Shown here: piece after piece, positions 1 to 64,000 of the stretch
How positions within the stretch are numbered: the first letter of the stretch is position 1
How the letters are laid out: each line of letters opens with the position of its first letter
Source of the DNA: a virus
Strand: one strand, 5' to 3'
Length of the DNA stretch: 64,000 nucleotides
IMG/VR virus record: IMGVR_UViG_3300028862_000012
Coordinates: 62,001 to 126,000 of that record
The notes under the pieces: generated by a model
What the model was told of the DNA's origin: nothing
The model's input: only the letters and a program-made list of their open reading frames with translations
Databases searched by the model: none
Position numbers and translations under genes: made by a program

Positions 1-451
1 AATTAGTACAATTCCTAAATGCATAATATAAGTAGTTAAATCCATCAAAGTTTTTTCCACCACCAAAATTAATTATTTTAGTAACAAGTAACCTATTTGA
101 ATCAACATCTGAAAAACTCCATCCAGTACAAGTTCCTGTAATACTTATATTATATGTACCTGCATTAGTATAAGTATGAACCCTATTAGCATCATTATAA
201 GCCGTAATAGAAGAGATACTATTATCACCCCAATCTACTGTGCAACTATAAACACATATCGGATTTTCTGATAACGGCAAAGTTACACTATCACCTGCAC
301 TAACTACCCATTGAGTTATAAAAGGACTGTTTTCATTTGCTTCATCTAAAGGAGATTCATTGTTATCTAAATAACTTATATTATCAACTTCAAAAAATCT
401 TGTATAGCCTTTTAATAAAAGTAGTCTTTTCTTAAAAAAGAAATTATTCAT
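1..451 (-). CDS. Tail-fibre-like surface protein, N-terminal part (cut by window edge)
   Basis: The frame runs off the left edge, so only the first 150 residues are visible. The ATG at 449-451 follows an AGGAAC ribosome-binding site that lies in a 12-base direct repeat. Residues about 45-105 read as a PKD/immunoglobulin-like beta-sandwich (WGD at 74-76, HTYTNAGTY at 92-100). The last visible residues (YLYYAFRNCTN) resemble the start of a BspA-type leucine-rich repeat. Such repeats are known from bacterial surface proteins and some phage fibres. It is the last gene of the minus-strand tail cluster in this window, so a receptor-binding or adhesive role is likely but inferred. The downstream part would show whether more repeats follow. 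Confidence 0.6.
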   Translation of the reverse strand, partial: MNNFFFKKRLLLLKGYTRFFEVDNISYLDNNESPLDEANENSPFITQWVVSAGDSVTLPLSENPICVYSCTVDWGDNSISSITAYNDANRVHTYTNAGTYNISITGTCTGWSFSDVDSNRLLVTKIINFGGGKNFDGFNYLYYAFRNCTN

Positions 452-453
452 AC

Positions 454-484
454 TTTATGTTCCTAATATTATTTATGTTCCTAA
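454..484 (-). repeat. 12-base direct repeat supplying a ribosome-binding site
   Basis: TTAGGAACATAA occurs twice on the minus strand, once as the last codons plus stop of the 473-1471 gene and again just before the next ATG at 451. The second copy provides the AGGAAC Shine-Dalgarno. It looks like a small tandem duplication that made a start site out of a gene end. Confidence 0.6.
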
Positions 485-1471
485 CACTGTGTAACCAACA
501 TTCCAATTTATTCCATCAGAACACCATCCTATCAAATTAAAACGTAAAGTACCTATAGGAGAACTTACGTTATTTATCCATTTCCAAGTACTCGGAAAAT
601 AAACTAATTTATTAAGATCATTGTAAATTGTTATATCAAACCAATTTTCTTTATTTACTCTAAAATTAATAGTAGCTAAAGTAAATGTAGTAGTTGCGGT
701 TAAAGTAACTGACTCTTTCACATTAAGCTTTATTTCATAATCAGCAGAGACATTTCCTATAGTAGTAAATGGAACACAAACATCATGTACATGATTTTCT
801 CGTGCAACTAAATTAGAGCTTCCCGCATTTGATAATCCTAGATCAGAAGCGTTTTGTGCAAAAGCTATAAAAGAAACAGGTAAAAATCCTAAATCTGAAG
901 TAAGTATTCCTTTATTTCCATAAGTACCTGAACCACCTACTTGTGTCATACTTGATGAAGGATATTTTGAGTTAATAGAGTTATTTAAATTTATAATAGC
1001 TGTATTTAATGCATCTGTATTGTCTGCTATAGCATTAGTCAATGTATCAAATATATTTAATGTTTTAACAGAATAATCAAAACTAACTAATACCCCACTT
1101 GAGTAAACCCCCCGTGCAAGTACTATATCCTTAGCTAGCAAGTAAGATTCAGAAACAGGAATTATATCTACATAATTATTTACTTGATTAAGCCAAGTTA
1201 ATCTCATAATTATATAATTACTTTCTTCACTTATAGCTAATGTAGCATTAGTGGTCGTTTGACAACGAATAGTTACATTTTCAGCCGGATCTGAAATAAC
1301 TACAACAGTAGGTGCTAATGAACACAAAACATCACTTATTCGAGTTAGTATCCCACCTTTATAGATTCCTTCAGAAATTAAATTATGTAATATAGTATTG
1401 AAACTTGCGCTACTTGCCGCATTTTCATAACAAAATGTATTTATCTGTGTTCCTGTATTTACTGATCCCAT
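473..1471 (-). CDS. Putative tail fibre / receptor-binding tip protein
   Basis: A 332-residue protein with no enzymatic motif. The C-terminal part is beta-rich and ends with the pattern FNLIGWCSDGINWNVGY, common at the ends of phage fibre and collar-type proteins. A NHVHD stretch at residues 226-230 resembles the His-x-His metal sites of fibre tips. A small helical segment (about 145-170) could trimerise. It has its own 13-base promoter element (1495-1507) and a GGAAC ribosome-binding site, and follows the baseplate genes, as fibre genes usually do. Exact role (short fibre, long-fibre tip or collar) cannot be told. Confidence 0.5.
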   Translation of the reverse strand: MGSVNTGTQINTFCYENAASSASFNTILHNLISEGIYKGGILTRISDVLCSLAPTVVVISDPAENVTIRCQTTTNATLAISEESNYIIMRLTWLNQVNNYVDIIPVSESYLLAKDIVLARGVYSSGVLVSFDYSVKTLNIFDTLTNAIADNTDALNTAIINLNNSINSKYPSSSMTQVGGSGTYGNKGILTSDLGFLPVSFIAFAQNASDLGLSNAGSSNLVARENHVHDVCVPFTTIGNVSADYEIKLNVKESVTLTATTTFTLATINFRVNKENWFDITIYNDLNKLVYFPSTWKWINNVSSPIGTLRFNLIGWCSDGINWNVGYTVLGT

Positions 1472-1494
1472 ACAAAAGTTCCTTTTATAATTAC

Positions 1495-1507
1495 ATTATA
1501 ATAGTTA
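1495..1507 (-). promoter_or_regulatory. 13-base phage promoter element TAACTATTATAAT
   Basis: Full-consensus copy, overlapping the stop codon of the upstream gene (1505) and 23 bases before the ATG at 1471. The following base is G. Confidence 0.65.
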
Positions 1508-3229
1508 GTTAAATCGTCTACTTCTATCAACACGTAAGAAAGGAGTATTATCAAAACGCTTTCCAATATCCAGACTATCTAAGTTAATTCCCGGTGCGCG
1601 AATTAAAAATTGTAATGAAACATGCTGGTCTAAATCCTGCATTTCTATATAAGGAAAAGTAGCATTTAATAAAAGTTTATTAGTGGCATAAACATCTGTA
1701 TAAATATTTACTTCTTTTAATTTAACATTATCATCTATTTGATAGTCTATCCAAATATGTGTAGGAGTTGAAGAATATATATAGTCATTACGAGAGCTAA
1801 AAGAAGAGTTACAATTAGTTATAGTATAAATCGTTTCAAAATATAAAACTCCTGTACTATAGACTATAGTACTATTTGTTAAATAAGGAGATATAATATG
1901 TCCATTACTATCATCCGATGCAGTATAGGTAGTTCCATCTATATCAAAACTTAATTTTAACGTTCCTTCTTTAATAACAGTATAACCTGTTTCATAGGTT
2001 AAATGATCAGTTATTTCTCCAATAACAGGATTTTTAGAGGTATAATTAAATAAATTTAGAGTAAAATTTCCAGTAGTATATTCAATTGTTCCACTTAAAA
2101 ATAAGTTATCTTTATTATATAAGCTCCCTGTTCCATCATCAATAAAAGTAACTTTACTACCATCTGAAAAAGATAAAGTTCCGCTTACTTTTGACTCTAC
2201 AATATTTTTAGTATTTAACGTAGAGCTATATGTTGTTATTATTCCAATATTTTTAAATATCTTACTCCCAATACGAGATTTAAATAGTCCCAAAATCATT
2301 ATAAACTCTTCATAATATAAAATTTCTTCAATAGTTACTGCATACAAACCTAACTCTGTTTCTGTACCATCTTCATATTCAACTATTCCTGTTATCATCA
2401 AGTCTTCAAATATATTATCATAAAAATCATACGTTGCTATATTCATGCTTAAATCAGGAATAAAATTAGTTGTCCCATTTCTAAAATCTATAGGAAAAGT
2501 TAAATTACAACCATAATGAGGAATATCAGTAACCTTCTTACAATAATTTCCATTATTTTTTAAATAGTCTAAATACTTTTTTTGAAATAAATATTTAACT
2601 CCTCTTACCTCTTCATAATTAATTAAGTTATATTCTAGTGCTAAATGCTTTGTAAGTTTCTCTATACTTTTATCAAGATAGTAAACTTCATCTCCGTCTA
2701 CGCCGTATAAATCAGAATCCAGAGTTGGAGTTTTTTGTAATAGATTTACTGATGTAGTTTTATCAGGTATAAACCAATAAAAAGGAGTAGTAAAATCATA
2801 GTAGTTATCTATTTTTCTACAAATAGCATCTTTATCTAAAAGTCTTAATAATTTAGAACTAGCACTACTAAAATACATCAAATAAACATATCCAGTCATT
2901 TCCAATGATTTAAATATAAAATCGAATGAAGAATAAACAGTTTTATTTATTATTAACCAAGGAATAGCTCTAAAAACTTTTTTAACAAAATCTAAATCAT
3001 TACTAATACTTAAATCTATTGTATATCCTAACATGTCTTGAGCCAAAGCACATATTTCTTCAGATGTTAAAGTATCTATATTAAACATATCTTGCTTTAA
3101 AAATTTTTCTTCATGCTCTACCCATATTTCAGAACTTATAGCTTCAATAAATTGAGTCCAAAAACTATTTTTAATACTTGGATGTAATCGTTTAGTAAGA
3201 TTATTAGTAAGTAATTCTTCTGTCATCAT
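1505..3229 (-). CDS. Baseplate/tail structural protein next to the J-like wedge protein
   Basis: A 574-residue protein directly downstream of the baseplate J-like gene (4-base gap). The N-terminal 120 residues (LTKRLHPSIKNSFWTQFIEA and following helices) resemble the helical start of tail-protein-I/baseplate-wedge proteins that sit beside J in many phages. The rest is beta-rich with repeated short GxLxFSDGS and GTLKLSFDIDG strands, as in domains carrying fibres. Two adjacent ATGs exist (3229 and 3226) behind a CAGGAG ribosome-binding site; the first is used here. The assignment rests mainly on gene order. Confidence 0.45.
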   Translation of the reverse strand: MMTEELLTNNLTKRLHPSIKNSFWTQFIEAISSEIWVEHEEKFLKQDMFNIDTLTSEEICALAQDMLGYTIDLSISNDLDFVKKVFRAIPWLIINKTVYSSFDFIFKSLEMTGYVYLMYFSSASSKLLRLLDKDAICRKIDNYYDFTTPFYWFIPDKTTSVNLLQKTPTLDSDLYGVDGDEVYYLDKSIEKLTKHLALEYNLINYEEVRGVKYLFQKKYLDYLKNNGNYCKKVTDIPHYGCNLTFPIDFRNGTTNFIPDLSMNIATYDFYDNIFEDLMITGIVEYEDGTETELGLYAVTIEEILYYEEFIMILGLFKSRIGSKIFKNIGIITTYSSTLNTKNIVESKVSGTLSFSDGSKVTFIDDGTGSLYNKDNLFLSGTIEYTTGNFTLNLFNYTSKNPVIGEITDHLTYETGYTVIKEGTLKLSFDIDGTTYTASDDSNGHIISPYLTNSTIVYSTGVLYFETIYTITNCNSSFSSRNDYIYSSTPTHIWIDYQIDDNVKLKEVNIYTDVYATNKLLLNATFPYIEMQDLDQHVSLQFLIRAPGINLDSLDIGKRFDNTPFLRVDRSRRFN

Positions 3230-3233
3230 TTAT

Positions 3234-4982
3234 TTAAACTCCTGTATAATACAAACAATTTACATCACTATCAAAATAATTTATTATTTGTGCCCTACTT
3301 GTAAGTATTATATTTTCAGTATCAGCCACATTAAACTCAAAATAAAGACTATACTCACCATAGGGCTTATTTAAACCTGAATTAACTTTAAATTGTCCTG
3401 TTCCTGCTGCTAAATCAACAGCACTACCAGTAGTATCATAGCCATTTAAGCCAGTTATACTTCCATTAGAATTTACTTTTGCAATTTGTTTATATGAAGC
3501 ATCATCTTTATGCTTTATTAAAACTTTACAGACTGAATAATTAATTGGAACCATTGTTACAGTAAAGCTTCCAATATAAGTACTATCAAAAACAAAAGAC
3601 TGTAGTATAAGCACTTGTATATCTGCATATCTAACTCCACTCAAATTATCTATTAATGAATAAACATCAGAGCCATACAGATTTTGTTTAAATTCAAAAT
3701 TATCAATAATATAAGTTTCCTTCAATGTTTCTATAATTAAAGAATTCATATAATTAAGTGTCTTGCTTTTATCACTTATATAAGCAGTTACATAAAACTT
3801 TAAATTTATTAATTTCAAGTCCATATAAGATAAAATATCTGTAGGAGGTTTTTTTTGATAAATATCTTCTACTAACTGTGTTTTTTGAGAGGTAGTTAAA
3901 TCAGTTCCAGAATCATTAGCGGCAGTTATATAAACACAATTTTCTTCACCTGAAATGAATGTCCAAGGATCACGATTATTATCTATGTTTGTTTCATAGC
4001 TTCCCCAAACATTTGCTTTTTTTATATAGCTAAAACTATTTATAATTGTTTTATAGTCCTCAGAAGTTCCAGCGCGTTTACCTGCTTGATAAAATTTTGG
4101 AGATAAATCTCTTAGTTTATCTATATCAATTTCATCAGTTCCCCCTGAAATTTCAGAAGTATTTGTTACATATAGATCTACTAATTCACTACTTACATTA
4201 TAAATATTACTATCTATAGTATCTATTAAATTTGTAGAATATAAATTACCATTTAAACCAAGTGTTTCTACATACTGAATATAAACAATATCACCTGCTA
4301 TTAATTGTTTTCCAAATATTCCATCGCCAAATTTTATTTTTATACCTGTCATGTCAGGTAAAGAATCTATATAAAAACAATAAGCATCACTACTTGCATC
4401 ATAAATTGAGTCAACTGGTTTGGCTTGTATATTATTTACATAAATAAACAGAACAGTATTTTCTATACTATTATTGTTTAAAGGAATAGTTTCAAATTTC
4501 GATCCAGAAGCAGTGTAAGTATAAGATTTATAAATTCCTTGCATAACACTTACATCACAAAATAAAGCAGAAGTTGTATATAAAGTATCTTCTATACATA
4601 TATATTTTGTATCTTTATAACTAAAAGTTGTAAATAAGGGAATTGGAATATTTTTAGTAGGATACTCATAAGGAGTAGCTATATTAAAATCTTTAGAAAT
4701 GGAAACTCTACAAGTTCCTTTAGCTCCTATTTTTCTAGGAATTGCATAGTTATGAAAATAACTTTGAGTTACCAAGCTACTCATGTTTCGTGCTAACTTC
4801 CATTTATTTTCACGAGTTAAATACTCATCATATAACATTTCATATGCAAGCTCTGTAGCAATATCTTCCAATAATAAAACATTAGTTCCATATGAAGTCA
4901 TGTCCATATGATCTGCTTTTGTTTTTAGTGTATTATATAATCTATTAAAAATAGCGGTATAGTTAAAACTTGCTGTGCTCAT
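3234..4982 (-). CDS. Baseplate J-like / T4 gp6-type wedge protein
   Basis: A 582-residue baseplate wedge protein. The family signature is clear around residues 280-320: GGTDEIDIDKLR, then RAGTSEDYKTII, matching the GGxDxE...RAVTxxDY pattern of Baseplate_J/gp6 proteins. The N-terminal region (about 20-90) is helical and contains the MTSYGTNVLLLEDIATELAY segment typical of the family start. In T4-type baseplates gp6 dimers form the inner wedge ring that triggers sheath contraction. It lies 9 bases after the gp25-like gene and 4 bases before the next tail gene, so all three are probably one transcript. Confidence 0.8.
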   Translation of the reverse strand: MSTASFNYTAIFNRLYNTLKTKADHMDMTSYGTNVLLLEDIATELAYEMLYDEYLTRENKWKLARNMSSLVTQSYFHNYAIPRKIGAKGTCRVSISKDFNIATPYEYPTKNIPIPLFTTFSYKDTKYICIEDTLYTTSALFCDVSVMQGIYKSYTYTASGSKFETIPLNNNSIENTVLFIYVNNIQAKPVDSIYDASSDAYCFYIDSLPDMTGIKIKFGDGIFGKQLIAGDIVYIQYVETLGLNGNLYSTNLIDTIDSNIYNVSSELVDLYVTNTSEISGGTDEIDIDKLRDLSPKFYQAGKRAGTSEDYKTIINSFSYIKKANVWGSYETNIDNNRDPWTFISGEENCVYITAANDSGTDLTTSQKTQLVEDIYQKKPPTDILSYMDLKLINLKFYVTAYISDKSKTLNYMNSLIIETLKETYIIDNFEFKQNLYGSDVYSLIDNLSGVRYADIQVLILQSFVFDSTYIGSFTVTMVPINYSVCKVLIKHKDDASYKQIAKVNSNGSITGLNGYDTTGSAVDLAAGTGQFKVNSGLNKPYGEYSLYFEFNVADTENIILTSRAQIINYFDSDVNCLYYTGV

Positions 4983-4991
4983 ACTTTATTC

Positions 4992-5378
4992 CTATGATCC
5001 TAAATTATTTACAGAATCGTCATAATTAAAAATTGTTTTAAATAATGGTACATAACCTATTAATTTAATTTTCCATTTTCTATTAGCATAATCAGGAGTA
5101 ACACTTAAACTTACTGGTTCTATAGTAGGATAAAAATCATTTTTTAATCCATCCTGAATTGCTCTTTTAAAACTTATTGCATTATCATCTGATAGTTGCT
5201 TTCCTAAATATTGTAAGATAGTTCCACCAGAAGTACTTTTAATACGACTAAATTTTGGGCTTACAATCCATTTAGTGAATGATTGCTTTAGAGCTTCAGA
5301 ATCATATATTTTTTTTACTTGCCCTTGTGAATCTTTTTCACCATACATGTCCAAATCAAAAACAACGTGTTCTACCAT
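4992..5378 (-). CDS. gp25-like baseplate wedge protein (GPW/gp25 fold)
   Basis: A 128-residue protein with the layout of the GPW/gp25 family: VKKIYDSEALKQSFTKWI near residues 21-38, KFSRI, a central helix with FKRAIQDGL, then PTIEPVSLSVTPDYANRKW. Gp25 nucleates sheath assembly in contractile systems, and here it sits just before the J/gp6-like gene, the usual order. The ATG directly follows a 13-base promoter element (5379-5391) with no Shine-Dalgarno, so the mRNA may be leaderless. Confidence 0.7.
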   Translation of the reverse strand: MVEHVVFDLDMYGEKDSQGQVKKIYDSEALKQSFTKWIVSPKFSRIKSTSGGTILQYLGKQLSDDNAISFKRAIQDGLKNDFYPTIEPVSLSVTPDYANRKWKIKLIGYVPLFKTIFNYDDSVNNLGS

Positions 5379-5391
5379 AATACAATAGTTA
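5379..5391 (-). promoter_or_regulatory. 13-base phage promoter element TAACTATTGTATT abutting a start codon
   Basis: The element ends exactly at the ATG of the gp25-like gene (5378). If transcription starts on the base after the 13-mer, the mRNA starts with AUG. Confidence 0.55.
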
Positions 5392-5397
5392 TGTTTT

Positions 5398-5754
5398 TTA
5401 ATTTTTTTGAATTGTATACTTTTTAGAACTTGAAATATTAATACTTACAGGAAGTGAAGGATAAGGCTGTAATGAGCCATTTCCTACTATAGGTGTTGTT
5501 GTTAGAGCTGCAACAACTGAAGTCCAAAAGCTTGTTAATATACTCTGTAATTCTGTATGACTTACCACATCTAAAGTGCAATACTTTACTAAATGAGCTA
5601 TAATTTGTGTTGAATCTTCTTCCCATACAGTTTTAATTAAATTTTTAGATTTTATTTTTTCTTCATCTGAAATATTTAAAGCATCAATTTTATCACAAGT
5701 AACTTTAGCTATAGCATCCCCTAATTCATTTCCTGTTTCTGATATTCCTGCCAT
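5398..5754 (-). CDS. Small baseplate-region protein, unknown role
   Basis: A protein of 118 residues. I choose the ATG at 5754 because AAAGGAG lies 11 bases upstream; the longer frame would need a GTG at 5781 inside the upstream gene. The N-terminal half is helical, followed by a hydrophobic stretch (FWTSVVAALTTTPIV) and a Ser/Pro-rich tail (SLQPYPSLPVSINISSS). It sits between the gp5-like spike gene and the gp25-like gene, so a hub or spike accessory role is plausible. I do not recognise a family. Confidence 0.5.
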   Translation of the reverse strand: MAGISETGNELGDAIAKVTCDKIDALNISDEEKIKSKNLIKTVWEEDSTQIIAHLVKYCTLDVVSHTELQSILTSFWTSVVAALTTTPIVGNGSLQPYPSLPVSINISSSKKYTIQKN

Positions 5755-5770
5755 AATATAGACTGCTCCT

Positions 5771-6472
5771 TTATGTTCCACTTATTGTATTACCAGTATG
5801 TAAAGTACCAGTAAAAGGATCAACTACCAGCGCACAAAATCCGCCTGTTCCTGTAGGAGCACAAGATCCATTAACTTCTAGTGATCCTCCAGTTACATTA
5901 ACTTTTAATCCATTAAGAGTTATACTTACTGAACTTTTTACTATTGCTTTTCCATCAGAAGGGAGTTCTATGCTTGATTTACTATTATAAACTTTTATTG
6001 CTTTATTAACAGTATTTGCAAATAAGTTCCCGTCTTTATCATGAAATACATAAGTTCCATCTTTATAAATTGTACCTCTTTCAGAGGTATTATTATTAAA
6101 AAAATCTAAACTTCCTTCAGAGTATAAATAAAAATCTAAATATTGATATTCCTTATTGGATACTTCTGATATACTTCCTAATGCTGTTGTTATAATATCA
6201 AAGTCAAAAAAAGATTTTCTATTAAAATAATCTAAGTAATATCTACGTTTCCAAATATCATCAATTAAACACCAAACTATTGTATCTTTTTTTGGGGTCT
6301 GCTTTTTCATTTCATCACCATTGGTTCCGAAAAAAGGCTCAAACCAAGGCAAATCATCATCTTTTAATTGCTTATCATATAATTCAGGTAATATACGTAT
6401 TTGTATTTTTCCTAACTTATCAGGATCATCTATATTAGATACTTTTCCTCTATATAATTTAAGTTGTATCAT
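5771..6472 (-). CDS. gp5/gpV-like baseplate spike protein (OB-fold)
   Basis: A 233-residue protein starting with an OB-fold pattern (YRGKVSNIDDPDKLGKIQIR at residues 7-26), the hallmark of gp5/gpV/VgrG spike proteins. After it come beta-helix-like strands (about 160-205: IELPSDGKAIVKSSVSITL, then LKVNVTGGSLEVNG) and a Gly/Cys-rich tip (GTGGFCALVVDPFTGTLHTG). No lysozyme domain is present, unlike T4 gp5. It should form the central membrane-piercing spike. It lies directly after the hub gene, as in other contractile phages. Confidence 0.7.
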   Translation of the reverse strand: MIQLKLYRGKVSNIDDPDKLGKIQIRILPELYDKQLKDDDLPWFEPFFGTNGDEMKKQTPKKDTIVWCLIDDIWKRRYYLDYFNRKSFFDFDIITTALGSISEVSNKEYQYLDFYLYSEGSLDFFNNNTSERGTIYKDGTYVFHDKDGNLFANTVNKAIKVYNSKSSIELPSDGKAIVKSSVSITLNGLKVNVTGGSLEVNGSCAPTGTGGFCALVVDPFTGTLHTGNTISGT

Positions 6473-6481
6473 TATAACCGC

Positions 6482-7672
6482 CTAACTTAAAAGTTTATCT
6501 TTCATATTAAAAGCAGAAGAATTAAGCTTTTTCATTGTTTTACGTGATATAACAAGTTTTGTATCAGCAGTATTCTTTTGTCCATTCCAAGTATGAAAAC
6601 TACGCTCTATCAAATACTCTCCAGAATAATTTAAACTTGCAGTAGTTTTATCACTACTAGTACTATCATAAATAGTTATATTTACATTTACTCCTGCTGT
6701 AAGTAATGGATTAAGCGGTAGTGTTATAAGAAAACGCTCAAGCGCAAAAGTATTCCTCATACTTTGAATTTTTATTCCTTTATTTATTTCTTTTAGCCCT
6801 GCTGTTTCTGTATCATCTAATAATTCAAGTACTCCTGTTATATTTTCTTTATCTCCAATAATAGGTAAATCACCATAACTTTCTGAAGGATAATCTGTTA
6901 TATAATCCTCTTCCAAATTAATTGTATTATCATCACCTAAATTAAATATTTTTCTATGACGCTTATCATATGTATATTCTGCTCCTGTTCTAAATCGAGA
7001 AATATTAGTAAAGGAATAAGGACTAATGTTAGCTAAATTACCATCACTATATTTTAATTCATATTTAGCGTTATCATTCATCATTGCTATATAATTTCTA
7101 AAATGAAAAGTATTATTATTATCTATAAAACAATAAAAAGGAGTATCTTTAGAATTATTAGAATAAGCAACAGGTAGTAAATAATTTTCTATAAAATCAA
7201 AATCATAAACATTAGGCTGAAAATATTTATCAGTACTTCCACTATCATTTATAACTATATGCTTATCATCAAAATAAGTACCTTGAATTATTTTTTTAAT
7301 AATTTTACTAATCATTTCATTGTAACTTTTTACTTTTCTACTCTGATTTAATTTATAAAAATGAACTAATTTTATATCTATAATTCCATTTACTTTTCCA
7401 GTAGATAAAGTTGACTTTAATTGATCTGAATCTATACAATAAGCATTAGTTATAAAATTATCTTTATATCCAAAAGATAATTCTATTTTTTGACCTTCAA
7501 CACTCAATAGATACTCTTGATATAAACCATCTGAATCATTAAAATATAAAGTACATTTAGGAAAAATAGAATAGATAGAATCACTCATTACAAATGATAT
7601 ATTTATAGGAGAAATTTCAATTACTTTATCATTCAATTTAAAATCTATTTCATAAATATCATTGAATACCAT
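6482..7672 (-). CDS. Baseplate hub protein (gpD / gp27-like)
   Basis: A 396-residue beta-rich protein whose stop touches the spike gene region and whose start overlaps the LysM-type gene by one base. The pattern FIENYLLPVAYSNNSKDTPFYCFID followed by FHFRNY (about residues 160-195, given here in two pieces of one segment) is typical of gpD/gp27-type hub proteins, which form the trimeric or hexameric ring between tube and spike. Gene order gp53-like, hub, spike supports this. No enzymatic residues are seen. Confidence 0.55.
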   Translation of the reverse strand: MVFNDIYEIDFKLNDKVIEISPINISFVMSDSIYSIFPKCTLYFNDSDGLYQEYLLSVEGQKIELSFGYKDNFITNAYCIDSDQLKSTLSTGKVNGIIDIKLVHFYKLNQSRKVKSYNEMISKIIKKIIQGTYFDDKHIVINDSGSTDKYFQPNVYDFDFIENYLLPVAYSNNSKDTPFYCFIDNNNTFHFRNYIAMMNDNAKYELKYSDGNLANISPYSFTNISRFRTGAEYTYDKRHRKIFNLGDDNTINLEEDYITDYPSESYGDLPIIGDKENITGVLELLDDTETAGLKEINKGIKIQSMRNTFALERFLITLPLNPLLTAGVNVNITIYDSTSSDKTTASLNYSGEYLIERSFHTWNGQKNTADTKLVISRKTMKKLNSSAFNMKDKLLS

Positions 7673-8037
7673 TATTTACTCACAATATTTTTTATATAAA
7701 AAGAATCAAAATCTTTCTTATCAGGTAAATTTAATGTAGTACCTATATCTTCCTTTGATAAAGAAAGTCTATTATTAAGCCATAATGTTAATTCATCATA
7801 TAAAAAGAAGTCTTTATAAAGATCATAAATTAAAATATCTAATCGATATACATCTCCTTGTCGTAAGCGCTCTTCATATACTTTTTCTGTATAATCAAAT
7901 TCTTCTATTTTAAAAGTACAAATATCAGGATAAAAATTACCTTCAGAGTCTGCTTGATCTGAGTCTTGCATAAATAAATATCTACTTGATGTGCTATTAG
8001 GATTTGAATTATTAGACACTTGTAGTACTTCCTCCAT
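7672..8037 (-). CDS. gp53/LysM-like baseplate protein
   Basis: A 121-residue protein. The core (about 63-115: VYRLDILIYDLYKDFFLYDELTLWLN, cited as separate turns VYRLDILIYDLYKD and LYDELTLWLN, ending LNLPDKKDFDSFY) has the LxIPxxxDxxxFY ending seen in gp53/gpX-type LysM tail proteins that glue baseplate parts together. The ATG at 8037 has no upstream ribosome-binding site. A strong GGAGG lies inside the frame, so a GTG at 8019 is an equally good start. It overlaps the upstream gene by 26 bases. Confidence 0.45.
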   Translation of the reverse strand: MEEVLQVSNNSNPNSTSSRYLFMQDSDQADSEGNFYPDICTFKIEEFDYTEKVYEERLRQGDVYRLDILIYDLYKDFFLYDELTLWLNNRLSLSKEDIGTTLNLPDKKDFDSFYIKNIVSK

Positions 8038-8692
8038 TAGGAATTTCAGTTAGATTATCTATCATTTGAGTATTAGCAATATCAATAGTCTGAAACTCTA
8101 ATCGTAAGGAACCTTGCACAGGATATCCGTTTGAATCTACTGCCATAGAATAAGTAGGCTCAGCACTTGTTATAATAACACTAGATAAATAAATAAAGTT
8201 TCCAATGCGTAAAGATAAATTGCCTTTACTGGTAAGATGACCCCATACTCCATTTATTATTCCAGACGTTTCACCAAGCTCTTGTTTAAGTGCATCACGT
8301 ATAGTAGGGCCGGGAGCTTGTAAGGTATAAGCATCTTTACTACGAGTAGGAACTACTAATTTTAATACTTCACTCATTGGTTTTATTACATCTTCTTTAC
8401 CTGAAGTTCTCATATAAAAAATAGATTCAGTAGAAAAAGATATTGGATCAGTTTTTTCCCATACTTGAAATCCTGCCACTGAAACTACACCTGATCCTAA
8501 TTTCTGTAAAAAATCAATATTGGATAAAGTACTTATTAATGGATTTGACTCTGAACGCATTAGCTGTCTAAAACTTGAAGATATTTTTAAAGATATTTCT
8601 TCTGTATTTATAATTGTAGCATTAGAAGGTACTAATGTACCTGCAAGTCGAAGTTCTATTATATTTCCGCGAGGAATTTTCATTATGCTCAT
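8012..8692 (-). CDS. Baseplate tube-cap-like protein (gp48/gp54 type?)
   Basis: A 226-residue protein following the tape-measure gene. The segment FQVWEKTDPISFSTESIFYM (near 74-93), then VIKPMSEVLKLVVP, resembles the VWxxxDPLxFxxxLxF...PxxxLLKLVxP pattern of baseplate proteins that cap the tail tube start. The C-terminal half has tube-like strands (YSMAVDSNGYPVQGSLRLEF). The start at 8692 is favoured because AAGGTG lies 5 bases upstream; a second ATG is three codons in. The assignment is by pattern memory and position, not certain. Confidence 0.4.
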   Translation of the reverse strand: MSIMKIPRGNIIELRLAGTLVPSNATIINTEEISLKISSSFRQLMRSESNPLISTLSNIDFLQKLGSGVVSVAGFQVWEKTDPISFSTESIFYMRTSGKEDVIKPMSEVLKLVVPTRSKDAYTLQAPGPTIRDALKQELGETSGIINGVWGHLTSKGNLSLRIGNFIYLSSVIITSAEPTYSMAVDSNGYPVQGSLRLEFQTIDIANTQMIDNLTEIPNGGSTTSV

Positions 8693-8694
8693 AC

Positions 8695-11055
8695 TTACAC
8701 CTTAAAAATATCTAAGTTAATTTCATTACCAGAAGAAGGAGCTACTATAATTTTTGAACTACTAATTATTGCCTCTCGTATCTCATCTAATTTTTCAAGT
8801 ATTCTATCAATACTAATAGTTGATTTACTATTATTATTTATATTTGTAGAACTTAAATCTTTCTTTGTTGCATAAACATTATCATCAGGAGATATACGAA
8901 CAAAACTTCCATCAGAACGAACAATACCATCATTTATACTTGCTTTAGCTCCACTTGCTGCTTCTCGTTCTTTTTGTTTATCTGTAACATAGCTGGTAAA
9001 ATTAGAAGTTAAATCAGCTTTCTTTTTATCATTAAATAATGACCCTATTAAATCTCCTATGTTAATTTTACCTGAAAATATAAATCCAAATATATTAGAT
9101 AAAAAACTAAAACTATCTTGTATTGGAGTTAAAATATATTTATTAAATAAATCGGGAACAGTTGTGGTAACTTTATTAAATATATCTCCTATAAATTTTC
9201 CTAATGGAGTAAATAAAACAGTCTCAGCCCATTTAGCTACATTCTTTATACCGCCCCAAGCCCGTGTGAAAAATCCACCCAAAGGAGATAATACATAAGT
9301 CGATATCCAAGTACCTATGCTTAAAAAAGCATTACTAATTCCTGATATAGCACGAGTGAAAAACTTTCCAACAGGAACTATCATGTTATTAAATAAAAAT
9401 GACCCTATTAAACCACCCATTTTTACTATATTTTTAATTACTACTTTATATAAAAATAATCCTACTTTTTTTCCAATTCCTTTTATTCCTTCAATCATTT
9501 CACCAATCATAAAAAATTTATAAAACCATTTCCCAGCATTTACAATAAAATTCCCAATAGGTGATATTATATGATCATATATAAAACTTCCAATAAATGA
9601 AAAGAACTTTCCTATAGGGGTTATTATCCACTTATAAGCAAAGCCACCTATAGCATCTAAAGCTTTGGCAATACGCTCTCCACCAATAAAACCAATTATT
9701 CCACCTACTACAGCACCAATTAAACCACCTAAGACTGTACCTACTACTGGAACAAAACTTCCTACTCCTGCACCAATAAGTGCCCATTTTCCCATATTTT
9801 TAAATGCGCCTTTTATTCCCTTATCTGCTCCTCCTAAAAATCCTCCAATAAATCCACTTATTTTAGAGGTCTTCCAGCCTGCAAGCATTCCTTTTATCCC
9901 GTCTATTACCATCATAATAAGACCAGAGATAATCATAGCCTTAGGGCCAGCTTTTCCTAAAAAGTTAGCAAATTCTTTACCAAATAAAGAAGGAAACTTT
10001 TTAGCAAGCAAGTTACCTATATTTTGAAATAGGTTTCCTTTAAATATAACTTCAAAAAGTTTACCAAAAAATCCACCAATTAACGGAAGTAGTTTTTTAC
10101 CTAAGTCTTTTAATCCACCACCAAAGGCAGTACTTAAAAGATTTGAAAAAAATCCACCTTTTTTTTCTTCATCATTTTTTCCTTTTTTTCCTTTTATTAA
10201 ATGATATAATAACAAACTACCCATATCTCCAATTTTAGCAACATCTTTAAGAGTAGGCTTTGTTTTAACTATTTTTTTTGCTTCTGGATCTGGCAGTAAA
10301 TTATTAATTGCTTCTGGAACAAAGGAATGACTTTGACTTGGTTCATCATCAAAATCATCAGGAATTTCTTTCTTTCTAAAAGGTGACCTGCTTGAAGATC
10401 TGTAAGAATCTTTTTTAGAACTGCCTTTCTTTCTATTTTTTATAGCCCCACCGATTTTTTCACCTATATCTATACCAAAACTATCTTCAACGGCAGTAGT
10501 AACTAAACTTAATGGCCCTAATAATGCTCCAGTAAAACCATCTTTATTCTTTTTTACTTGAGAGCCAATGGCTCCCATTACTCCCTTACCACCTGCAAGG
10601 ATGCCCTTTGCTACTGGATTAAGTAAACCTATAACTCCTTTAGTTTCCCACAAGTATTTTCGTGTTTGCTTTTTATCTATTTTTTCTAATCGCTTATCAT
10701 ATATATTTTCTTTCTTTTCAAGTTTTTTTATTTGTTTATTTATCTTTTCTATACTTAAACGTGCCTCAGCAGAGTTAGAAATTTCTAATTCTTTTTTAAA
10801 TAATTTTACTTCATCATTAAGCTCTTTAATTTTCTGATCTGCATTTTTTTTATTAATTATTGTAGCAACTTTCTTCTTATCAGATAAATCCTTTTCAACT
10901 CGGCGTTCAGCTTCTTCCATACGTTTTATACTTTTTTCAGCATCTAATCCAGACTTTCTAATCATTTTAGTAAAAGCGTCTAACCTTTCAGCTAATAGCT
11001 CATTAGTCTGTTCTTGAGTAACTTGATTCTTTTTTAATACTGGAATAAGTGCCAT
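8695..11055 (-). CDS. Tape-measure protein
   Basis: A 786-residue protein, the longest of the tail cluster. Residues 1-130 are charged and form predicted coiled coils; about 340-640 hold alternating hydrophobic segments with a recurring PxGKFF/PLGGFF pattern (ITPIGKFF, ISPIGNFI, VPVGKFF, SPLGGFF, TPLGKFI), roughly every 45-55 residues. Glycine-rich hydrophobic segments between 400 and 470 could cross the host membrane on DNA ejection. This is what tape-measure proteins look like, and its place between a small upstream helical protein and baseplate genes fits. No peptidase or lysozyme motif is visible. Confidence 0.7.
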   Translation of the reverse strand: MALIPVLKKNQVTQEQTNELLAERLDAFTKMIRKSGLDAEKSIKRMEEAERRVEKDLSDKKKVATIINKKNADQKIKELNDEVKLFKKELEISNSAEARLSIEKINKQIKKLEKKENIYDKRLEKIDKKQTRKYLWETKGVIGLLNPVAKGILAGGKGVMGAIGSQVKKNKDGFTGALLGPLSLVTTAVEDSFGIDIGEKIGGAIKNRKKGSSKKDSYRSSSRSPFRKKEIPDDFDDEPSQSHSFVPEAINNLLPDPEAKKIVKTKPTLKDVAKIGDMGSLLLYHLIKGKKGKNDEEKKGGFFSNLLSTAFGGGLKDLGKKLLPLIGGFFGKLFEVIFKGNLFQNIGNLLAKKFPSLFGKEFANFLGKAGPKAMIISGLIMMVIDGIKGMLAGWKTSKISGFIGGFLGGADKGIKGAFKNMGKWALIGAGVGSFVPVVGTVLGGLIGAVVGGIIGFIGGERIAKALDAIGGFAYKWIITPIGKFFSFIGSFIYDHIISPIGNFIVNAGKWFYKFFMIGEMIEGIKGIGKKVGLFLYKVVIKNIVKMGGLIGSFLFNNMIVPVGKFFTRAISGISNAFLSIGTWISTYVLSPLGGFFTRAWGGIKNVAKWAETVLFTPLGKFIGDIFNKVTTTVPDLFNKYILTPIQDSFSFLSNIFGFIFSGKINIGDLIGSLFNDKKKADLTSNFTSYVTDKQKEREAASGAKASINDGIVRSDGSFVRISPDDNVYATKKDLSSTNINNNSKSTISIDRILEKLDEIREAIISSSKIIVAPSSGNEINLDIFKV

Positions 11056-11086
11056 AGAATATAAAATCCTTTAAATATAAAACTAT

Positions 11087-11500
11087 TTATTTTTCTTTAG
11101 CTTTTTCTTTATCATTCTTTGCTTGTAAAATTTCTTTAGCTTTTTCTACTTTATCAACAATAGACTTATCTATATTTTTTCCATTTCTATTGATGAAAAA
11201 TTGTAAAGCTTTTATAGCTCCTGATAAATCATCGTGATTCTTCTCAGCTTCGCTCGCGATTTTTTGTGCAGAACTGTCTTTGAAAAAACCCTCTCCCGGT
11301 TTCCATCCCTTATCTTTTTCTGCATCCTGAATAAATTTTTCATCTTCCTGAAATTTATTCATATGAGACTCTAATAAAGTGGAAACATACTTTTTGTTAG
11401 TTAATTCTGAAAGAATGTTTAAATTAATATTTATAGTTTCAACTATTCTTTTAGCTTCTGATTTGCATACTTCTAATTCAACTTCTTCTAATACTGTCAT
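11087..11500 (-). CDS. Small helical protein before the tape measure (possible assembly chaperone)
   Basis: A 137-residue, highly charged, almost entirely helical protein ending in a Lys/Glu-rich tail. It is the first gene after the 13-base promoter at 11517-11529 and lies 31 bases before the tape-measure gene, the usual position of tail assembly chaperones. No frameshift fusion signal was found. The function is inferred from position only. The leader contains repeated GTAA units (GAGTAAGTAAGTAGGTAAGT), the AGG of which may act as the ribosome-binding site. Confidence 0.4.
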   Translation of the reverse strand: MTVLEEVELEVCKSEAKRIVETININLNILSELTNKKYVSTLLESHMNKFQEDEKFIQDAEKDKGWKPGEGFFKDSSAQKIASEAEKNHDDLSGAIKALQFFINRNGKNIDKSIVDKVEKAKEILQAKNDKEKAKEK

Positions 11501-11516
11501 ACTTACCTACTTACTT

Positions 11517-11529
11517 ACTCTAATAGTTA
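11517..11529 (-). promoter_or_regulatory. 13-base phage promoter element TAACTATTAGAGT
   Basis: Lies 16 bases upstream of the ATG at 11500, in front of the tape-measure pair. The next base is A. Confidence 0.65.
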
Positions 11530-11641
11530 GTAAATTGATAATAGAAAAATTTATTTATTAAATATTAAAAGACAGATATACCATGAAGAAAACTTTGAGA
11601 TTGAATTTTTTTAAAAAAAAGATGTGCCAAAATTTATTTTA

Positions 11642-13864
11642 TCATCCGGTATCACTATAACAGATATTAAGAGATAATAATGGCCCCCCTATATTTAATA
11701 AAGGCGGTGGGTTTGATTTTGTAATTATAGAATTTTTTTTAGTTATATTAGTATTATTTATATTTTTAGAAACTTTGTGTAAATTACAAGTTTTAGTATT
11801 AAAAAATTTATCTTTGATATGATTATTATTAATAAAAGTATGTAATTTCATTAAACTTATGTATTTATCTGAAATAATAGAATTATAAATTTTATTAAAA
11901 TTTAAATTAATCATTCGAGTATTAGTACTATACATAAAATATAAACTAACAATATCTTTTAAATTTATAGAATTAACATAATTAGTTATAAACTTGGTAT
12001 AGTGAATAACCTTATTATCGAGTATTTTATTAAAATAAATATCATTAGTATAGAAATTTGAGATATCAAGATTATTATGATTAGTAATATTTTTAATGTT
12101 TTTATAATTAGTGCAATAAGTAGAAATAATAAACTTTCTAAAATCAATTCCATTAGTATTTAAATTATGAAAAATTCTAGTTCGAGAAATTTCAGTATAG
12201 CTTGATTGAATATGTTTAATATATTCATTATCTGAATTATATTGTTGTTTAAAGTTTAAAACGCTTTTAATAGTAGCTTGTTTCATAAAAACAGAAGCTA
12301 TATCTTTAAACTCTTTAGATACATAGAAAGCATCAAAGACAGTAATATAGGGTATATGATAATTTTTACAAAACTTTAATATTTCAATGCTATAATAATA
12401 ATCAATTTCTTCATCTATATACCAATTAGATTTCCATAAGAAATTCTTAATAGGTAAAAAGAAACTTTCAATAGAAGAAATTAAATAATCAACAGAGATA
12501 TTAATATTGCCTTTATAAGTGTTAGCATAATCTAAATATTTGTAATAAAGTTTATAATCATGTTTGTGTAATTTAGTATTAGTTTTAATACTTTTTAGAA
12601 AATTAGATTTTCTTATATTTTGTAAATATCTATAACTTGTTTTTGCTAATTCTTCTTTATCGAATTCAGTAGTGAATTTATAACATAGACTATCATGATA
12701 AGGTTTTTTAGCAGTATATCGATCATTGGCTGTATTATATAATCCTAATTCAACTAATTCTTTTTCAATTTTATACTTAAAAGTATTGATATCTGTATTT
12801 ACTGCTGTAATAATAATAGGCTTCAATACAGTATATAAATAGTCAAAAAGTATTTGATCTTGAATATCAAACTTTTTTAATAAATATTTAATAAACTCTT
12901 TGACTGGATGTTTAATATCATCAAAAGTTTTACCTGTATTTATTATATACAATTTATTAATCTTACTTGCAGTCTGATCTAATTCAATCATGTTTTCTGA
13001 TTTAATTATAAGTTCTCGATTTTGTTTACTCATATGAGTTATTTCTGAATATAATCGTCCATGGGAGACAGCATGAGTTATATCATTAACATTTTCATAG
13101 CTTCGAGTATAGTATTTTAGATTATGAGTAAGAGGGAAATTTTTATTATAATTGTTTATATTATCAACGTGCTTATCATGAATAATTTCGTATTTTTCAT
13201 TTTTTGTTTTAATCATACTAACGGGACTATCTAAGCAAGAACTAAATATTTTTTTATAAAAATCACTATACTCTTTAGTACCAAACATAGCGACTATTGA
13301 AATTTTATACAGGCTATCGATTGACTTAATAAAGTCAGCATTCCATTGCTCTAATGGATTTATAGTAACTTGAGACAATACCTTAGTTCCGTCAGGTAGT
13401 AATCCACCTATTTCTAGATTAATTATGTGAAGAAATTGAAGCATATCTTGAGCTATAGTAAAGTTTGCAAAATTATAAATTTCATACTTATGAAATAAAT
13501 TAATATAATATTCTGGTTCTACTACTTTTGTTTGTAGATAATTTGCATCTTTCGGGCGCGGAACATAAATAGAAAATTTATCTTCATCAGTTACTGTGTA
13601 ATTTTTAACTCGTTCAGGATTAGTATGAAATGTTTCAATAATCTTTTTTTTACTATCTAATTGCATTTTAGCTAATACTATTAATAAAGCCATAGAAGTA
13701 ATGCTTTCATTAACGTTTTTTAGAGTAGCAATACTTCTATCATTATTTGCTTTATTAAATAATTTTACCATATAGGGTATATTTGAATTAAATACCTTAT
13801 AGGGTAAAGAGGATTGTAATAGTTCAGGGGTCAATTGATCCCTGTTATATTGAGACATTCGCAT
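11642..13864 (-). CDS. Divergent right-hand polymerase-like protein (single-subunit RNAP / Pol A type?)
   Basis: A 740-residue protein with no obvious family name. Reading it by eye, three segments fall in the order of the right-hand polymerase palm motifs: GRLYS at 269-273 followed by a Lys/Arg region and IELDQTAS (motif A-like, D296); LKPIIITAVNTDINTF (motif B-like, K348); and IPYITVFDAFYV (motif C-like, D511, with Phe where T7 RNAP and Pol A have His). The GR-to-A spacing is much shorter than in T7 RNAP. Residues after about 585 are Asn/Ile-rich and low in complexity, ending in a Pro-rich PPPLLNIGGP tail. The ATG has no clear ribosome-binding site and begins 6 bases after the upstream stop, suggesting coupling. 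Its place among tail genes leaves open a virion-packaged enzyme. A structural protein with chance motifs is the alternative. Confidence 0.4.
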   Translation of the reverse strand: MRMSQYNRDQLTPELLQSSLPYKVFNSNIPYMVKLFNKANNDRSIATLKNVNESITSMALLIVLAKMQLDSKKKIIETFHTNPERVKNYTVTDEDKFSIYVPRPKDANYLQTKVVEPEYYINLFHKYEIYNFANFTIAQDMLQFLHIINLEIGGLLPDGTKVLSQVTINPLEQWNADFIKSIDSLYKISIVAMFGTKEYSDFYKKIFSSCLDSPVSMIKTKNEKYEIIHDKHVDNINNYNKNFPLTHNLKYYTRSYENVNDITHAVSHGRLYSEITHMSKQNRELIIKSENMIELDQTASKINKLYIINTGKTFDDIKHPVKEFIKYLLKKFDIQDQILFDYLYTVLKPIIITAVNTDINTFKYKIEKELVELGLYNTANDRYTAKKPYHDSLCYKFTTEFDKEELAKTSYRYLQNIRKSNFLKSIKTNTKLHKHDYKLYYKYLDYANTYKGNINISVDYLISSIESFFLPIKNFLWKSNWYIDEEIDYYYSIEILKFCKNYHIPYITVFDAFYVSKEFKDIASVFMKQATIKSVLNFKQQYNSDNEYIKHIQSSYTEISRTRIFHNLNTNGIDFRKFIISTYCTNYKNIKNITNHNNLDISNFYTNDIYFNKILDNKVIHYTKFITNYVNSINLKDIVSLYFMYSTNTRMINLNFNKIYNSIISDKYISLMKLHTFINNNHIKDKFFNTKTCNLHKVSKNINNTNITKKNSIITKSNPPPLLNIGGPLLSLNICYSDTG

Positions 13865-13870
13865 ATAAAA

Positions 13871-14326
13871 TTACAGACTTATCTTTGTATAATTCTTTTC
13901 TGTTTTGATATCTGTATTAAATGGATATATCCGAACAATTGAAGTATTGTGTTCAGGATAGAATACCTTAATACTGCTACTGTCGATTATAGTTAAAAAC
14001 TCACTTGCTTTGTCTGTTTTAAACAATAAAAGAATATCATTTATTTCTGATTCAGAAATTGTTGTTATAAACAGTTCGGAATGCTTTGAATAAACTCCAA
14101 TTAAATGATTAGTAAAATCAATAAATTCCAAACCTTTTGGAAAAACTTTAATATTAAACTTTACTTTAATATAATTATTATTCTTTGTAATTCCTACTGT
14201 TAGGGTCTTTCCTACTGCCTTTACAATTTTAGCAATATCTTTTTCAATAGCTGATTCATCGATCATTTCAAAAACTGCATAAAAACAATGAGGGTTACGA
14301 AAGGGGATAATCTTTTTTGAATCCAT
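13871..14326 (-). CDS. Protein of unknown function in the tail cluster
   Basis: A 151-residue protein with alternating strands and helices and no recognised motif. An AAAAAGGAAAT ribosome-binding site precedes the ATG at 14326. It lies 12 bases after the previous gene and 6 before the polymerase-like gene, so the three are cotranscribed from the 14780-14792 promoter. A MIDES stretch (residues 21-25) resembles the x-E-S sites seen in head proteins of this phage, but this may be chance. Confidence 0.45.
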   Translation of the reverse strand: MDSKKIIPFRNPHCFYAVFEMIDESAIEKDIAKIVKAVGKTLTVGITKNNNYIKVKFNIKVFPKGLEFIDFTNHLIGVYSKHSELFITTISESEINDILLLFKTDKASEFLTIIDSSSIKVFYPEHNTSIVRIYPFNTDIKTEKNYTKISL

Positions 14327-14338
14327 ATAATTTCCTTT

Positions 14339-14779
14339 TTATATTTTGAATATATTATGTTGTATTTTAGAAACTTTGTCAATAACTGAACTAAATAAAT
14401 CAGTCTTTTTTTCATCTTTTTTCATTGCATCTTTATAAAAGGAATATTTTTCTAAATCTTCTTCAATATTTTCTAATAAATGTATTTCGTTTTCTTCAAC
14501 CATTATTATAAATTGCTTAAAGCTTTTAGTATACTCTTGTATATTAGTAACTTTTGGAGCTAATTCAGCAATATATTGTGGAACATCATATCTATCTACT
14601 AATTCAGAGTTATTGACATCATTGATAGAAATAGAATAGTATTGTTCTGATATTGGTTTACAAATCAATATATAGATATTTGAATCATGTTTAATGGTTA
14701 GTTCCAAAGCTGGAGATTTGTCTTTTTTGCTATTTCTTTCTAAAGCTAGTAATAAAGCTTTATTTTTATTTTTTGCCAT
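14339..14779 (-). CDS. Leaderless small protein, first gene of the minus-strand unit
   Basis: A 146-residue protein: basic N-terminus (KNKNKALLLALERNSKKDK), mixed core and helical C-terminal half. Not recognised. The ATG directly follows the promoter element TAACTATAGGTGT, leaving no room for a ribosome-binding site. It is divergent from the endolysin gene at 14834, with the two promoters back to back. In many myoviruses a small protein in this place is a tail assembly factor, but nothing in the sequence proves it here. Confidence 0.45.
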   Translation of the reverse strand: MAKNKNKALLLALERNSKKDKSPALELTIKHDSNIYILICKPISEQYYSISINDVNNSELVDRYDVPQYIAELAPKVTNIQEYTKSFKQFIIMVEENEIHLLENIEEDLEKYSFYKDAMKKDEKKTDLFSSVIDKVSKIQHNIFKI

Positions 14780-14792
14780 ACACCTATAGTTA
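14780..14792 (-). promoter_or_regulatory. 13-base phage promoter element TAACTATAGGTGT abutting a start codon
   Basis: The ATG of the 14339-14779 gene follows immediately. It is half of a divergent promoter pair with 14810-14822. Confidence 0.6.
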
Positions 14793-14809
14793 GATTTACA
14801 GAATTTATC

Positions 14810-14822
14810 TAACTATCATAAA
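14810..14822 (+). promoter_or_regulatory. 13-base phage promoter element TAACTATCATAAA
   Basis: Followed at once by ATG (14823), which opens a four-codon frame whose TGA overlaps the ATG of the endolysin gene at 14834. The GAGG in that mini-frame can serve as the ribosome-binding site. Confidence 0.6.
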
Positions 14823-14833
14823 ATGAGGATTAT

Positions 14834-15493
14834 ATGACAGTAAAAAAGTTTTTATTTATTTTGTTGTTTTCTTGTATTCCGATTGGTATTGGAATAAGCA
14901 GTATGTATCATGCTAATAGTATTACCTATAAAACAGGTGCAGTATGTAACTATCCTATGACTTATAAAGACTATTGTTTAGAAAAAATGTTTAAGAAAGG
15001 AATTCCTTCTGAAATTGACTTGTATGTATTAGATGTATGTATACAAGAAAAAGTAAATCCTTTTGAAATGCTATCTATATTAAATAACGAAAATCCTGAA
15101 CAAGACCCTTTTGTTGATAGTCCTAACTATGGATTTGAAAAGATATATAATAAAAAATTAAAAAAATATTATAAAGTAAAAACTCTTTTATCTACTGATT
15201 CTGGATTATTTCAACTAAACTCAAAACCTATGACTTATTTTATTGAAACCTTTTGGGTAAAGTGTAATGAAACAGAAACTTTTAATGTACATAATTATAA
15301 ACATAATACTCGTATGGCAGTTCGTATTTACAAGAGTTTAAGAAACTCAGTAGCTTTTAAAAATTCTGGATGGTATTATCCAGTCATGTGTTATAATGCA
15401 GGATATGGAAAAGTTATTAATAAAAAAGTTTCTAAAAAAACTTCTATTGACTATGTAAATAAGTTTAAAGAAAACATGAAAAAATATGAATAA
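14834..15493 (+). CDS. Lytic-transglycosylase-like endolysin with N-terminal membrane anchor
   Basis: A 219-residue protein. Residues 1-25 form a hydrophobic segment after MTVKK, either a signal peptide or a signal-anchor. The rest follows the lysozyme/SLT pattern: a catalytic-glutamate candidate in ILNNENPEQDPF (about 81-92), then STDSGLFQLNS (the GLMQ-like element), and PVMCYNAGYGKVI (the AYNAG element). It should cut peptidoglycan at lysis; an anchor implies export through the host secretion route (SAR-type), which is inferred. A GAGG ribosome-binding site precedes the ATG. It has its own promoter and is separated from the tail cluster by the strand switch. Confidence 0.65.
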   Translation: MTVKKFLFILLFSCIPIGIGISSMYHANSITYKTGAVCNYPMTYKDYCLEKMFKKGIPSEIDLYVLDVCIQEKVNPFEMLSILNNENPEQDPFVDSPNYGFEKIYNKKLKKYYKVKTLLSTDSGLFQLNSKPMTYFIETFWVKCNETETFNVHNYKHNTRMAVRIYKSLRNSVAFKNSGWYYPVMCYNAGYGKVINKKVSKKTSIDYVNKFKENMKKYE

Positions 15494-15503
15494 CTTTAGA
15501 TAA

Positions 15504-15532
15504 TTGACATACTGTAAACTTTTCTCTATAAT
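15504..15532 (+). promoter_or_regulatory. Sigma-70-type promoter, TTGACA-N17-TATAAT
   Basis: Perfect -35 (15504-15509) and -10 (15527-15532) with a 17-base spacer, 34 bases before the sliding clamp ATG. It implies use of unmodified host RNA polymerase early in infection. Confidence 0.85.
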
Positions 15533-15566
15533 GACTTTAGTATAAAAATATACTAAAGGGAAATAT

Positions 15567-16652
15567 ATGAAAATTTTTACAAAATCTTTTACAGACAACA
15601 AAGCATTGATTAACTACTGCAGAACTAATAATTCTGAAATTTCAGAAGGAATGTATTTCAACTTTACTGACTCAAAAATCAGTATTAAAAATACTATTAC
15701 TAAGTATTTTATTAACTTTCCATTTGAGTTTAAACTTGAGGGTAATGAGGAACTTCCAAAGAACTTTCTTATCAATTCAGAACAGTTTTTAGGAATAATT
15801 TCAGGAATTAGTGAAATTGAATATAAAGATGATTCATTTTTCTTTGAAAAGAATATTTTTAAAATTAGAGTAAATAATACTATTGTATTTCCTTCCAATG
15901 AAATTGAAGATAACTATGAAAATAGTTTTAAAATGACACAGAAGTTTATTAGTTTACTTACTAAAGCAACAACTGTTTTTTATGCAGACAAGCCAGAAGA
16001 TAAATATAAAACTGCTTATTTTGATAAGGGCTACATCTATAGCTTAAATAATTATCGTGGATATATTGTTAAAGCATCTGATGAAGAAATAAATATTAAG
16101 CTTGACTTTCATACTACTTTGATTGACTTAATTAAATGTATTAATGATAAAGATTTTACTATCTTTTATGATTCAAATAAAAGTAGTAGAAAGATAGTTA
16201 CTGAATCAGGGCTGACTATTTATACTCCTGTAAATCGTTGCATAATTCCTGACTTTGGAACAAAGATTTTTGAGTTTGTAAACAATGATCATAAGACTTT
16301 AGTAAATCGAGATAAAGTTTTAAGCACATTAAGTACTCTAAAAAATTTATTTGATTCAAAAGATTTGGAAAAGAAAGTTTCTTTATCAGTTAATGAAAAA
16401 GAAATGATTTTTGAATTAAAGGATACAGTTAATCCTTACATTAAACTGGTAATGGAAAGTGTAGAAAATACTGAGAAATGTACAAAGATTATTGATTATG
16501 AAAATTTAGTAAAAGTAATTAAGCTTATTGATGGAGAAAATATTGAATTAAAACTTTCTGATGAAATTCCCCTACTTATTGTAAAGACTACTTTAGAAAA
16601 TATTTTTGAAGTCTCTGTTTTAAGTATCCCTCGAATTGTGGCAAAAGTATAA
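15567..16652 (+). CDS. Sliding clamp, bacterial beta (DnaN)-like
   Basis: A 361-residue protein, the usual length of bacterial beta clamps and far longer than the T4 gp45 type. Three similar domains can be traced. The linker RCIIPDFGTKIFEF (near 215) followed by VNRDKVLSTLSTLKNLF matches the RYPDY...VxRxxLLxAL region between domains two and three. The C-terminus ends in a strand (FEVSVLSIPR) like the DnaN end. It ties the polymerase to DNA; clamps in T4-like phages also activate late transcription. The AAAGGG ribosome-binding site and consensus early promoter fit a replication gene. Confidence 0.75.
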   Translation: MKIFTKSFTDNKALINYCRTNNSEISEGMYFNFTDSKISIKNTITKYFINFPFEFKLEGNEELPKNFLINSEQFLGIISGISEIEYKDDSFFFEKNIFKIRVNNTIVFPSNEIEDNYENSFKMTQKFISLLTKATTVFYADKPEDKYKTAYFDKGYIYSLNNYRGYIVKASDEEINIKLDFHTTLIDLIKCINDKDFTIFYDSNKSSRKIVTESGLTIYTPVNRCIIPDFGTKIFEFVNNDHKTLVNRDKVLSTLSTLKNLFDSKDLEKKVSLSVNEKEMIFELKDTVNPYIKLVMESVENTEKCTKIIDYENLVKVIKLIDGENIELKLSDEIPLLIVKTTLENIFEVSVLSIPRIVAKV

Positions 16653-16656
16653 AAAA

Positions 16657-16669
16657 TAACTATCATAGT
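16657..16669 (+). promoter_or_regulatory. 13-base phage promoter element TAACTATCATAGT
   Basis: Lies 47 bases before the ATG at 16717. It is followed directly by ATG of a three-codon frame (16670-16681), so the transcript would start with a mini-ORF. Confidence 0.55.
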
Positions 16670-16716
16670 ATGATTGTGTAACAATTAAAAACGATAATTA
16701 AAAGGGAAACGTAAAC

Positions 16717-17244
16717 ATGGAAAATTTTACAGAAGAGTTGTACAAAAAAGAGTTAACAAAAAAGCTTCATAACTTTGCATCTAAACTACCTATCTTTGAT
16801 TTAGACGTAAAAGTAGCAGGGAATTACATTTATTATTCTTCATTAGTATGCAATCTCATTGGAAAGAAACTTGAGATTGATTATAGCTTAACAGAAAAAA
16901 TGAATGTGCGCCGATTGAAAGAAATTTTAATTGATTTCTTCCCCGTACTTTATGGTTATGAAGAAAAAGAAAAGTCTGTTGATGATCTTTTAAAAGGTGA
17001 GATTTCAGAAGAAACAATTTTGAGTAAAAGCATTGTCAAGCGAGATATGTATCAGGTAGAACGAAAGCTTGATCCCTATAATGAAATTATTGTTCGTAAT
17101 CTTGATACTAATGAACTTGAAATGTACAAGATGGAATGTCCTTTAGTATTTTTCTTATCAGATATGTTTAGAGATAAGGATTTAGCATCAGCTACTTTTA
17201 AGGATAAAGCAAAGTTTATTAAAATTTTGGAACAAAGAGCATAA
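16717..17244 (+). CDS. Unknown 175-residue protein after the clamp
   Basis: Charged, mostly helical, with no recognised motif. A strong AAAGGGAAA ribosome-binding site precedes the ATG. It has its own 13-base promoter element and ends at a strong terminator (17248-17281), so it can be a single-gene unit. The position after the clamp might suggest a clamp or late-transcription partner, but no sigma-like or clamp-binding peptide was identified with confidence. Confidence 0.45.
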   Translation: MENFTEELYKKELTKKLHNFASKLPIFDLDVKVAGNYIYYSSLVCNLIGKKLEIDYSLTEKMNVRRLKEILIDFFPVLYGYEEKEKSVDDLLKGEISEETILSKSIVKRDMYQVERKLDPYNEIIVRNLDTNELEMYKMECPLVFFLSDMFRDKDLASATFKDKAKFIKILEQRA

Positions 17245-17247
17245 TAG

Positions 17248-17281
17248 AAAAAGAGCCTTGCTGTATGTAAGGCTCTTTTTT
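17248..17281 (+). terminator. Rho-independent terminator
   Basis: Perfect 12-base stem AAAAAGAGCCTT / AAGGCTCTTTTT with a 9-base loop and a T run. Confidence 0.9.
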
Positions 17282-17307
17282 AATAAAAAGTTTTTATTAA
17301 GGTACAT

Positions 17308-18567
17308 ATGTCTAAAAAAGAATGGATCATAAAAAATTTATATGAAAATAATATGGATAAGCAAATAGTTTATTCCATGTTTGATGATTATAAAAAAGAA
17401 TTTGGTAGTGATATATTACAAGATAGTTTTCGTCGGTTAGTCTGCCATATATATGAAACTGTTTCTGATACTGTTGATCTAAAAGATTTTACAGAAGAGT
17501 CAGTTATGAAACTTGAAGCATCTAAGCAAAAGCTTCAAGATTTAAATAACCAAGTTCGTAAAACAAACCGAGAGCAGTTTAGAATTTATAATAATGTAGA
17601 GGAAATGTATACAGAATTATCTTCTGTATTAGAAAATATTGATTTAACTAAATTTAAGATTAAAGAGCATAAAGATACTTCAAAAAAAGTATTAATAGCT
17701 CAGTTTAGTGATACTCATATGAATCGAATAATTGAGCGATCAGAGAGTAATGGAAATTGTTATGATTTTATTATTGCAAGCAAACGATTAAAAAAATATG
17801 TAAGTAAATTAATTCAAGTTGGTAAAGATAATAAAATTACTATTATGCATATCTTTCAAACCGGGGATCTATTAACGTCGAATCGTCGTCTGAGTGAACA
17901 AACGCAACAATGCTGTTCACTCATTTCAGCCTCTGTGCTTGCTACTTATTTATTTGAGCAAGCTATTATTGAACTATCTAAGTATTTTAATATTACAATT
18001 TCAAGTGTAGTAGGTAATGAAAGTAGATTAGATGATTTTATGGAAACTACTACTTTAATGCAAACACAAAATTATGACTATCTTATTTTCAATAACTTGA
18101 GAATGCTGTTTAGTAAAACACCAATTAAGTTTAATGATGATAAAAATATATCAATGCAAGTAGTTAAAGTAACTGATAATTTTAATGCTCTTATTTTACA
18201 TGGACATCAATTACATATGCCTAATCCTGATAAAGATATAGCAAAGCTGTTACAAACTTTTTCCTATAATGGTGTAAAAATTTCAGGTATTTTTTATGGA
18301 CATTATCACACTCCAAGCGGAAGTAGTATTTTTAATCGAAGCGGTAGTATGTGTGGATCAGATGGATATAGTACAGAACTAGGATTCTTAACTCGTGCAT
18401 CACAAAATTATTATATTGTCAATGCTGATGGAAGTTTAGATACTACTATTGTCGATTTACAGAATACAGACACTATAGAAGGTTATGATATTAAAAATGA
18501 GTTGGAACGTTATAATGTAAAAAACAGTAGTTACAATAATATTGTTACTATAAAAAATTTAGTTTAA
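17308..18567 (+). CDS. Metallophosphoesterase (possible SbcD/gp47-type nuclease subunit)
   Basis: A 419-residue protein. All metallophosphoesterase blocks are visible: FSDTHMN (DxH, near 133), QTGDLL (GD), VVGNESR (GNE in place of GNH), LHGHQ and YGHYHTP (GHxH, near 331). Residues 1-125 form a helical, partly coiled-coil N-terminal domain. The GNESR variant occurs in a phage family of unclear substrate. The SbcC/gp46-type ATPase at 24306 needs such a partner, but the genes are 6 kb apart, unlike T4 46/47, so the pairing is an inference. Confidence 0.6.
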   Translation: MSKKEWIIKNLYENNMDKQIVYSMFDDYKKEFGSDILQDSFRRLVCHIYETVSDTVDLKDFTEESVMKLEASKQKLQDLNNQVRKTNREQFRIYNNVEEMYTELSSVLENIDLTKFKIKEHKDTSKKVLIAQFSDTHMNRIIERSESNGNCYDFIIASKRLKKYVSKLIQVGKDNKITIMHIFQTGDLLTSNRRLSEQTQQCCSLISASVLATYLFEQAIIELSKYFNITISSVVGNESRLDDFMETTTLMQTQNYDYLIFNNLRMLFSKTPIKFNDDKNISMQVVKVTDNFNALILHGHQLHMPNPDKDIAKLLQTFSYNGVKISGIFYGHYHTPSGSSIFNRSGSMCGSDGYSTELGFLTRASQNYYIVNADGSLDTTIVDLQNTDTIEGYDIKNELERYNVKNSSYNNIVTIKNLV

Positions 18568-18576
18568 GGAGCTAAA

Positions 18577-18921
18577 ATGATTTTGTTTATTAGAAATGAA
18601 AATAATGATACTATAATTGATATAGAAATCTATAAGGCAAAAGAAGATAATTATGAATATGTAGAGGTATCTAGTGTAGTTGATATTCTGCATTATACTG
18701 ATTTTCTATTAGATAAAATAGAAAAAGGATTAGATAAAGATGAAATTGCTTCATCTTTTTATTTCTTTCAAGAAATACGAGGATGGTTCTATGAAGTTTA
18801 TCTAAAAAATGGTAAAAATATTTATTCAGATGAATTATTAGATGATGTTATAAAAGAAATAAAAAACTTAATGCTATCATTATGTGATGAGTATTCAGGT
18901 TTATATTATATGGAGGACTAA
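18577..18921 (+). CDS. Unknown acidic 114-residue protein
   Basis: Acidic, with no recognised motif. It starts 9 bases after the phosphoesterase stop with an AAGGAG ribosome-binding site and ends one base before the P-loop protein, so it belongs to the same transcript. Residues 1-35 look like strands, the rest like helices. No function can be assigned. Confidence 0.5.
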   Translation: MILFIRNENNDTIIDIEIYKAKEDNYEYVEVSSVVDILHYTDFLLDKIEKGLDKDEIASSFYFFQEIRGWFYEVYLKNGKNIYSDELLDDVIKEIKNLMLSLCDEYSGLYYMED

Positions 18922-18922
18922 A

Positions 18923-19630
18923 ATGCAAATTTTAACGGGAAAAATAGGTACTGGAAAGACAATTGGCTTAATTGAGTTAGCTCATAAGAATAATGGAATA
19001 CTGGTAGTGTGGAATAATGATCAAGGTCATCTAATGAAGGATAATTTAAAATGTTTATCCTCATACTATAATGATATTACTTTTGAAAATATTCCAGTTA
19101 TAACATATAATGAATTAATTAATAAAAAGCTAAGTGGTAAGAATAAAGATGATGCTAAATATTATATAGATCGCATTGAATTATTTTTAGAAATGTTTAA
19201 AGTTTCTGGTTTTAGTTGCGATGGCGAGAATGTAATTATCAGGGAAAAGACTTTTTCTGAACCTAATAATATTTATTCAAATCATCTGCTTATTAAAGCT
19301 AACTATTACATACAAGAGGTACCTATTATGATTGGCAAAATTATTGATTTCTGTAAAAGTAAGATTGTTGTAGAGATTAGCATTATTGTATTTGCTATTG
19401 TTTCTTCAATTTTAATTATTGGTGGTGTTTCAGAAGGACAGCTTGCAGGTGTAGTCGAAGCAGTAATTGGTGTTATTGGCGCGATTGCTACTCTCATCAA
19501 GCTTATTGGATCTTTGACAGTAAAAGACGTAGCTGATAGTATTAATAGTGCTACAAAGACTGTAGCTACTGATGCTAAAGAAGCGGTAGATACCGTTGCC
19601 TCTGCTGTTGCCTCTGCTGTAAAGAAGTAA
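18923..19630 (+). CDS. Small P-loop ATPase fused in frame to a holin-like membrane domain
   Basis: The ATG at 18923 follows GGAGG; the longer frame from 18884 overlaps the previous gene. Residues 7-14 are a Walker A (GKIGTGKT) and YYIDRIELFLEM (about 81-92) is Walker B-like, so residues 1-135 resemble a complete small phage P-loop protein. Without a stop the frame continues into MIGKIIDF... with two hydrophobic segments (about 145-165 and 170-190) and an Ala-rich amphipathic tail ending SAVKK. That second half has its own ribosome-binding site and looks like a holin or other membrane protein. Either a true fusion exists or a stop codon between two genes has been lost. Confidence 0.5.
   Translation: MQILTGKIGTGKTIGLIELAHKNNGILVVWNNDQGHLMKDNLKCLSSYYNDITFENIPVITYNELINKKLSGKNKDDAKYYIDRIELFLEMFKVSGFSCDGENVIIREKTFSEPNNIYSNHLLIKANYYIQEVPIMIGKIIDFCKSKIVVEISIIVFAIVSSILIIGGVSEGQLAGVVEAVIGVIGAIATLIKLIGSLTVKDVADSINSATKTVATDAKEAVDTVASAVASAVKK
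19328..19630 (+). CDS. Internal-start product: 100-residue holin-like membrane protein
   Basis: An in-frame ATG at 19328 is preceded by AGAGG at a 9-base spacing, which could give a separate product with two membrane segments and an Ala-rich basic-ended tail. Holins of this size and layout are common. Its base composition is less AT-rich than the upstream half. Proof would need protein data. Confidence 0.35.
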   Translation: MIGKIIDFCKSKIVVEISIIVFAIVSSILIIGGVSEGQLAGVVEAVIGVIGAIATLIKLIGSLTVKDVADSINSATKTVATDAKEAVDTVASAVASAVKK

Positions 19631-19636
19631 GCAAAG

Positions 19637-19677
19637 TTTACCTCTTCTATCATTAAATAATTAATAGAAGAGGTAAA
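19637..19677 (+). terminator. Perfect 14-base hairpin (terminator-like)
   Basis: TTTACCTCTTCTAT pairs with ATAGAAGAGGTAAA just after the membrane-protein stop. No T run follows, so termination efficiency is uncertain; a processing or protective role is possible. Confidence 0.6.
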
Positions 19678-19696
19678 ATAATAGAAGGAAGGTAAT

Positions 19697-19945
19697 ATGA
19701 CAGATACAGATATTATGAATTACTTAAACAAGTGCTATCAAAATCATACATTTAATATCATAAATAGATTAGAAGTAGTTAATTTTAATAATAAGAAAGA
19801 AGTTCTTATTGATAATAAAGAAACACATATCTGGTTTCAGCAGATGATGAATACAGAACTAATGAATAAAAATTTAGTGTTATCTGCTGATGAAGCATTA
19901 TTAGAAGAAATTTCAAATAAAGTTGTAAGTTATCTAACAAAATAA
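19697..19945 (+). CDS. Unknown 82-residue protein
   Basis: Starts 20 bases after the hairpin with a GAAGGAAGG ribosome-binding site. Mixed helical, no motif recognised. No promoter is visible between the hairpin and this gene, so it probably depends on readthrough or a promoter I cannot see. Confidence 0.5.
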   Translation: MTDTDIMNYLNKCYQNHTFNIINRLEVVNFNNKKEVLIDNKETHIWFQQMMNTELMNKNLVLSADEALLEEISNKVVSYLTK

Positions 19946-19968
19946 TTTTATAAAAGGATTATTAAAAC

Positions 19969-20706
19969 ATGGGAAATGGGAAAGCATATGCCAATCGAAA
20001 ACAAGAATCAGAACGTCCAGAGGCAGATTTTTATAGTACACCAAAATCAATAACACAATTAATTTGTGATACAAAAGAGTTTTCTAAATATAAAACAATA
20101 TATGAACCTATGTCTGGAGAGAATGCTATAGCAAAAGTTCTTATAGAAAATGGCCATGAAGTTATTACTGATGATATTAGAACTACAAAAAAGGATTTTC
20201 TTAAATGTAATGAAAAAGTGGATTATATATGTACAAATCCAGCTTTCAGCATCTTTACTGAAACAGTAGAAAAATGTCATGAAATTACTAATTATGGGTT
20301 TACATTATTAGGTAAGACTAATTTTTTTGCGGCTCATAGTAGAACCAAAATGAATCTATGGAGAAATCTTAAACATGTTTATATTTTTGATCGCATGATT
20401 GACTATCGTACCCCTTATAGGGAAGATGGATGCTTCTTTTTAGGTAATTTAGTAACGTGTTGGATGTGTTTTGATAAATCATGGCATGAACCTTATTGGA
20501 ATACATCAATTATGGACGTGCAAAAATGGGCTACTTTAGGAAGTTATGATAATTATATCAAAAAAGAATATTACAAAGTTCATAATAAATGTCCTGTTTG
20601 TAATACAGAATTAAAGTTCAAGCAGAAGCAGAAAGATTTTCCCGATTTACAAAGCATTAACTGTAGTACTTGTAACTGGGAAGGAATAGTAGATAAATTA
20701 ATTTAG
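19969..20706 (+). CDS. DNA adenine methyltransferase with C-terminal zinc ribbon
   Basis: A 245-residue protein. A SAM-binding motif (IYEPMSGENAIAKVL, near 44-58) and a catalytic TNPAF (near 87-91, the NPPF/Y equivalent) mark an N6-adenine-type methyltransferase. A zinc-ribbon tail has CPVC near 206 and CSTC near 233. The N-terminal EADFYSTP is like the ExDxYxTP lead-in of phage orphan methyltransferases. It probably modifies phage DNA or a specific site against host restriction. An AAAAGGA ribosome-binding site precedes the ATG. Confidence 0.65.
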   Translation: MGNGKAYANRKQESERPEADFYSTPKSITQLICDTKEFSKYKTIYEPMSGENAIAKVLIENGHEVITDDIRTTKKDFLKCNEKVDYICTNPAFSIFTETVEKCHEITNYGFTLLGKTNFFAAHSRTKMNLWRNLKHVYIFDRMIDYRTPYREDGCFFLGNLVTCWMCFDKSWHEPYWNTSIMDVQKWATLGSYDNYIKKEYYKVHNKCPVCNTELKFKQKQKDFPDLQSINCSTCNWEGIVDKLI

Positions 20707-20714
20707 GAGAGTAT

Positions 20715-21026
20715 ATGAGCAAACGTAAAAGTATTGGGTTATTTAAACTCATAATGGGTAAGTATAATTATAGTGAAGTACAGCCAAATAAACCGTGGCC
20801 TAGACCAGAAGAGCAAACTTATAGTAAAGAATGTTATGACTTTTATCCTGCTTGTATTGATAGCTTAATAGTCTTAGTAAATTCATTAGGAGCAAATGAT
20901 TTAAAATGTGGAATAATCAATTTGTTAGAATTAGAAAAAGATGAGCCTTATAAATATGTTACTTCTAATGTGACCAAGTTTTTAAGTAAGACTGCTAATA
21001 GTGTTATTCAAGAGATTATAAAGTAA
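20715..21026 (+). CDS. Unknown 103-residue protein
   Basis: Starts 8 bases after the methyltransferase stop with an AGGAGA ribosome-binding site. Basic N-terminus, PNKPWPRPEEQ linker, helical C-terminus. Not recognised. An A/T-only hairpin (21024-21047) follows the stop and may end the transcript. Confidence 0.5.
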   Translation: MSKRKSIGLFKLIMGKYNYSEVQPNKPWPRPEEQTYSKECYDFYPACIDSLIVLVNSLGANDLKCGIINLLELEKDEPYKYVTSNVTKFLSKTANSVIQEIIK

Positions 21027-21080
21027 AATATAAATAATTATATTTTAGTTAAATGAATTAAAGTAAAATAAGGAAATAAT

Positions 21081-21542
21081 ATGAAAGAGAAAATTGCTTA
21101 TTTAATTGGCTCTGTAAATAATGGAAAGATTATTCTTGATGAAGATACTGCTGTTCTTTATGCTAGATCAACTAATCAAGCAATCAATGAATTAAAATTA
21201 GTGGATTATAAAGTAGAAGTTTATCAGGGTACTTGTATATTTTATAATATACATACGCATGAATACAAATTTCAAAAGTATGAATTTAATAATGTTGATA
21301 GATTAAGTAAGTCATATTTTGATGCAAGTTGTGGGAAATATGATCTACGAATTTTTATATGTGTAGATATTAAAGTTGTTAGAAAAAACATACAAAAGGT
21401 ACTTGACTTTTTACTAACACTTAATATAGAAAAGATAAACTGTTTTCTATATTGCCGACAAGGACAGGACTATACAACATCACTTTGTAAAGAATATTCA
21501 GAAGAGTATTTAAATAAACTAAGTCAGTTAGTAATTGAATAA
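21081..21542 (+). CDS. Unknown 153-residue protein
   Basis: An AAGGAAA ribosome-binding site precedes the ATG. Strand-rich with several Cys and Tyr and no recognised motif. It lies in front of queC, which might link it to nucleotide or DNA-modification work, but there is no direct evidence. Confidence 0.45.
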   Translation: MKEKIAYLIGSVNNGKIILDEDTAVLYARSTNQAINELKLVDYKVEVYQGTCIFYNIHTHEYKFQKYEFNNVDRLSKSYFDASCGKYDLRIFICVDIKVVRKNIQKVLDFLLTLNIEKINCFLYCRQGQDYTTSLCKEYSEEYLNKLSQLVIE

Positions 21543-21580
21543 AGTTTGTAATTAGAATATGATAGATATAGGGAAAAAAT

Positions 21581-22378
21581 ATGAGTAAAATAATTGGTGT
21601 TTTATGGTCAGGTGGTTTAGATAGTACTTATTTAATTTATAAAAATTTGAGTGAAGGTAATACAGTATATGCTTACTATGTTGAATTAGAAAATAATGCA
21701 AATAAAGTTATTGAAGAAAAGAAAGCAATTGAAAAATTGCAAGTTTTATTTGAAAAATACTTTTATAATAAGTTTCTTTATAAGGGTATTTTAACTGAAG
21801 TAGGTATAAATGGTTATGATAATTGTTTAAGCTTTAAACAAATGCCTACATGGATTTATGCTCTACAGTGGATTGACTCACAAATAGATGAGGTACAGAT
21901 AGGATATATTCTAAATGACGATGCCCTTTCATGGCTTCCTGATATTCAAAATATTTATAATAGTTTTAATGCAATAAAAACAAAAGAAATACCGCTTACT
22001 TTTCCACTTATTAAAATTTCAAAACAACAGGAAAAAGAGGGGTTGCCAGCGGAATTTTATTCAAATATTTGGTATTGTGAAGATCCTATAAATGGAAAAC
22101 CTTGCGGAACTTGTCATAGTTGCTTGCGCTATAAGTTTAAAGGACTAGCATCATATGGTTCTGTTGAAGTACCTAAATATGATGACAGTATAAAAGCTAT
22201 AAGTAAAGGTACTTCTTTAGTAGTAAAAGAAGTAAATAGTGTAGACTGTATTTCAATAGATTTGAAAGCAGAGGAAAGCACTATTGATCCTTTAGATAAT
22301 ATTTTAAATAAAATAGAGGATATAAAGAAAGATATAAGTACTAGCTTAGTAATTGACATACTTACAGAAAAGTACTAA
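21581..22378 (+). CDS. queC: QueC-like 7-cyano-7-deazaguanine (preQ0) synthase
   Basis: A 265-residue PP-loop ATPase: SGGLDST at residues 10-16 and a four-cysteine zinc site near the end of the domain (C-EDPINGKP-C-GT-C-HS-C, about 166-182). QueC turns carboxy-deazaguanine into preQ0, the base used by phages that replace guanines in DNA with 7-deazaguanines. No other pathway enzyme or DpdA-type transglycosylase is in the window. Residues 190-265 form an extra acidic C-terminal tail not needed for catalysis. It has a GGGAAA ribosome-binding site. Confidence 0.7.
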   Translation: MSKIIGVLWSGGLDSTYLIYKNLSEGNTVYAYYVELENNANKVIEEKKAIEKLQVLFEKYFYNKFLYKGILTEVGINGYDNCLSFKQMPTWIYALQWIDSQIDEVQIGYILNDDALSWLPDIQNIYNSFNAIKTKEIPLTFPLIKISKQQEKEGLPAEFYSNIWYCEDPINGKPCGTCHSCLRYKFKGLASYGSVEVPKYDDSIKAISKGTSLVVKEVNSVDCISIDLKAEESTIDPLDNILNKIEDIKKDISTSLVIDILTEKY

Positions 22379-22381
22379 ACT
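22353..22381 (+). promoter_or_regulatory. Sigma-70-type promoter candidate, TTGACA-N17-TAAACT
   Basis: The -35 box lies inside the end of queC; the -10 is weak. A better TATGAT lies at 22391 but at too long a spacing. It would serve the nucleotidase-kinase genes. Confidence 0.5.
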
Positions 22382-22410
22382 CATACAAAATATGATAAAT
22401 AGGAAAAAAG

Positions 22411-22995
22411 ATGAATACGATTATTATTGATATGGATTGTGTAACAAATGATTTTGTACCTTTCTTTTGTGAGATAGCCTATACAAAGTTTAAAATGAAC
22501 TTTGAAGGTGATGTGTATGCTAACTATAACCTAACTAGTTGTATGGTAGGTACAAACAATCAGAAGCAAAAAGTACTAGCTGATATATTCAGTATGCCTT
22601 ACTTTTGGCAAAATTTGCCTGTAATGAAAGATAGTTATGATACTTTAATGAAGTTATCTAATAAAGGTTATCAGCTAGACATTGCTTCAATGACTCCACC
22701 TAAAGCAGATATTAAAATTAAAGATATGGTTAAACGAGAAAAGTATAAGTGGCTTGATCGAGTATATCCTACTATAAATTTTAATCATATATATCTTGAT
22801 GTACCAAAGCATACTTTATGTGGAACTTATATTATAGATGATAATCCTGCTAATATTTATGGAGAGACCTACCATTTTAAAGGCGAATATATCAAGTATA
22901 ACTATAAGTACAATGAATCTGCTAGATCAGATTATTCAGTTTCTAATTGGAAGCAGATTGATAATTTATTTAAAGAAATAGAAGGTAGAAAATGA
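22411..22995 (+). CDS. HAD-family 5'(3')-deoxyribonucleotidase-like phosphatase
   Basis: A 194-residue protein with HAD motifs: IDMDCVTNDF (DxD, residues 6-15), DIASMTPP (motif II, about 90-97), a Lys-rich middle and YIIDDNPANIY (motif IV, about 140-150). This is the NT5C-type layout that dephosphorylates deoxynucleotides and is common in phages. Cys in the DMDC position is slightly unusual. It overlaps the dNMP kinase start by ATGA, so the two are translationally coupled and probably shape the dNTP pool together. Confidence 0.65.
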   Translation: MNTIIIDMDCVTNDFVPFFCEIAYTKFKMNFEGDVYANYNLTSCMVGTNNQKQKVLADIFSMPYFWQNLPVMKDSYDTLMKLSNKGYQLDIASMTPPKADIKIKDMVKREKYKWLDRVYPTINFNHIYLDVPKHTLCGTYIIDDNPANIYGETYHFKGEYIKYNYKYNESARSDYSVSNWKQIDNLFKEIEGRK

Positions 22996-23585
22996 TATTA
23001 GCAATATCAGGCGGTCGCCATGCAGGTAAAGATACTTTTTTTGATACAATAAAAGAAAGATATAAGTATAACTATAATTTTATTCAAAAAAAGTTTAGTT
23101 ATAATATGAAACTTTGTGCTTGTATTATATTTGGCTGGACAATGGAACAAATAGAAGATCAAACTTTTAAGGAAACTATTGATCCTATATATGGTATAAG
23201 TCCCAGAATGTTTTTAGATGACTTTGGAACTATCTATGGTCGTCAGCATCTATGTGAAGTATTTCCAGAGTTTAAAAGATTAGTTGGTGAGCGTATTTGG
23301 TCAATGGGAACAATACGTGATTGTGTAAAAGAAGCCACAAATAATAATATTGTTTGCATAACTGACTTTCGATATCCTGTAGAAGAAGTTGAATTAGAAA
23401 GCTGTAATCATGAAGTTATAGTTCTAAATATAGATCGTCCAGAGTTTCCTATTAATCCAAAATCTGCTGATAAATTAGTTCCATTATTGGAATGGAATTA
23501 TAAACTGATAAATAATAAAAGCTTAGAAGAATATAGAGATGATTGTATTTCTATGTTTGATAAAATTATGGAAGATAGAAAGTAA
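22992..23585 (+). CDS. Deoxynucleoside monophosphate kinase (T4 gp1-like)
   Basis: A 197-residue protein. P-loop GGRHAGKDT at residues 7-15, SPRMFLDDFGTIYGR near 75-89 (the substrate loop of gp1-type kinases), and CITDFRYPVEEVE near 120-132 (the DVRFxNE-like segment). The enzyme phosphorylates dNMPs, including modified ones in T4-like phages. It starts inside the stop of the nucleotidase gene (ATGA overlap). Confidence 0.7.
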   Translation: MILAISGGRHAGKDTFFDTIKERYKYNYNFIQKKFSYNMKLCACIIFGWTMEQIEDQTFKETIDPIYGISPRMFLDDFGTIYGRQHLCEVFPEFKRLVGERIWSMGTIRDCVKEATNNNIVCITDFRYPVEEVELESCNHEVIVLNIDRPEFPINPKSADKLVPLLEWNYKLINNKSLEEYRDDCISMFDKIMEDRK

Positions 23586-23588
23586 TCT

Positions 23589-23798
23589 ATGGAATTGTAT
23601 TTAGTTATTGAAAATATATTAAAATTATATGATCATGACTTAATAGAAAAGGAATTAAATAAGTTAGAAGAAAGCAAGGTTATAAAGAAATGGGATTTTT
23701 ATACTTGTAATACATGGTTTATAAAATCAAGGGAATATGAAGTAACTGATATAAATGGAAAGAAAATAAATAGATTTGTTTATAAAAGAAGATGTTAA
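23589..23798 (+). CDS. Unknown 69-residue protein
   Basis: A short, charged protein with a Trp- and Tyr-containing centre (KKWDFYTCNTWF), 3 bases after the kinase. A weak AGAAAG ribosome-binding site. Not recognised. Tight spacing on both sides supports it as a real gene of the operon. Confidence 0.45.
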   Translation: MELYLVIENILKLYDHDLIEKELNKLEESKVIKKWDFYTCNTWFIKSREYEVTDINGKKINRFVYKRRC

Positions 23799-24281
23799 AT
23801 GTCAAAATTAGAAGAGCTAAATGAAGCGAAAGATCGATTGGAAACAGTAACTAATTTAGTGAATACTGGATTTAATATTAAGTTTTGTGGTTATAGATAT
23901 CCACATGGATTAATAGTAGAGTCATCAATATTAGGTAATCAGAATTATGAAGTATTAAAAGATTTAATAAATGAATTTAGTAAGAAAGTTACAAATATAA
24001 TGGAAGCTGAATATAATGAAGCAAGTACTAAATATCACACTTTAGATGAAACACCTGTAGAATTATTTCAAGATAGAGAAAAAAATTATATAGAAAATTA
24101 CATTATGCCTGAGTTAGCTAAAATGTTATCTATTAAACAAAGAATTTCTTTTTTAGAAGCTTTAGTAAAAGAAAAGAAAATAGACAGATTAGAGTATAAT
24201 GATAGTTTACATGAAAAGATGGAAGTAAAGATTTGGATTAATGGAAAAGAAGCTACAATTAAAAGGTACAAATTTAATTAA
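23799..24281 (+). CDS. Unknown 160-residue helical protein
   Basis: The ATG directly follows the previous stop (TAAATG). Mostly helical, with LEELNEAKDRLETVTNLV at the N-terminus. No recognised motif. It lies just before the SbcC-like gene and may be part of the recombination set, by position only. Confidence 0.45.
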   Translation: MSKLEELNEAKDRLETVTNLVNTGFNIKFCGYRYPHGLIVESSILGNQNYEVLKDLINEFSKKVTNIMEAEYNEASTKYHTLDETPVELFQDREKNYIENYIMPELAKMLSIKQRISFLEALVKEKKIDRLEYNDSLHEKMEVKIWINGKEATIKRYKFN

Positions 24282-24305
24282 GAGTTTGAAAAAGGATAAA
24301 AACAT

Positions 24306-26528
24306 ATGATACTTCATTCAGCAACTATGGAAGGATACAAGACTTATAAAGAGCGTACTGTTGTTAATTTTTCAACAGGATTAAATTTACTTTCTGGTCG
24401 TTCAGGTAAAGGTAAATCTTCTATATTTGATTTAATTAGTTTACATCTGCTTGATAAGTCAGAAGCAAGTTTGGAAGCTAATCTAAATTGGGACTCCAAT
24501 TATTTTTATACAGAAGTATGTTTTGAACATAATAATGATGAATATAAAAGTGTATTGGAATATACAAAATCTGATACAGCTAAAGTAGGTAAGTCTACCC
24601 GAAAGCTTTATAAGAATGACATGACTACACCTGTGGCTGAAAATGCAAGTGTAAAGGAAGTATTATCAGAGTTGCTTGATCCAATGACTACTGATGCTGG
24701 ATTGTTTTTTAAGCAGGATAGCCGACCGTTTTTGGATATAAATGATGGTGATAGACTTGCACTTATGCGTAAGATTCAGAAAGTTGATTTTGATAGCAAT
24801 ATCAAAGCTATTGATAACTATATTAAGCAGTTGAATGAAAAAGTAATTGAATTAGATAATAAGATTTATAGCTATGAAAATAAGAAATATGAGTTTAAAA
24901 CTATTTCAGAATTAGAATATTCCGAAGATCAGATTCAAATAATGGAAAAGGATTGTTCAATTCTTTTAAATGACATTACTAAAGTAAATGAATTAAAAAA
25001 GCAGAAAGAAGAATATCAGAAAAAAATTATTGAATTAAATGCAAGTATTACTAAAGCACAATCTGAAGTATCTAACACTAAAACTAAATTAGACAATAAA
25101 CAAAAAGAATTAGAAGCATATCAAGATACAGGTGTAAATGAGTCTTTGAATAAATTGGATTCTGAAATTTCTGTATTAAATTTGAAGGAAGTACAGGATG
25201 CTACTGAAAGCATTGTAGTATCTTTTAATTCAAATAAAGAAGCTATTGAAAAAAAGATAGAAGCACTTGTTAGTGACAAAACTAATTATCCTGTTACTCG
25301 ATTAGTTAAATATGATGAAACAAAAATAAATGAAATTATTACTAAATTGGCTGGTTTAAAAGCTGATAAACAGTCAGAAGAAAAACAACTTGCTTTTTGT
25401 AAGTCAGGTAATTGTCCTACTTGTGGACATTTATTTGAAACAAATGAAATAGAATTACATGAAAAGAAAATTAATGAGCTTACTTGGTCTATTGAAGATC
25501 AAAATACCGCACTTGCACAACTATATAAAGAAAAAGAAGAGCATGAAAATAAAGTAAAACAGAATGATGATAATAGAAATAAATGCTTATTGATTGATAA
25601 AGATATTTCTGTAGAAAAAGAAAAGTTGCTAAACTTTACTGATGAAAAATTGTCTGAATTAAAACAAGCAGAAGCAAGTAGAGTCGAAACACTAAAGAAG
25701 GATATTCAAACTGCTATTGAAGCAAAGAAAACAGAAAAAGGTTATATTACTTCTAACTTTGAAACAAAATGTAAATTGCTTGAAACAGAGGTAGACCGAT
25801 TTAAGGATATAAAAGACAGTAAAGAATTAGAAGTATCTAAATACTCCGATAACTTAAAAGAAATAATTACCAAGTTTAATGCTATTACTATTACCGATAT
25901 TTCTTCAACAGAAACACAATACTCTGATTTACAAACTAAAATTAATAATTACAAAAGTATAGTTGCGGTTAACAAGTCTAATACAGAACACAACAGGTTG
26001 TTGACTTTAGAAAAAGAAAACGATAGTATTGAACTTGAAAAATTACAAATGGAAAAAAATGAAATTATGATTGATAAACTTAATCATGAAAGTGCAAAAA
26101 CAATTTTGCAGAAAGATTTTCCAAACTATGTAATTGGTAAAGTAATTAAGTTTATTGAAGGTTCAATGAATAGGTTTATTGAGTCAATTTATAAACCATT
26201 AGATGTAGAGCTTGCTAATTCTAAAACAGGAATTCCTTTAATGTATGGAACAGGTAAACGAAAGATTCCTGCAAAGAGTGGTTTAAGTGGTGCAGAAAAA
26301 TGTATAGTTCAACTGTCATTTAATGATATCTTTAATAAGAAGAATAAGCTTGGTGTTATGCTGATAGATGAAAGCGATAGTGCTACTGATGAGTTAACTT
26401 CACAGAGTTTATTTGAAGTAATAGGAAATATGTTAAAGGAGTACAAACAGATTGTAGTAATAAGTCATAATAATAACATGAAAGATTATATGATTGCTAA
26501 TTATAATGCAAATATAATTAATTTATAA
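24306..26528 (+). CDS. SbcC/Rad50/T4 gp46-type recombination ATPase
   Basis: A 740-residue SMC-type ATPase. Walker A GRSGKGKSS at 31-39, Q-loop region with FFKQDSRPF near 140, long coiled coils (about 190-360 and 385-610), a zinc hook CPTC near 370, signature SGLSGAEKC near 660 (SGAE for SGGE) and Walker B GVMLIDESDSATDE near 682-695, followed by a VVISHN switch. With an Mre11/SbcD-type nuclease it would process DNA ends in recombination-dependent replication. The likely partner is the phosphoesterase at 17308. An AAAAGGAT ribosome-binding site precedes the ATG. Confidence 0.85.
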   Translation: MILHSATMEGYKTYKERTVVNFSTGLNLLSGRSGKGKSSIFDLISLHLLDKSEASLEANLNWDSNYFYTEVCFEHNNDEYKSVLEYTKSDTAKVGKSTRKLYKNDMTTPVAENASVKEVLSELLDPMTTDAGLFFKQDSRPFLDINDGDRLALMRKIQKVDFDSNIKAIDNYIKQLNEKVIELDNKIYSYENKKYEFKTISELEYSEDQIQIMEKDCSILLNDITKVNELKKQKEEYQKKIIELNASITKAQSEVSNTKTKLDNKQKELEAYQDTGVNESLNKLDSEISVLNLKEVQDATESIVVSFNSNKEAIEKKIEALVSDKTNYPVTRLVKYDETKINEIITKLAGLKADKQSEEKQLAFCKSGNCPTCGHLFETNEIELHEKKINELTWSIEDQNTALAQLYKEKEEHENKVKQNDDNRNKCLLIDKDISVEKEKLLNFTDEKLSELKQAEASRVETLKKDIQTAIEAKKTEKGYITSNFETKCKLLETEVDRFKDIKDSKELEVSKYSDNLKEIITKFNAITITDISSTETQYSDLQTKINNYKSIVAVNKSNTEHNRLLTLEKENDSIELEKLQMEKNEIMIDKLNHESAKTILQKDFPNYVIGKVIKFIEGSMNRFIESIYKPLDVELANSKTGIPLMYGTGKRKIPAKSGLSGAEKCIVQLSFNDIFNKKNKLGVMLIDESDSATDELTSQSLFEVIGNMLKEYKQIVVISHNNNMKDYMIANYNANIINL

Positions 26529-26530
26529 AC

Positions 26531-26543
26531 TAACTATTATAGT
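26531..26543 (+). promoter_or_regulatory. 13-base phage promoter element TAACTATTATAGT
   Basis: Followed by G and 49 bases before the chosen ATG at 26592. The leader includes a small GTGC-ATA-GCAC hairpin. Confidence 0.65.
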
Positions 26544-26591
26544 GTGCATAGCACATTTAATAACGCCATAGGCAAAGTAAAGGAAACAAGT

Positions 26592-27956
26592 ATGGAAAAA
26601 GCAATGTCTCGAAAGGATCTGTTTAAAAAACTTAAAGCAGAAAAAGAAGAAGCAAACACCAATTTTCAGGGTTTTGAAAATCCTGAATATGTAGCACTAT
26701 CAGACGATGAATATCGTTTAATTAGGCTCATGGGAAATGAGTTGCAGTCAAAGGATCACTGTCCTACTGATGCACATTTATTCAAGACTATTTTTATTAA
26801 GGGTGATGATGGAAAGAAGATGAAAACTATTCTTAATCCAGACAGGGATCATCCATTTAATAAGATGGTATACTTTTTAGGTAAGGGTAAATGGATTGAT
26901 GATGAAAATACTGGAAAGAAAAAGAAAGTCTATGATCACGAGGGAAGCCCGTCTCTTGCTATCATGAATAGTAATTATCATGATGATGGCCCGTATCCTC
27001 AGTCATGGGACTCTCCGCAGAAGTATGTAGCTATTAATTGTATTGATCGTATGGATGATTGGTGTAAAACTAATAATCATACTAAGGTACTGATTCACAG
27101 TGTAAATGTTGATGGTGATAAAGTTTATCCTGAAATTGGAATTAAAAAGACCTTGTATGATATAATTTGGGAACAACTTTGTACCGAATATGAATTACAT
27201 TTTGAAGATTTTGATATTGCAGTAAAGCGTATTCCAACTTCAAAGGATAAGTCTAAAAAGCAGACTGTTTACTTTAAGGCTGTTCGTGCTGATCGTGCTG
27301 AAAAGGATTTGATTGAGTTTGGCAATAAGATTGGTGTTGACTATGCCTCTCGAATTGTAGCTGAAGGCGCTCCGACCGACGCTGAGTATGCATATGAACA
27401 GTATAACTTTGAAACAATGCCTTGCTTTCTGCCTACTTCTGCAAAACGTTTATATAATCACATTAAGAACTTTGTGAAGAAAGTTGATACAGAGTTTGGT
27501 TCCGATTATGTAGGCGATTTTACCGCTTATATTGAAAAAGAAGAAGCAGAGCGTAAGATTTTTTGGGCAGAGTATAAGAAAGCTCATGCAACAGAAGAAT
27601 CAGAAGATAAAGTAACTAAGCCAGCAAGCAAGGAAACTACTTCAAAAGAAACTACTGTTTCTAAGGAGTCTGTTCGCCGGTCTGTTGTGAAAAAGGAAGA
27701 GCCAAAGAAGGAAGAGCCAGCTTTTGATACTTCAGAGCTTGATCCTGAAATTTATACTGGTATTAGTAAAATGTCTGATGAAGATAAGGCACTGATTATT
27801 GGTGTAGATGAGGATTCAGGAGAGCTTAAATTCCGTGCTGACTGCCAGCTTGTAGAGTGTGCTAATAATAATGGCCCTGATGATGAAGAAGGCTGTCACT
27901 TTATGACTCCTTCTACTTATACTATTTGCCCATATTGTGCCGCCGAGTTTCAGTAA
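26592..27956 (+). CDS. gp32-like single-stranded DNA-binding protein
   Basis: The ATG at 26592 is chosen because AAAGGA lies 8 bases upstream; the longer frame begins at a GTG right after the promoter element. The 454-residue product has a core with VAINCIDRMDDWCKTNNHTK (about 145-164), a pattern shared by large phage ssDNA-binding proteins, then a charged Ser/Thr/Lys linker (about 320-365), an acidic segment and a C-terminal Cys cluster (CQLVEC ... CHFM ... CPYC) that may bind zinc. Codon use is richer in G and C than in neighbours, as expected for an abundant protein. It coats ssDNA during replication and recombination. Confidence 0.6.
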   Translation: MEKAMSRKDLFKKLKAEKEEANTNFQGFENPEYVALSDDEYRLIRLMGNELQSKDHCPTDAHLFKTIFIKGDDGKKMKTILNPDRDHPFNKMVYFLGKGKWIDDENTGKKKKVYDHEGSPSLAIMNSNYHDDGPYPQSWDSPQKYVAINCIDRMDDWCKTNNHTKVLIHSVNVDGDKVYPEIGIKKTLYDIIWEQLCTEYELHFEDFDIAVKRIPTSKDKSKKQTVYFKAVRADRAEKDLIEFGNKIGVDYASRIVAEGAPTDAEYAYEQYNFETMPCFLPTSAKRLYNHIKNFVKKVDTEFGSDYVGDFTAYIEKEEAERKIFWAEYKKAHATEESEDKVTKPASKETTSKETTVSKESVRRSVVKKEEPKKEEPAFDTSELDPEIYTGISKMSDEDKALIIGVDEDSGELKFRADCQLVECANNNGPDDEEGCHFMTPSTYTICPYCAAEFQ

Positions 27957-27965
27957 TTAAAAAAT

Positions 27966-28020
27966 AATAGTTATTAAAAAAAGCAGAGTCAGCGATGATT
28001 CTGCTTTTTTTATAACTATT
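27966..28020 (+). terminator. Terminator hairpin extended by the promoter element
   Basis: Core stem AAAAAAAGCAGA / TCTGCTTTTTTT (27976-28011), closing the ssDNA-binding gene. The arms extend outward: AATAGTTATT on the left can pair, with one bulge, with ATAACTATT on the right, which is the next promoter element. Confidence 0.85.
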
Positions 28021-28025
28021 ATATA
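28013..28025 (+). promoter_or_regulatory. 13-base phage promoter element TAACTATTATATA
   Basis: Forms the outer right arm of the preceding terminator and lies 26 bases before the ATG at 28052. Confidence 0.65.
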
Positions 28026-28051
28026 AGATTATATTAAAGGAATATCTTTTT

Positions 28052-28510
28052 ATGGAAATAATTTTAGCAGAGGGTCAAGAAGTTGTAAGTAAAGAAGGAA
28101 AAGTTTATTTAACTGAAAAAGGTGATAAAATAGAAGAAAATATTTTTAATGATGATAAAGAAATACTTTCCACATTAAAAGAAAGAACTATTGCATTAGT
28201 TAAATATATAGAGCATCTTGTTAAAACGGGAATAGATATTCATAAAGTTAAGTATGAAGAAGACAAAGATTTTATAGATTTTTATTTTGTAGATGGTTAT
28301 GGTAATGATTTATGGGTTACTTATGCTTTTAAGAAAAGTAAAGCTTCAATTAAAGTTGATTACTATTATAAGCCCTATGATAGCTTGTCAGGTGGTTTAT
28401 GTAATGAAGCTGTTTCTTTAAGTACTGAAGATATAGGATGGGAATATATTTCAGATAAAGTTATAGACTATTTAGCAACCAGTATTTACAAACAAACAAA
28501 GAAGGTATAG
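28052..28510 (+). CDS. Unknown protein with the EGQExV...GKVYLxEKGD module
   Basis: A 152-residue protein. Residues 6-27 (AEGQEVVSKEGKVYLTEKGD) match residues about 234-255 of the next gene product, so the two share a module. The rest is alpha/beta with many Tyr and Asp. An AAAGGAAT ribosome-binding site. It is first in the head unit; presumably a virion or head-assembly protein. Confidence 0.45.
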   Translation: MEIILAEGQEVVSKEGKVYLTEKGDKIEENIFNDDKEILSTLKERTIALVKYIEHLVKTGIDIHKVKYEEDKDFIDFYFVDGYGNDLWVTYAFKKSKASIKVDYYYKPYDSLSGGLCNEAVSLSTEDIGWEYISDKVIDYLATSIYKQTKKV

Positions 28511-28513
28511 AGC

Positions 28514-29716
28514 ATGAGTAAGTTTAATGAAGGGCCGGGAGCAGGATATACAGTTAAAGTAGAAAAGTTTTATGGAAAGTTTGAAACAAGTATTAAACGT
28601 GTTTTCATAAATAAGCATCAGATTATAGCTGATATAGTTCAGACCTCTCATAATTTTGAGTTTGATGCTACTTGGTCAGGATATGATTGGTCAGGTGAAG
28701 AAAAAGATATTAAGGGTGAAGAGTTTAATTTAGAGTGTGCAGTAGAAATATTAACAGATAAATATAATATAAATGAGACTATTGATTTATTTATAGAATT
28801 ATTTAAGGATATGAATGTATATGATAATTTTACTGATTACTGTTTAAAGAATAGAATTGATATTAATAATCTCACTATAGAAGATATCATTGATCGATAC
28901 TTAGATATGAACCCTCACTTTCTATTAGAAAAAGATTTTAAAGATTTTGTTGAATATAATAGTAAAAATATTGATCTTGATTTAGTTCAATTAGTAGATT
29001 ACGAAGAGATGATTGGTGGTGGATATAGTCATGTAGACATGAAACAACTTTCTGCTGATGCTCATGATATGGAACGACAAGCTGACTACGAGTATGCAGT
29101 TATGTGGGGTAATGCCTTTTTACTTAAAAGTAAAAAATTAAATGATCTAGTAGATGACAGTTATAATGCTAAAGATAATTATGATGAATCTATTGAAATA
29201 GCTGAAGGTCAGGAACTTGTAGGTAATGATGGTAAGGTTTATTTATCAGAGAAAGGCGATATAATAAAGCAAGGAAAAGTAGTTAAAGAATATTTATCGA
29301 ATAACTATTCTGATGAAGAATTTTTGGTAGGATATTATACTTCAGGTGATAAATATTATAAGGAATATTTTAAGGATAAAAAGCATAGAGGATATAGCTA
29401 TAGTACAGACAGTGGTGGTGGTGGAATAGAATCTGATAATGATTTATATGCAGATATAGTTAGTACTGTCTTTTTTAGTAGTTATATGTCTAAAATAAAC
29501 TATAAAAAAACGGAAGGAACTATTTTAAAAAATAAAGAAGTAGCCATGTTCTATGATCCAAAGGGAAGCTGGAAAAAGTTTCAGATTTTTTCTTTAGATG
29601 ATGAACGATATCTGCATAACAAAGATATTCTGGATGTAGTAGAACTAGACTTAGACTTTAACTCTATTATGAAAACTTGTTATGCCTATTTAGATTCTAA
29701 AGGTGCAAAATATTAA
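28514..29716 (+). CDS. Unknown two-part protein, possible head protein
   Basis: A 400-residue protein, 3 bases after the previous gene. The N-terminal 225 residues are alpha/beta with acidic helices. After a YDES site (about 226-229) follows AEGQELVGNDGKVYLSEKGD, the same module as in the preceding protein. The YDES site resembles the x-E-S sites of head proteins in this phage and could be a prohead protease cleavage point releasing the C-terminal half; this is inference. No enzymatic motif seen. Confidence 0.4.
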   Translation: MSKFNEGPGAGYTVKVEKFYGKFETSIKRVFINKHQIIADIVQTSHNFEFDATWSGYDWSGEEKDIKGEEFNLECAVEILTDKYNINETIDLFIELFKDMNVYDNFTDYCLKNRIDINNLTIEDIIDRYLDMNPHFLLEKDFKDFVEYNSKNIDLDLVQLVDYEEMIGGGYSHVDMKQLSADAHDMERQADYEYAVMWGNAFLLKSKKLNDLVDDSYNAKDNYDESIEIAEGQELVGNDGKVYLSEKGDIIKQGKVVKEYLSNNYSDEEFLVGYYTSGDKYYKEYFKDKKHRGYSYSTDSGGGGIESDNDLYADIVSTVFFSSYMSKINYKKTEGTILKNKEVAMFYDPKGSWKKFQIFSLDDERYLHNKDILDVVELDLDFNSIMKTCYAYLDSKGAKY

Positions 29717-29737
29717 AATAGATTAAAACTTTTATAT

Positions 29738-29766
29738 AATCCTGCCAGAAATGGCGGGATTTTTCA
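29738..29766 (+). terminator. Rho-independent terminator
   Basis: AATCCTGCC / GGCGGGATT stem (one T-G pair) with a 6-base loop and T run, just before the next promoter element. Confidence 0.85.
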
Positions 29767-29770
29767 TTTA

Positions 29771-29783
29771 TAACTATTAGAAT
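29771..29783 (+). promoter_or_regulatory. 13-base phage promoter element TAACTATTAGAAT
   Basis: Directly after a terminator and 26 bases before the ATG at 29810. The next base is A. Confidence 0.6.
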
Positions 29784-29809
29784 ATCTAAATATTAAAAGG
29801 AAACTATTT

Positions 29810-30031
29810 ATGCTGTATGATTTTAAGTGTTCTAAGTGTAAGCATATCACTATTCTAAATCAGTCAATAAAAGAAACATTGCCAAAGGTTGTACCTTGTG
29901 AAAAATGCAATGCTGATGCTTTGTATGATTGGAGCAAATTAAAAGATAATATTATTATTCCCGATAAGTTTAAGGCATTAGGTGATTATCAAAAAATAGA
30001 TTGGAATAAACATGATAAAGAAATCTGGTAA
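29810..30031 (+). CDS. FmdB-type small zinc-ribbon protein
   Basis: A 73-residue protein beginning MLYDFKCSKCKH with a second CEKC near residue 30, the pattern of the short FmdB/CxxC zinc-ribbon family. Role unknown; such proteins often sit near phage head genes. An AAAAGGAAA ribosome-binding site; its own promoter element upstream and another before the portal gene make it a single-gene unit. Confidence 0.6.
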   Translation: MLYDFKCSKCKHITILNQSIKETLPKVVPCEKCNADALYDWSKLKDNIIIPDKFKALGDYQKIDWNKHDKEIW

Positions 30032-30051
30032 AGTAAAAAGTATTTACAATA

Positions 30052-30064
30052 TAACTATTACTTT
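30052..30064 (+). promoter_or_regulatory. 13-base phage promoter element TAACTATTACTTT
   Basis: Lies 12 bases before the portal ATG, followed by A and by a TAGGAAT ribosome-binding site. Confidence 0.6.
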
Positions 30065-30076
30065 ATAGGAATTACT

Positions 30077-31975
30077 ATGACAAAAGAAGAACGTAATCTT
30101 AAAAAATTACAAAAGTATTTTAGAATATATAAAGATAAAGATAAGAATACTGTATCAATGGGTAAGGTTACTTATCCAAAAGATAAAGTAGATAAAGACG
30201 GACATATTAATATTGATGACATAACAATAAAACCTATTGAAATGCCGTCAGATGTTCGTAAAGCTTATAATTATTTTCGTTCAGATTACTTTAGTATTTC
30301 TCATAACAAAAAAGATAGATTTGATAGGTATCTTGATCTTGATTTTATGACAAAAAATGAAGGACTCATGGGTACTGCTTGTCAAATTTATGCTGACGAA
30401 ACAGTTCAGTGCGATGAACAAAATAGAGTTATTGTAATAAATGCTCGAAAAAAAGAGATAGAGAAAAATTTTTATGAATGGTTTAATGATGTAGGTTTTA
30501 CTAAAAATCTTTTACATGACATTGCATGGAATGTTACTTTATATGGTGATAGTTTTTTAATAAACTCAATTGATTTAAATAATGGTGGAGTAACAGAAGT
30601 AGTTCCTATTTCTGTTTATAATGTTTATGATCGTATGGAGTTCAATAGTGTAAAAATAAAAGAGTTTATGAAGAATAGTGGTTATATGTCAAACTTTGCC
30701 TCATTCTTAGGAAAAAATAACTCTTTTAAAGATTTATATAATATGATGACTAAAAGCGGACATGAAGATTATGCAAGTTCTTTTAAAAGTTATTTATTTG
30801 GATACAATATAAATGATGACTATATGTTACCTCCTTGGATGGTAACTCATTTTAGATTATATACTACTGATGATGTTTTTCATCCGTTTGGTATGCCTAT
30901 TTTTATTAAAAGTATAGCTCGATATAAAAGTTTCAAAACTACAGAGCTATTAATGGATATGGCTCGTGTTGCTACATTTCCTAAAGAAATTTATAAGATA
31001 GCAACAGTACCGGGAATGACATTAGTAGAAATATTTAATCGTGTTAATATGGTTCGTGAGCAGTTTTTAAATATAACTAAAGATACTCGCAATCCCGATG
31101 AACTTTCAGTAGGTGAACCTATATTTACTGTTGATGGTTTGTTTGAATATGAGCTTATTCAGACTGATATTGATATTGACAAGATATCTGATTATGAAAA
31201 AAAGCGCGAAGACTTAATTATAAGTACAGGAATTCCAGAAGGTTATCTTATTCTTTCTGATAGAAGCTCCTTTGGTCAATCTGGAAAGTCGTTAATTCAG
31301 CAATCAAAACTCTTTGGTAGACGTGTATATACAATTCAGACTGCAATGCTTGAAGAGATAAGTAATTTATATCGTGTTCATTTACTTATTTCAGGTCAAT
31401 ATGATTTGGAAGCTACTGATTTTGAATTATCTATGAACTTTCCAGTAACAGAAGAAACTGACGAAAAAATAGAAAGTCAAAAGAATTCATTAGAATTAGC
31501 TAGTGATCTTGTTGCTAAAATAACTGAATTAATGGGATTAGATGCTGATGAACACCTTCCATTAGATGTAATAAAAGATATTTATTCTAAGTATTCTTTC
31601 TTAGATGATAATCGCTTAGATGGTTGGATAAAGTCTATAGAAAAATCGAGAGTTGAAAAAGATAAACAAAGTACAGAAAGTAGCGATTCCAATGCAGAGT
31701 TTAATTTTGAAGAAAGAAAGTTAAAAGAAAAAAAGATTAGAGAAAAAATAAAAGAAAGAATGTTATCAGAAGATATGATACGAGAAACATTTTTTAATGT
31801 TAAAAAACAAAACTCTTATAATGAAGGAATTTATTCTGGTAGACATTTTTATACAAGTTGGAGCAGAGGTGATAGAATGTTTGAAGAAAGCTTAACTTTA
31901 TTGAAAAAAGATATGGTTTCAAGACGCTTAAAAGAAAGAAATATACAGAGTGATCAAAAGGAATTAGAGTTTTAA
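30077..31975 (+). CDS. Portal protein (T4 gp20-like)
   Basis: A 632-residue protein. It has the portal layout: an N-terminal helical region, DLDFMTKNEGLMGTACQIYA (near 93-112), WNVTLYGDSFLIN (near 153), the PPWMVTHFRL segment, and FGMPIFIKSIARYKSFKTTE (near 277-296), which marks the wing-to-stem transition, then a charged helical C-terminus. It forms the dodecameric ring through which DNA is packaged. It is followed, after an inserted homing-type gene, by protease, scaffold and capsid genes, the usual order. Confidence 0.75.
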   Translation: MTKEERNLKKLQKYFRIYKDKDKNTVSMGKVTYPKDKVDKDGHINIDDITIKPIEMPSDVRKAYNYFRSDYFSISHNKKDRFDRYLDLDFMTKNEGLMGTACQIYADETVQCDEQNRVIVINARKKEIEKNFYEWFNDVGFTKNLLHDIAWNVTLYGDSFLINSIDLNNGGVTEVVPISVYNVYDRMEFNSVKIKEFMKNSGYMSNFASFLGKNNSFKDLYNMMTKSGHEDYASSFKSYLFGYNINDDYMLPPWMVTHFRLYTTDDVFHPFGMPIFIKSIARYKSFKTTELLMDMARVATFPKEIYKIATVPGMTLVEIFNRVNMVREQFLNITKDTRNPDELSVGEPIFTVDGLFEYELIQTDIDIDKISDYEKKREDLIISTGIPEGYLILSDRSSFGQSGKSLIQQSKLFGRRVYTIQTAMLEEISNLYRVHLLISGQYDLEATDFELSMNFPVTEETDEKIESQKNSLELASDLVAKITELMGLDADEHLPLDVIKDIYSKYSFLDDNRLDGWIKSIEKSRVEKDKQSTESSDSNAEFNFEERKLKEKKIREKIKERMLSEDMIRETFFNVKKQNSYNEGIYSGRHFYTSWSRGDRMFEESLTLLKKDMVSRRLKERNIQSDQKELEF

Positions 31976-31978
31976 TTA

Positions 31979-32007
31979 TTGACATAAAGATTAAAAAAAG
32001 GTATCAT
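31979..32007 (+). promoter_or_regulatory. Sigma-70-type promoter, TTGACA-N17-TATCAT
   Basis: It starts 3 bases after the portal stop and lies directly before the homing-type gene (ATG 32013). A start 6-7 bases after the -10 would fall at or inside the ATG, so the mRNA may be leaderless. Confidence 0.7.
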
Positions 32008-32012
32008 ATTTA

Positions 32013-34214
32013 ATGATTAAAAAAGGACAAACATTAAAATTATCTTTAGCTACTTTATCAAGGCATAAAAAGCGATATGAGGTTTTAGGTTATAATATAA
32101 ATAAGATTAAGGAAGATAATCCTAATATCCCACTAAATGATATTTACTTAGATATTCCTGCTGAGTTCATACACTCTTCTGGATCTGATTTACCTTTATA
32201 TATGATTTGTGATTTTTGTAATCAGGAATATGAAACTACTTGGAGAAAATATACTAAACTACCGCAAGGGAAGGATGCATGTAATTCTTGTAAAGAATTA
32301 AAAAGAACAAATACTTGTATAGAAAAATATGGAGTAACTAATGTTTTTCAAGAGTTTTCTGTTAAAGAAAAAAGTAAAATAACTTGTTTAGAAAAATATG
32401 GTGTTGAACATGCTATTCAAAATAAAGAAATAATGAATAAAGCAGAAAATAATAAAAAAGTATCTAATAAGAAAAAATATGGTGTTGAGAGTGTATTTAG
32501 CTTATCTTCAGTACAACAAAAATCAAAAGAAACTAATTTAGAAAGATATGGATGTGAATATTCCTGTCAAAATAAAGATATAATAGCTAAAAGATGTCTT
32601 ACAGTAAAAGAAAAATATTCTGATCCTGTTGAGATTAAGAAGGTTTCAGACAAGTTAAAAAATACTATGATGAAAAGATATGGATATACTTCTGCTTTAA
32701 AAAATCCTGAAATATTAGCTAAGAAAACACAAACTATGTTTGATTTATATGGAGAAATAGGCTCTGAAGCAAGAAAAGAATTAGAAGAAAAACGAAAACA
32801 ATCGAATATAGAAAAATATGGTGTAGAGTATCTGCTTCAAAATAAAGAACTTGGAGAAAAAGCAAAGGTAAATAGAAAAGCTTATCTTATGAAAGAGTAT
32901 GGAGTAACTAATAATCTTATTATACCAGAAGTAAAAGAAAAAATAAAGCAAAAGAATATAGAAAAATATGGTGTAGACAGTCCTTTTAAGCTTCCTACTT
33001 TTCAAGAAAAGATTAGACAAATAAATATATTAAAATATGGCACTCCCTATCCTATGCAAAATTCAGAAGTGCGAAGAAAAGTATTTAAGCATAAAGGAAA
33101 GTCAGTACCTGAGTCTAAGTTTGAAGAGATGTTAAAAAATAGAGGCTTTATTTATAAATATGAACTTAATACAAATGGAAAATGCTTTGATTTTACTATT
33201 TATAATATAGATATGACAATAAATACAATTGTAGAAATTGATGGCGAATATAATCATGGACTAAAAAATGATTCAGATGGTTTTCATGTTCATGGAGAAA
33301 AAGATTGTGAACGATTTCAAAAAGTCCCAGATGGAGTTAAATATATAGTATGTAATTCCCTTAACATAGAAGAAGGTTTTTCACAGTTATGCTCAAACTT
33401 TGATGTCAATTATAGTGCTTGGATAAAAGAAATAATTGATGCATGTAATGTTGATTTTCCATATCCTGAATATTCTATTGAGCGTATGAAAAAAGAATAT
33501 AATAAATTAGCTGTTGCAGATTATAAACATAATTCATATGTAGGTCAGTCTATTATTAAGAATTTTCATAAATCAATTTATATTGCTCATGTATCTAATA
33601 AACCGTCCCCAGTTGAAGCTTGGAAGAATTCAGAGTTATTAAAAAAATGTATTGAAAATAGATTTATTTATGCAAACACACTAAGTTCTCAATCTATAGC
33701 TGATGGATTTAATGTTTGTAAAATAGCACCAAAAGTTTCTGTGTTTAGAGCTATTCTAGCGCGCGAGCTAATATTAAAATATTTAAATCAATATGACACA
33801 ATTTTTGATCCTTTTTCTGGATTTAGCGGTCGTATGTTAGGAACAACTTGTTTAAATAAAAAATATATTGGACAAGATATAAACAATACTTTTGTAAAAG
33901 AAAGTAATGAAATCATTAATTTTTTAAACTTAAATGCAAGTGTTTTAGAAAAAGATATTTTTGAAAGCTATGGAGAATATGACTGTTTATTTACTTGTTC
34001 TCCTTATAATTTAAAAGAAACATGGAATAACAGTAATCAAAAAAATCTAAGTTGCGATGAATGGATTGATATATGTTTATCTCATTTTAAATGTAAGTCA
34101 TATTTATTTGTAGTTGATGAAACTATTAAGTATAAAGATTACATTGTAGAGGAAATAAAAAATACAAGCCATTTTGGAAGAAATATAGAAAAAGTTATTC
34201 TTATAAGAAAATAA
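32013..34214 (+). CDS. Homing-endonuclease-like protein fused to a DNA methyltransferase domain
   Basis: A 733-residue protein inserted between portal and protease genes. Residues 1-98: a domain shared with the 38421 gene, ending in a zinc finger (C66, C69, C90, C93). Residues about 100-355: repeated units built on EKYGV...Q..E..EK (about nine copies), known from phage homing-type nucleases as DNA-binding repeats. About 365-440: a PD-(D/E)XK/Vsr-like nuclease candidate (SKFEEML, CFDFTIY, then IVEIDGEYNHG). About 595-733: a SAM-dependent methyltransferase (FDPFSGFSGRMLG motif I, CSPYN motif IV). It has its own early-type promoter. One polypeptide thus seems to carry cutting and protecting activities. 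Confidence 0.6.
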   Translation: MIKKGQTLKLSLATLSRHKKRYEVLGYNINKIKEDNPNIPLNDIYLDIPAEFIHSSGSDLPLYMICDFCNQEYETTWRKYTKLPQGKDACNSCKELKRTNTCIEKYGVTNVFQEFSVKEKSKITCLEKYGVEHAIQNKEIMNKAENNKKVSNKKKYGVESVFSLSSVQQKSKETNLERYGCEYSCQNKDIIAKRCLTVKEKYSDPVEIKKVSDKLKNTMMKRYGYTSALKNPEILAKKTQTMFDLYGEIGSEARKELEEKRKQSNIEKYGVEYLLQNKELGEKAKVNRKAYLMKEYGVTNNLIIPEVKEKIKQKNIEKYGVDSPFKLPTFQEKIRQINILKYGTPYPMQNSEVRRKVFKHKGKSVPESKFEEMLKNRGFIYKYELNTNGKCFDFTIYNIDMTINTIVEIDGEYNHGLKNDSDGFHVHGEKDCERFQKVPDGVKYIVCNSLNIEEGFSQLCSNFDVNYSAWIKEIIDACNVDFPYPEYSIERMKKEYNKLAVADYKHNSYVGQSIIKNFHKSIYIAHVSNKPSPVEAWKNSELLKKCIENRFIYANTLSSQSIADGFNVCKIAPKVSVFRAILARELILKYLNQYDTIFDPFSGFSGRMLGTTCLNKKYIGQDINNTFVKESNEIINFLNLNASVLEKDIFESYGEYDCLFTCSPYNLKETWNNSNQKNLSCDEWIDICLSHFKCKSYLFVVDETIKYKDYIVEEIKNTSHFGRNIEKVILIRK

Positions 34215-34230
34215 TTTATTAAAATTTAAC

Positions 34231-34243
34231 TAACTATTATATT
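34231..34243 (+). promoter_or_regulatory. 13-base phage promoter element TAACTATTATATT
   Basis: 31 bases before the chosen ATG of the protease-scaffold gene (34275). The next base is A. Confidence 0.65.
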
Positions 34244-34274
34244 AAGTATAACTATGTATATAAAAGGCATATCA

Positions 34275-35972
34275 ATGAGACAGAAATTAGTTGAAAAATT
34301 TAATAGAGACTGGAAAGAAACTAAATTAAAGCCTGTTTTTTTTCCTCTCACTGAATCTACTAAATTAGTAGAGGGAATAAACGGAGATAAATATAATTGT
34401 TTAAGTTGTTATCTTATTCCTATATGGAAGCTTGATGAAGAAAATCTAAATGGAAGGAAATATTCCCGATCTTTAGCGGAAAAAATTGTTAAAGAAAATA
34501 AAGTTACTGTATCATTAGATAGTCATCCAGAAGACGATAATTATGTTCCAGTAATTGCAGATGTTATAGCAATCGGAAAAGATCCTGTTATTAAAGATGG
34601 AATACTTTGGGCTTATGCTTATTTTGTATCAGAGGAAGTTGATAAGAAAGTCCATAGAATGCTTGATTTAGGGTTTCCTTTACAACAGTCTTCTTCTGGC
34701 CTAGGTGAAGTAGATTATAATAATGTAGTTATAACAGAAACTTATGACCTTGAACGATATTTTGACTTTTTGGTTCAGGATAGTAGCTATCAAGTTTATA
34801 CTACAAAAGAGAATGAAATAATAACAGATAAACCTCAGAAAATGGAAAGTACAGATATAAAAGAAAGTATAAAAGAAAGTATAGAGGAAAAAATTATTGA
34901 ACCGGTTCTTGAAAAATTAGAGGAATCTAAAAAAGAATATTTAAAAGAAAATGTAACTATTAGTAATATAGGTAAATCTATAAATATAAAGGAAAAAACT
35001 ATGGCAGAAAATAAAAGTTTAAGACTTAATGTAAAGAGTCTTATACGTGAGGCAAAGGCTAAAGAGGATCTTTCTGAAAAAAATATCTTGTTAAAAGAAG
35101 CTTTTGGTGCAATTAAGAACGAGTCTGGCTTTGAGGATATGAAGAAAGATATTGTTTTACTGTTAAAGGAAACAGATTTAAGTATTTCTAATCTTGCAAA
35201 GAAAGGTAAAACTGTTGACTCTGTTACTTCAAAGTACAATGAGTCTGCTAAGGAAGCAGTGGCTTTAAAAGCAGAACGTGAAATTTTTGTTGGTAAGATT
35301 CAAGAGTCTGCTAATAAGCTTAAACAGGTTTCTGCTACTGCTAAAGATCTTGCTAAAAAGTTTAAGGAAGCATCTACTAAGTTTAAAGAAAACTCTGACA
35401 AGAATAAAGATGCTTTTAATAAGTTAAAAGAGTCTGCTATAGCTAATGCTAAACTTATAGAGTCTAATGCTAAACTTGTAGAAAAATCTATTATAGCATT
35501 AGACCTTATTAAAGAGCGCTACAATACTTTAGAATTCCGTAATGAAGCACTTGCTCGTAAGGTAGAACAGCTTATTAATGAAAATAATAAGAAAGATCGT
35601 GAGATTCGTCGAATGTCTCGTCAGAATGAAGCACAGGAACCTCGTAGTCGTTCAGTTAGAGAATCAGTAAATGAAGATTCTTATAATACTGAAATGCCTG
35701 ATGAATATAAGCAGACTGAAGAAGTAACTCGCTATTATGAAGATACTGTTCGTCGAAAACCCTATTTAGCTCGTTTCAAAGAAAAGATATTGAATAGTAA
35801 AACTGTACAAGATGCAATGTATCGGGTTTTGCAGATTGACGGTGATGATTTTGATGAAAAAGCTGGGAAACATAATTCCATTAACGAGAGCATTGAAAAG
35901 ATCGATGATGGAAGAGAAGTAAAACAGTCAATGGGTTCAAGTCTCTTAGGAAAGCGCCCCGGCTGGAACTAA
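34275..35972 (+). CDS. Prohead protease (T4 gp21-like) fused to scaffold
   Basis: The ATG at 34275 is chosen because AAAAGG lies 7 bases upstream; the frame is open from 34254 but without a ribosome-binding site there. Residues 1-190 are a gp21-type serine protease: LNGRKYS (58-64), a His candidate in SLDSHPEDD (H84) and a Ser candidate in QQSSSGLGEV (138-146). After an acidic linker with IKES/LEES sites, residues about 243-565 are a long charged coiled coil typical of scaffold cores, with VRES and INES sites near the end. An internal start at 35001 can make the scaffold alone. The protease should mature the capsid proteins. Confidence 0.75.
   Translation: MRQKLVEKFNRDWKETKLKPVFFPLTESTKLVEGINGDKYNCLSCYLIPIWKLDEENLNGRKYSRSLAEKIVKENKVTVSLDSHPEDDNYVPVIADVIAIGKDPVIKDGILWAYAYFVSEEVDKKVHRMLDLGFPLQQSSSGLGEVDYNNVVITETYDLERYFDFLVQDSSYQVYTTKENEIITDKPQKMESTDIKESIKESIEEKIIEPVLEKLEESKKEYLKENVTISNIGKSINIKEKTMAENKSLRLNVKSLIREAKAKEDLSEKNILLKEAFGAIKNESGFEDMKKDIVLLLKETDLSISNLAKKGKTVDSVTSKYNESAKEAVALKAEREIFVGKIQESANKLKQVSATAKDLAKKFKEASTKFKENSDKNKDAFNKLKESAIANAKLIESNAKLVEKSIIALDLIKERYNTLEFRNEALARKVEQLINENNKKDREIRRMSRQNEAQEPRSRSVRESVNEDSYNTEMPDEYKQTEEVTRYYEDTVRRKPYLARFKEKILNSKTVQDAMYRVLQIDGDDFDEKAGKHNSINESIEKIDDGREVKQSMGSSLLGKRPGWN
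35001..35972 (+). CDS. Internal in-frame start: scaffold core protein
   Basis: ATG at 35001 (MAENKSLRLN) is preceded by AAAGGA at an 8-base spacing inside the protease-scaffold frame. It would yield a 323-residue coiled-coil protein without the protease, in the manner of nested protease/scaffold genes in lambda-type phages. Codon use turns richer in G and C from this point, matching a more abundant product. Confidence 0.55.
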   Translation: MAENKSLRLNVKSLIREAKAKEDLSEKNILLKEAFGAIKNESGFEDMKKDIVLLLKETDLSISNLAKKGKTVDSVTSKYNESAKEAVALKAEREIFVGKIQESANKLKQVSATAKDLAKKFKEASTKFKENSDKNKDAFNKLKESAIANAKLIESNAKLVEKSIIALDLIKERYNTLEFRNEALARKVEQLINENNKKDREIRRMSRQNEAQEPRSRSVRESVNEDSYNTEMPDEYKQTEEVTRYYEDTVRRKPYLARFKEKILNSKTVQDAMYRVLQIDGDDFDEKAGKHNSINESIEKIDDGREVKQSMGSSLLGKRPGWN

Positions 35973-36001
35973 TAATAAAAGGTTAATAAAAGGAAAAAAT
36001 A

Positions 36002-36619
36002 ATGGATAATCTTTATTCTTTAAAAAATACAAATGGCGTAAGTTGGGGTGCAGTTCACACTGTTGTTTCTGCTGATATAGCACAAGTAGAAGCAGTTGCA
36101 GAGGTAATAAAACTTACTATAGCTACTGGTTGTTCTGCTAATGGTAATATTACTGTTTCGTTGCGTGGTGCTACTCCTGTTACTATTGCAGTAACTACTA
36201 CTGCTGATTTGGCTACAGAAGTAGCTACATTGGTACAGGCTGGATCATTTACTGGATGGACTCCCACTGTTAATAGTGCGGAGGTTACTTTCACTGCAAC
36301 AGTAGCTGGTTTAAAAACGGGAGCTAATGCCTTAGTGGTTAATAGCACTGGTGTTACTGGGACCTTTACTGTTGTTACTGCTGGTTCTAATGAAGTAGTT
36401 AACACTATGAAGTTTGTTACTACTTTGTCTAATATCGATTTGGCAGTTTCTTGTCAGATTTATACTTCTACCGGCGCTCTTAGGTCATTTACTGGAACTG
36501 TGGTGGTTTCAAAAGATTCTAATGGACTTGAAGTTATTACTGTAAAAGATAATAGTACTGCTTCTTTGTCTGTTGGCGATGTAGTGCATCTTATAGTTAA
36601 TAAGGTTCACCTGTATTAA
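36002..36619 (+). CDS. Putative capsid decoration / Ig-like virion protein
   Basis: A 205-residue, Thr/Val/Ala-rich all-beta protein between scaffold and capsid genes. Residues about 35-125 have the pattern IKLTIATGCSANGNITVSL ... VTFTATVAGLKTGANALVV, similar to beta-sandwich domains inserted in phage surface proteins. No enzymatic residues. AAAAGGAAA ribosome-binding site. Codon use is like that of the capsid gene, so an abundant virion protein is likely. No separate promoter element was seen before it. Confidence 0.5.
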   Translation: MDNLYSLKNTNGVSWGAVHTVVSADIAQVEAVAEVIKLTIATGCSANGNITVSLRGATPVTIAVTTTADLATEVATLVQAGSFTGWTPTVNSAEVTFTATVAGLKTGANALVVNSTGVTGTFTVVTAGSNEVVNTMKFVTTLSNIDLAVSCQIYTSTGALRSFTGTVVVSKDSNGLEVITVKDNSTASLSVGDVVHLIVNKVHLY

Positions 36620-36629
36620 GTAATCGGAT

Positions 36630-36670
36630 GTTAGTAAAAATGTAAAACAATATTTTATATTTTTACTAAC
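36630..36670 (+). terminator. Perfect 12-base hairpin overlapping the promoter element
   Basis: GTTAGTAAAAAT pairs with ATTTTTACTAAC. The last four bases (TAAC) are the first four of the promoter element at 36667. Confidence 0.7.
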
Positions 36671-36679
36671 TATTATAAT
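36667..36679 (+). promoter_or_regulatory. 13-base phage promoter element TAACTATTATAAT (major capsid)
   Basis: Full-consensus copy followed by G, 139 bases upstream of the major capsid ATG and within the foot of the preceding hairpin. Confidence 0.7.
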
Positions 36680-36818
36680 GAAAGAAAAAAGTATTTATTA
36701 AAAATGATTAATACTAATTTAATTGAAAATGATTAAATAAACTATTGCTGTATATGGCTATAAAAAACCTTTCAAAAAATATTTTAATTAAATTCTTTAA
36801 AAAGAAGAGGAAGTTTTT

Positions 36819-38315
36819 ATGGGTTTTGATAATGAGACTCGCAGACCGTTGCGGGAAATGCGCGGTCGTTCACTTAGAGAAAGTAATAAGCGTTTAAATG
36901 ATTCTGCTATTAGGGGTCAGTATGATGATTATACTCGTGAGCTTGATGAGAAGAATCAAAAGTTAGTAGAGTCTTGGTCACAGGAAGATGGTCTTGAACT
37001 TGATGGTGGTCGTTTACAGGCTATGGGTGAAAAGAAAGCTACTGCACTGGTTAATTTACTTGAAGAGACTAAACGTGGTTTTAAGAACTTACGTGAGTAT
37101 CAGACTAGCTCTTTAGGTGGTTTGTTACCGCAGGAAATTGTTAAGGCAGTTCGTTATGGATATCCTAACTCTGTAATGTTCGATCTTTTCGATGTTTGGC
37201 AGATGAGTTCCGTAAAGGATACCTTCTATAAGTTAACGACTAAGTATGGAAGTACTCAGCGTGGAGCTACGGAAGGTCAGATAATCTACGAGAAGTATAA
37301 CAATGGTGATTATCCATCAGAGTACGAGACTGATACTGTTACTGTTAGTACGGGTACTGCTCAGAGCGGTGATCTTACTTACGAAAATATTCGTGAGTAC
37401 CATGTTATGGTGTATCTCAACGGTGCATTGGTTGCTCGTGACGATGGTGCAGGAAAGCTTGTTTCTACTGATGAAAAGTTTACTTCTGGTACGCTTGTTT
37501 ATGCAACTGGTGTTTATAATTTAACGTTTGCTCAGTCTATTACTGCTGGTACTGATGTTGTTACTATTCGTTATGCTTCTAGTTCAGAACCGTTAGCTTA
37601 TAATCGTCAGGGAACTGCAATACTGGATCTTGAAGCATATGATTTCCGTGCAACGTTCTTTAGCCTTAATGCTATGTGGAATCAGATGACTGAAGAGATT
37701 TTGCAGTCTAAGCTCAAGATGAGCGCTCGTGAGAATTTACTCATGGGTATTGCTGATCTTATTAAAAAGTCATTAGACGAAATGGCTATTTTCTACGGAA
37801 AGGCCGCTTCTAAATGGGCTACTCCTGAAGAGTTTGATACCAACTGGTCTAATGCTGGTGCCGATAGTGATTACGCTAACGCGCAGTCTTTAATTGGTGC
37901 TATCGAAAATGCAAAAGCTAAAACGTATGAGGCTCTTGGTCGTGAAGCCCCGAAGACTAATATTCTTTGTGGTTCTCGTGCTTTCGTGTATGTACAGAAG
38001 CACAAGTTATTTACTCCTGATAACTCTATGCCCCGTATTGGTGTGTATAAGTTTGGAAACATTAATGGTCAGGACTTGTACAAGGCTCCTAACGATATTT
38101 GTGATAAGGACATGATGTACATGTTTGGTAAGGGCGATGACTCCATAAACGTGGACTCCCCGGTTTCGATCGGAATGTGGAAGATGGGTATTGAATCTCA
38201 AGAGATTCAGCATTCTAACTTTGTTAGTGAGAAGGGTATTGGTGTAATGGCTGACTTCCAGATCAATAACAAAAAGTTTGCTACCTCGTTGAAGCTCAAG
38301 AACTTAATCGCTTAG
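36819..38315 (+). CDS. Major capsid protein (HK97/T4 gp23-type)
   Basis: A 498-residue protein following scaffold and preceding a strong terminator. An N-terminal charged helical segment contains LREM (11-14) and SLRES (18-22), candidate prohead protease sites. The middle has FYKLTTKYGSTQRGATEGQ and an inserted beta domain (about 170-255: STGTAQSGDLTYENIR, then TSGTLVYATGVYNLTF). The C-terminal half has the long-helix/A-domain look (LMGIADLIKKSLDEMAIFYG, then TNILCGSRAFVYVQKH). Less AT-rich codons than its neighbours indicate very high expression. AAGAGGAAG ribosome-binding site. Confidence 0.75.
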   Translation: MGFDNETRRPLREMRGRSLRESNKRLNDSAIRGQYDDYTRELDEKNQKLVESWSQEDGLELDGGRLQAMGEKKATALVNLLEETKRGFKNLREYQTSSLGGLLPQEIVKAVRYGYPNSVMFDLFDVWQMSSVKDTFYKLTTKYGSTQRGATEGQIIYEKYNNGDYPSEYETDTVTVSTGTAQSGDLTYENIREYHVMVYLNGALVARDDGAGKLVSTDEKFTSGTLVYATGVYNLTFAQSITAGTDVVTIRYASSSEPLAYNRQGTAILDLEAYDFRATFFSLNAMWNQMTEEILQSKLKMSARENLLMGIADLIKKSLDEMAIFYGKAASKWATPEEFDTNWSNAGADSDYANAQSLIGAIENAKAKTYEALGREAPKTNILCGSRAFVYVQKHKLFTPDNSMPRIGVYKFGNINGQDLYKAPNDICDKDMMYMFGKGDDSINVDSPVSIGMWKMGIESQEIQHSNFVSEKGIGVMADFQINNKKFATSLKLKNLIA

Positions 38316-38334
38316 ATTAATGAATTAATTAGCG

Positions 38335-38367
38335 AAGACCGTAGAGAAATCTACGGTCTTTTTTTTG
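38335..38367 (+). terminator. Strong rho-independent terminator after the capsid gene
   Basis: AAGACCGTAG / CTACGGTCTT stem, AGAAAT loop, T run. Confidence 0.95.
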
Positions 38368-38370
38368 TTA

Positions 38371-38399
38371 TTGACAACATTAGTAAATAAATATAGAAT
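38371..38399 (+). promoter_or_regulatory. Sigma-70-type promoter, TTGACA-N17-TAGAAT
   Basis: Between the capsid terminator and the homing-type gene at 38421, giving that gene its own early-type promoter. Confidence 0.8.
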
Positions 38400-38420
38400 A
38401 GTAAAAAAGGTATATAAAAA

Positions 38421-40184
38421 ATGATAGATTACAATCAAGTTGTAAATGTTAGTTTACATTCAATTTTAAATAAAAGAGTTTATTATGAAAAACAAGGATT
38501 TAATGTAGACAACTTAAAACTCAAAGTAAATGAATTAACATGCAGAACTTATACAAATAAAGATTATTCTAATGTATCTATTGAAATGCCTTTATGTAAA
38601 GTATTTCCATCAGCAAGTTCACAAATTAAAGTAAAAGTAGTATGTGATTATTGCCACACTGAATATGAAACTATGTATATGATAGTATTATCTCGTTCTG
38701 GTAAAAATTGTTGTAAAAATTGTATTCACGCTAAGTCTGCTGAAAGCTTAAAGAAAGAATTTGGTGTAACAAATGTGTCTCAATTAGACTCTATAAAGTT
38801 AAAGAAAAAAGAATTAAGCTTACAGAAGTTTGGAACAATAACCCCATTACAAAATAAAGAGATTAAAGAAAAAATAGTTAAAACAAACATAGAAAAATAT
38901 GGTGTTAAATATGCATCTATGCTAAAAGAAAAAGTAGATTATACTAAAGAAGCATGGAAAAATAAAACAGAAGAGGAACTATCTGACATAAGGTATAGAC
39001 GAGACAAAACTTGGTTATTAAATAGAGGATTTTTAGAAGAGACTTTAGCTCAGGCTGAAAAAGATAAAGTTTCCTTTACTGAAATTAAAAGAAACTTTAA
39101 TAGAAAAGTTAGTTATTCTACTTTAAGTAATTTTGCTATATCTCAAAACTTTTCTATACTCACTTCATTTGAAGAGTTTAAATCTTTTATTTATGAAAAA
39201 GGTAAGACAATCAGATTTAAGTGTAATACTTGTGATACTGAATTTTTTCAGTATATGAATTATGGATTTGTATCAGATGATAGTAGAATTGAATGTCCTA
39301 AATGTCCTTCTGCTATTGGAAGTCGCGAAGAAAATGAAGTTCTTGATTATATTAAATCTATTTATTTTAATGAAATTATTCATAGCTATAAATTAATTAA
39401 TAGAAAAGAAATAGATATAGTTATTCCAGAATTCAATTTAGGAATAGAATATAATGGATCATATTGGCATAATGATAAGTTTCGCGGAAAATATTATCAT
39501 ATAGAAAAATACAATTCAGCTAAAGAAGAAAAAATAGACCTTATTTTTATTAATGATTTTGAATGGAAGTATAAGCAGGATATAGTTAAATCAATTATAA
39601 AGAATAGATTAAAGATAGTCGATAAACGACTATATGCTCGTAAGGGAATTATTAGCTTAGTTGATTCATCTACTGCTAAAGAATTTTTCTATGTTAATCA
39701 TATTCAGGGTAGTAAAAGTATAAACTCTAAAATGATTTCTATTGGATTATACATAGATTCTGAACTTGTTTCTTTAGTAAGTTTTAATAAAACAAAGTAT
39801 AGAAAAGATTATGAATATGATTTAGTACGTTATGCAAATAAATTAGGCTATCAAGTTATAGGCGGGTTTAGTAAAATACTTTCGTTTTTTGAAAAAGCTT
39901 ATAAACCATCAAGTATAGTAACCTTTTCTGAAATACGGTTGTTTAAGTCCTCTGTTTATGAAAAAGCAGGGTTTACTTTAGACCATATTACCAGACCAAA
40001 TTACTTTTATACAAAAAATAATATATTTGCTGGTTCTCGTCAAAACTTTCAAAAAAGTAAGTTAAAGAAATTATTTGATGATTATACTGACTCTAAAACA
40101 GAAAGTGAAATGATGGCAGAACATAATTACGATAAAATTTGGGATTGCGGAGTACGAGTTTTTGTAAAAAAGTATCAAAAGTAA
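38421..40184 (+). CDS. Homing endonuclease, Vsr-like (EDxHD) type
   Basis: A 587-residue protein in the gap after the capsid gene. Residues 1-112: a domain shared with the 32013 gene, with zinc ligands CDYC and CKNC. About 115-180: EKYGV-type repeats (three, FGV/FGT/YGV). A second zinc finger (CNTC ... CPKC, about 270-295). Then the nuclease: EVLDYI, EIDIVIPEFNLGIEYNGSYW (about 330-350) and the following H, the pattern of Vsr-related homing nucleases of the I-Bth0305I kind. The C-terminal 200 residues (LYARKGIISLVDSSTAKEFF and on) are the domain often following such nucleases. It has its own promoter and terminator-flanked position, typical of a free-standing homing gene. Confidence 0.7.
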   Translation: MIDYNQVVNVSLHSILNKRVYYEKQGFNVDNLKLKVNELTCRTYTNKDYSNVSIEMPLCKVFPSASSQIKVKVVCDYCHTEYETMYMIVLSRSGKNCCKNCIHAKSAESLKKEFGVTNVSQLDSIKLKKKELSLQKFGTITPLQNKEIKEKIVKTNIEKYGVKYASMLKEKVDYTKEAWKNKTEEELSDIRYRRDKTWLLNRGFLEETLAQAEKDKVSFTEIKRNFNRKVSYSTLSNFAISQNFSILTSFEEFKSFIYEKGKTIRFKCNTCDTEFFQYMNYGFVSDDSRIECPKCPSAIGSREENEVLDYIKSIYFNEIIHSYKLINRKEIDIVIPEFNLGIEYNGSYWHNDKFRGKYYHIEKYNSAKEEKIDLIFINDFEWKYKQDIVKSIIKNRLKIVDKRLYARKGIISLVDSSTAKEFFYVNHIQGSKSINSKMISIGLYIDSELVSLVSFNKTKYRKDYEYDLVRYANKLGYQVIGGFSKILSFFEKAYKPSSIVTFSEIRLFKSSVYEKAGFTLDHITRPNYFYTKNNIFAGSRQNFQKSKLKKLFDDYTDSKTESEMMAEHNYDKIWDCGVRVFVKKYQK

Positions 40185-40194
40185 CTATTATATA
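40182..40194 (+). promoter_or_regulatory. 13-base phage promoter element TAACTATTATATA
   Basis: Overlaps the stop codon of the homing nuclease and precedes the small frameshifted gene at 40207. The next base is A. Confidence 0.65.
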
Positions 40195-40206
40195 AAGAGG
40201 AATAGT

Positions 40207-40387
40207 ATGGATGAAAATAAATCAGAAGATCTTTCTATGGCAGAGAACTATAAACAGAAAGAATTATTTGATGCAATAAGAAGCTTAGGATTTGATATAA
40301 CTTTTTTTTAAAGAAACATATCCTGATGAGCATAGTTTTTCTGAAGGATATATTACTTTAGATTTAGCATTACGCTATAATAACTAA
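40207..40387 (+). pseudogene. Small gene broken by a frameshift at a T8 run
   Basis: An AGAGGAA ribosome-binding site and promoter element lead into ATG 40207. The frame stops at 40309-40311 after 34 codons (ending GFDITFF). Directly after the T8 run (40302-40309), the +1 frame continues without a stop to 40387 and reads FKETYPDEHSFSEGYITLDL, sensible protein sequence. Removing one T would give a 59-residue protein. A sequencing or assembly error in a homopolymer, a real mutation or programmed frameshifting are all possible. Confidence 0.6.
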
Positions 40388-40407
40388 AAAATAATTCTGT
40401 AAATATA

Positions 40408-40420
40408 TAACTATTATAAT
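40408..40420 (+). promoter_or_regulatory. 13-base phage promoter element TAACTATTATAAT
   Basis: Full-consensus copy 34 bases before the ATG at 40455. The next base is A. Confidence 0.7.
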
Positions 40421-40454
40421 AGAAGTTAACTAACTTTATAAGGATATAATAATT

Positions 40455-40862
40455 ATGGTATTAACAGATTTAGCTAATGTAATTAATTTTGTTTACAATG
40501 ACGTTCGCTATGTGCATTTACATGCTATTGGTGATAAGTTTGATAGCTTGCATGGAATTGCAAAAGAATACTATGAACAGCTTCAAGATGATTATGATAC
40601 TATAGCTGAGAAAGCTCTTGAATTAGGTGAAGAAGTACTTGCTTTAAATAATTTAAATAATGATGATTGGACTATTCCACAAGGTAACTATCCTTTTCAT
40701 GAAGGAATTGAGTTTATGTATCATGATATAGACTATTTAATTGAAACATTAAGTTCCATTCGTGCTGATCCTAAATATGCTTGTTGTGGAAACTTACTTG
40801 ATCAAATTATAGACTATTGGTCTAAAGAAAATAACTTTAAGAATAAAGCTCGTTTAGCATAA
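40455..40862 (+). CDS. Dps/ferritin-like protein
   Basis: A 135-residue four-helix protein. NDVRYVHLHAIGDKFDSLHG followed by IAKEYYEQLQDDYDTIAEKA (about 15-55) matches the Dps ferroxidase helix pattern (H-x-x-x-G-x-x-F-x-x-LH ... DxxAE), and ALELGEEVLAL continues as in Dps. Host Dps proteins bind DNA and store iron; the phage copy lies in the head region, so it may be packaged, protect DNA or simply be a ferritin-fold structural protein. AAGGATA ribosome-binding site. The usual Trp of the first motif is His here. Confidence 0.55.
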   Translation: MVLTDLANVINFVYNDVRYVHLHAIGDKFDSLHGIAKEYYEQLQDDYDTIAEKALELGEEVLALNNLNNDDWTIPQGNYPFHEGIEFMYHDIDYLIETLSSIRADPKYACCGNLLDQIIDYWSKENNFKNKARLA

Positions 40863-40876
40863 TTAAAGGTCGCATT

Positions 40877-41632
40877 ATGGATTCTGAAGTTGTAGTCTCT
40901 GCTTCTGATATGAAGCTAATATACTCTTATGTAGGAGCTCCTTTTGTTAAAGTAGAGGAAGTTGAAATAACTGAAGAGGAAATAAAAGAATATGTAATAC
41001 GTCCTTGTTTACAAACCTATTTTAGCTATTTTCCAATATTTAATAAAGTAACAGTAGGTGTAAATAATTCATTAATAACTATGGACTATCCTAATGATAC
41101 AACATATGGAGTAGGTGGATATCAGGTAGTAAAATATATTAATCAATTGGGTGCTGGTATGAGTGGTATGATTCCAGTAGTCGGCGCGAATGTTTTTAAT
41201 ACTACGGCAATGATAAATGGAAATACTAATAGAGGCTATGGTACTCGTTATGGCTTTGGAACACAAATATCTAGTTTTGCTACAGAAAAATTAACTAATG
41301 ATGCATTTAGTAATAAGTTTCAAGTAAAGCATTTTCAAGATATTCAAAATAAACGTCAAGTAGAATTTTATTCTAATATGGCAGGAGTTATTGAAATAAA
41401 TTTTTGTGAGTTTAGCTATAATGTAGATGATGTTTATTTCCAACGAAAACAGGAATTTTTAAAATATACTGGAAGTAACTTATTATTATACATTGCGGGA
41501 TTGCGTGAGATGATAGTAGAAGATTTTCCTACTGGTTTTAATTTAGATAACTTGGTTGAAAAAGCAAATAAGATAATTGATAAAGTAGAAGAGCGTTGGG
41601 AAGGTAGTTCAAATGCCGTAGCATTACGATAG
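40877..41632 (+). CDS. Head/neck structural protein candidate
   Basis: A 251-residue protein. The N-terminal part (ITEEEIKEYVIRPCLQTYFS near 29-48) resembles the start of head-to-tail connector proteins in other large myoviruses. The middle is Gly/Asn-rich (GAGMSGMIPVVGANVFNTTA, NTNRGYGTRYGFGTQ) and the C-terminal third is alpha/beta. Its position after the capsid gene and before further small virion genes is where T4 keeps neck genes. No clear family name. Confidence 0.4.
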   Translation: MDSEVVVSASDMKLIYSYVGAPFVKVEEVEITEEEIKEYVIRPCLQTYFSYFPIFNKVTVGVNNSLITMDYPNDTTYGVGGYQVVKYINQLGAGMSGMIPVVGANVFNTTAMINGNTNRGYGTRYGFGTQISSFATEKLTNDAFSNKFQVKHFQDIQNKRQVEFYSNMAGVIEINFCEFSYNVDDVYFQRKQEFLKYTGSNLLLYIAGLREMIVEDFPTGFNLDNLVEKANKIIDKVEERWEGSSNAVALR

Positions 41633-41642
41633 CTATTAAGTA
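41630..41642 (+). promoter_or_regulatory. Variant promoter element TAGCTATTAAGTA
   Basis: One change (A to G) in the conserved core. It overlaps the stop of the preceding gene and lies 13 bases before the ATG at 41656; the next base is G. It may be weak or non-functional. Confidence 0.3.
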
Positions 41643-41655
41643 GGATATATATATT

Positions 41656-42093
41656 ATGAAAAACTATTCTAATTTATCTTTTGAAGAAAGAAATATTGTA
41701 TTAAAAATTAATAGTATAGAAGATAGTTTTATTCTTTATTTTATACCAACTAGAGATAGACATGATATAGAGTTATATAAAGAATTATTAACAGAATGGT
41801 GTTTATCTTATAAATTATATAAATATCATTCAGATTTTGAATTATTAACTGACTTTAATATAGCTACTTGCTACTACTATTTTTATAGAGTTGTTTATAA
41901 TGCTCGTAAAAATATATTAGAATTTTTAGGAAATAGTATACAAGCCGACAAGCATTTTAGTATATGTAAGTTAGAAAATGATGATAGCATATTAGGTTAT
42001 AGTTATGTAAATGAAAAAACAAATGAAACATATATATCAAAGTTTGCTTATATTAAGTTAAATAATAAAAAGTATTTAGAGCAGAGGGAATAA
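41656..42093 (+). CDS. Unknown 145-residue protein
   Basis: Tyr-rich, mostly helical protein with no recognised motif, between a neck candidate and a very basic protein, with only one base between its stop and the next ATG. A TAGGATA ribosome-binding site. Probably a head-tail joining or head protein by position. Confidence 0.45.
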   Translation: MKNYSNLSFEERNIVLKINSIEDSFILYFIPTRDRHDIELYKELLTEWCLSYKLYKYHSDFELLTDFNIATCYYYFYRVVYNARKNILEFLGNSIQADKHFSICKLENDDSILGYSYVNEKTNETYISKFAYIKLNNKKYLEQRE

Positions 42094-42094
42094 A

Positions 42095-42844
42095 ATGCCA
42101 ACAATTATTCCTTATGGAGCTCTAAGTTTATATGATGTTATTCAGTTTACCTATAGAAGTGAAGTAGTTCGTAGTAGATTTTATAATATGGATAGAGATG
42201 TAATTCGTACACGAGTAATAATAAAAAAAATAAATAAATTATCAGTAGATCATTTAAATCAGCCAACAGTTAAATATGAAATATTTAGTTCAAGTTATCC
42301 TCAGTATAAACCATATAATTTGCATAAATTAAGGGAAGCTAAAAGAAAAGTTACAGAGGTTCATAAACAAAGAAAATATAAGCATACTTATAGTTTTGTG
42401 TTAGAATTAGAAGAATTAAAAATAAGCAGTTTCTATAGAACACGTACAGGAAGTCAGTTAAAATGGGTAGATCGGCCCCCTCAACGGGATATAAAAACTA
42501 TTTATAAAGATACCCGAGAAAAAATAATAAAACGGCATACTGATAGAAAGACTAAAAAAATAGATAAAGCAGAAGTAAAAAAAGATATTGAAATATTAAA
42601 AAAACACGCAAAGTATTTAGATGTTGGTGATTGGAATTCACAAGTAAAAGGAATTATGGGCGATTTCTATTATAGGGAAGCTCCTTTACTAAGAAAATAT
42701 GGAATGCTATATGGGAAATGTTGGTATACTGATTTACCTACTGGTATAAATTTACCTTTTATGAATAAACATGAATTATCAATTATATTTTATTTATTAA
42801 AAACTAAAAAAATAGAGAATGACAGTAAAGTAACTATTAGATAA
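42095..42844 (+). CDS. Very basic protein, neck/head-closure candidate
   Basis: A 249-residue protein with many Lys, Arg and Tyr, particularly residues 80-120 and 150-195. A T4 neck protein has a similar length, but I see no motif to prove homology. Near 210-235 is a more conserved-looking GMLYGKCWYTDLPTGINLPF. An AGAGGGA ribosome-binding site. The last codons contain the promoter element for the next gene. Confidence 0.4.
   Translation: MPTIIPYGALSLYDVIQFTYRSEVVRSRFYNMDRDVIRTRVIIKKINKLSVDHLNQPTVKYEIFSSSYPQYKPYNLHKLREAKRKVTEVHKQRKYKHTYSFVLELEELKISSFYRTRTGSQLKWVDRPPQRDIKTIYKDTREKIIKRHTDRKTKKIDKAEVKKDIEILKKHAKYLDVGDWNSQVKGIMGDFYYREAPLLRKYGMLYGKCWYTDLPTGINLPFMNKHELSIIFYLLKTKKIENDSKVTIR
42831..42843 (+). 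promoter_or_regulatory. 13-base phage promoter element TAACTATTAGATA
   Basis: Embedded in the last codons of the preceding gene, 13 bases before ATG 42857. The next base is A. Confidence 0.55.
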
Positions 42845-42856
42845 AGGGATAATTAT

Positions 42857-43141
42857 ATGGATGATAATATAGAATTGGATAGCATAGTTGATGATGTTGA
42901 AGCAGATATTTTTGATACAGAAGTAGTGCGGTTTGAATTAACTGATGATGTTTATATTGAAAGTGTTTTAGATTCTGATGAGTGGAATAGTTATTGTATT
43001 ACCGATGCGGGTGAGGAAATAGAAAAAAACTTTAATACAAATATTGATGAACCTATATATATTGGAAATAATATAACTATTAGTAAGGAAGATATGATAA
43101 AGTTTAATGATATTAAACAAGATTTTATTAAGGAATTATAA
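42857..43141 (+). CDS. Small acidic protein, probably virion-related
   Basis: A 94-residue, very acidic protein (first 40 residues rich in Asp/Glu) with a YIES site (35-38) like the presumed prohead protease sites. AAAGGGA ribosome-binding site. Its TAATG overlap couples it to the next gene. Function unknown. Confidence 0.45.
   Translation: MDDNIELDSIVDDVEADIFDTEVVRFELTDDVYIESVLDSDEWNSYCITDAGEEIEKNFNTNIDEPIYIGNNITISKEDMIKFNDIKQDFIKEL
43074..43086 (+). promoter_or_regulatory. 13-base phage promoter element TAACTATTAGTAA
   Basis: Inside the end of the acidic gene and 54 bases before ATG 43141; followed by G. Its placement in coding DNA makes it less sure. Confidence 0.4.
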
Positions 43142-43509
43142 TGATAACCCCATCTTTAAAAGTATCTTTTTATGGTGACGGAATAACAAAGTCTGATTTT
43201 ACTTATACTGTACCCATAGTTGAAAAAATAGAGTCATCATTTCAGATACGAGATACTATATCTAAAGAAATAGTATTAGATACTATTACTACTCCAGAAT
43301 TATTAGTTATAAGTGCAGAGACAGCTATAAACTTAGTTATTACTAATATTAGCAATGTTAGTATGGAAATAGGAGTTAGTGCAAACTTTCCCTTTATATT
43401 GCCACTTACTTCTGCTTTTATTGCTACATTAAAAACTTTAGTTTTAAGTACTACAAGTTTAACTTTAGTAGATGTTTCTGTTAGAGCCTATGGAAGTCAG
43501 ACTACTTAA
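43141..43509 (+). CDS. Small beta-rich virion protein candidate
   Basis: A 122-residue, Thr/Ser/Ile-rich protein of alternating strands with no charged core, as for small head or tail surface proteins. It shares a base with the preceding stop (TAATG), implying translational coupling. No family recognised. Confidence 0.45.
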   Translation: MITPSLKVSFYGDGITKSDFTYTVPIVEKIESSFQIRDTISKEIVLDTITTPELLVISAETAINLVITNISNVSMEIGVSANFPFILPLTSAFIATLKTLVLSTTSLTLVDVSVRAYGSQTT

Positions 43510-43547
43510 TAGTAGTCTTAAAAAATAAATTATAAAAGGAAAATTTT

Positions 43548-43898
43548 ATGGAAAAGATTAGTTTTATTAAAAGAAATCATTATGATACTCCTCATATTAA
43601 TGAAAAAAAAGAACTTGATGAGAAAGATCAGTTTGATGAGGATATGAATGTAACTATGGATAAGCTTCGTCGTCGTGGTTCTCTATCTGGTTGGCAGAAA
43701 GCATTATATCGTTTTATAGTTGTTAAACTTGGTAATAATTACCTTGAAAAAGTTTGCAATTATATTTATGATTATTTAGCAGATCAGGATTTAGCTGAAA
43801 CTGCTTCTGATGAAGAGCTAGTTGAAATTGTCCAGATTGCTTTAATGGATTATGCAAAGGCATTTATTACTGGTGATAACTCTGGATTAGAAATATAA
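43548..43898 (+). CDS. Unknown 116-residue helical protein
   Basis: The N-terminal 45 residues are charged and flexible-looking, followed by a compact helical domain (SGWQKALYRFIVVKLGNNYL and so on). AAAAGGAAA ribosome-binding site. It lies among head-region genes; a packaged or scaffold-associated role is a guess. Confidence 0.45.
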   Translation: MEKISFIKRNHYDTPHINEKKELDEKDQFDEDMNVTMDKLRRRGSLSGWQKALYRFIVVKLGNNYLEKVCNYIYDYLADQDLAETASDEELVEIVQIALMDYAKAFITGDNSGLEI

Positions 43899-43915
43899 TA
43901 AGGATTGGTATTAGC

Positions 43916-44551
43916 ATGACAAGAGCAGAATATTATAAATCTACTGGTAGATTTAATGAAAGTAGATTTAATGAATCAACCAGTGACTATGAATTTACTT
44001 TAATTTTTACTAATAATTCAGACGACTTTTCTGTAAAACTAGATAGACATAATTATAAAAATGTAAAAGAAATTCAAAAAGAAATGACTAAACAATCAGA
44101 ATTACATAATGGGAGTGACGATGTTTGGGTCGATGAAGTTATGTTAAATAAAGGGGTAAGTGAGTCCGATGAAGAAGTAGACTGGACTGATTTGATAAAA
44201 GACTTAGATCAAAAAATAATTAACTTAATTTTTGAGGAAGATGATATTGCTTTAAAAATATCTTTTTTAAAAGATTATCATGGAAGTAGACTTGAAGCAG
44301 ATGATATTTTAAAAGAATCAGATAAAATTAAAGTAATGAAGTTTGGTAATAATGCAGTTTATGATAGATACAATGAAAAATATCCCGAAGAGTTTGTTAA
44401 TGAAACTTTTGGTCTTAAATACCCTAGTTTATTGAAAGAACTAGAAAAATCTAATACAGAAAGTTATTTTGATAAAATTTCAGTTATTAGTGATATGGAT
44501 GCTAATGGTGAGTTTAGAAGTTTGGCTATTTATAGTATGTCTTTGGTATAG
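43916..44551 (+). CDS. Possible internal head protein with tandem FNES sites
   Basis: A 211-residue acidic protein. The N-terminus reads GRFNESRFNESTSDY (about 11-25), two copies of a phi-x-E-S site in a row, which would suit removal of a short propeptide by a gp21-type protease. An LKES site lies further on (KESDKI). The rest is alpha/beta without a motif. AAGGATT ribosome-binding site. Role inferred. Confidence 0.45.
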   Translation: MTRAEYYKSTGRFNESRFNESTSDYEFTLIFTNNSDDFSVKLDRHNYKNVKEIQKEMTKQSELHNGSDDVWVDEVMLNKGVSESDEEVDWTDLIKDLDQKIINLIFEEDDIALKISFLKDYHGSRLEADDILKESDKIKVMKFGNNAVYDRYNEKYPEEFVNETFGLKYPSLLKELEKSNTESYFDKISVISDMDANGEFRSLAIYSMSLV

Positions 44552-44554
44552 AAT

Positions 44555-44866
44555 ATGAGTGATATAATTAATGAAGGTCGTTTTTTAATTAAATCACAAA
44601 TATTTTATGATGAAGACGGCGATGGTGTGTATGAGATACTTCCTGAAAATGGGGGTACTCGTTTAGCTTTTAAAGCTTCTGATGAACAAATGATTAAGTT
44701 TTTAAGAAGAGTAAAAGCAAAAGATAGTGATACAAGTCCTCGTAGTTTTAAAGGACAGACTTACAATACTATGTTAAATTCAATAAAACATGGATCTAAT
44801 AATTGTGTTTGGATATGGAGTAACTTTTATCCAAAAGCAAATAATATAAATGAAATATTGCAATAA
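44555..44866 (+). CDS. Unknown 103-residue protein
   Basis: Starts 3 bases after the previous stop. It has an acidic DEDGDGVYEI segment and an aromatic C-terminal region (NNCVWIWSNFYP). No motif recognised. No ribosome-binding site is visible, so translation may be coupled to the upstream gene. Confidence 0.45.
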   Translation: MSDIINEGRFLIKSQIFYDEDGDGVYEILPENGGTRLAFKASDEQMIKFLRRVKAKDSDTSPRSFKGQTYNTMLNSIKHGSNNCVWIWSNFYPKANNINEILQ

Positions 44867-44882
44867 TATTTTATTTTTATTG

Positions 44883-44895
44883 TAACTATTAGTAT
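44883..44895 (+). promoter_or_regulatory. 13-base phage promoter element TAACTATTAGTAT
   Basis: 29 bases before ATG 44925; a short CAATAA/TTATTG hairpin precedes it. The next base is A. Confidence 0.65.
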
Positions 44896-44924
44896 ATAGA
44901 TATAATCTATAAAGGAAATTTTTT

Positions 44925-45863
44925 ATGTCAAAGACTATTAACAAAGAAGTGTATACAGAAGCAGTGAAGATTTATCGTAAGGTTTATAAAAATAAGCCTT
45001 TGGATGAATCTGCTATTAAAAATATTATGGCTCGTATTGAGAGCAAACGTAATAAGAAACCCACAATGGATGAATCTATTGATAAGTTTCTTGAGGGGAA
45101 AAAGTTCTCTGCTCGTCAGTTCTTAAAAGAGTTTGAAGTGGCAGATGATTATGATCCGTCTAGTAATGGAGTGCCTGATTTTGCAGGTCAGAGTTCTAAT
45201 ACTCCTTTTGAAAATGCTCCCGAAGTTGGGAACGATGACTTTAAGGATGAACAGGCTATTCCTGAAACCAATCCTGATGTTGATACAGATATAAGTTCAC
45301 AGCTTATTGCAGAGCGAAAGAATAGAAAAAGTGAAGGATTTTATCGTAGAAATGAAGATGCAGAAACTAATGTAGATTCATTAATTAATGGTAATTATGT
45401 TACTCCTAATGAGTACGATTTTGTTGATGATTTTACCTATGATGAAGATATTGATAAAGCAATTGATGATCTAAATATTGTTGAAGGTGAGGAAGAAATT
45501 AGTTATGATACTCCCCTTACGTATAATGATTCTATTGATGCCCCTATTATCAATGAACCTATTTTTGATAATCCTATAGTTGATCCTATTATTGATGCTC
45601 CTTTTGTTGATCCGTATGCAGATTTAGATTATGAAGACTACATTATAACTGATGATTATCTTTTTGAGGATGCAGAAAAAGATGAGGATGAGGATGAGGA
45701 AGAAGGTAAGGGTGTAGTTGCTGAAGGTAAAAAGAAAACTGTAAAAGAAGATGATGAAGAAAAGAAAGATGATGAAAAAGATGCAGAAGATAAAGAAAAG
45801 AAAGATGCTAAAGACGACGATGAAAAAAAAGATGATAAGAAAGAAGAAAAGTGTAAAAAATAA
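44925..45863 (+). CDS. Acidic, low-complexity protein, probable internal head/scaffold protein
   Basis: A 312-residue protein. Residues 1-75 are basic and contain LDES (26-29), ARIES and MDES sites. The centre is Asp/Pro/Ile-rich with repeated short units (DAPIINEPIFDNPIVDPIID). The last 65 residues are almost only Lys, Glu and Asp. Such a mix of protease sites and a highly charged tail is typical of proteins packed inside proheads. AAAGGAAA ribosome-binding site, and codon use again less AT-rich, suggesting abundance. It ends at a strong terminator. Confidence 0.5.
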   Translation: MSKTINKEVYTEAVKIYRKVYKNKPLDESAIKNIMARIESKRNKKPTMDESIDKFLEGKKFSARQFLKEFEVADDYDPSSNGVPDFAGQSSNTPFENAPEVGNDDFKDEQAIPETNPDVDTDISSQLIAERKNRKSEGFYRRNEDAETNVDSLINGNYVTPNEYDFVDDFTYDEDIDKAIDDLNIVEGEEEISYDTPLTYNDSIDAPIINEPIFDNPIVDPIIDAPFVDPYADLDYEDYIITDDYLFEDAEKDEDEDEEEGKGVVAEGKKKTVKEDDEEKKDDEKDAEDKEKKDAKDDDEKKDDKKEEKCKK

Positions 45864-45885
45864 TAATTAAAAATTTTTTTTATAT

Positions 45886-45913
45886 AAAGCCAGTAGCAAT
45901 ACTGGCTTTTTTA
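45886..45913 (+). terminator. Rho-independent terminator
   Basis: AAAGCCAGTA / TACTGGCTTT stem, GCAA tetraloop, T run. Confidence 0.95.
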
Positions 45914-45921
45914 ATTACTAA

Positions 45922-45950
45922 TTGACAAAGATTTATGTTTATGCTATTTT
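45922..45950 (+). promoter_or_regulatory. Sigma-70-type promoter, TTGACA-N17-TATTTT
   Basis: Directly after the terminator and 22 bases before ATG 45972, so this gene looks early, unlike its head-gene neighbours. Confidence 0.7.
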
Positions 45951-45971
45951 ATGATAAATAGGAATATAAAA

Positions 45972-46523
45972 ATGGAAACACAGGAAATAGATGTAATTAA
46001 AAGTTATATGGAATTCATTGAACAAGCTTATGAAAAACGCCGCAAAAGTGTTAGTATATTAAATGAATTGGATCAAGTTACTCCAGAAAGGATAAACTTT
46101 TGTTTAGCCTCATTTACAGAAGTAAGTGATACCTTACTTTCTGAATATAGTAAGGAATTAGTCAGGTGCGAGGATTTTAAAAAAGAGTTTAATCACTGGA
46201 AAGATGAAAAGTTTTTACTTGCGCGGTCTAAGCTTCGAGCTGATATTGCAAAAAGTCAAGCACTATCTCAAAGGGAAATTGATGCACAGGCATATGTGGA
46301 CAATAAAGAAGAGTGGAAAAGGCAGGAAGATAAGCTTTTTTTCATGGAAGCAAAATGTGATTTATATAGACGATTACGAGAGAATTGGACTAATCAAAGT
46401 TTTATGCTAAAAGAAATTTCAGAAAATATGAAAGTAGAAATGCATACACTTAATGCAGATAGAATAGTAAATAAATCTGATGCTAAAGTTATAATACCAC
46501 TAAGAAGACAGTTAAAGAGCTGA
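45972..46523 (+). CDS. Coiled-coil protein under an early promoter (UvsY-like?)
   Basis: The ATG at 45972 has AGGA 8 bases upstream; the longer frame from 45951 would start inside the promoter. The 183-residue product is helical throughout. The segment with SKLRADIAKSQALSQREIDA and the following YVDNKEEWKRQEDKLFFMEA is loosely like the recombination mediator UvsY, which loads recombinase on gp32-coated DNA. This is only a weak resemblance; an early promoter at least points to DNA metabolism rather than structure. Confidence 0.4.
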   Translation: METQEIDVIKSYMEFIEQAYEKRRKSVSILNELDQVTPERINFCLASFTEVSDTLLSEYSKELVRCEDFKKEFNHWKDEKFLLARSKLRADIAKSQALSQREIDAQAYVDNKEEWKRQEDKLFFMEAKCDLYRRLRENWTNQSFMLKEISENMKVEMHTLNADRIVNKSDAKVIIPLRRQLKS

Positions 46524-46534
46524 TAATAGCCTTG

Positions 46535-46576
46535 CTAGTCTGATAACTATTAGTATATGGAAAGTTATCAGACTAG
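46535..46576 (+). promoter_or_regulatory. Perfect 14-base inverted repeat around a start codon
   Basis: CTAGTCTGATAACT (46535-46548) pairs with AGTTATCAGACTAG (46563-46576). The 14-base loop holds ATG 46557. The promoter element at 46544 starts inside the left arm, so only readthrough RNA can form the full hairpin. Confidence 0.75.
46544..46556 (+). promoter_or_regulatory. 13-base phage promoter element TAACTATTAGTAT abutting a start codon
   Basis: The ATG at 46557 follows directly. There is no Shine-Dalgarno, so a leaderless mRNA is implied. Confidence 0.6.
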
Positions 46577-47126
46577 AATAAGCAGACATTTAAGACCATT
46601 AAAAAAACGTTTACATGATAATTATATGAATAGAATAGGGCTTGATCTAGAGTTATTTGCTTTATCTATTGAAAATAATAGTCATGATGATGAAGTAAAA
46701 ATTGATTTAACCAATACAAAAAAGATATTAGGATTTATAAAATATCCCGAAGATGAAATTCCTATTTCAAATAGTTATAACAATAACAATAATTCTATGA
46801 GTTTTCATATGTATGACATATTACCTATAGAGTTTTATTGTAAATGGGAAGATAAAATAAAAATAAGTGATATTATAATTCAAAAAATTATAATGCCTGA
46901 TGACAGTGTTAAAGCAATGATACTGCAAGTAGTTGATTTAATAGCTCGTGCAGATACCGATTTTATGTTTGCAAAATATATAGTAGCTCCTTATACTTTT
47001 AACTTAAAGAATACTTCACACATGGAAATAAAAAATGAAATAGAAAAGTACTTAAAAGAGCCAGTAATAGTAAATAGTACTATAGAGCTTACTGCAAATT
47101 TAACTCCTGAACCTGATGAATATTAA
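46557..47126 (+). CDS. Unknown 189-residue protein, start in a hairpin loop
   Basis: Helical N-terminus (RISRHLRPLKKRLHDNYMNR), an Asn-rich linker near 88-95, then alpha/beta. Not recognised. Perhaps head completion or tail-related by neighbourhood. The start codon lies in the loop of a 14-base-pair hairpin and right after a promoter element, so translation from upstream readthrough RNA should be blocked while leaderless RNA from its own promoter would be free. Confidence 0.45.
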   Translation: MESYQTRISRHLRPLKKRLHDNYMNRIGLDLELFALSIENNSHDDEVKIDLTNTKKILGFIKYPEDEIPISNSYNNNNNSMSFHMYDILPIEFYCKWEDKIKISDIIIQKIIMPDDSVKAMILQVVDLIARADTDFMFAKYIVAPYTFNLKNTSHMEIKNEIEKYLKEPVIVNSTIELTANLTPEPDEY

Positions 47127-47149
47127 TATTACTAATTGATTAAACTCCT

Positions 47150-47177
47150 TAATTCTGTTACTATATTAACAGAATTA
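47150..47177 (+). terminator. Hairpin before the nrd operon promoter
   Basis: TAATTCTGTTA / TAACAGAATTA, 11 base pairs, no T run. It lies just upstream of the element at 47180. Confidence 0.5.
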
Positions 47178-47179
47178 TC

Positions 47180-47192
47180 TAACTATTATAAT
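47180..47192 (+). promoter_or_regulatory. 13-base phage promoter element TAACTATTATAAT (nrd genes)
   Basis: Full-consensus copy, 29 bases before ATG 47222. It is the only copy followed by C. Its use for nucleotide-metabolism genes shows the element is not limited to structural genes. Confidence 0.65.
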
Positions 47193-47221
47193 CCCACTAA
47201 ATTGGGAAAGGAAAATTAATT

Positions 47222-47437
47222 ATGGAAATTACAGTGTATAGTACAACAAGTTGTAATGTATGTAAAATGATTAAAAAGAAAATGATAGAAAAAAATATTA
47301 TTTTTACAGAGATTAATGATGAATCTAAAACTATAGCTTTAGGACAAAGTTTAGGAATTATGAGTGTTCCCATATTTGAAATTAATGGAATTATCTATAA
47401 TTCAACAGATGGAATTTCAAAATTAGGGTTAAAATGA
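47222..47437 (+). CDS. nrdH: Glutaredoxin/NrdH-like redox protein
   Basis: A 71-residue thioredoxin-fold protein: TTSCNVCKMIKKKM with the CxxC at residues 11-14, and MSVPIFEINGIIY with the cis-proline site. It would supply electrons, or act as a glutaredoxin, for ribonucleotide reduction. It overlaps nrdG by ATGA. GGAAAGGAAAA ribosome-binding site. NrdD enzymes usually use formate, so a redoxin here could serve a formate-independent variant or the host aerobic enzyme; not decidable. Confidence 0.7.
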   Translation: MEITVYSTTSCNVCKMIKKKMIEKNIIFTEINDESKTIALGQSLGIMSVPIFEINGIIYNSTDGISKLGLK

Positions 47438-47901
47438 ATTATATTCCTGAACAGGTAATATTAGGATTATTAGAAGTACCTAATGAAATTAGTTTGATTA
47501 TTCCTATTACTGGATGTAGTCTGCATTGTAATGGTTGTCATAGTCCTGAAATGCAAAATGAAAAAAATGGTGAAGAGCTTACTGAAGAAAAATTTATATC
47601 CTTATTATTTAATTATAAAAATAAAGCCTCTTGTATATGCTTTTTTAGTGGTGAGTTTAAAATATCTCATTTAATTACTAGAGCAAAGAATGAAGGATTT
47701 AAAACCGCTCTTTATTCAGGATTTACTAATATAAAGGATATTCCTTTTAATATATTACAAAATATAGATTATTTAAAATTAGGTGAATATAATGAATTAA
47801 AGGGTGGTCTTCAAGAAAAGACTACCAATCAAAGAATATACAAAATAGACAATGGCAACTATGAAGATATAACACAATTATTTTGGAGAAATAAATTATG
47901 A
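47434..47901 (+). CDS. nrdG: Anaerobic RNR-activating protein (radical SAM)
   Basis: A 155-residue protein with the radical-SAM cluster CSLHCNGC (28-35, the C-x3-C-x2-C motif) followed by HSPEMQ, the NrdG hallmark. It makes the glycyl radical on NrdD using S-adenosylmethionine and a 4Fe-4S cluster, an oxygen-sensitive reaction. It is translationally coupled to nrdH in front and to nrdD behind (ATGA overlaps). Its length matches T4 NrdG. Confidence 0.85.
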   Translation: MNYIPEQVILGLLEVPNEISLIIPITGCSLHCNGCHSPEMQNEKNGEELTEEKFISLLFNYKNKASCICFFSGEFKISHLITRAKNEGFKTALYSGFTNIKDIPFNILQNIDYLKLGEYNELKGGLQEKTTNQRIYKIDNGNYEDITQLFWRNKL

Positions 47902-50126
47902 TTAAATTATCACAAAAAGACTTAAAAGAAAAGAATGACTATGCAAAGAATTATATGAGTAACGGTAACGCCGCTTCTAAATCTGAAGTAGATCCTAATG
48001 CTAATGTAAGTACAAAAAGTGTTGCAACATTAGATAATGAAATGTTTAAGGATATTAAAGTTCAAGTTAATAGATATGCTTTAGGAGAAAAGATAGCAGA
48101 ATTATTTGGAGAAGAAACAAAAGCAGAGTATTATCGACAATTAGAGTCTCATGAAATTTATAGTCATGATGAATCAGCTACTTATTGTAAACCTTATTGC
48201 GTGGCAATAGATCTTTATCCCTTTATTAATAATGGTAATAAGATGATAGGTGGCTCAAGCAAAGCTCCAACTAATTTACAATCCTTTTGTGGTAGCTATG
48301 TTAATTTAATATTTTTAATTGCTTCACAATTTGCTGGTGCTGTGGCTGATGTTTCTTTTTTGACTTATTTTGATTATTTTGCTAGAAAAGATTTTGGAGA
48401 TGATTATTTAAAAACTCATACTAAGCAGATAGAGCGGTACTTTAAGCAGGTAATATATACCTTAAATGATCCTTCAGTTGGAAGGGGTAATCAAGCTGTA
48501 TTTTATAATACCTCAATTTTTGATGAAAATTATTTTAAAGGATTATTTTCAAATGTAATTTTTCCTGATTTTACTAATCCAAAATGGGAAACAGTAAAAG
48601 AGTTACAAGTATTTTTTATGCATTGGTTTAATAAAGAGCGAAACAGAGCTTTACTTACTTTTCCAGTTATGACTTTTGCGTACCAGACAGAAGCAGGTGA
48701 GTCAAAAGATTTAGAGTTTAAGAACTTTATGGCACAGGAAATGTCGGAAGGTAATAGTTTCTTTATTTATCATTCTGATGATATTGACAGTTTAAGTTCT
48801 TGCTGTTTTGATAAGAGTCAAGAAATCATGTTCAGAATTTCTGAAAATTCTGAAACTATTGAAATGAACTTTCAGGATGCCTATGAAAAGTATACTGATT
48901 CTATTTATATTTATTTTAATAATTATTGGAAAAAGGCTAAAGTAGTAAAAATCGATAGAAATAATAAAAAAATGTTTATGATAACTACTGAAGCTGAAAA
49001 AAAGATTATAGTTACCGAAGATCATTTAAATCCTACAGAGTTTGGAGATGTAGAAACAAAATTTTTGATGTTAAGTGATAAACTAAAAACAGATTCAGGA
49101 TATGAAGAAATTGTTTTAATAAAAGAGATTAATAATTACAAAGAAGATTACGTGTATTGTCTTGAAATGGAGGACAAAGAGAATCCTTACTTTACACTTC
49201 CTAATGGGATAATTACTCATAATTGTCGTTTACGCAATGCTATTGAAAAAGATGTATTTGCTTATACTTTAGGTGGTACTGGAATTTCTACAGGTTCAAA
49301 AAAAGTATTTACTTTAAATATAAATCGTATGGTTCAAGATAATCATAATGTAGTAGAAGAAGTTAAAAAATTACATAAATATCTTTTTGCCTATGATGCT
49401 ATTCTTCGAGAGATGCAAGCTAAAGGAATGTTACCTGTTTATGATGCTGGTTTTATTTCGTTAGACAAACAATATTTAACTATTGGAATTAATGGAGTAG
49501 TAGAAGCGGCTGAATTTTTGGGATATGAAATATCTAATAATAAAGAGTATAAAGATTGGCTTATTGGATTATTAAGTTCTATTAAAGATGCTAATAAACA
49601 AGCATCTGATGAGCTTTCTTTCTATTCTAATTATAAAATAGCAATAAATTCTGAATTTGTGCCAGCAGAAAATTTGGGAGCAAAGAATGCTCAATGGGAT
49701 AAAAAAGCAGGATATGTTGTACCTAGAGATTGCTATAATTCTTACCTTTATATTGTTGAGGATGATGCACTCGATTTCGTTGATAAGTTTTATCTACATG
49801 GAAAAGAAGTAACTCAATTTCTTGATGGTGGCAGTGCCTATCATATGAATATTAAGGAAATTCCTACAAAAGAAACTTGGTTAAAAATTATTGATATTGG
49901 AAATAAGTCTGGTTGTAATTATTGGACTTATAATTGTTTAACTACCTGTTGTGAAAATCCTGAATGTGGTTATATTGATAAAAATACAACACATAAATGT
50001 GCAAAGTGTGGATCAGAGGATATATCTTGGGCAACAAGAGTTATTGGATATTTAAAAAAAATTAAAAGTTTTAGTGAAGCTAGACAGGCAGAAGCAAGTC
50101 TTAGATATTTACATAAATTAAATTGA
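47898..50126 (+). CDS. nrdD: Anaerobic ribonucleoside-triphosphate reductase with intein
   Basis: 742 codons. Removing 140 intein residues (303-442) leaves 602, about the length of T4 NrdD. Extein parts: KSVATLDNEMF and ESHEIYSHDESATYCKPYC near the N-terminus; SSC|C joined across the intein to CRLRNAIEKD and GGTGISTGSKKV; NSEFVPAENLGAKNAQWDKK; C-terminal zinc site (CCENPEC ... CAKC) and glycyl radical segment TRVIGYLKK (Gly near residue 717, 25 from the end). It makes dNTPs under anaerobic conditions. The intein splits the two Cys in the active-site region, so reductase activity needs splicing. Confidence 0.85.
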   Translation: MIKLSQKDLKEKNDYAKNYMSNGNAASKSEVDPNANVSTKSVATLDNEMFKDIKVQVNRYALGEKIAELFGEETKAEYYRQLESHEIYSHDESATYCKPYCVAIDLYPFINNGNKMIGGSSKAPTNLQSFCGSYVNLIFLIASQFAGAVADVSFLTYFDYFARKDFGDDYLKTHTKQIERYFKQVIYTLNDPSVGRGNQAVFYNTSIFDENYFKGLFSNVIFPDFTNPKWETVKELQVFFMHWFNKERNRALLTFPVMTFAYQTEAGESKDLEFKNFMAQEMSEGNSFFIYHSDDIDSLSSCCFDKSQEIMFRISENSETIEMNFQDAYEKYTDSIYIYFNNYWKKAKVVKIDRNNKKMFMITTEAEKKIIVTEDHLNPTEFGDVETKFLMLSDKLKTDSGYEEIVLIKEINNYKEDYVYCLEMEDKENPYFTLPNGIITHNCRLRNAIEKDVFAYTLGGTGISTGSKKVFTLNINRMVQDNHNVVEEVKKLHKYLFAYDAILREMQAKGMLPVYDAGFISLDKQYLTIGINGVVEAAEFLGYEISNNKEYKDWLIGLLSSIKDANKQASDELSFYSNYKIAINSEFVPAENLGAKNAQWDKKAGYVVPRDCYNSYLYIVEDDALDFVDKFYLHGKEVTQFLDGGSAYHMNIKEIPTKETWLKIIDIGNKSGCNYWTYNCLTTCCENPECGYIDKNTTHKCAKCGSEDISWATRVIGYLKKIKSFSEARQAEASLRYLHKLN
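48804..49223 (+). mobile_element. Mini-intein inside nrdD
   Basis: 140 residues from CFDKSQEI to NGIITHN, followed by Cys of the C-extein. It has the N-terminal Cys, a TEDHLNP motif (block B-like Thr/His), a YCLEMEDKENPYFTLPNG segment (block F-like) and the terminal HN before Cys (block G). No LAGLIDADG or HNH domain is present, so it cannot home by itself now. Confidence 0.85.
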
Positions 50127-50165
50127 TATTCCTGCTGAGAGTATAACTAAAAACATTTTATATTC

Positions 50166-50198
50166 AAGGACTAGCCTTAATTGGTTAGTCCTTTTTTA
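50166..50198 (+). terminator. Rho-independent terminator after nrdD
   Basis: AAGGACTAGCC / GGTTAGTCCTT with one G-T pair, a 6-base loop and a T run. Confidence 0.9.
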
Positions 50199-50203
50199 TT
50201 TTC

Positions 50204-50216
50204 TAACTATTATAAT
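50204..50216 (+). promoter_or_regulatory. 13-base phage promoter element TAACTATTATAAT
   Basis: Full-consensus copy straight after the terminator, 14 bases before ATG 50231; the next base is G. A GTGAGGAAAT leader supplies the ribosome-binding site. Confidence 0.7.
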
Positions 50217-50230
50217 GTGAGGAAATAAAA

Positions 50231-50593
50231 ATGGGTACTAAAATTAAAGAATTTTTAAAGAAATATGGTGCATATATAATAACTGGTTTAGTTGGATTTT
50301 TTTCAGCTATAATTTATGTATTTTTCTTATCTAAAGAAAAAAATACTAAGCAGGTAATAAATAATACTGTTTCTGTTGAAAAGGCAAAAGATGTTATTAG
50401 TAGTGCTGAAAAAGTTATAGCCGAAGCACCTAAAGTAATTGATGATGCAAAGGCTCAAGTTAAAGAATCAGATGAAATAAGCAAAGTATCTGAACAGAAA
50501 ATAACTACGATAGAAAAAACAGTTGAAACAATAGATAGTAATATTGCTAAAAGAAATGAACAGGAAAAAGACTTGTTCAAGGAAGTGAAATAA
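50231..50593 (+). CDS. Inner-membrane coiled-coil protein (i-spanin-like)
   Basis: A 120-residue protein: a short charged N-terminus, one membrane segment (about 13-33: AYIITGLVGFFSAIIYVFFL), then a Lys/Glu coiled coil to the end. This is the layout of an inner-membrane spanin subunit with the coiled coil outside. Its stop overlaps the start of the next gene (TAATG), as many spanin pairs do. The pair is unusually placed just before tail genes rather than with the endolysin. Confidence 0.45.
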   Translation: MGTKIKEFLKKYGAYIITGLVGFFSAIIYVFFLSKEKNTKQVINNTVSVEKAKDVISSAEKVIAEAPKVIDDAKAQVKESDEISKVSEQKITTIEKTVETIDSNIAKRNEQEKDLFKEVK

Positions 50594-51117
50594 TGAAGAA
50601 AATATTTATATTACTATTTATACTTAGTAGTTTTTCTATATTTTCTCAATCAATAGATAATCTTATTATACCTTCAGATTACGCAACTTTAAAAGCAAAG
50701 TATATAGAACTTGCTACTATGTATATAGATACAAAGAAGGATTTAAATACTACCTTAGCAAGTTTAAAAGATACAAAAGATCAATTAAAAATTGCTATTA
50801 CAAATAGTGATGAGTCTAATAAAACAATAACTACTATTATTGAAAAATATAATGAAAGTATTGGTTCAAATACTGATTTAGTAAAGTCTAGTAATGAACT
50901 TATAGAGCAATTAGAAAAATCTACAAAAATTATAAAATCAAATACCTATGACTTTTTTAGATTTGGTGTAGGAATGGAATACAGCTATAGTATTGCAGAT
51001 AATATAAATAAGTATTCTATATCTGGAAGTTGTTTAGTTGCTAATAAATTTTTTATATCAACAAAAGTATCTTATCCTATTGAAATTGGAATAGGTGCCG
51101 GATTTTATATTAATTAA
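50593..51117 (+). CDS. Secreted coiled-coil protein with C-terminal beta anchor (outer membrane)
   Basis: A 174-residue protein. Residues 1-18 are a signal peptide (MKKIFILLFILSSFSIFS, then QS) without a lipobox Cys. About 35-115 is a coiled coil. The last 55 residues can be read as four amphipathic strands (FFRFGVGMEYSYSI, KYSISGSCLVA, KFFISTKVSYPIE, IGIGAGFYIN). Signal peptide, coiled coil and four strands is the plan of trimeric outer-membrane anchors. With the preceding protein it could bridge both membranes at lysis, or it could alter the cell surface against superinfection. Confidence 0.45.
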   Translation: MKKIFILLFILSSFSIFSQSIDNLIIPSDYATLKAKYIELATMYIDTKKDLNTTLASLKDTKDQLKIAITNSDESNKTITTIIEKYNESIGSNTDLVKSSNELIEQLEKSTKIIKSNTYDFFRFGVGMEYSYSIADNINKYSISGSCLVANKFFISTKVSYPIEIGIGAGFYIN

Positions 51118-51144
51118 AGGAATTATTTATTAAAGGACTTTATA

Positions 51145-52014
51145 TTGAAGTATGCAAAAACAAATCTTTCAGATTCAGAAAGAATATCAAATTCTAATTA
51201 TTACAAACAAGATACCAATGTAAGAAACTATCGAAATATTATTTATTACATAGAAATAGAGCTAGAGAAGTATTTAGCAAAGCTTTTAACAAAAAATCAA
51301 TTAGATAGAATTATCTGGTCAAGTTCTGATTTTGCATTGCGTAAGCGTGGAGGTAATGCACAAGAGGATGTAACAAATACTTTGGATCTTCCTTTTGTTA
51401 GCTACAAATTAACAGATGTAAATACAGATACACAGCGTCAATTATTTAACAACTATATGAATGTTAATGGCGTTTACTTATCAGATGCAGAAGTAATGGT
51501 AAAGACTGCACCAATGCATTTAGAGTATGAAGTAGTATTTTGGTGTAATCGAGATGAAGAGCTTGTGTATGCTACTCATAATTTTTTATTTGATATGAGT
51601 AATGAAACTTTAATTCATCCAAGTATTCCTTTAGAAACAGGTAAAAGTATAGTACTTCCTGCCTTTATTTCTTTTTCTGGAAGTTATAATGATGTATATA
51701 GTCAGTCTGATTATATAATTAGCAACAAAATTCGCACATTGTCTATGACTTTCTCTATAGATACTTATATTTTAAAAGAAGTAGGAAATACTTTAAATTC
51801 TGAAGGAATAGGCTCATTTGGTAGCATTAATATTCCATTAGTTAAAACAGTTATATTTGATTTTTTTAATAGTAAAAATATTAATACAGAAGCAATAAAA
51901 AATGGAGATATAAATATATATGATTCAGAAATGGAAATACTTTTGCGAGATTATTTTTCTGATGATGAAGAAATATTTCAAGAATTAAAGCCACCTGTAG
52001 TTGCTCCTACTTAA
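51145..52014 (+). CDS. Tail terminator / sheath-stabiliser candidate (gp15-like), TTG start
   Basis: A 289-residue protein directly before the sheath gene. The start is TTG at 51145, 7 bases after AAAGGA; no ATG is available nearby. The middle (APMHLEYEVVFWCNRDEELV and the following HNFLF...HPSIPL, then KIRTLSMTFSIDTYILK) follows the layout of T4 gp15 (a YELxxxTRxxDExxQIxEQILxxF-like stretch, then a strand ending the domain). Such proteins cap the tail and join it to the head. Homology is suggested, not proven. Confidence 0.45.
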   Translation: MKYAKTNLSDSERISNSNYYKQDTNVRNYRNIIYYIEIELEKYLAKLLTKNQLDRIIWSSSDFALRKRGGNAQEDVTNTLDLPFVSYKLTDVNTDTQRQLFNNYMNVNGVYLSDAEVMVKTAPMHLEYEVVFWCNRDEELVYATHNFLFDMSNETLIHPSIPLETGKSIVLPAFISFSGSYNDVYSQSDYIISNKIRTLSMTFSIDTYILKEVGNTLNSEGIGSFGSINIPLVKTVIFDFFNSKNINTEAIKNGDINIYDSEMEILLRDYFSDDEEIFQELKPPVVAPT

Positions 52015-52033
52015 TAATATCTTATAAAAAAAG

Positions 52034-52046
52034 TAACTATTATAAT
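52034..52046 (+). promoter_or_regulatory. 13-base phage promoter element TAACTATTATAAT (sheath gene)
   Basis: Full-consensus copy 43 bases before the sheath ATG. The next base is A. Confidence 0.7.
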
Positions 52047-52089
52047 ACGAAGATATAAAATTTTTGATTAAGTTATAGGATGGAAAATA

Positions 52090-53907
52090 ATGGATAATTG
52101 GAGAATTCAAACTTTTTTTGAGGATAAATCAACAGTTGTAAAACCGACTACTTCTGCATTGGGTTTTACTGTTATAAAAGCCCCAAAGGGTACAGACTAT
52201 ATGTATTTTGATGTAGGACAAGCAGGATCAATTATTGATTGCTGTGGTTATCCTGCTTACAGTAACGGTGTTCAGGATGCAATAGACTATAATAAAAAAG
52301 CTCCATTATATGTAAATGCACCTTCTACTAATGGAAAATTTGGTGGTGTATTTGTAACAAAGACAGGTACTATCCCTTTTTATTCAGGTTATAGTAGTTG
52401 GGATACTTTTGATTTAAAGCTTATTCCTCAAAGCATGAATGCAGGTACAGGTGATGCTTCTAAAGTATTGTTTAATGTTACTTTAACTAATTTTGCTAAG
52501 TACAATGCAAGAAGTTTAACAATTTCTATAAACGGAACTCCTGATACTTTAGTATTTGATACTTCTGTTGCAGGAATTGAAACTATTACTGGTAGTCTTT
52601 GCACTGCTGTATTAACTAAATCAACGGGTGCTTTAGCAATTACATTTACTACTGCTCCTGCAATACTTGCTGTAGTGACTGTTGATTATACAATAAATAT
52701 TAATGATGATTGTTATTTTGTTTTAAGAAATTATAGTAAGTGTGTAGATGATATTGCTGTAAAAGTTTTAGGAAAGACTAATGGATTATTTAGTATTGCT
52801 GTTTATAAGAAAGATAAAAATAATGATTTTTCTGAAATAACAAACTCTCCTTTTGAAGTTTCCTTAAATCCTAAAGGAACAAATGCTAACGGTAAAAATA
52901 TCTATGTAGAGAATGTTTTCAAAGAAAGTAAATATCTTAAAGCACTTGATACTGAAACTGCATTTAGTACTTTTGCAGATGATACTGCTTTAGTAAATCT
53001 TGCTGGTGGTTCTCGTGGAGATACGGTAACAAATGCGGTAATTGCATCTTCTTATCTAGCTCTTACTGATAAAAATAAATATCCTGTTAAAGTTTTCTTT
53101 GATGGAAATGCAGACGCTACAATTGCTACGGCTTTTGAAACGCTACGCAATGGTATATTTAATCGTTCTCGTTTTATACTGACTACTCCTGATAGTACAG
53201 AAACTGAATTGATTTCAGGTGCGGCAACTTCGCGTTATAATTTAAGTAATCGTGGTATTTATGTTTATTGTTTAACTTGGGGAACACATGTAGATAGTTA
53301 TTATGGCAATGATTTTAATTGTTCAAATGTTGGTTTAATTGCAGGTCGTCATGCAGATAGTATAAATAAAAAACATGGTGGTATTGGCCCTATGTGGTAC
53401 GATGAAAATGAAGTTGGTGGACAACTAGGCTCTGCAATTACTAGCTTAAATCAAAGTGTTACTGAAATTAATTCTAAAGCATTAGATACACTAAGACTTA
53501 ATCCTGTTAAATGGGATATATCTGCTGGAGCGATGATAGTATCAGACAGAACAACCTTAATTACTGATGGTGACTACAGTTATATTGGCCCTTCTGGTTT
53601 AGCTGACTATATAGCTTTTAATATAGAAAAATTAGTATTACCTAACCAGCTTGGAAAGCTGAATGATATGTTCCATCGTAATAGTGTTAAGGCAAACGCA
53701 GAAACAATATTAAAAACTGTTTCTGATTTACTGTATGACTATTATGTAAAGTGTGATGAGGAAAATAATAATAGTGAAATACTTAATGCTAAAAAGTTTG
53801 TATTAACTGTAGGTGTTCAGTATACTCCACAATCTGAAATGATAGATTTTATATTTATCAATAGTTCAATTGGTGTTGATATAAAAGAAGTAGTTAACAA
53901 AGGATAA
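52090..53907 (+). CDS. Tail sheath protein
   Basis: A 605-residue protein. The C-terminal 150 residues show the sheath core: LNPVKWDISAGAMIVSDRTT (near 471), SGLADYIAFNIEKLVLPNQL (near 502), a FHRNSVKANAETI segment and the terminal strand pattern KKFVLTVGVQYTPQSEMIDF. A variable beta insert occupies about 120-210. The N-terminal arm begins with a WRIQTFFEDKST strand. Sheath subunits contract to drive the tube through the envelope. Followed 6 bases later by the tube gene, the universal order. TAGGATGGAAAA ribosome-binding site. Confidence 0.8.
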   Translation: MDNWRIQTFFEDKSTVVKPTTSALGFTVIKAPKGTDYMYFDVGQAGSIIDCCGYPAYSNGVQDAIDYNKKAPLYVNAPSTNGKFGGVFVTKTGTIPFYSGYSSWDTFDLKLIPQSMNAGTGDASKVLFNVTLTNFAKYNARSLTISINGTPDTLVFDTSVAGIETITGSLCTAVLTKSTGALAITFTTAPAILAVVTVDYTININDDCYFVLRNYSKCVDDIAVKVLGKTNGLFSIAVYKKDKNNDFSEITNSPFEVSLNPKGTNANGKNIYVENVFKESKYLKALDTETAFSTFADDTALVNLAGGSRGDTVTNAVIASSYLALTDKNKYPVKVFFDGNADATIATAFETLRNGIFNRSRFILTTPDSTETELISGAATSRYNLSNRGIYVYCLTWGTHVDSYYGNDFNCSNVGLIAGRHADSINKKHGGIGPMWYDENEVGGQLGSAITSLNQSVTEINSKALDTLRLNPVKWDISAGAMIVSDRTTLITDGDYSYIGPSGLADYIAFNIEKLVLPNQLGKLNDMFHRNSVKANAETILKTVSDLLYDYYVKCDEENNNSEILNAKKFVLTVGVQYTPQSEMIDFIFINSSIGVDIKEVVNKG

Positions 53908-53913
53908 TAGAGT

Positions 53914-54429
53914 ATGAGTTTAGAATTAGAGAGTTTGCTTTTAACAGGTGAGGATGCATTAAGTAATCATTTTATGGTTACTATCCCTGCCTTTCTTGGT
54001 GCCAATGAATCAATTTTAAGTTTAAACTTACGAGTACTTACTATATCAAATGTAGGCCGTGAGTTATCTACTTATGAAATAACTAAACGAGGTCGTAAGT
54101 CTACTCGTCCCGGTGGAATTGATGATACTGCAAAGGAATTTACTTTTACTTTTAGACCTGATAAAAAATTACGTACTTACAATAGTTTAATAGCATGGAC
54201 TAATGTAATTAAGCATGAACAATTAGGAACAATGGTAGTCGATCCTTTATATCGCGTTATTATTACTGTAACTCCTGTGGATACTGCAAATATTCCTTTA
54301 GGTGGCCCTACTTATTATGAAGGATGTTGGCCTAGTTCTATAGATGGAATAGAATATGATGAAGAAAACGGTGATCCTTTAAACGTTAGTGTCACTATGC
54401 AATACACTAATCGTATTGCTCCTGTTTAA
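53914..54429 (+). CDS. Tail tube protein (gp19-like)
   Basis: A 171-residue protein just after the sheath. It has the T4 tube pattern: NHFMVTIP near the N-terminus, ISNVGRELSTYEITKRGRKS, FTFTFRPDKKLRTYNSLIAW near 90-110, and a C-terminal GIEYDEENGDPLNVSVTMQY strand pair. The subunits stack as hexameric rings forming the DNA channel. The length is that of gp19-family proteins. Confidence 0.75.
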   Translation: MSLELESLLLTGEDALSNHFMVTIPAFLGANESILSLNLRVLTISNVGRELSTYEITKRGRKSTRPGGIDDTAKEFTFTFRPDKKLRTYNSLIAWTNVIKHEQLGTMVVDPLYRVIITVTPVDTANIPLGGPTYYEGCWPSSIDGIEYDEENGDPLNVSVTMQYTNRIAPV

Positions 54430-54432
54430 GTT

Positions 54433-54471
54433 AATAGTTATTTTTTAAGCCTGTTTTAAAAAGTAACTATT
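54433..54471 (+). terminator. Hairpin after the tube gene that contains the next promoter core
   Basis: AATAGTTATTTTTTAA (54433-54448) pairs with TTAAAAAGTAACTATT (54456-54471), 16 pairs with one T-G. The right arm includes the TAACTATT of the following element. Confidence 0.6.
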
Positions 54472-54476
54472 ATAAT
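54464..54476 (+). promoter_or_regulatory. 13-base phage promoter element TAACTATTATAAT abutting a start codon
   Basis: The ATG at 54477 follows directly; there is no ribosome-binding site. Part of a 16-base-pair hairpin. Confidence 0.65.
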
Positions 54477-55100
54477 ATGATAAAGTTAAATAGTTCAGAT
54501 ATACCCTTATTAGATGATTATCTAAAAAGCTATAATTTTCAATTAGATAATTTATACTATTTTGTAATTGAAGGCAATAGTAAAGATGATTTAAAATCAA
54601 TAGATTTTTTTGCTAAATCTCACTCTATTCCTATGGATACTTTAGAAGTTGAATCTTTTCCTTTTGGGAAAAAGTTTTATAAAGGTTATACACAGGTAGA
54701 AGATTTTGAAATAACTTTTTTACTACCTGATGCCTATACTACAGGCTCCGAAAATCCATTGATTTATTTTACTGAATGGTTAAATATTATTTATGATTAT
54801 AAAAATAAATGTTTTAAGGTGTTAGAGTCTGAAGAAGACAAATATAGAAATGCAAGACTAACACTACTTACTTACGATTACGATGTAAACTCACAAATGA
54901 GTACTGCTGAAGTTTTTATAGGCTCTGGTTTTTCAAAATCTTTTGAAATAGTATTACAGAATTTGATGCCTTTAGGATTTGATAATATTGAGGTAGATGA
55001 TGAAACAGGTGATCCTATGCAAGTGACTATGAAGTTTGCTTGTGAAGGTGTTACTTTATACTCTCCTTATGGAGAGGTTTTAAAGCCATCTGGACTTTAG
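54477..55100 (+). CDS. Second tail-tube-like protein
   Basis: A 207-residue protein with a tube-type pattern: FVIEGNS, FFAKSHSIPMDTLEVESFPF, FKVLESEE, ending FDNIEVDDETGDPMQVTMKF, which parallels the end of the tube protein before it. It could be a tube variant, a tube-initiator ring at the baseplate or a tail-tip ring. Its mRNA appears leaderless and under its own promoter, so its amount may be regulated separately from the main tube. Confidence 0.6.
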   Translation: MIKLNSSDIPLLDDYLKSYNFQLDNLYYFVIEGNSKDDLKSIDFFAKSHSIPMDTLEVESFPFGKKFYKGYTQVEDFEITFLLPDAYTTGSENPLIYFTEWLNIIYDYKNKCFKVLESEEDKYRNARLTLLTYDYDVNSQMSTAEVFIGSGFSKSFEIVLQNLMPLGFDNIEVDDETGDPMQVTMKFACEGVTLYSPYGEVLKPSGL

Positions 55101-55103
55101 TAA

Positions 55104-55132
55104 TTGACATAAAATCTAAAATAAGATATATT
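55104..55132 (+). promoter_or_regulatory. Sigma-70-type promoter, TTGACA-N17-TATATT
   Basis: 21 bases upstream of the dUTPase ATG, marking the switch from tail genes back to early DNA-metabolism genes. Confidence 0.8.
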
Positions 55133-55152
55133 TCTGTACAAAGGATTTTTAT

Positions 55153-55593
55153 ATGAAAAACAGCTTAAAATTAATATTATTGAATGAAACCGCGATTATT
55201 CCTACTTATGCCCACGAAACGGATGCAGGGATGGATTTATATGCTAATGAAGATTATGATCTATCTCCAAATGAGCATCATCTTATTGGGACAGGGATTG
55301 CTATAGATATTCCTGTAAATTATGAAATACAAATTCGGCCTCGTAGTGGTTTAGCTTATAAAAATGGAATTACTGTTCTAAACTCTCCCGGTACTATTGA
55401 TAGTGGCTATCGAAATGAGATTAAGGTTAATTTAGTAAATCATTCTCCTTATATTTACTCTATAAAAAAAGGTGATAGAATAGCTCAAATGGTGTATGCT
55501 CCTGTTTATCATATTGATAGCTTTGAATTAGTTACTTCTTTTGAAGGTGAGACAGAACGTAACTTAAATGGCTATGGAAGTAGCGGAAAATAA
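55153..55593 (+). CDS. dut: dUTP diphosphatase (dUTPase)
   Basis: A 146-residue trimeric-type dUTPase with all five motifs: DAGMDLYA (23-30), PRSGLA (62-67) inside IQIRPRSGLAYKNGI, NSPGTIDSGYRNEI (76-90), GDRIAQMV (about 113-120) and the C-terminal RNLNGYGSSG. It splits dUTP to dUMP and keeps uracil out of phage DNA, also feeding thymidylate synthesis. The exonuclease gene starts 1 base after its stop. Confidence 0.95.
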   Translation: MKNSLKLILLNETAIIPTYAHETDAGMDLYANEDYDLSPNEHHLIGTGIAIDIPVNYEIQIRPRSGLAYKNGITVLNSPGTIDSGYRNEIKVNLVNHSPYIYSIKKGDRIAQMVYAPVYHIDSFELVTSFEGETERNLNGYGSSGK

Positions 55594-55594
55594 T

Positions 55595-56539
55595 ATGCAG
55601 ATAAAATACGACTATCTGTTAATAGATATATATAATATTTATTTTAGAGCTTCATGGATAGAGACAGAAAGAACAGTAAGTTATAATAAAGAAAAAATAG
55701 AAACATCTGGAATTTGCGGTTCAATTAAAATAATTGAACGCCTTATAAGTTTGTATCTAAAACAAGATGGTCATGTATACTTTTTATTTGATAATGCTAA
55801 ATCAAAATCATTAAGAAGAAAAGCTTTATGCCCAGAGTATAAAGAGGACAGACAAGTTTATTCATCTTCCTTTTATAAAGGTATAGATTATCTTGAAATA
55901 ATTTTAAAAAATTATAGAAATAATTCTACTATTATTCGTATCCCTTCTTTTGAAGCAGATGATCATATAAAACCTGTATTGAAAATGCTTAGTGAAGATA
56001 GCATGAAACTATTAATATCTAATGATATGGATTGGGCGCGATCAATTAGTAATACTGTTCACTGGTTAAAGAAAGAAAATAAGCAGGATATAATTGTTAC
56101 TCCAGAATCTTTTTATTCAGAATATAAGTTTGAACCAAGTACTAGTAATATATGTTTTTTTAAATCATTTTATGGAGATGCAAGTGATAACATCACTGCT
56201 TTAATGAAGCAACTTTCTTTTGATAGATTTTTAAAAGTAATTTGCGATTGCAGAGATATGTATGACTTTATAGAAAAGAGTAGTCAACGTAAGTTGGATT
56301 ATTTAGATGATGGATGGATAACTCGTATAAGTAAGGACAAAGATAAATTACTTATGAATTGGACATTGGTTTCTTTTGCAGACTTATCAGAGTTTGATAT
56401 TAAAGATAATTCAGTACAGTGTAAAGAAAATCTGGCTACATTGAAAATGTATTATTATGCTCTAGGATTATCTCAAGATATAGATTCAAGGCTTGCGTTA
56501 TCTGATAAAAACTCAATGGATGAAATTTTAGGATTATAA
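55595..56539 (+). CDS. 5'-3' exonuclease (T4 RNase H / FEN-like)
   Basis: The ATG at 55595 follows the dUTPase stop by one base with a GCGGAAAA ribosome-binding region; a frame from 55568 lies within the dUTPase gene. The 314-residue protein has the family sites: LLIDIYNIYFRA (first acidic site), FLFDNAKSKSLRR followed by ALCPEYKEDR, SFEADDHI (EADD), LISNDMDW (SxDxD) and FYGDASDNI (GDxSDN). It removes RNA primers and flaps at lagging-strand joins. Confidence 0.8.
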   Translation: MQIKYDYLLIDIYNIYFRASWIETERTVSYNKEKIETSGICGSIKIIERLISLYLKQDGHVYFLFDNAKSKSLRRKALCPEYKEDRQVYSSSFYKGIDYLEIILKNYRNNSTIIRIPSFEADDHIKPVLKMLSEDSMKLLISNDMDWARSISNTVHWLKKENKQDIIVTPESFYSEYKFEPSTSNICFFKSFYGDASDNITALMKQLSFDRFLKVICDCRDMYDFIEKSSQRKLDYLDDGWITRISKDKDKLLMNWTLVSFADLSEFDIKDNSVQCKENLATLKMYYYALGLSQDIDSRLALSDKNSMDEILGL

Positions 56540-56541
56540 CT

Positions 56542-57240
56542 ATGCTACTAAAAGATTTATATAATGTTGCCTTTGATACAAATACTACTGTTATAAAAAT
56601 AGTAAGTTTTAATAAAACAATTGATGCTAATATAGGTGTATACAATAATATGATGACAGTAAACTTAGCTCCATCAAATAGCAAAATTGATTGGTTGATT
56701 AATTTTACTTTTTTACTTAAAACATTTCCAATGTTTAGACATTTAAAGAAACCAAGCTATGCAAAGAAAGATAGTAAAGTTCGAGTTCATTCTGGATATT
56801 TGAATGAGTGGATGAAATATCGGGAATCTTTTTTTAATATAATTAGAGCTGATACTACCTTAATGATTGCTTTATCTAATGGATTAATTGTAACAGGGCG
56901 ATCTAAAGGTGGTGGAGAAAGTTCTATTATTGCACTTGATATAGTTCGTAATTTTAATGTAGATAAAGAAAAATGTTATGTATTGCAAGCAGAAGCACCT
57001 AAAATTGGGAATAAAGAATATGTTAAATCTGTGTACAAGTATATAAACAAAAAGCATATTTATCATGTATGTTATGGAAATGATATAGTAACAAAGATAG
57101 TTCCTTGGTATTATAATCCCGGTTTGTATCTTCACTTTGGTAAAGGAAAATATTGGCTAAGTATACAGGATCATGTAACAGGATGCTTTTATAGAAATAT
57201 TTTAGATAAATATATTACTGAATATGATAATAGTAATTGA
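56542..57240 (+). CDS. Class 3 lipase-like alpha/beta hydrolase
   Basis: A 232-residue protein. VHSGYLNEW (about 81-89) is followed by VTGRSKGGGESSIIALDI (near 117-134), where GRSKG is the G-x-S-x-G nucleophile elbow, then LQAEAPKIGNKEYV and YGNDIVTKIVPWYYNPG with the Asp candidate, and DHVTGC with a His candidate. This is the lipase class 3 plan. Its role is unknown: membrane lipid hydrolysis at lysis, or a moron-type host change. It sits between DNA-metabolism genes. No signal peptide, so it is cytoplasmic unless released by lysis. Confidence 0.6.
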   Translation: MLLKDLYNVAFDTNTTVIKIVSFNKTIDANIGVYNNMMTVNLAPSNSKIDWLINFTFLLKTFPMFRHLKKPSYAKKDSKVRVHSGYLNEWMKYRESFFNIIRADTTLMIALSNGLIVTGRSKGGGESSIIALDIVRNFNVDKEKCYVLQAEAPKIGNKEYVKSVYKYINKKHIYHVCYGNDIVTKIVPWYYNPGLYLHFGKGKYWLSIQDHVTGCFYRNILDKYITEYDNSN

Positions 57241-57265
57241 TACATATTTGTTTTTATGGTAGTAT
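57237..57265 (+). promoter_or_regulatory. Sigma-70-type promoter, TTGATA-N17-TAGTAT
   Basis: It begins in the stop codon of the lipase-like gene and ends 6 bases before the helicase ATG (57272), so a start 6-7 bases downstream would make leaderless mRNA. Confidence 0.65.
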
Positions 57266-57271
57266 AGTTAT

Positions 57272-59191
57272 ATGTTAAAAATAAATTATAATAAAGAATT
57301 AGATGAAGTTTACATACAAGTCTATAATTCGATATATTTTAATGAAATACAGGAAGTATTTCGTCAATATGGTGTAAGTTATGATAAAGAGTTTAAAATA
57401 AATTACTGCAATCCTAAAAACTTTTTGGATATGCGGAAAGCACTTTCTGACATAGAACCATTTAGATTAATGAAAGAAGATGAAGATGCACTTAAAACTT
57501 ATCTAACTAAACCTGCTGATATAAAAGTATACAGAAAAGCATTACATCCTGATAATTGGAAATATAAACCTTTAGATGATTATCAGACTGATGCAGTAAA
57601 GTTTATGGTAACTCATGAGGCAGGTATAATTAACTTACCGTGTGGTAGTGGTAAAACATGGGTGTATGAAACAGGAATAGAAGAATTATTAAATGATAAT
57701 ACTATTGAAAAAATATTGATTATCAGTACTCGATCAAGCTTGTATAATTGGCAACGAGAGATATTAAAGTTTAGTAAAACCTTAAAAGAAACAGATATTC
57801 AAATTGTAGTAAATGAAGATAATCGAAAAGTATTTGAAATCTATGCAGATAAAAAAATACTTATAACTGATTATGATACTTACAAACTTATATCAGAGCA
57901 TTATACTGCTTTGGTAGATACGCCTAAAAAAGAATTAAAAAAGCTAAAAGAAGATAATAGTAAAAAGTTTAAGAAAATACGAATAAGCAAGGATATACGA
58001 AAGACTCGGGTAGACTTGACTCCTTGGAATCCTAACAATAAAGCTTGTATACTGTTAGATTAAATTCATAAAATAAAAAACGACTCTGCACGTTCTGCTC
58101 ATATAAAAGCTATAGCTCCTAGCTTTATTCGGCGTTATGGAGGAAGTGGAACACTACTACCTCGTGACTTCTTAGATAGCTTTAATCCGGCTCATTTTTT
58201 AAGTCCTTCTATTTATTTCAATTATGGAAAAACTAAATGGAAAGAAGATTTTTGCTTATGTGAGAATAAAAACAATAAGTATGCAGTAACTGGCTATGAT
58301 GAAGAAAAATTAGAGATATATAAAAATCGATTTAGTAGGTATGTTTTTTCTAAGACAGAAGAGGAGTGTTTTAAAGGAACTTTGCCAGAATATATTCCTA
58401 AGAAGATTTATATTCCCATGACTGATGAAATGAGAGAATTGTATGATAACATAACAGAACTTAAATTTAGAGAAATTGAAGAAAAAATAGGTTATCTAAA
58501 AGCTCAAAAGTGTATGAACGTATTCCCTTATTTAATACTTATGTTATCAGATGTAAGCTTAATTAAGAATGAAATAATTCAGGATGAGAATACAAAGATA
58601 TTTAAGTCATGGAGTATAAAGCGTAATCCAAAATTTGACATCATGAATTCAATTATTGAAGATCATTTTGAGGACGATGAAGATTGTAAAATAGCTATAG
58701 GCGGGTTTCATCCAAAAGTATTGGATATGATTGGAGATAGTTGTAAGTATAAATATATGGTGTTACATGGAGAAAATACAAAAGGTAGTAATAAAGATAA
58801 AGTGCGCGATGATGCTATAGAAGAGTTTAAACATAATAAAGATATTAAATTGCTCATTTTACAACCACAAATTTTTAGTGAAGCAATAAATATTACAGAA
58901 GCAAACGTACAAATAAATTGGGATTTTTCGTGGGAGTTTGATAAGAACTTTCAATTCAGTCGCCGGTTCTATCGTAAAGGACAAACTAAAAAGACATATC
59001 GATATGATTTAATTATTGATAAATCAGTGGAGATACTTCAGCAGAAAGTTTTGAATGACAGATTTCTATTAAATAATATTACTAATAATTTTGAAATGCT
59101 TTCAATGGAAGAATGGAAAGGATTAAAAAATGGTGATGAAAGTGTTATTGATTTATTAATAGAAAAGGTAAAAGAAAAGCAGGGCTTATGA
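57272..59191 (+). CDS. SNF2/UvsW-type helicase interrupted by an in-frame TAA at Walker B
   Basis: The frame is open from 57272 to 59191 except for one TAA (58061-58063). Domain 1: YQTDAVKFMVTHEAG, Walker A LPCGSGKT (about 122-129), IISTRSSLYNWQREI, ILITDYDTY, then CILLD followed by TAA-IHKIKN where DExHKIKN is expected. Domain 2: IGGFHPKVLD, VLHGENTKGS, SEAINITEANVQINWDFSW and FSRRFYRKGQTKKT (motifs V and VI). Restoring one base (TAA to GAA) would give DEIH and an intact 639-residue helicase. As it stands the first product is 263 residues, and the C-terminal half could restart at 58382 (TTG) or not at all. UvsW-type helicases remodel forks and R-loops. Confidence 0.7.
58061..58063 (+). other. 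TAA codon replacing the Walker B glutamate
   Basis: GAT-TAA-ATT-CAT-AAA in the helicase frame, where DExH-box enzymes read D-E-x-H. A single G-to-T change at 58061 explains it. Confidence 0.8.
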
Positions 59192-59439
59192 GTACAGATT
59201 TTTGTTGTCCTGATTGTAAATGGTGGCCTCCTGATAGTTATTACTATATTAAAGAAAAGCAAGTTATTGAATGTAGTAACAATATAAAACATAATGTATA
59301 TCCAAAGTATTTAGAAATTTATACTGATTGGAAAAATCGTAGATGTTATCGGAAAGTATTTAAATGTGGAAAATGTTTTAAAGAGTTTGAACAAAGTATA
59401 GTAGAGGAAAACATTATTGTAGAGGAAAAAGATGATTAA
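59188..59439 (+). CDS. Small zinc-finger protein
   Basis: An 83-residue protein that overlaps the helicase stop by ATGA and the next methyltransferase by 8 bases. It has CPDC near residue 8, a Cys near 29 and CGKC near 62, so probably one or two zinc ribbons, and a Glu-rich tail. It is coupled to both neighbours and may assist them on DNA. No family name. Confidence 0.5.
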   Translation: MSTDFCCPDCKWWPPDSYYYIKEKQVIECSNNIKHNVYPKYLEIYTDWKNRRCYRKVFKCGKCFKEFEQSIVEENIIVEEKDD

Positions 59440-60199
59440 AAATAATAGTATACACGAAGGTGATTGTTTAGATATATTGCCATTAATTGAAGATAAATCT
59501 ATAGATATGGTTTTGGCAGATTTGCCTTTTGAGACAACTCAGAACTTTTGGGATGTATTAATTGATTTACCTAAACTTTGGATTCAGTATGAACGAGTAA
59601 TAAAAGATAACGGAGCTATACTTTTATTTGCTCAAACACCTTTTGATAAAATACTTGGATGTAGTAACTTAAAATTATTAAAATATGAATGGATATGGGA
59701 AAAAAGCAAAGCTACTGGATTTTTAAATGCTAAAAAGTTTCCATTAAAAGCCCATGAGAATATTTTAGTGTTCTATAAGCATCCTCATATTTATAACCCT
59801 CAAATGACTAAAGGTACACCTTATAATAAAGGATTAATTAAAGCACAAAATGGGAACGGTAGCTATTCAAACTATAATGAAAAGGTAGGGAAGAATGATA
59901 CAGGAGATAGATTACCTCGCGATGTTATTTATTTTAAGACAGCAGAAACAGAGGGTAAACAGACTCATAGTACTCAAAAGCCTGTAGCTTTATTAGAGTA
60001 TTTTATAAAGACTTATACTAACGAAAACATGCTAGTATTAGATAATTGCGCCGGAAGTTTTAGTACAGGGGTAGCTTGTTGTAATACAAATAGAAATTAT
60101 ATCTTGATTGAAAAAGATCATGATATTTTTTGTAAAGGGAAAGCTCGATTAGAAAAAGTGTTGGAAGATAAGCAAAATAGCTTATTAACTATTTTATAA
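59432..60199 (+). CDS. DNA methyltransferase, beta-class (N4/N6 type)
   Basis: A 255-residue protein with permuted methyltransferase order: catalytic motif IV first (MVLADLPFETTQNFW, near 27-41, DLPF for DPPY), the target region in the middle, then STQKPVALLEYFIKTYT and VLDNCAGSFSTGVACCNTNR (motif I region, near 211-230). The FxGxG is written NCAGS here. It methylates adenine or cytosine N4 at an unknown site. No restriction enzyme gene is next to it, so it is probably protective. Confidence 0.75.
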   Translation: MIKNNSIHEGDCLDILPLIEDKSIDMVLADLPFETTQNFWDVLIDLPKLWIQYERVIKDNGAILLFAQTPFDKILGCSNLKLLKYEWIWEKSKATGFLNAKKFPLKAHENILVFYKHPHIYNPQMTKGTPYNKGLIKAQNGNGSYSNYNEKVGKNDTGDRLPRDVIYFKTAETEGKQTHSTQKPVALLEYFIKTYTNENMLVLDNCAGSFSTGVACCNTNRNYILIEKDHDIFCKGKARLEKVLEDKQNSLLTIL

Positions 60200-60209
60200 G
60201 GAAAAAATA

Positions 60210-60908
60210 ATGTGTTATATGGGTGGAAAAAATAGAATTAGAAAACAAATATCAGTGTTTCTTGAAAGCGTAAGAAAACCAGAACAAACATATTTTGAGC
60301 CGTTTGTTGGCGGTGCGTGGGTTTTGCAGGAAATGAGTGGGAAGCGTATTGCAAGTGATGGAAATAATGCGTTAATAACTATGTATAAGGCTTTACAATC
60401 AGGATGGATACCTCCTGATGAAATAACTTTAGAACAATATAACTATTATAAAAAAATAAAAAATGAACAAGATCCTATGACTGCTTTTGTTGGTTTTGGA
60501 TGTAGTCATAGTGGAAAATGGTTTAATGGATTTGCACATAGTAATACTAGAAATTATTGTTATAATGCAAAAAATAGTTTATTGAAACAATTAGAATATA
60601 TTAAAGATGTAGAGTTTATATACGGAGATTTTAAAGATCATGAACCAAGGGACTGTTTAATTTATTGTGATCCGCCTTACAAAGATACTACAAGCTATGG
60701 TTATTTTAAATCATTTAATTATGAATTATATTATGAGACTATTAAATTATGGAGCTATAATAATACTGTAATTGTTTCTGAATATAATATGCCAGAAGAT
60801 TTTGAGTGTGTTTTAGAAATAAATACTAAAACAGACATGAGAACAAAAAACTTAGTAGAACAATCTAGAGTTGAAAAATTATTTAGATATAAAAGAGGTA
60901 TTAAATGA
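60210..60908 (+). CDS. Dam-type DNA adenine methylase (alpha class, D12)
   Basis: A 232-residue protein with MGGKNRIRKQI (4-14), YFEPFVGGAWVLQEM (SAM motif, about 29-43) and CLIYCDPPYKDTTSYGYF (DPPY near 158), the D12-class plan of T4 Dam. It likely methylates a short palindrome. AAGGAAAAAA ribosome-binding site. Two methyltransferases of different classes in a row suggest defence against more than one host nuclease. Confidence 0.8.
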   Translation: MCYMGGKNRIRKQISVFLESVRKPEQTYFEPFVGGAWVLQEMSGKRIASDGNNALITMYKALQSGWIPPDEITLEQYNYYKKIKNEQDPMTAFVGFGCSHSGKWFNGFAHSNTRNYCYNAKNSLLKQLEYIKDVEFIYGDFKDHEPRDCLIYCDPPYKDTTSYGYFKSFNYELYYETIKLWSYNNTVIVSEYNMPEDFECVLEINTKTDMRTKNLVEQSRVEKLFRYKRGIK

Positions 60909-61252
60909 GTTTTACAGTAAATGGAATTGGTGCAATTATTATATTAGTTGCCTTAGGTATAGATATTTGCTATAATATCTATAAGTTTATTAATTGGATA
61001 ATTACGCAAAGTAAGTCATTGAATGATGATCCTTTATTTAGAGCTAATGTAGACTATGTTAATAAAATACGTGACTATATAAAGCATGAAGATGCTATCA
61101 TTGATATAGTGAGTTTTACTACTCAAGCTATTCCTTTATATGAAAAAGATTATCCAGAGTTAGTACAAGATAATTTAAGAATGCAAAGAATAAAAGAAAA
61201 CTTATATACACTTTCTGAAATAATAATGAGGGATAATACTGTATGCTTATAG
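60905..61252 (+). CDS. Single-membrane-segment protein
   Basis: A 115-residue protein with one N-terminal hydrophobic segment (about 8-24: IGAIIILVALGIDICYN) and a helical charged rest. ATGA overlap with the methylase gene and a 10-base overlap with the next gene. Unknown role; possibly a host-membrane modifier. Confidence 0.45.
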   Translation: MSFTVNGIGAIIILVALGIDICYNIYKFINWIITQSKSLNDDPLFRANVDYVNKIRDYIKHEDAIIDIVSFTTQAIPLYEKDYPELVQDNLRMQRIKENLYTLSEIIMRDNTVCL

Positions 61253-61548
61253 AAATAAAAGACTTTTGGTATGTAGAGACTTCTACTGTAGACGGAATTC
61301 GATTAGATGTTCGTGGATGGTGGCGTAATAAATATCCGGTAATTATTATAGAACGATTCAAAGCAAAGAATATTATTCTATCTGATTTTGATAATAGTGA
61401 AGCACTTCAAAAAGAGTTTGAGCGATTAGTAAAGCTGTTTAATGAATGGGAAGTGTTTTTAAATAAGCATCATGATATAAATAAAACAATTAGACAGGTA
61501 AATAAAGTTACTACTAAGCAAGTTAGTAATAAGGAAAGTAAAATATAA
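61243..61548 (+). CDS. Unknown 101-residue protein
   Basis: Begins inside the end of the preceding gene. Strand-rich first half (DFWYVETSTVDGIRLDVRGW) and a helical, Lys-rich second half. No motif recognised. It is the last gene of the long plus-strand run and ends at the inverted repeat 61550-61587. Confidence 0.45.
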   Translation: MLIEIKDFWYVETSTVDGIRLDVRGWWRNKYPVIIIERFKAKNIILSDFDNSEALQKEFERLVKLFNEWEVFLNKHHDINKTIRQVNKVTTKQVSNKESKI

Positions 61549-61549
61549 A

Positions 61550-61587
61550 AGTAGCTACTGAAACATTTAAACTTTTCAGTAGCTACT
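61550..61587. terminator. Perfect 14-base inverted repeat between convergent genes
   Basis: AGTAGCTACTGAAA / TTTCAGTAGCTACT with a 10-base loop, between the end of the plus-strand run and the end of hsp20. Probably a two-way terminator, though T runs are short. Confidence 0.7.
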
Positions 61588-61593
61588 AATTAA

Positions 61594-61956
61594 TTACTGA
61601 ATATCTACAGTAACTTCAGCTTTCTTTTCTTCTTCACTCAGGGGTACAAACAGAGTAAGTATACCTGCATCAAGCTTAGTAGTAAGCTTTGTAATATCAT
61701 ACTTTTCACTGATGGAACCTTTACGAGTAACATCCTTAATTGAAACAGTAATAATATTCTTTTTATACGTTACTTTAATGTCTTCTTTCTTCTTGCGCGG
61801 AACCTCAAATTCAATAGTAAGTCCCTCAGTATCTTCCTTAATTGTCATAGGATACTTTTCTTTAGTTTCAAAATGGGTAATTTCATAATTACCAAGCGAA
61901 TCAACTAAATAAGAAAAAAGGTCATCAAAATCAGAAACTCCAGTAAATCTGTTCAT
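61594..61956 (-). CDS. Small heat-shock protein (Hsp20 / alpha-crystallin)
   Basis: A 120-residue protein. The ATG at 61956 has GGAG 6 bases upstream; the frame could be read from a TTG at 61968 but that lies in the ribosome-binding site. The alpha-crystallin domain is clear: GLTIEFEVPRKKKEDIKVTY, NIITVSI, and the GILTLFVPLSEEEK ending with the G-x-L motif. The N-terminal arm is short. Phage Hsp20 proteins prevent aggregation during infection. The only minus-strand gene in this half of the window, with a sigma-54-type promoter. Confidence 0.85.
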   Translation of the reverse strand: MNRFTGVSDFDDLFSYLVDSLGNYEITHFETKEKYPMTIKEDTEGLTIEFEVPRKKKEDIKVTYKKNIITVSIKDVTRKGSISEKYDITKLTTKLDAGILTLFVPLSEEEKKAEVTVDIQ

Positions 61957-62010
61957 ACATAGCTCCAAAAAATATTAAATTATGTCTACATACATAGACA
62001 CTAATATACA

Positions 62011-62027
62011 AGCAATAATCGTGCCAA
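62011..62027 (-). promoter_or_regulatory. Sigma-54-type promoter of hsp20
   Basis: On the minus strand it reads TTGGCACGATTATTGCT: TGGCAC, five bases, TTGCT, the full -24/-12 consensus. A start about 12 bases on (near 62000) leaves a leader of about 43 bases to the hsp20 ATG. Confidence 0.7.
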
Positions 62028-62077
62028 CTTTACAATAGTATAATTATATTAAAATATGTATATATAATAGAAGAAAC

Positions 62078-62225
62078 TTGACAAAAAGTATAGTATTTCA
62101 TGTGCTTTTTATTAGATAAAAATTTATATACTATATTTTGACACACTATGACTAAAAGATGCGTTATTTTGACACATCTATTTTATACTATTTATGTTGA
62201 CAACAGAGTAAATCAGTGATAAAGT
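62078..62225 (+). promoter_or_regulatory. Four tandem TTGACA boxes (early promoter cluster)
   Basis: TTGACA at 62078, 62138, 62169 and 62197. The copies at 62138 and 62169 lie in the direct repeat ATTTTGACACA. The best -10 partners are TATGTT (62193, for the third) and TAAAGT (62220, for the fourth). The first two lack a good -10 and may be repeats for a regulator. Confidence 0.55.
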
Positions 62226-62231
62226 TTAGTA

Positions 62232-62489
62232 ATGACTATTTTAATTACTACTTTTACTATTCGGAAAAAAGTATACGAAGTATATACAGGTGACTATATC
62301 CTGTTTAATGGTGCTTGTTATCAATTCTGTACAGGCAATAAACGAGCGTTAGGTTTTGAAGGATATCATAGTTACTATTCTATACCTTTAACAGCAAAAG
62401 TATTAAAATCTATTGACTTAAACTTATTACAGAAAGTTGAAATAGGACATAAAGAAGATAGATCATTACTTACTTATTATTATTTTTAG
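62232..62489 (+). CDS. Unknown small early protein
   Basis: An 85-residue protein downstream of the TTGACA cluster, strand-rich, with VYTGDYILFNGACYQFCTG and PLTAKVLKSIDL. No ribosome-binding site stands out (AAAGTTTAGTA). Unknown; small proteins in this position of phage genomes are often host-takeover factors, but nothing here shows it. Confidence 0.45.
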   Translation: MTILITTFTIRKKVYEVYTGDYILFNGACYQFCTGNKRALGFEGYHSYYSIPLTAKVLKSIDLNLLQKVEIGHKEDRSLLTYYYF

Positions 62490-62515
62490 GAAATAGCTAT
62501 GAATGGAGAAATAAT

Positions 62516-63265
62516 ATGGTTATTATAATGTATGGACTTCCTGCCAGTGGTAAAACCACTATGGCTATGAAACTATTTGAAGAGTACTTCAATGAAAATG
62601 AAAAGAAATATGGGGATGATAAACAAAAAGTTGTCTATCTAAATGTAGATAAGCAGGATAAAAAAACCATTAGTAATACAACTAATTATGGCAGAAATGC
62701 TCGTACTATAGACATACTTATTGTAGATGGTTTTTTTAAATCAACTATTAATATAGCTGAAAAAGTATGGGATACAGGTAAGTATTTAAGTTTTGATATT
62801 AGAAATATTATCATAATTGAGTTTGATCAGAATATACAGGCTTGCTTATCAAATGATAAAAAGCGCAATAGAGACAATAAAGCCACTAATTCAATTACTG
62901 AAGGTATTGAACCTTTTAATATGGAAACTTTTAAAAGTACTTTCTTCAAAGATAGAATGTATTATTTGAAAGATGCACAGATCGAAGTTAAAAAACAAGA
63001 GGTAGTTAACTATGCTGATGTAGATATCTGTACTATATATTCTGACTGGAAGTATGGAAATGCTATAACAGACGATTTTGATGAACTTGATGAATGGCTT
63101 GAGAAAAACTATCCTACTCTTACTTTTTTGCAGTACAAGAAAATTTGCAAATTAATTCATACAGAAGAAGATTTTACTTCTGATTATTATGATGAGCATG
63201 ATACCCGTTCTATTCAGCGCAGTATAAAAATTTCTGATATATTGGAGATATTAAGTGGCTGTTAA
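62516..63265 (+). CDS. P-loop kinase-like protein
   Basis: A 249-residue protein with a Walker A GLPASGKTT at residues 7-15 and a VYLNVDKQD segment, similar to the AAA/zeta-toxin/polynucleotide-kinase type of small P-loop enzymes in phages; DKKRNRDNKATNSI (about 123-136) may be the lid arginines. The C-terminal third is acidic. GGAGAAATA ribosome-binding site. Substrate unknown. Confidence 0.55.
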   Translation: MVIIMYGLPASGKTTMAMKLFEEYFNENEKKYGDDKQKVVYLNVDKQDKKTISNTTNYGRNARTIDILIVDGFFKSTINIAEKVWDTGKYLSFDIRNIIIIEFDQNIQACLSNDKKRNRDNKATNSITEGIEPFNMETFKSTFFKDRMYYLKDAQIEVKKQEVVNYADVDICTIYSDWKYGNAITDDFDELDEWLEKNYPTLTFLQYKKICKLIHTEEDFTSDYYDEHDTRSIQRSIKISDILEILSGC

Positions 63266-63731
63266 ATCATGTTATAACTATGGCTATATTGATGAAAAAG
63301 ATTGTTATCATGTTTGTGGACATACTGTTAAGGGATACATAACTTACAGTCATGATCTTTTAATAAAGTCTCGACGAGTTCGTGGTATAAAGAATTCTGA
63401 GAGCGTAAATATTTTAGATCATAAATATATTGGTAAATCTTTTATTGATAGTGATAATAAAAAGAAAACAATAAAAGAAGTTTGGAAACACTTTGGATTT
63501 GGTGTTTACTATGTTGCTTTGTATGAAGATGAATTTAATTCACATGGAACCTTTGTATTGGAAAGTGAAGGAAATGCAATAGAAAAGTTATTTGATAATG
63601 GGCGCGGAAAGTATTATGAATTTAGAAGTAAAAGTAGTTTAAGTAACTTTGCTAATGTAGTGACAAGCTGGTATAAAGAAAACTTATATCAGCTTCCAAA
63701 AGATTTCAATGGAAAGATAAAAAGGATATAA
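63255..63731 (+). CDS. Unknown 158-residue protein, GTG start
   Basis: A GTG at 63255 with GGAG 7 bases upstream overlaps the end of the kinase-like gene. An N-terminal segment with Cys and His (CYNYGYIDEKDCYHVCGH) might bind metal. The rest is alpha/beta. No family recognised. Confidence 0.45.
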   Translation: MAVKSCYNYGYIDEKDCYHVCGHTVKGYITYSHDLLIKSRRVRGIKNSESVNILDHKYIGKSFIDSDNKKKTIKEVWKHFGFGVYYVALYEDEFNSHGTFVLESEGNAIEKLFDNGRGKYYEFRSKSSLSNFANVVTSWYKENLYQLPKDFNGKIKRI

Positions 63732-63732
63732 T

Positions 63733-63978
63733 ATGTGGACAAAAGATAAGCCTATTGAATCTGGATTTTATTGGTTTTATGGTGATGTTTTTTGGGATCA
63801 ATTGCCTCATGATGAAGGTAGAAATCCATTTGAACCTAAGCTGGAATTAGTTCAGTTTAAAGTTATAAGAAATAATGATATATTATACATTTCCCACAAT
63901 ACTTTTTGTTATAATATGAAAGGTGTTTGGTGGGACGAAAAAATACAAGAACCAGAATTGCCAACAGGTATAATATGA
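63733..63978 (+). CDS. Unknown 81-residue Trp-rich protein
   Basis: A short protein beginning MWTKDKPIESGFYWFYGD, a pattern like the WxxxxPxxxGxYWxx motif of small phage proteins of the same size. One base after the previous stop; it overlaps the next start by ATGA. Function unknown. Confidence 0.5.
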   Translation: MWTKDKPIESGFYWFYGDVFWDQLPHDEGRNPFEPKLELVQFKVIRNNDILYISHNTFCYNMKGVWWDEKIQEPELPTGII

Positions 63979-64000
63979 GTTTACAAAACTATAGTAACTG
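63975..64000 (+). CDS. Start of a gene cut by the right window edge
   Basis: An ATG at 63975 overlaps the previous stop (ATGA). Only MSLQNYSN is visible. Called because the operon style throughout this phage uses such overlaps. Confidence 0.4.

Follow-up and report, generated by a model that had tools for sequence, protein, structure and literature searches.

T4 late promoters carry the consensus TATAAATA and are served by the sigma factor gp55, the clamp gp45 and gp33. Each is a short AT-rich sequence spanning -13 to -6, lacks a -35 region and stands before virion genes; in phage Aeh1 the late variant is CTAAATA from -12 (PMC1524935). Short late promoters also occur in phiKZ (TATG) and AR9 (AACA-N6-TA/G), where they are used by phage multisubunit RNA polymerases (PMC5312081). 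A review, citing Sevostyanova et al. 2007 on the Thermus phage phiYS40, states that most of its middle and late mRNAs are leaderless (PMC3594737), and in Deinococcus-Thermus -10 regions adjoin open reading frames, giving leaderless mRNA (PMC12340547). Here we describe an element that is very probably the late promoter of a T4-superfamily-like family of contractile-tailed phages, one that would start transcription at base 14, yield a leaderless subset of messages and be read by a phage factor together with host core RNA polymerase.

The window is a stretch of 64,000 nucleotides from an IMG/VR virus record. A first-pass annotation had listed 22 gene-proximal sites in it (18 plus, 4 minus) for a 13-base element, TAACTAT plus six looser bases, and a recount recovered all of them (Table 1). 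Base 14, first given as A in 16, G in 5 and C in 1, came to A in 17, G in 4 and C in 1, with T absent from both counts. The window holds 68 copies of TAACTAT against 34.3 +/- 5.7 in shuffled DNA, and 21 of the 68 lie sense-upstream of genes in 3.2% of the strand-bases (P = 1.5e-15). Over the whole genome, 41 of 80 copies of TAACTATT immediately precede genes in the sense orientation, in regions making up 4.2% of strand-bases (P = 9e-35); those regions carry 8 copies on the antisense strand and, in the sense orientation, two of the reversed pattern. De novo counts of 7- and 8-mers upstream of the 371 called genes returned TAACTATT as well (41 seen, 2.2 expected), along with TTGACA and Shine-Dalgarno words. 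The observation of a promoter-like gene-upstream signal is thereby confirmed. Other genomic matches, of the form AAGGAG-TAACT-ATG, are artefacts of Shine-Dalgarno sequences and do not count as sites.

Table 1. Element sites and leaderless-type genes, in window coordinates.
Feature	Coordinates	Strand	+1	Remarks
Element TAACTATTATAAT	1495..1507	-	G	36 nt before gene 473-1471
Element TAACTATTGTATT	5379..5391	-		ATG at +1 (leaderless type)
Leaderless-type gene, 128 aa	4992..5378	-		Adjoins baseplate wedge gene
Element TAACTATTAGAGT	11517..11529	-	A	
Element TAACTATAGGTGT	14780..14792	-		ATG at +1 (leaderless type); 'T7-like' AACTATAGG copy
Leaderless-type gene, 146 aa	14339..14779	-		
Element TAACTATCATAAA	14810..14822	+	A	
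Element TAACTATCATAGT	16657..16669	+	A	
Element TAACTATTATAGT	26531..26543	+	G	
Element TAACTATTATATA	28013..28025	+	A	Hairpin-T-run terminator directly before
Element TAACTATTAGAAT	29771..29783	+	A	Terminator before
Element TAACTATTACTTT	30052..30064	+		Before portal gene 30077-31975
Element TAACTATTATATT	34231..34243	+	A	
Weak copy TAACTATGTATAT	34249..34261	+		No T at -6
Element TAACTATTATAAT	36667..36679	+	G	152 nt before gene 36819-38315
Element TAACTATTATATA	40182..40194	+	A	
Element TAACTATTATAAT	40408..40420	+	A	
Element TAACTATTAGATA	42831..42843	+	A	
Element TAACTATTAGTAT	44883..44895	+	A	
Element TAACTATTAGTAT	46544..46556	+		ATG at +1 (leaderless type)
Leaderless-type gene, 189 aa	46557..47126	+		
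Element TAACTATTATAAT	47180..47192	+	C	Sole non-purine among 22
Element TAACTATTATAAT	50204..50216	+	G	Terminator before
Element TAACTATTATAAT	52034..52046	+		Before tail sheath gene 52090-53907
Element TAACTATTATAAT	54464..54476	+		ATG at +1 (leaderless type); before tail-tube family gene
Leaderless-type tail-tube family gene	54477..55100	+		
Further element TAACTATTTTATA	60186..60198	+		24 nt before gene 60210-60908; beyond the range first annotated

Of the 43 gene-proximal TAACTATT sites, 39 have a purine at base 14; among 113 further TAACTAT copies, 55 do (P = 9e-7). An information profile of these 43 sites, which were selected on TAACTATT and are conserved at -13 to -6 by construction, has A at -5 in 40 and, at +1, A in 31 and G in 8. 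At the same sites there is no -35 partner and no signal upstream of about -17. The most frequent copy, TAACTATTATAAT, contains TATAAT. The genes preceded by the element encode terminase, portal, sheath, tubes and baseplate, in addition to one tRNA, and it is this virion-gene content that supports the label 'late promoter', from which late timing of the element-driven genes may be predicted. The element had also been said to stand often right after terminators; the sites at 28013, 29771 and 50204 clearly do, but as an enrichment this did not hold up in a crude scan (10 of 43 sites versus 17 of 62 other intergenic stretches).

At about one site in five the start codon abuts the element, beginning exactly at base 14, an observation new to this analysis. 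Ten genes of this genome start at +1, and none of them has a Shine-Dalgarno match, compared with 285 of 368 genes genome-wide. Pooling ten phages, and taking gene starts from our own gene calling, the implied 5' leader is 0 nt at 38 genes, 1 nt at 10, 2 nt at 5, 3 nt at 3 and 4 nt at 2; none is 5 to 8 nt, one is -1 nt, none is -2 to -6 nt, and the remainder are at least 9 nt, leaving room for a Shine-Dalgarno site. Such sites occur in 3 of the 38 leaderless-type genes versus 829 of 1112 others. This sharp cut-off argues strongly that transcription starts at base 14, although some of the start codons at +1 may owe their position to an AT preference at +1/+2. The element would then occupy -13 to -6, like T4 late promoters, the register first proposed, and the spacing predicts that many late mRNAs are leaderless.

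The mechanism that we favor would rely on one short block of DNA spanning -13 to -6 (TAACTATT here) and an AT-rich stretch to -1, without a -35 region, with RNA starting at a purine 13 bases past the first T of the element. So precisely fixed a +1 would allow two uses of the promoter: at roughly a fifth of promoters the start codon would be +1 itself, producing leaderless late mRNAs, and the others would give a leader no shorter than 9 to 11 nt, enough to hold a Shine-Dalgarno site. The reader is most likely host core RNA polymerase carrying a phage-encoded specificity factor, which would have drifted along with the element between phages.

Relatives were found by sheath and terminase searches, and 9 of 10 related phages have the leaderless arrangement, each at its own form of the element. 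The versions are TAACTATT, GACTATT, CCTATT, ACTAATT and GTATAATA. Correspondingly, the top or near-top upstream words other than Shine-Dalgarno are TAACTA/AACTAT in G003, GACTAT in G002, CCTATT in G004, G011, G012 and G014, CTAATT in G009, ACTAAT in G013 and GTATAA in G015. The leaderless class is absent from G013, upstream word analysis did not find the element in G010, and the more distant sheath relatives L025-L028 lack it. Orthologues keep the arrangement though the element differs. Orthologues of gene 4992-5378 have ATG at +1 in G000 (this genome), G002, G012 and G014, and those of gene 46557-47126 in G000 and G004 (ACCTATTTCCCT followed directly by ATG), with a 1-nt leader in G014. The start codon is at +1 for portal in G004 and G014 and for terminase in G004 (GTG) and G012; for the tail-tube family gene 54477-55100, the G002 and G003 orthologues carry the element and an implied leader of 2 nt.

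Of the likeness to T4 late promoters that had been drawn, the geometry stands: an AT-rich block with a predicted position of -13 to -6, no -35 region, a purine at base 14 (A/G in 11 of 14 in our T4 control) and virion genes downstream. The sequence does not, as TAACTATT, CCTATT, GACTATT and ACTAATT all depart from TATAAATA and only GTATAATA of G015 comes close; nor does a recognizable gp55. In the T4 control, moreover, the distance from TATAAATA to the nearest start is 22-36 bases (81 and 142 in two further cases) and never 13. No T4 leader in the region covered has length 0 and all are of about 9 nt or longer, whereas about a fifth of sites here abut the start codon. Leaderless middle and late mRNAs are shared with phiYS40, as that review describes it, but phage group and host differ, and here the leaderless class stands beside Shine-Dalgarno genes behind one element whose spacing is kept as its sequence changes. 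Deinococcus-Thermus likewise sets a promoter directly against the start codon, but at cellular genes and with a host -10 rather than a phage late element.

The first-pass annotation had proposed a dedicated sigma or polymerase as the reader, and a gp55-like sigma gene did not emerge: phrog_234 and sigma-70 region 2 (PF04542) had no match in the whole record, and T4 gp55 searched by phmmer against all called proteins gave only chance-level hits among the matches listed. A phage-encoded RNA polymerase, T7-like or multisubunit as in phiKZ, is an unlikely reader. Such enzymes are known to use short promoters with no -35 and a fixed purine start (phiKZ TATG, AR9 AACA-N6-TA/G; PMC5312081), but the promoter sequences differ from ours and AR9 leaders run to 26-491 nt. 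PF00562 and PF00623 had no match in G000 or G004, records that are possibly incomplete, with positive controls in all 14 genomes. The T7-like alternative gained no support either, with PF00940 not found in G000 or G004 and its control also silent, and the AACTATAGG copy taken as a T7 sign is a site with ATG at base 14. Among the large proteins, terminase, portal, DNA polymerase and helicases included, each was either assigned or without a polymerase match.

Host sigma-70, possibly aided by a phage co-activator, might instead read the element as an extended -10 (TAACTAT then TATAAT), with the start some 7 nt downstream. The TATAAT within the commonest copy and the separate TTGACA...TATAAT promoters of this phage speak for it, yet the conserved half is TAACTATT while the TATAAT half varies in its last bases, no TTGACA stands at -35 in the 43 sites, and relatives keep the spacing with CCTATTT and no TATAAT. 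From a transcript beginning 7 nt downstream, none of the 38 genes that have their start codon at base 14 could be translated, and we consider this reading very improbable. Least plausible of all is that the element serves translation, as a signal in genes that lack a Shine-Dalgarno site. Strict start-codon spacing in 38 genes, only 3 of which have a Shine-Dalgarno match, would suit it, but in most Shine-Dalgarno genes the element lies 24-60 nt upstream, in the G004 terminase it is the only sequence separating a terminator from the start codon, and it stands 4 nt before the mature end of tRNA-Gly, which speaks for transcription rather than translation.

Returning to a phage factor on host core polymerase, we put forward a zinc-ribbon protein as a weak sigma candidate, purely as a hypothesis. 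Its gene lies outside the window at genome positions 53297-54085 (L013:13297-14085). That it is a gp55-type sigma-like factor, perhaps with clamp assistance, seems to us possible rather than probable. It is conserved in G000, G004, G009, G011, G012 and G014, with a RecU-like gene just upstream in G000 (a transposase between), G004, G012 and G014 and a 144-aa protein following in G000, G004, G011, G012 and G014 (fused into 301 aa in G004). In G000 the element lies 28 nt upstream of it. A pattern of helices reminiscent of sigma region 2 (DDLDEKANDAATMLIEVILK..SFGEYLKRL) aligns with the gp55 core by eye and in hhalign, but all profile comparisons fall below significance (hhalign against gp55, E 0.04 and probability 1% with two sequences, worse with six; PHROG sigma, E 0.12). 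AlphaFold models reached pLDDT 38 with one sequence and 49 with four, with no fold match and meaningless Foldseek matches. Copies in CCTATT phages are 45-75% identical and G009 (ACTAATT) has a divergent copy without the zinc ribbon, but this co-variation tracks the phage tree and could be simple descent. Searches of viral contigs, GTDB genomes and annotated phages added no relatives to those on the terminase contigs. A PDB profile search gave zinc-ribbon similarity only (best, archaeal RNA polymerase subunit P, E 0.011) and was rejected as evidence. A clamp loader is present at L018:16537-17688; no clamp family matched window positions 15567-16652, clamp-like only by eye, and clamp-binding C-terminal motifs gave one poor match, with no such tail recognized on the candidate.

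The fuller picture, in which the late promoter is joined to the start codon throughout this family, leaderless late mRNAs exist alongside Shine-Dalgarno ones in Shine-Dalgarno-using hosts, and the promoter is read by a new zinc-ribbon sigma, barely if at all related to gp55, that diverged with the element, we regard as doubtful. Were it true, T4-superfamily-like phages would have leaderless late translation as a standing, conserved mode, and the zinc-ribbon protein would be a named candidate for a new phage specificity factor. For an uncultured phage family, the analysis gives a base-exact start-site prediction on genome sequence alone, and five versions of one late promoter make promoter/reader divergence traceable across relatives.

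A 2-aminoadenine genome, considered from the adenylosuccinate synthetase, was dropped because the synthetase retains its GDEGKG motif.

The source record of the window is an IMG/VR phage of 223,865 bases, and the window itself (positions 62001-126000) has a G+C content of 28%. Contractile-tail genes encode a baseplate wedge, a sheath that is distantly T4-like (~23% over half its length), and two tube-family proteins; other genes encode a terminase, a portal, a family-A DNA polymerase, and a clamp loader. Genes were called with a simple codon-score caller, and the remainder of the record was covered in stretches.

The 22 window sites of the 13-base element reported by the first-pass annotation are all present as listed. 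Its observation that the following base (base 14) is never T also held, though we count A17 G4 C1 where it had given A16 G5 C1. The proposed enrichment also held: TAACTAT is about twice as frequent as in shuffles, and 41 of 80 TAACTATT copies lie shortly before genes in the sense orientation, within 4.2% of strand-bases. In an unbiased count of upstream words, the element's only company was the Shine-Dalgarno site and TTGACA, a host-type -35. With base 14 numbered +1, the profile of 43 genome-wide sites shows A at -5, A or T at -3, T at -1, a purine at +1 and no -35-like signal; positions -13 to -6 are invariant through the choice of sites. Sigma-70-like TTGACA...TATAAT pairs, probably early promoters, lie ahead of genes at 71 sites genome-wide and are commoner in the small-gene arrays at 0-20, 120-150, and 210-220 kb.

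From the element's first T to the start codon the distance is 13 at 8 of the 43 sites and at least 24 at all others. Counting relaxed motifs, ten genes start exactly at base 14, and all ten lack the Shine-Dalgarno match that 285 of 368 genes overall have. At offset 13 from TAACTATT we counted 11 ATGs, whereas the other offsets averaged 1.9 (P ~6e-6). The identical test on T4 placed TATAAATA 22-36 bases ahead of most starts; a distance of 13 never occurred, and base 14 was a purine in 11 of 14, indicating that the spacing method behaves on a known system.

Sheath searches identified the related phages G002 and G003 (both 35% identity) and G004 (32%). A terminase alignment added several more, G009-G015 included, of which the closest are 31-39% identical. 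Their upstream words differ (TAACTA/AACTAT, GACTAT, CCTATT, CTAATT, ACTAAT, or GTATAATA); the same count gave no such word in G010. For each phage the alignment was anchored on that phage's word, with distance expressed as implied leader length. Pooled over ten phages, leaders of 0, 1, 2, 3, and 4 nt are implied for 38, 10, 5, 3, and 2 genes, none for 5-8 nt, one for -1 nt, and none for -2 to -6 nt. Shine-Dalgarno matches occur in 3 of the 38 leaderless-type genes versus 829 of 1112 others; the class is absent in G013. The arrangement recurs at individual genes. For the 128-aa gene, the ATG at base 14 follows TAACTATTGTATT in this phage, GACTATTATATT in G002, and CCTATTTCTTT in G012 and G014. 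Start codons also fall at base 14 for the portal (G004, G014), the terminase (G004, as GTG, and G012), and the gene at 46557-47126 (here and in G004). For the tube-family gene at 54477-55100 this holds here, and in G002 and G003 the implied leader is 2 nt. Since these proteins have diverged so far, the conservation amounts to strong footprinting.

Given that implied leaders pile up at 0, with a gap at 5-8 and almost none negative, we read base 14 as the likely transcription start. A start codon upstream of it would be of no use, one on it would yield a leaderless message, and leaders too short for a Shine-Dalgarno site would be avoided. We take the element to be a promoter rather than a translation signal, since it lies 24-60 nt ahead of genes having Shine-Dalgarno sites and 4 nt before a mature tRNA-Gly, and in G004 forms nearly everything between a terminator and the terminase start codon. 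Its position and its lack of a -35 element are already known from T4 late promoters, whose sequence differs from one T4-like phage to another (PMC1524935), and phiYS40 is a known case of leaderless late phage mRNAs (PMC3594737). What appears to be new is a putative late promoter that drifts in sequence across a phage family but keeps the start codon fixed at +1, which we did not find described in the open-licence papers searched.

What might read the element? A gp55-like sigma, suggested in the first-pass annotation, was sought across the record, which yielded neither gp55 nor sigma-70 as known. Profile searches of the record and G004 found no multisubunit RNA polymerase, and a T7-type polymerase is probably not the reader, the control for this being weak. 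By elimination, our default is that the host's core polymerase would read it together with a phage factor of some kind, as in the precedent of T4 late transcription. A zinc-ribbon protein is a tentative candidate for a sigma-like reader, rather less likely than not to be the right one: it has relatives in G004, G009, G011, G012, and G014, its neighbours are conserved in most relatives, and one stretch resembles sigma region 2 by eye, while sequence profiles and structure prediction gave no significant support for a sigma. A transposase gene lies between it and a RecU-like gene, and these two adjoin directly in G004, G012, and G014. The 398-aa protein directly before its G009 relative looks sliding clamp-like by eye and has no Pfam match.

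Coordinates of features in the window, in other stretches of the record (L012, L013, L017) and in a stretch of G009 (L071)
Feature	Location	Strand	Remark
128-aa gene	window 4992-5378		
NrdD-family match	window 47434-50126		anaerobic ribonucleotide reductase large subunit
phrog_62 DNA-helicase pair	window 57272-58063, 58382-59191		
Adenylosuccinate synthetase	L012:4860-7247 (genome 24860-27247)	minus	intein with LAGLIDADG domain inserted
Ten tRNA-like genes, cluster	L012:8682-14269 (genome 28682-34269)		second TAACTATTATAAA copy after tRNA-Ser
tRNA-Gly	L012:11095-11167	minus	TAACTATTATAAA starts 4 nt before
Transposase	L013:11908-13179 (genome 51908-53179)	minus	own TAACTATTATAAT
Zinc-ribbon protein	L013:13297-14085		
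Cas7/Cas5-like proteins	L017:8430-10063 (genome 172430-174063)		sparsely coding stretch
398-aa protein and sigma-candidate relative, G009	L071:1871-3067 and 1180-1860		

A 155-aa gene directly ahead of the NrdD-family gene may encode its activator. The neighbouring phrog_62 genes match adjacent parts of one family with a gap between, and are a predicted split or interrupted helicase gene. Because the adenylosuccinate synthetase retains the GDEGKG motif, it shows no sign of the PurZ type. Two adjoining proteins in L017 resemble CRISPR Cas7/Cas5 (type IV) by eye.

Follow-up and report, generated by a model that had tools for sequence, protein, structure and literature searches.

The gene described here lies in a 64,000-nt window, the whole stretch of viral DNA that was analysed (positions 62,001-126,000 of IMG/VR record IMGVR_UViG_3300028862_000012), and all coordinates below refer to this window. 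It occupies 32013..34214 on the plus strand, as do all the domains and motifs mapped within it, and encodes a fusion of a homing-type endonuclease to a methyltransferase domain. An earlier note, made from the letters alone, had placed the whole protein in a single frame of 733 residues. This was borne out: the ORF is uninterrupted, and a letter-for-letter copy of the gene is present in an independent IMG/VR contig (L002). An assembly artefact joining two genes is ruled out by the independent contigs and by dozens of homologous fusions.

The N-terminal region (residues 10-200) matches phrog_12131, a homing endonuclease family, with E-value 1.9e-34. The zinc finger proposed for this protein is present as a Cys4 site in the sequence (C66-x2-C69...C90-x2-C93; 32208..32291). 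The repeats that follow (32322..33047; residues 104-345) presumably form the DNA-binding and specificity module; they match Pfam DUF7487 with E-value 1.4e-40, and their helix pattern is regular across the full-length structure model. About nine EKYGV repeats had been claimed; the repeats are real, while their count is corrected to ten EKYG-type helical units of the form xxYGx (YG-centred starts at residues 104, 127, 154, 177, 221, 244, 267, 294, 317 and 340, with spacings of mostly 23 or 27 residues), and just four of the ten carry an exact EKYGV.

The next domain (33081..33452; residues 357-480), delimited by alignment, Pfam and the structure model, is a PD-(D/E)XK nuclease of the Vsr/MTES_1575 type with the catalytic motif VEIDGEYNHG (E408, D410 and H415; 33231..33260; alignment A5). 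The nuclease candidate that the earlier note had seen at IVEIDGEYNHG is thus confirmed as a domain, its active-site residues being invariant in an alignment of 25 sequences (the fusion and 24 relatives), where D393, D410, H415, D420, D431 and R434 do not vary. Pfam detects MTES_1575 in 11 of these nucleases, Vsr in five and DUF559 in three; the window nuclease taken alone matches none of these three Pfam families.

A conserved FPYP linker and a helical subdomain (FHKSI, SPxEAW, NR; 33444..33797), seen in the alignment and in the AlphaFold2 model, precede a class-I amino-methyltransferase Rossmann core (33798..34211) identified by AlphaFold2, Foldseek, Pfam and PADLOC. The core carries motif I for SAM binding (D599-PFSGFSG-R607; 33807..33833), nearly invariant across the family, and motif IV (T661-C-S-P-Y665-N; 33993..34010), where the alignment shows Cys in place of the usual S/D/N. 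Residues 354-733 were modelled with mean pLDDT 89.9 and pTM 0.82 (pLDDT 81.0 for the whole protein), and in the model residues 478-733 make up the helical subdomain and the class-I core. The doubt whether the C-terminal domain would have a SAM pocket was answered by a SAM-type class-I fold, in AlphaFold2 and in Foldseek alike. The best solved structure in Foldseek is Trm11 with sinefungin (E-value 5e-7), METTL5 is also among the best matches, and many amino-methyltransferases are found besides; among viral models, it finds an unnamed 747-aa protein and m4C-type methyltransferases of pithoviruses. Trm11 and METTL5 are RNA methyltransferases, and since the best solved-structure match is a tRNA enzyme, the fold does not prove DNA to be the substrate.

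The motifs FDPFSGFSG and CSPYN, on which the methyltransferase had been proposed, stand in the expected places: motif I, the acidic D622 closing strand 2 and TCSPY following strand 4 occupy the positions that a SAM-dependent amino-methyltransferase requires. Across a 51-row methyltransferase alignment, no variation is seen at the key residues of motif I, at the Asp of strand 2 or at the PY of motif IV. Nearly all members have TC(P/S)PY as motif IV; L032, which is sister to the window protein on the methyltransferase tree, has a natural variant, the usual m4C form TSPPY. The motif order I to IV fits the gamma class, but motif IV reads TCSPY, TCPPY or TSPPY and is not of the NPPY type. Pfam N6_N4_Mtase matches the isolated domain with E-value 6.7e-7 (29.9 bits against a cut-off of 26.7), the full-length protein scoring 24.6 bits, below the cut-off. 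PADLOC MTase_II matches the domain at 1.4e-7, and the profile of the m4C methyltransferase PDB 8s9n matches with E-value 0.0018. Profiles, motifs and fold agree, which rules out a coincidence of fold only. The structure model shows no separate target-recognition domain. Motifs and model suggest cytosine N4 or adenine N6 as the likeliest group to be modified. The evidence supports a homing-type endonuclease fused to a methyltransferase domain that looks catalytically competent.

A scan with the methyltransferase profile, with locus E-values relative to the candidate sets, found the domain encoded at 64 viral loci in partly redundant contigs. The relatives number about 50 when counted as distinct, almost all of them on viral contigs, and the search for the same fusion elsewhere thus yielded dozens of homologues in independent contigs. 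The same scan of genome contigs gave three loci, all from one assembly of an uncultured Treponema; these are three paralogous fusions (L085, L086 and L087), possibly on binned phage contigs. PHROG 12517, a family of unknown function, matches all 52 proteins that were aligned; Type II methyltransferase models match 39 of them, DUF7487 matches 29, and a homing-endonuclease PHROG also matches 29. In the open-access literature, we found no published description of homing endonuclease-methyltransferase fusions and no mention of DUF7487.

At least three types of nuclease are found linked to the methyltransferase, and these types cluster on the methyltransferase tree. The window protein and most relatives combine the zinc site, the EKYG repeats, a Vsr-type nuclease and the methyltransferase. 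A second architecture has EKYG repeats or a helix-turn-helix, another PD-(D/E)XK-like nuclease (FDSSWELA...YPDF...EIKGxQFF) and the methyltransferase; a third (L084) has a helix-turn-helix with a nuclease of the phrog_559/9084 type. In the fourth (L019, L053), nuclease (with ELNxxWTHGG) and methyltransferase are encoded separately, by two genes overlapping by 23 nt. In L019, represented by five identical contigs, the nuclease and methyltransferase ORFs are open only if TGA is recoded; this phage appears to read TGA as Trp. A clade with support 100/99 (L007, L068, L069/Lak, L077, L082 and L083) has no recognisable nuclease. In L001 and L069 (Prevotella phage Lak-B and relatives), Cys-rich zinc-like N-terminal domains are fused to the methyltransferase, again with no recognisable nuclease. 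The distribution is scattered, and several contigs hold two or three paralogues; in one phage genome (IMGVR_UViG_3300010167_000014), two paralogous fusions (L003 and L046) flank a 1300-aa gene and a 188-aa gene.

In L052 and L067, and through a frameshift in L039, the nuclease has decayed and the methyltransferase motifs are intact, so that the methyltransferase can persist alone; L071 is the reverse case, with a frameshift in the methyltransferase (the frameshifts in L039 and L071 may be sequencing errors). We do not claim that the methyltransferase always outlives the nuclease: the 64 loci were selected by methyltransferase motifs, and L071 is a counter-example.

Scanning for the nuclease in place of the methyltransferase, with the narrow profile A7, gave 22 loci. 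The methyltransferase is present in all 15 close nuclease relatives whose frame reaches it; the remaining loci are one close copy cut by the contig end and six weak matches, which are other homing enzymes without a methyltransferase. In measurable pairs, the dN/dS values are 0.17-0.30 for the methyltransferase and 0.05-0.66 for the nuclease, and by this estimate the methyltransferase is under purifying selection. Nine paralogue pairs, each from one record or assembly, show the same gradient of conservation in 9 of 9 cases: the N-terminal region (24-41%) is less conserved than the nuclease (38-64%), and the nuclease less than the methyltransferase (51-72%). Such a gradient is as expected if one specificity module serves both activities, and the comparison agrees with a recognition module that changes while the two catalytic domains it serves stay fixed; rapid divergence of the N-terminal region by itself could yield the same gradient.

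The gene had been placed between those for portal and protease. The two neighbours are presumed to be these genes by position and gene order; neither has a Pfam or PHROG match. The gene upstream of the fusion has a distant match (25%) to a Microcystis phage gene located between those for the large terminase and the prohead protease, and the gene at 36819-38315 shows weak similarity to annotated major capsid proteins of Rhizobium phages. Rhizobium phage RHph_Y65 has an unbroken run of terminase-portal-small gene-protease-capsid; for the portal-protease junction itself, searches with portal, protease and capsid for an insert-free relative gave the identical contig, distant phages or nothing. Elsewhere, the fusion or its two-gene form lies beside the major head gene (L032, L038 and L071, and in the two-gene form L019 and L053), the tail tube gene (L045, L058, L072 and L079), the head protease gene (L050) or the gene for NrdD (L004). 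The early promoter assigned to the fusion gene is not supported. The promoter-like sequence TTGACA-17-TATCAT (31979..32007, plus strand; 11 of 12 positions match) is probably not the promoter of this gene, since transcription from it would begin at the ATG at 32013, with no room for a ribosome-binding site, and since such sites are no more frequent in the region than in shuffled sequences (35 versus 41 +/- 7).

The earlier note had also held that free-standing homing genes normally rely on insertion to destroy their target. Free-standing phage homing genes often adjoin their target, and it is mainly the intron-borne ones that destroy theirs by inserting into it; the claim is corrected accordingly, and the correction is matched by intron-borne cousins that lack a methyltransferase. 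No group I intron around the window fusion was matched by Rfam at E-value ≤0.01 in the region 24000-46000, and in an Rfam scan of 46 loci no fusion or paired element was inside a group I intron. The nuclease type of L019 and L053 also occurs without a methyltransferase in introns interrupting capsid genes (L141, L148, L149, L150 and L154), and L144 is a related free-standing nuclease without one. The trend is that copies protected by insertion lack the methyltransferase and copies outside a gene can carry one, L144 being the exception. A strict link is not supported: it was a search of capsid genes that yielded the intron cases without a methyltransferase, and L144 does not follow the rule.

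The major capsid genes of L154, L148 and L150 hold several group I introns, some of them encoding homing nucleases; in L154 (1-5500), four intron matches and three nuclease ORFs lie in one capsid gene. In L045 and L058, the tail tube gene adjoining the fusion (2600-3850 and 2960-3830, respectively) has group I introns without ORFs, whereas in the related phages L072 and L079 that gene is uninterrupted; L058 and L072 have nearly the same DNA at the insertion site. In L045 and L058, the homing gene with its methyltransferase stands directly downstream of the tail tube gene, which may point to collaborative homing.

On balance, we lean slightly towards reading the window gene as a free-standing phage homing endonuclease that brings its own modification enzyme and would work like a Type IIG restriction-modification enzyme encoded by one gene and made of homing-endonuclease parts. 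The zinc site and the EKYG repeats would locate a long DNA target, and the Vsr-type nuclease, judging by its conserved active site, would cut that target in unmarked DNA. The methyltransferase, whose fold and motifs are those described above, would methylate an exocyclic amino group of DNA at or near the same target. DNA made in an expressing cell would thus be marked and progeny would arrive protected, while an unmarked rival allele would be cut and then either repaired by copying the element or excluded. The element's own DNA would be spared by marking and not by insertion into the target alone. The enzyme could mark both genomes in a co-infected cell, so that protection would depend on prior marking or on kinetics. 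A one-gene restriction-modification-like homing element is the best reading of the sequences, backed by the recurrence of the fusion, co-inheritance, purifying selection and the overlapping two-gene version. More tentatively, and with somewhat less than an even chance of being right, we propose a widespread family of selfish phage elements in which one protein, or an overlapping gene pair, would cut unmarked co-infecting alleles and mark its own genome, the parts having been assembled repeatedly from homing nucleases and one dedicated methyltransferase module.

The main rival holds that two functions travel together: an ordinary homing nuclease, and a methyltransferase that marks phage DNA independently, for example against host restriction, to the benefit of the phage and not of homing. 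We consider this unlikely. It would account for the well-supported nuclease-free clade of the same methyltransferase family and for the methyltransferases retained in L052 and L067 after nuclease decay, and this phage does possess a further, stand-alone DNA methyltransferase (59432-60199; phrog_67, E-value 2e-65; N6_N4_Mtase, 4e-26). Close kinship of the fused domain with that enzyme was rejected (hhalign probability only 4.5%). Against independent benefit, every close nuclease relative whose frame reaches the methyltransferase keeps the fusion, the pairing recurs with different nuclease types, and the recognition module diverges where the methyltransferase does not, a hint that the latter has no independent specificity.

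The Cys in motif IV and the lack of a separate target-recognition domain in the model would also suit a domain that does not methylate and acts as a structural or DNA-binding platform, for example by aiding target binding or by making cleavage switchable by SAM. We regard this as improbable in view of the invariant key positions in motif I, strand 2 and motif IV, the canonical TSPPY in the sister protein L032, the low dN/dS values and the existence of the methyltransferase as a gene of its own in L019 and L053. It is less probable still that the nuclease depends on the modification, with the methyltransferase tagging the target and the Vsr-like domain cutting or nicking tagged, hemi-methylated or mismatched DNA. 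The founding member of the Vsr type, to which Pfam assigns five of the 25 aligned nucleases, acts on mismatches that arise from cytosine methylation; however, the methyltransferase is paired with other nuclease types as well, and one of these has intron-borne homing relatives with no methyltransferase, so that cleavage as such seems not to need the mark. An RNA or other non-DNA substrate, suggested by the Foldseek matches to Trm11 and METTL5, is the least probable alternative, given the fusion to DNA nucleases and DNA-binding repeats and the sequence profiles, which match DNA methyltransferases.

The window protein is, by its sequence, a member of the zinc/EKYG group of free-standing phage homing endonucleases (PHROG 12131 and 3339; DUF7487; F-LimIII of phage LIMEstone1) with an added domain. 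It has the same N-terminal zinc site and EKYG repeats, a PD-(D/E)XK-type nuclease and a place between conserved structural genes; the known enzymes are annotated as nucleases only, whereas the window gene adds a conserved C-terminal methyltransferase. Type IIG/IIC enzymes (MmeI, BcgI; PMC4081073) likewise unite nuclease and methyltransferase in a single chain, where one specificity module plausibly serves both activities, as it may here. The fusion differs in its order (specificity-nuclease-methyltransferase), in having a homing-type repeat array as specificity module, in TC(S/P)PY instead of NPPY as motif IV and in being phage-borne beside structural genes. We do not class it as Type IIG, because its motif IV is not of the NPPY type and the domain order and recognition module differ. 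It resembles the N4-cytosine/N6-adenine DNA methyltransferases (N6_N4_Mtase; PDB 8s9n and 1g60) in the motif X/I region and the fold, with TSPPY in L032, but its motifs run from I to IV and are not circularly permuted as in the Pfam family; it also has Cys in motif IV, a helical N-terminal subdomain and no recognised target-recognition domain. The intron-borne homing endonucleases of capsid genes (L148, L149) share the nuclease family of the L019 and L053 pairs; they are encoded within a group I intron that interrupts the gene, and they lack a methyltransferase. Interference by the homing endonuclease of PhiPA3 (PMC11620839) also concerns a homing enzyme in competition between co-infecting phages; that enzyme is intron-encoded, and no word starting with 'methyl' occurs in the main text of that paper.

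The comparison of homing endonucleases with restriction-modification systems is an old one: both are selfish nucleases, the former sparing their own DNA by interruption or change of the target and the latter by methylation. A family joining homing recognition to a methyltransferase would, if the proposal is true, link the two directly; marking would account for the coexistence of free-standing homing genes and intact targets, and phages would gain an exclusion system against competitors. That dozens of unrelated phages carry versions of the fusion suggests that some selfish homing genes may protect their own DNA by marking it. The proposal also suggests a role for PHROG 12517, a methyltransferase family that is unannotated, and makes modular repeat-nuclease-methyltransferase proteins available to biochemistry.

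A natural internal comparison is provided by a second homing endonuclease in the window (38421..40184, plus strand), located 3′ of the capsid gene, which has a zinc site, EKYG repeats and a GIEYNGSYWH nuclease and no methyltransferase. Further downstream, the gene at 47898-50126 encodes an NrdD-like anaerobic ribonucleotide reductase in which residues 399-442 are an intein splicing domain.
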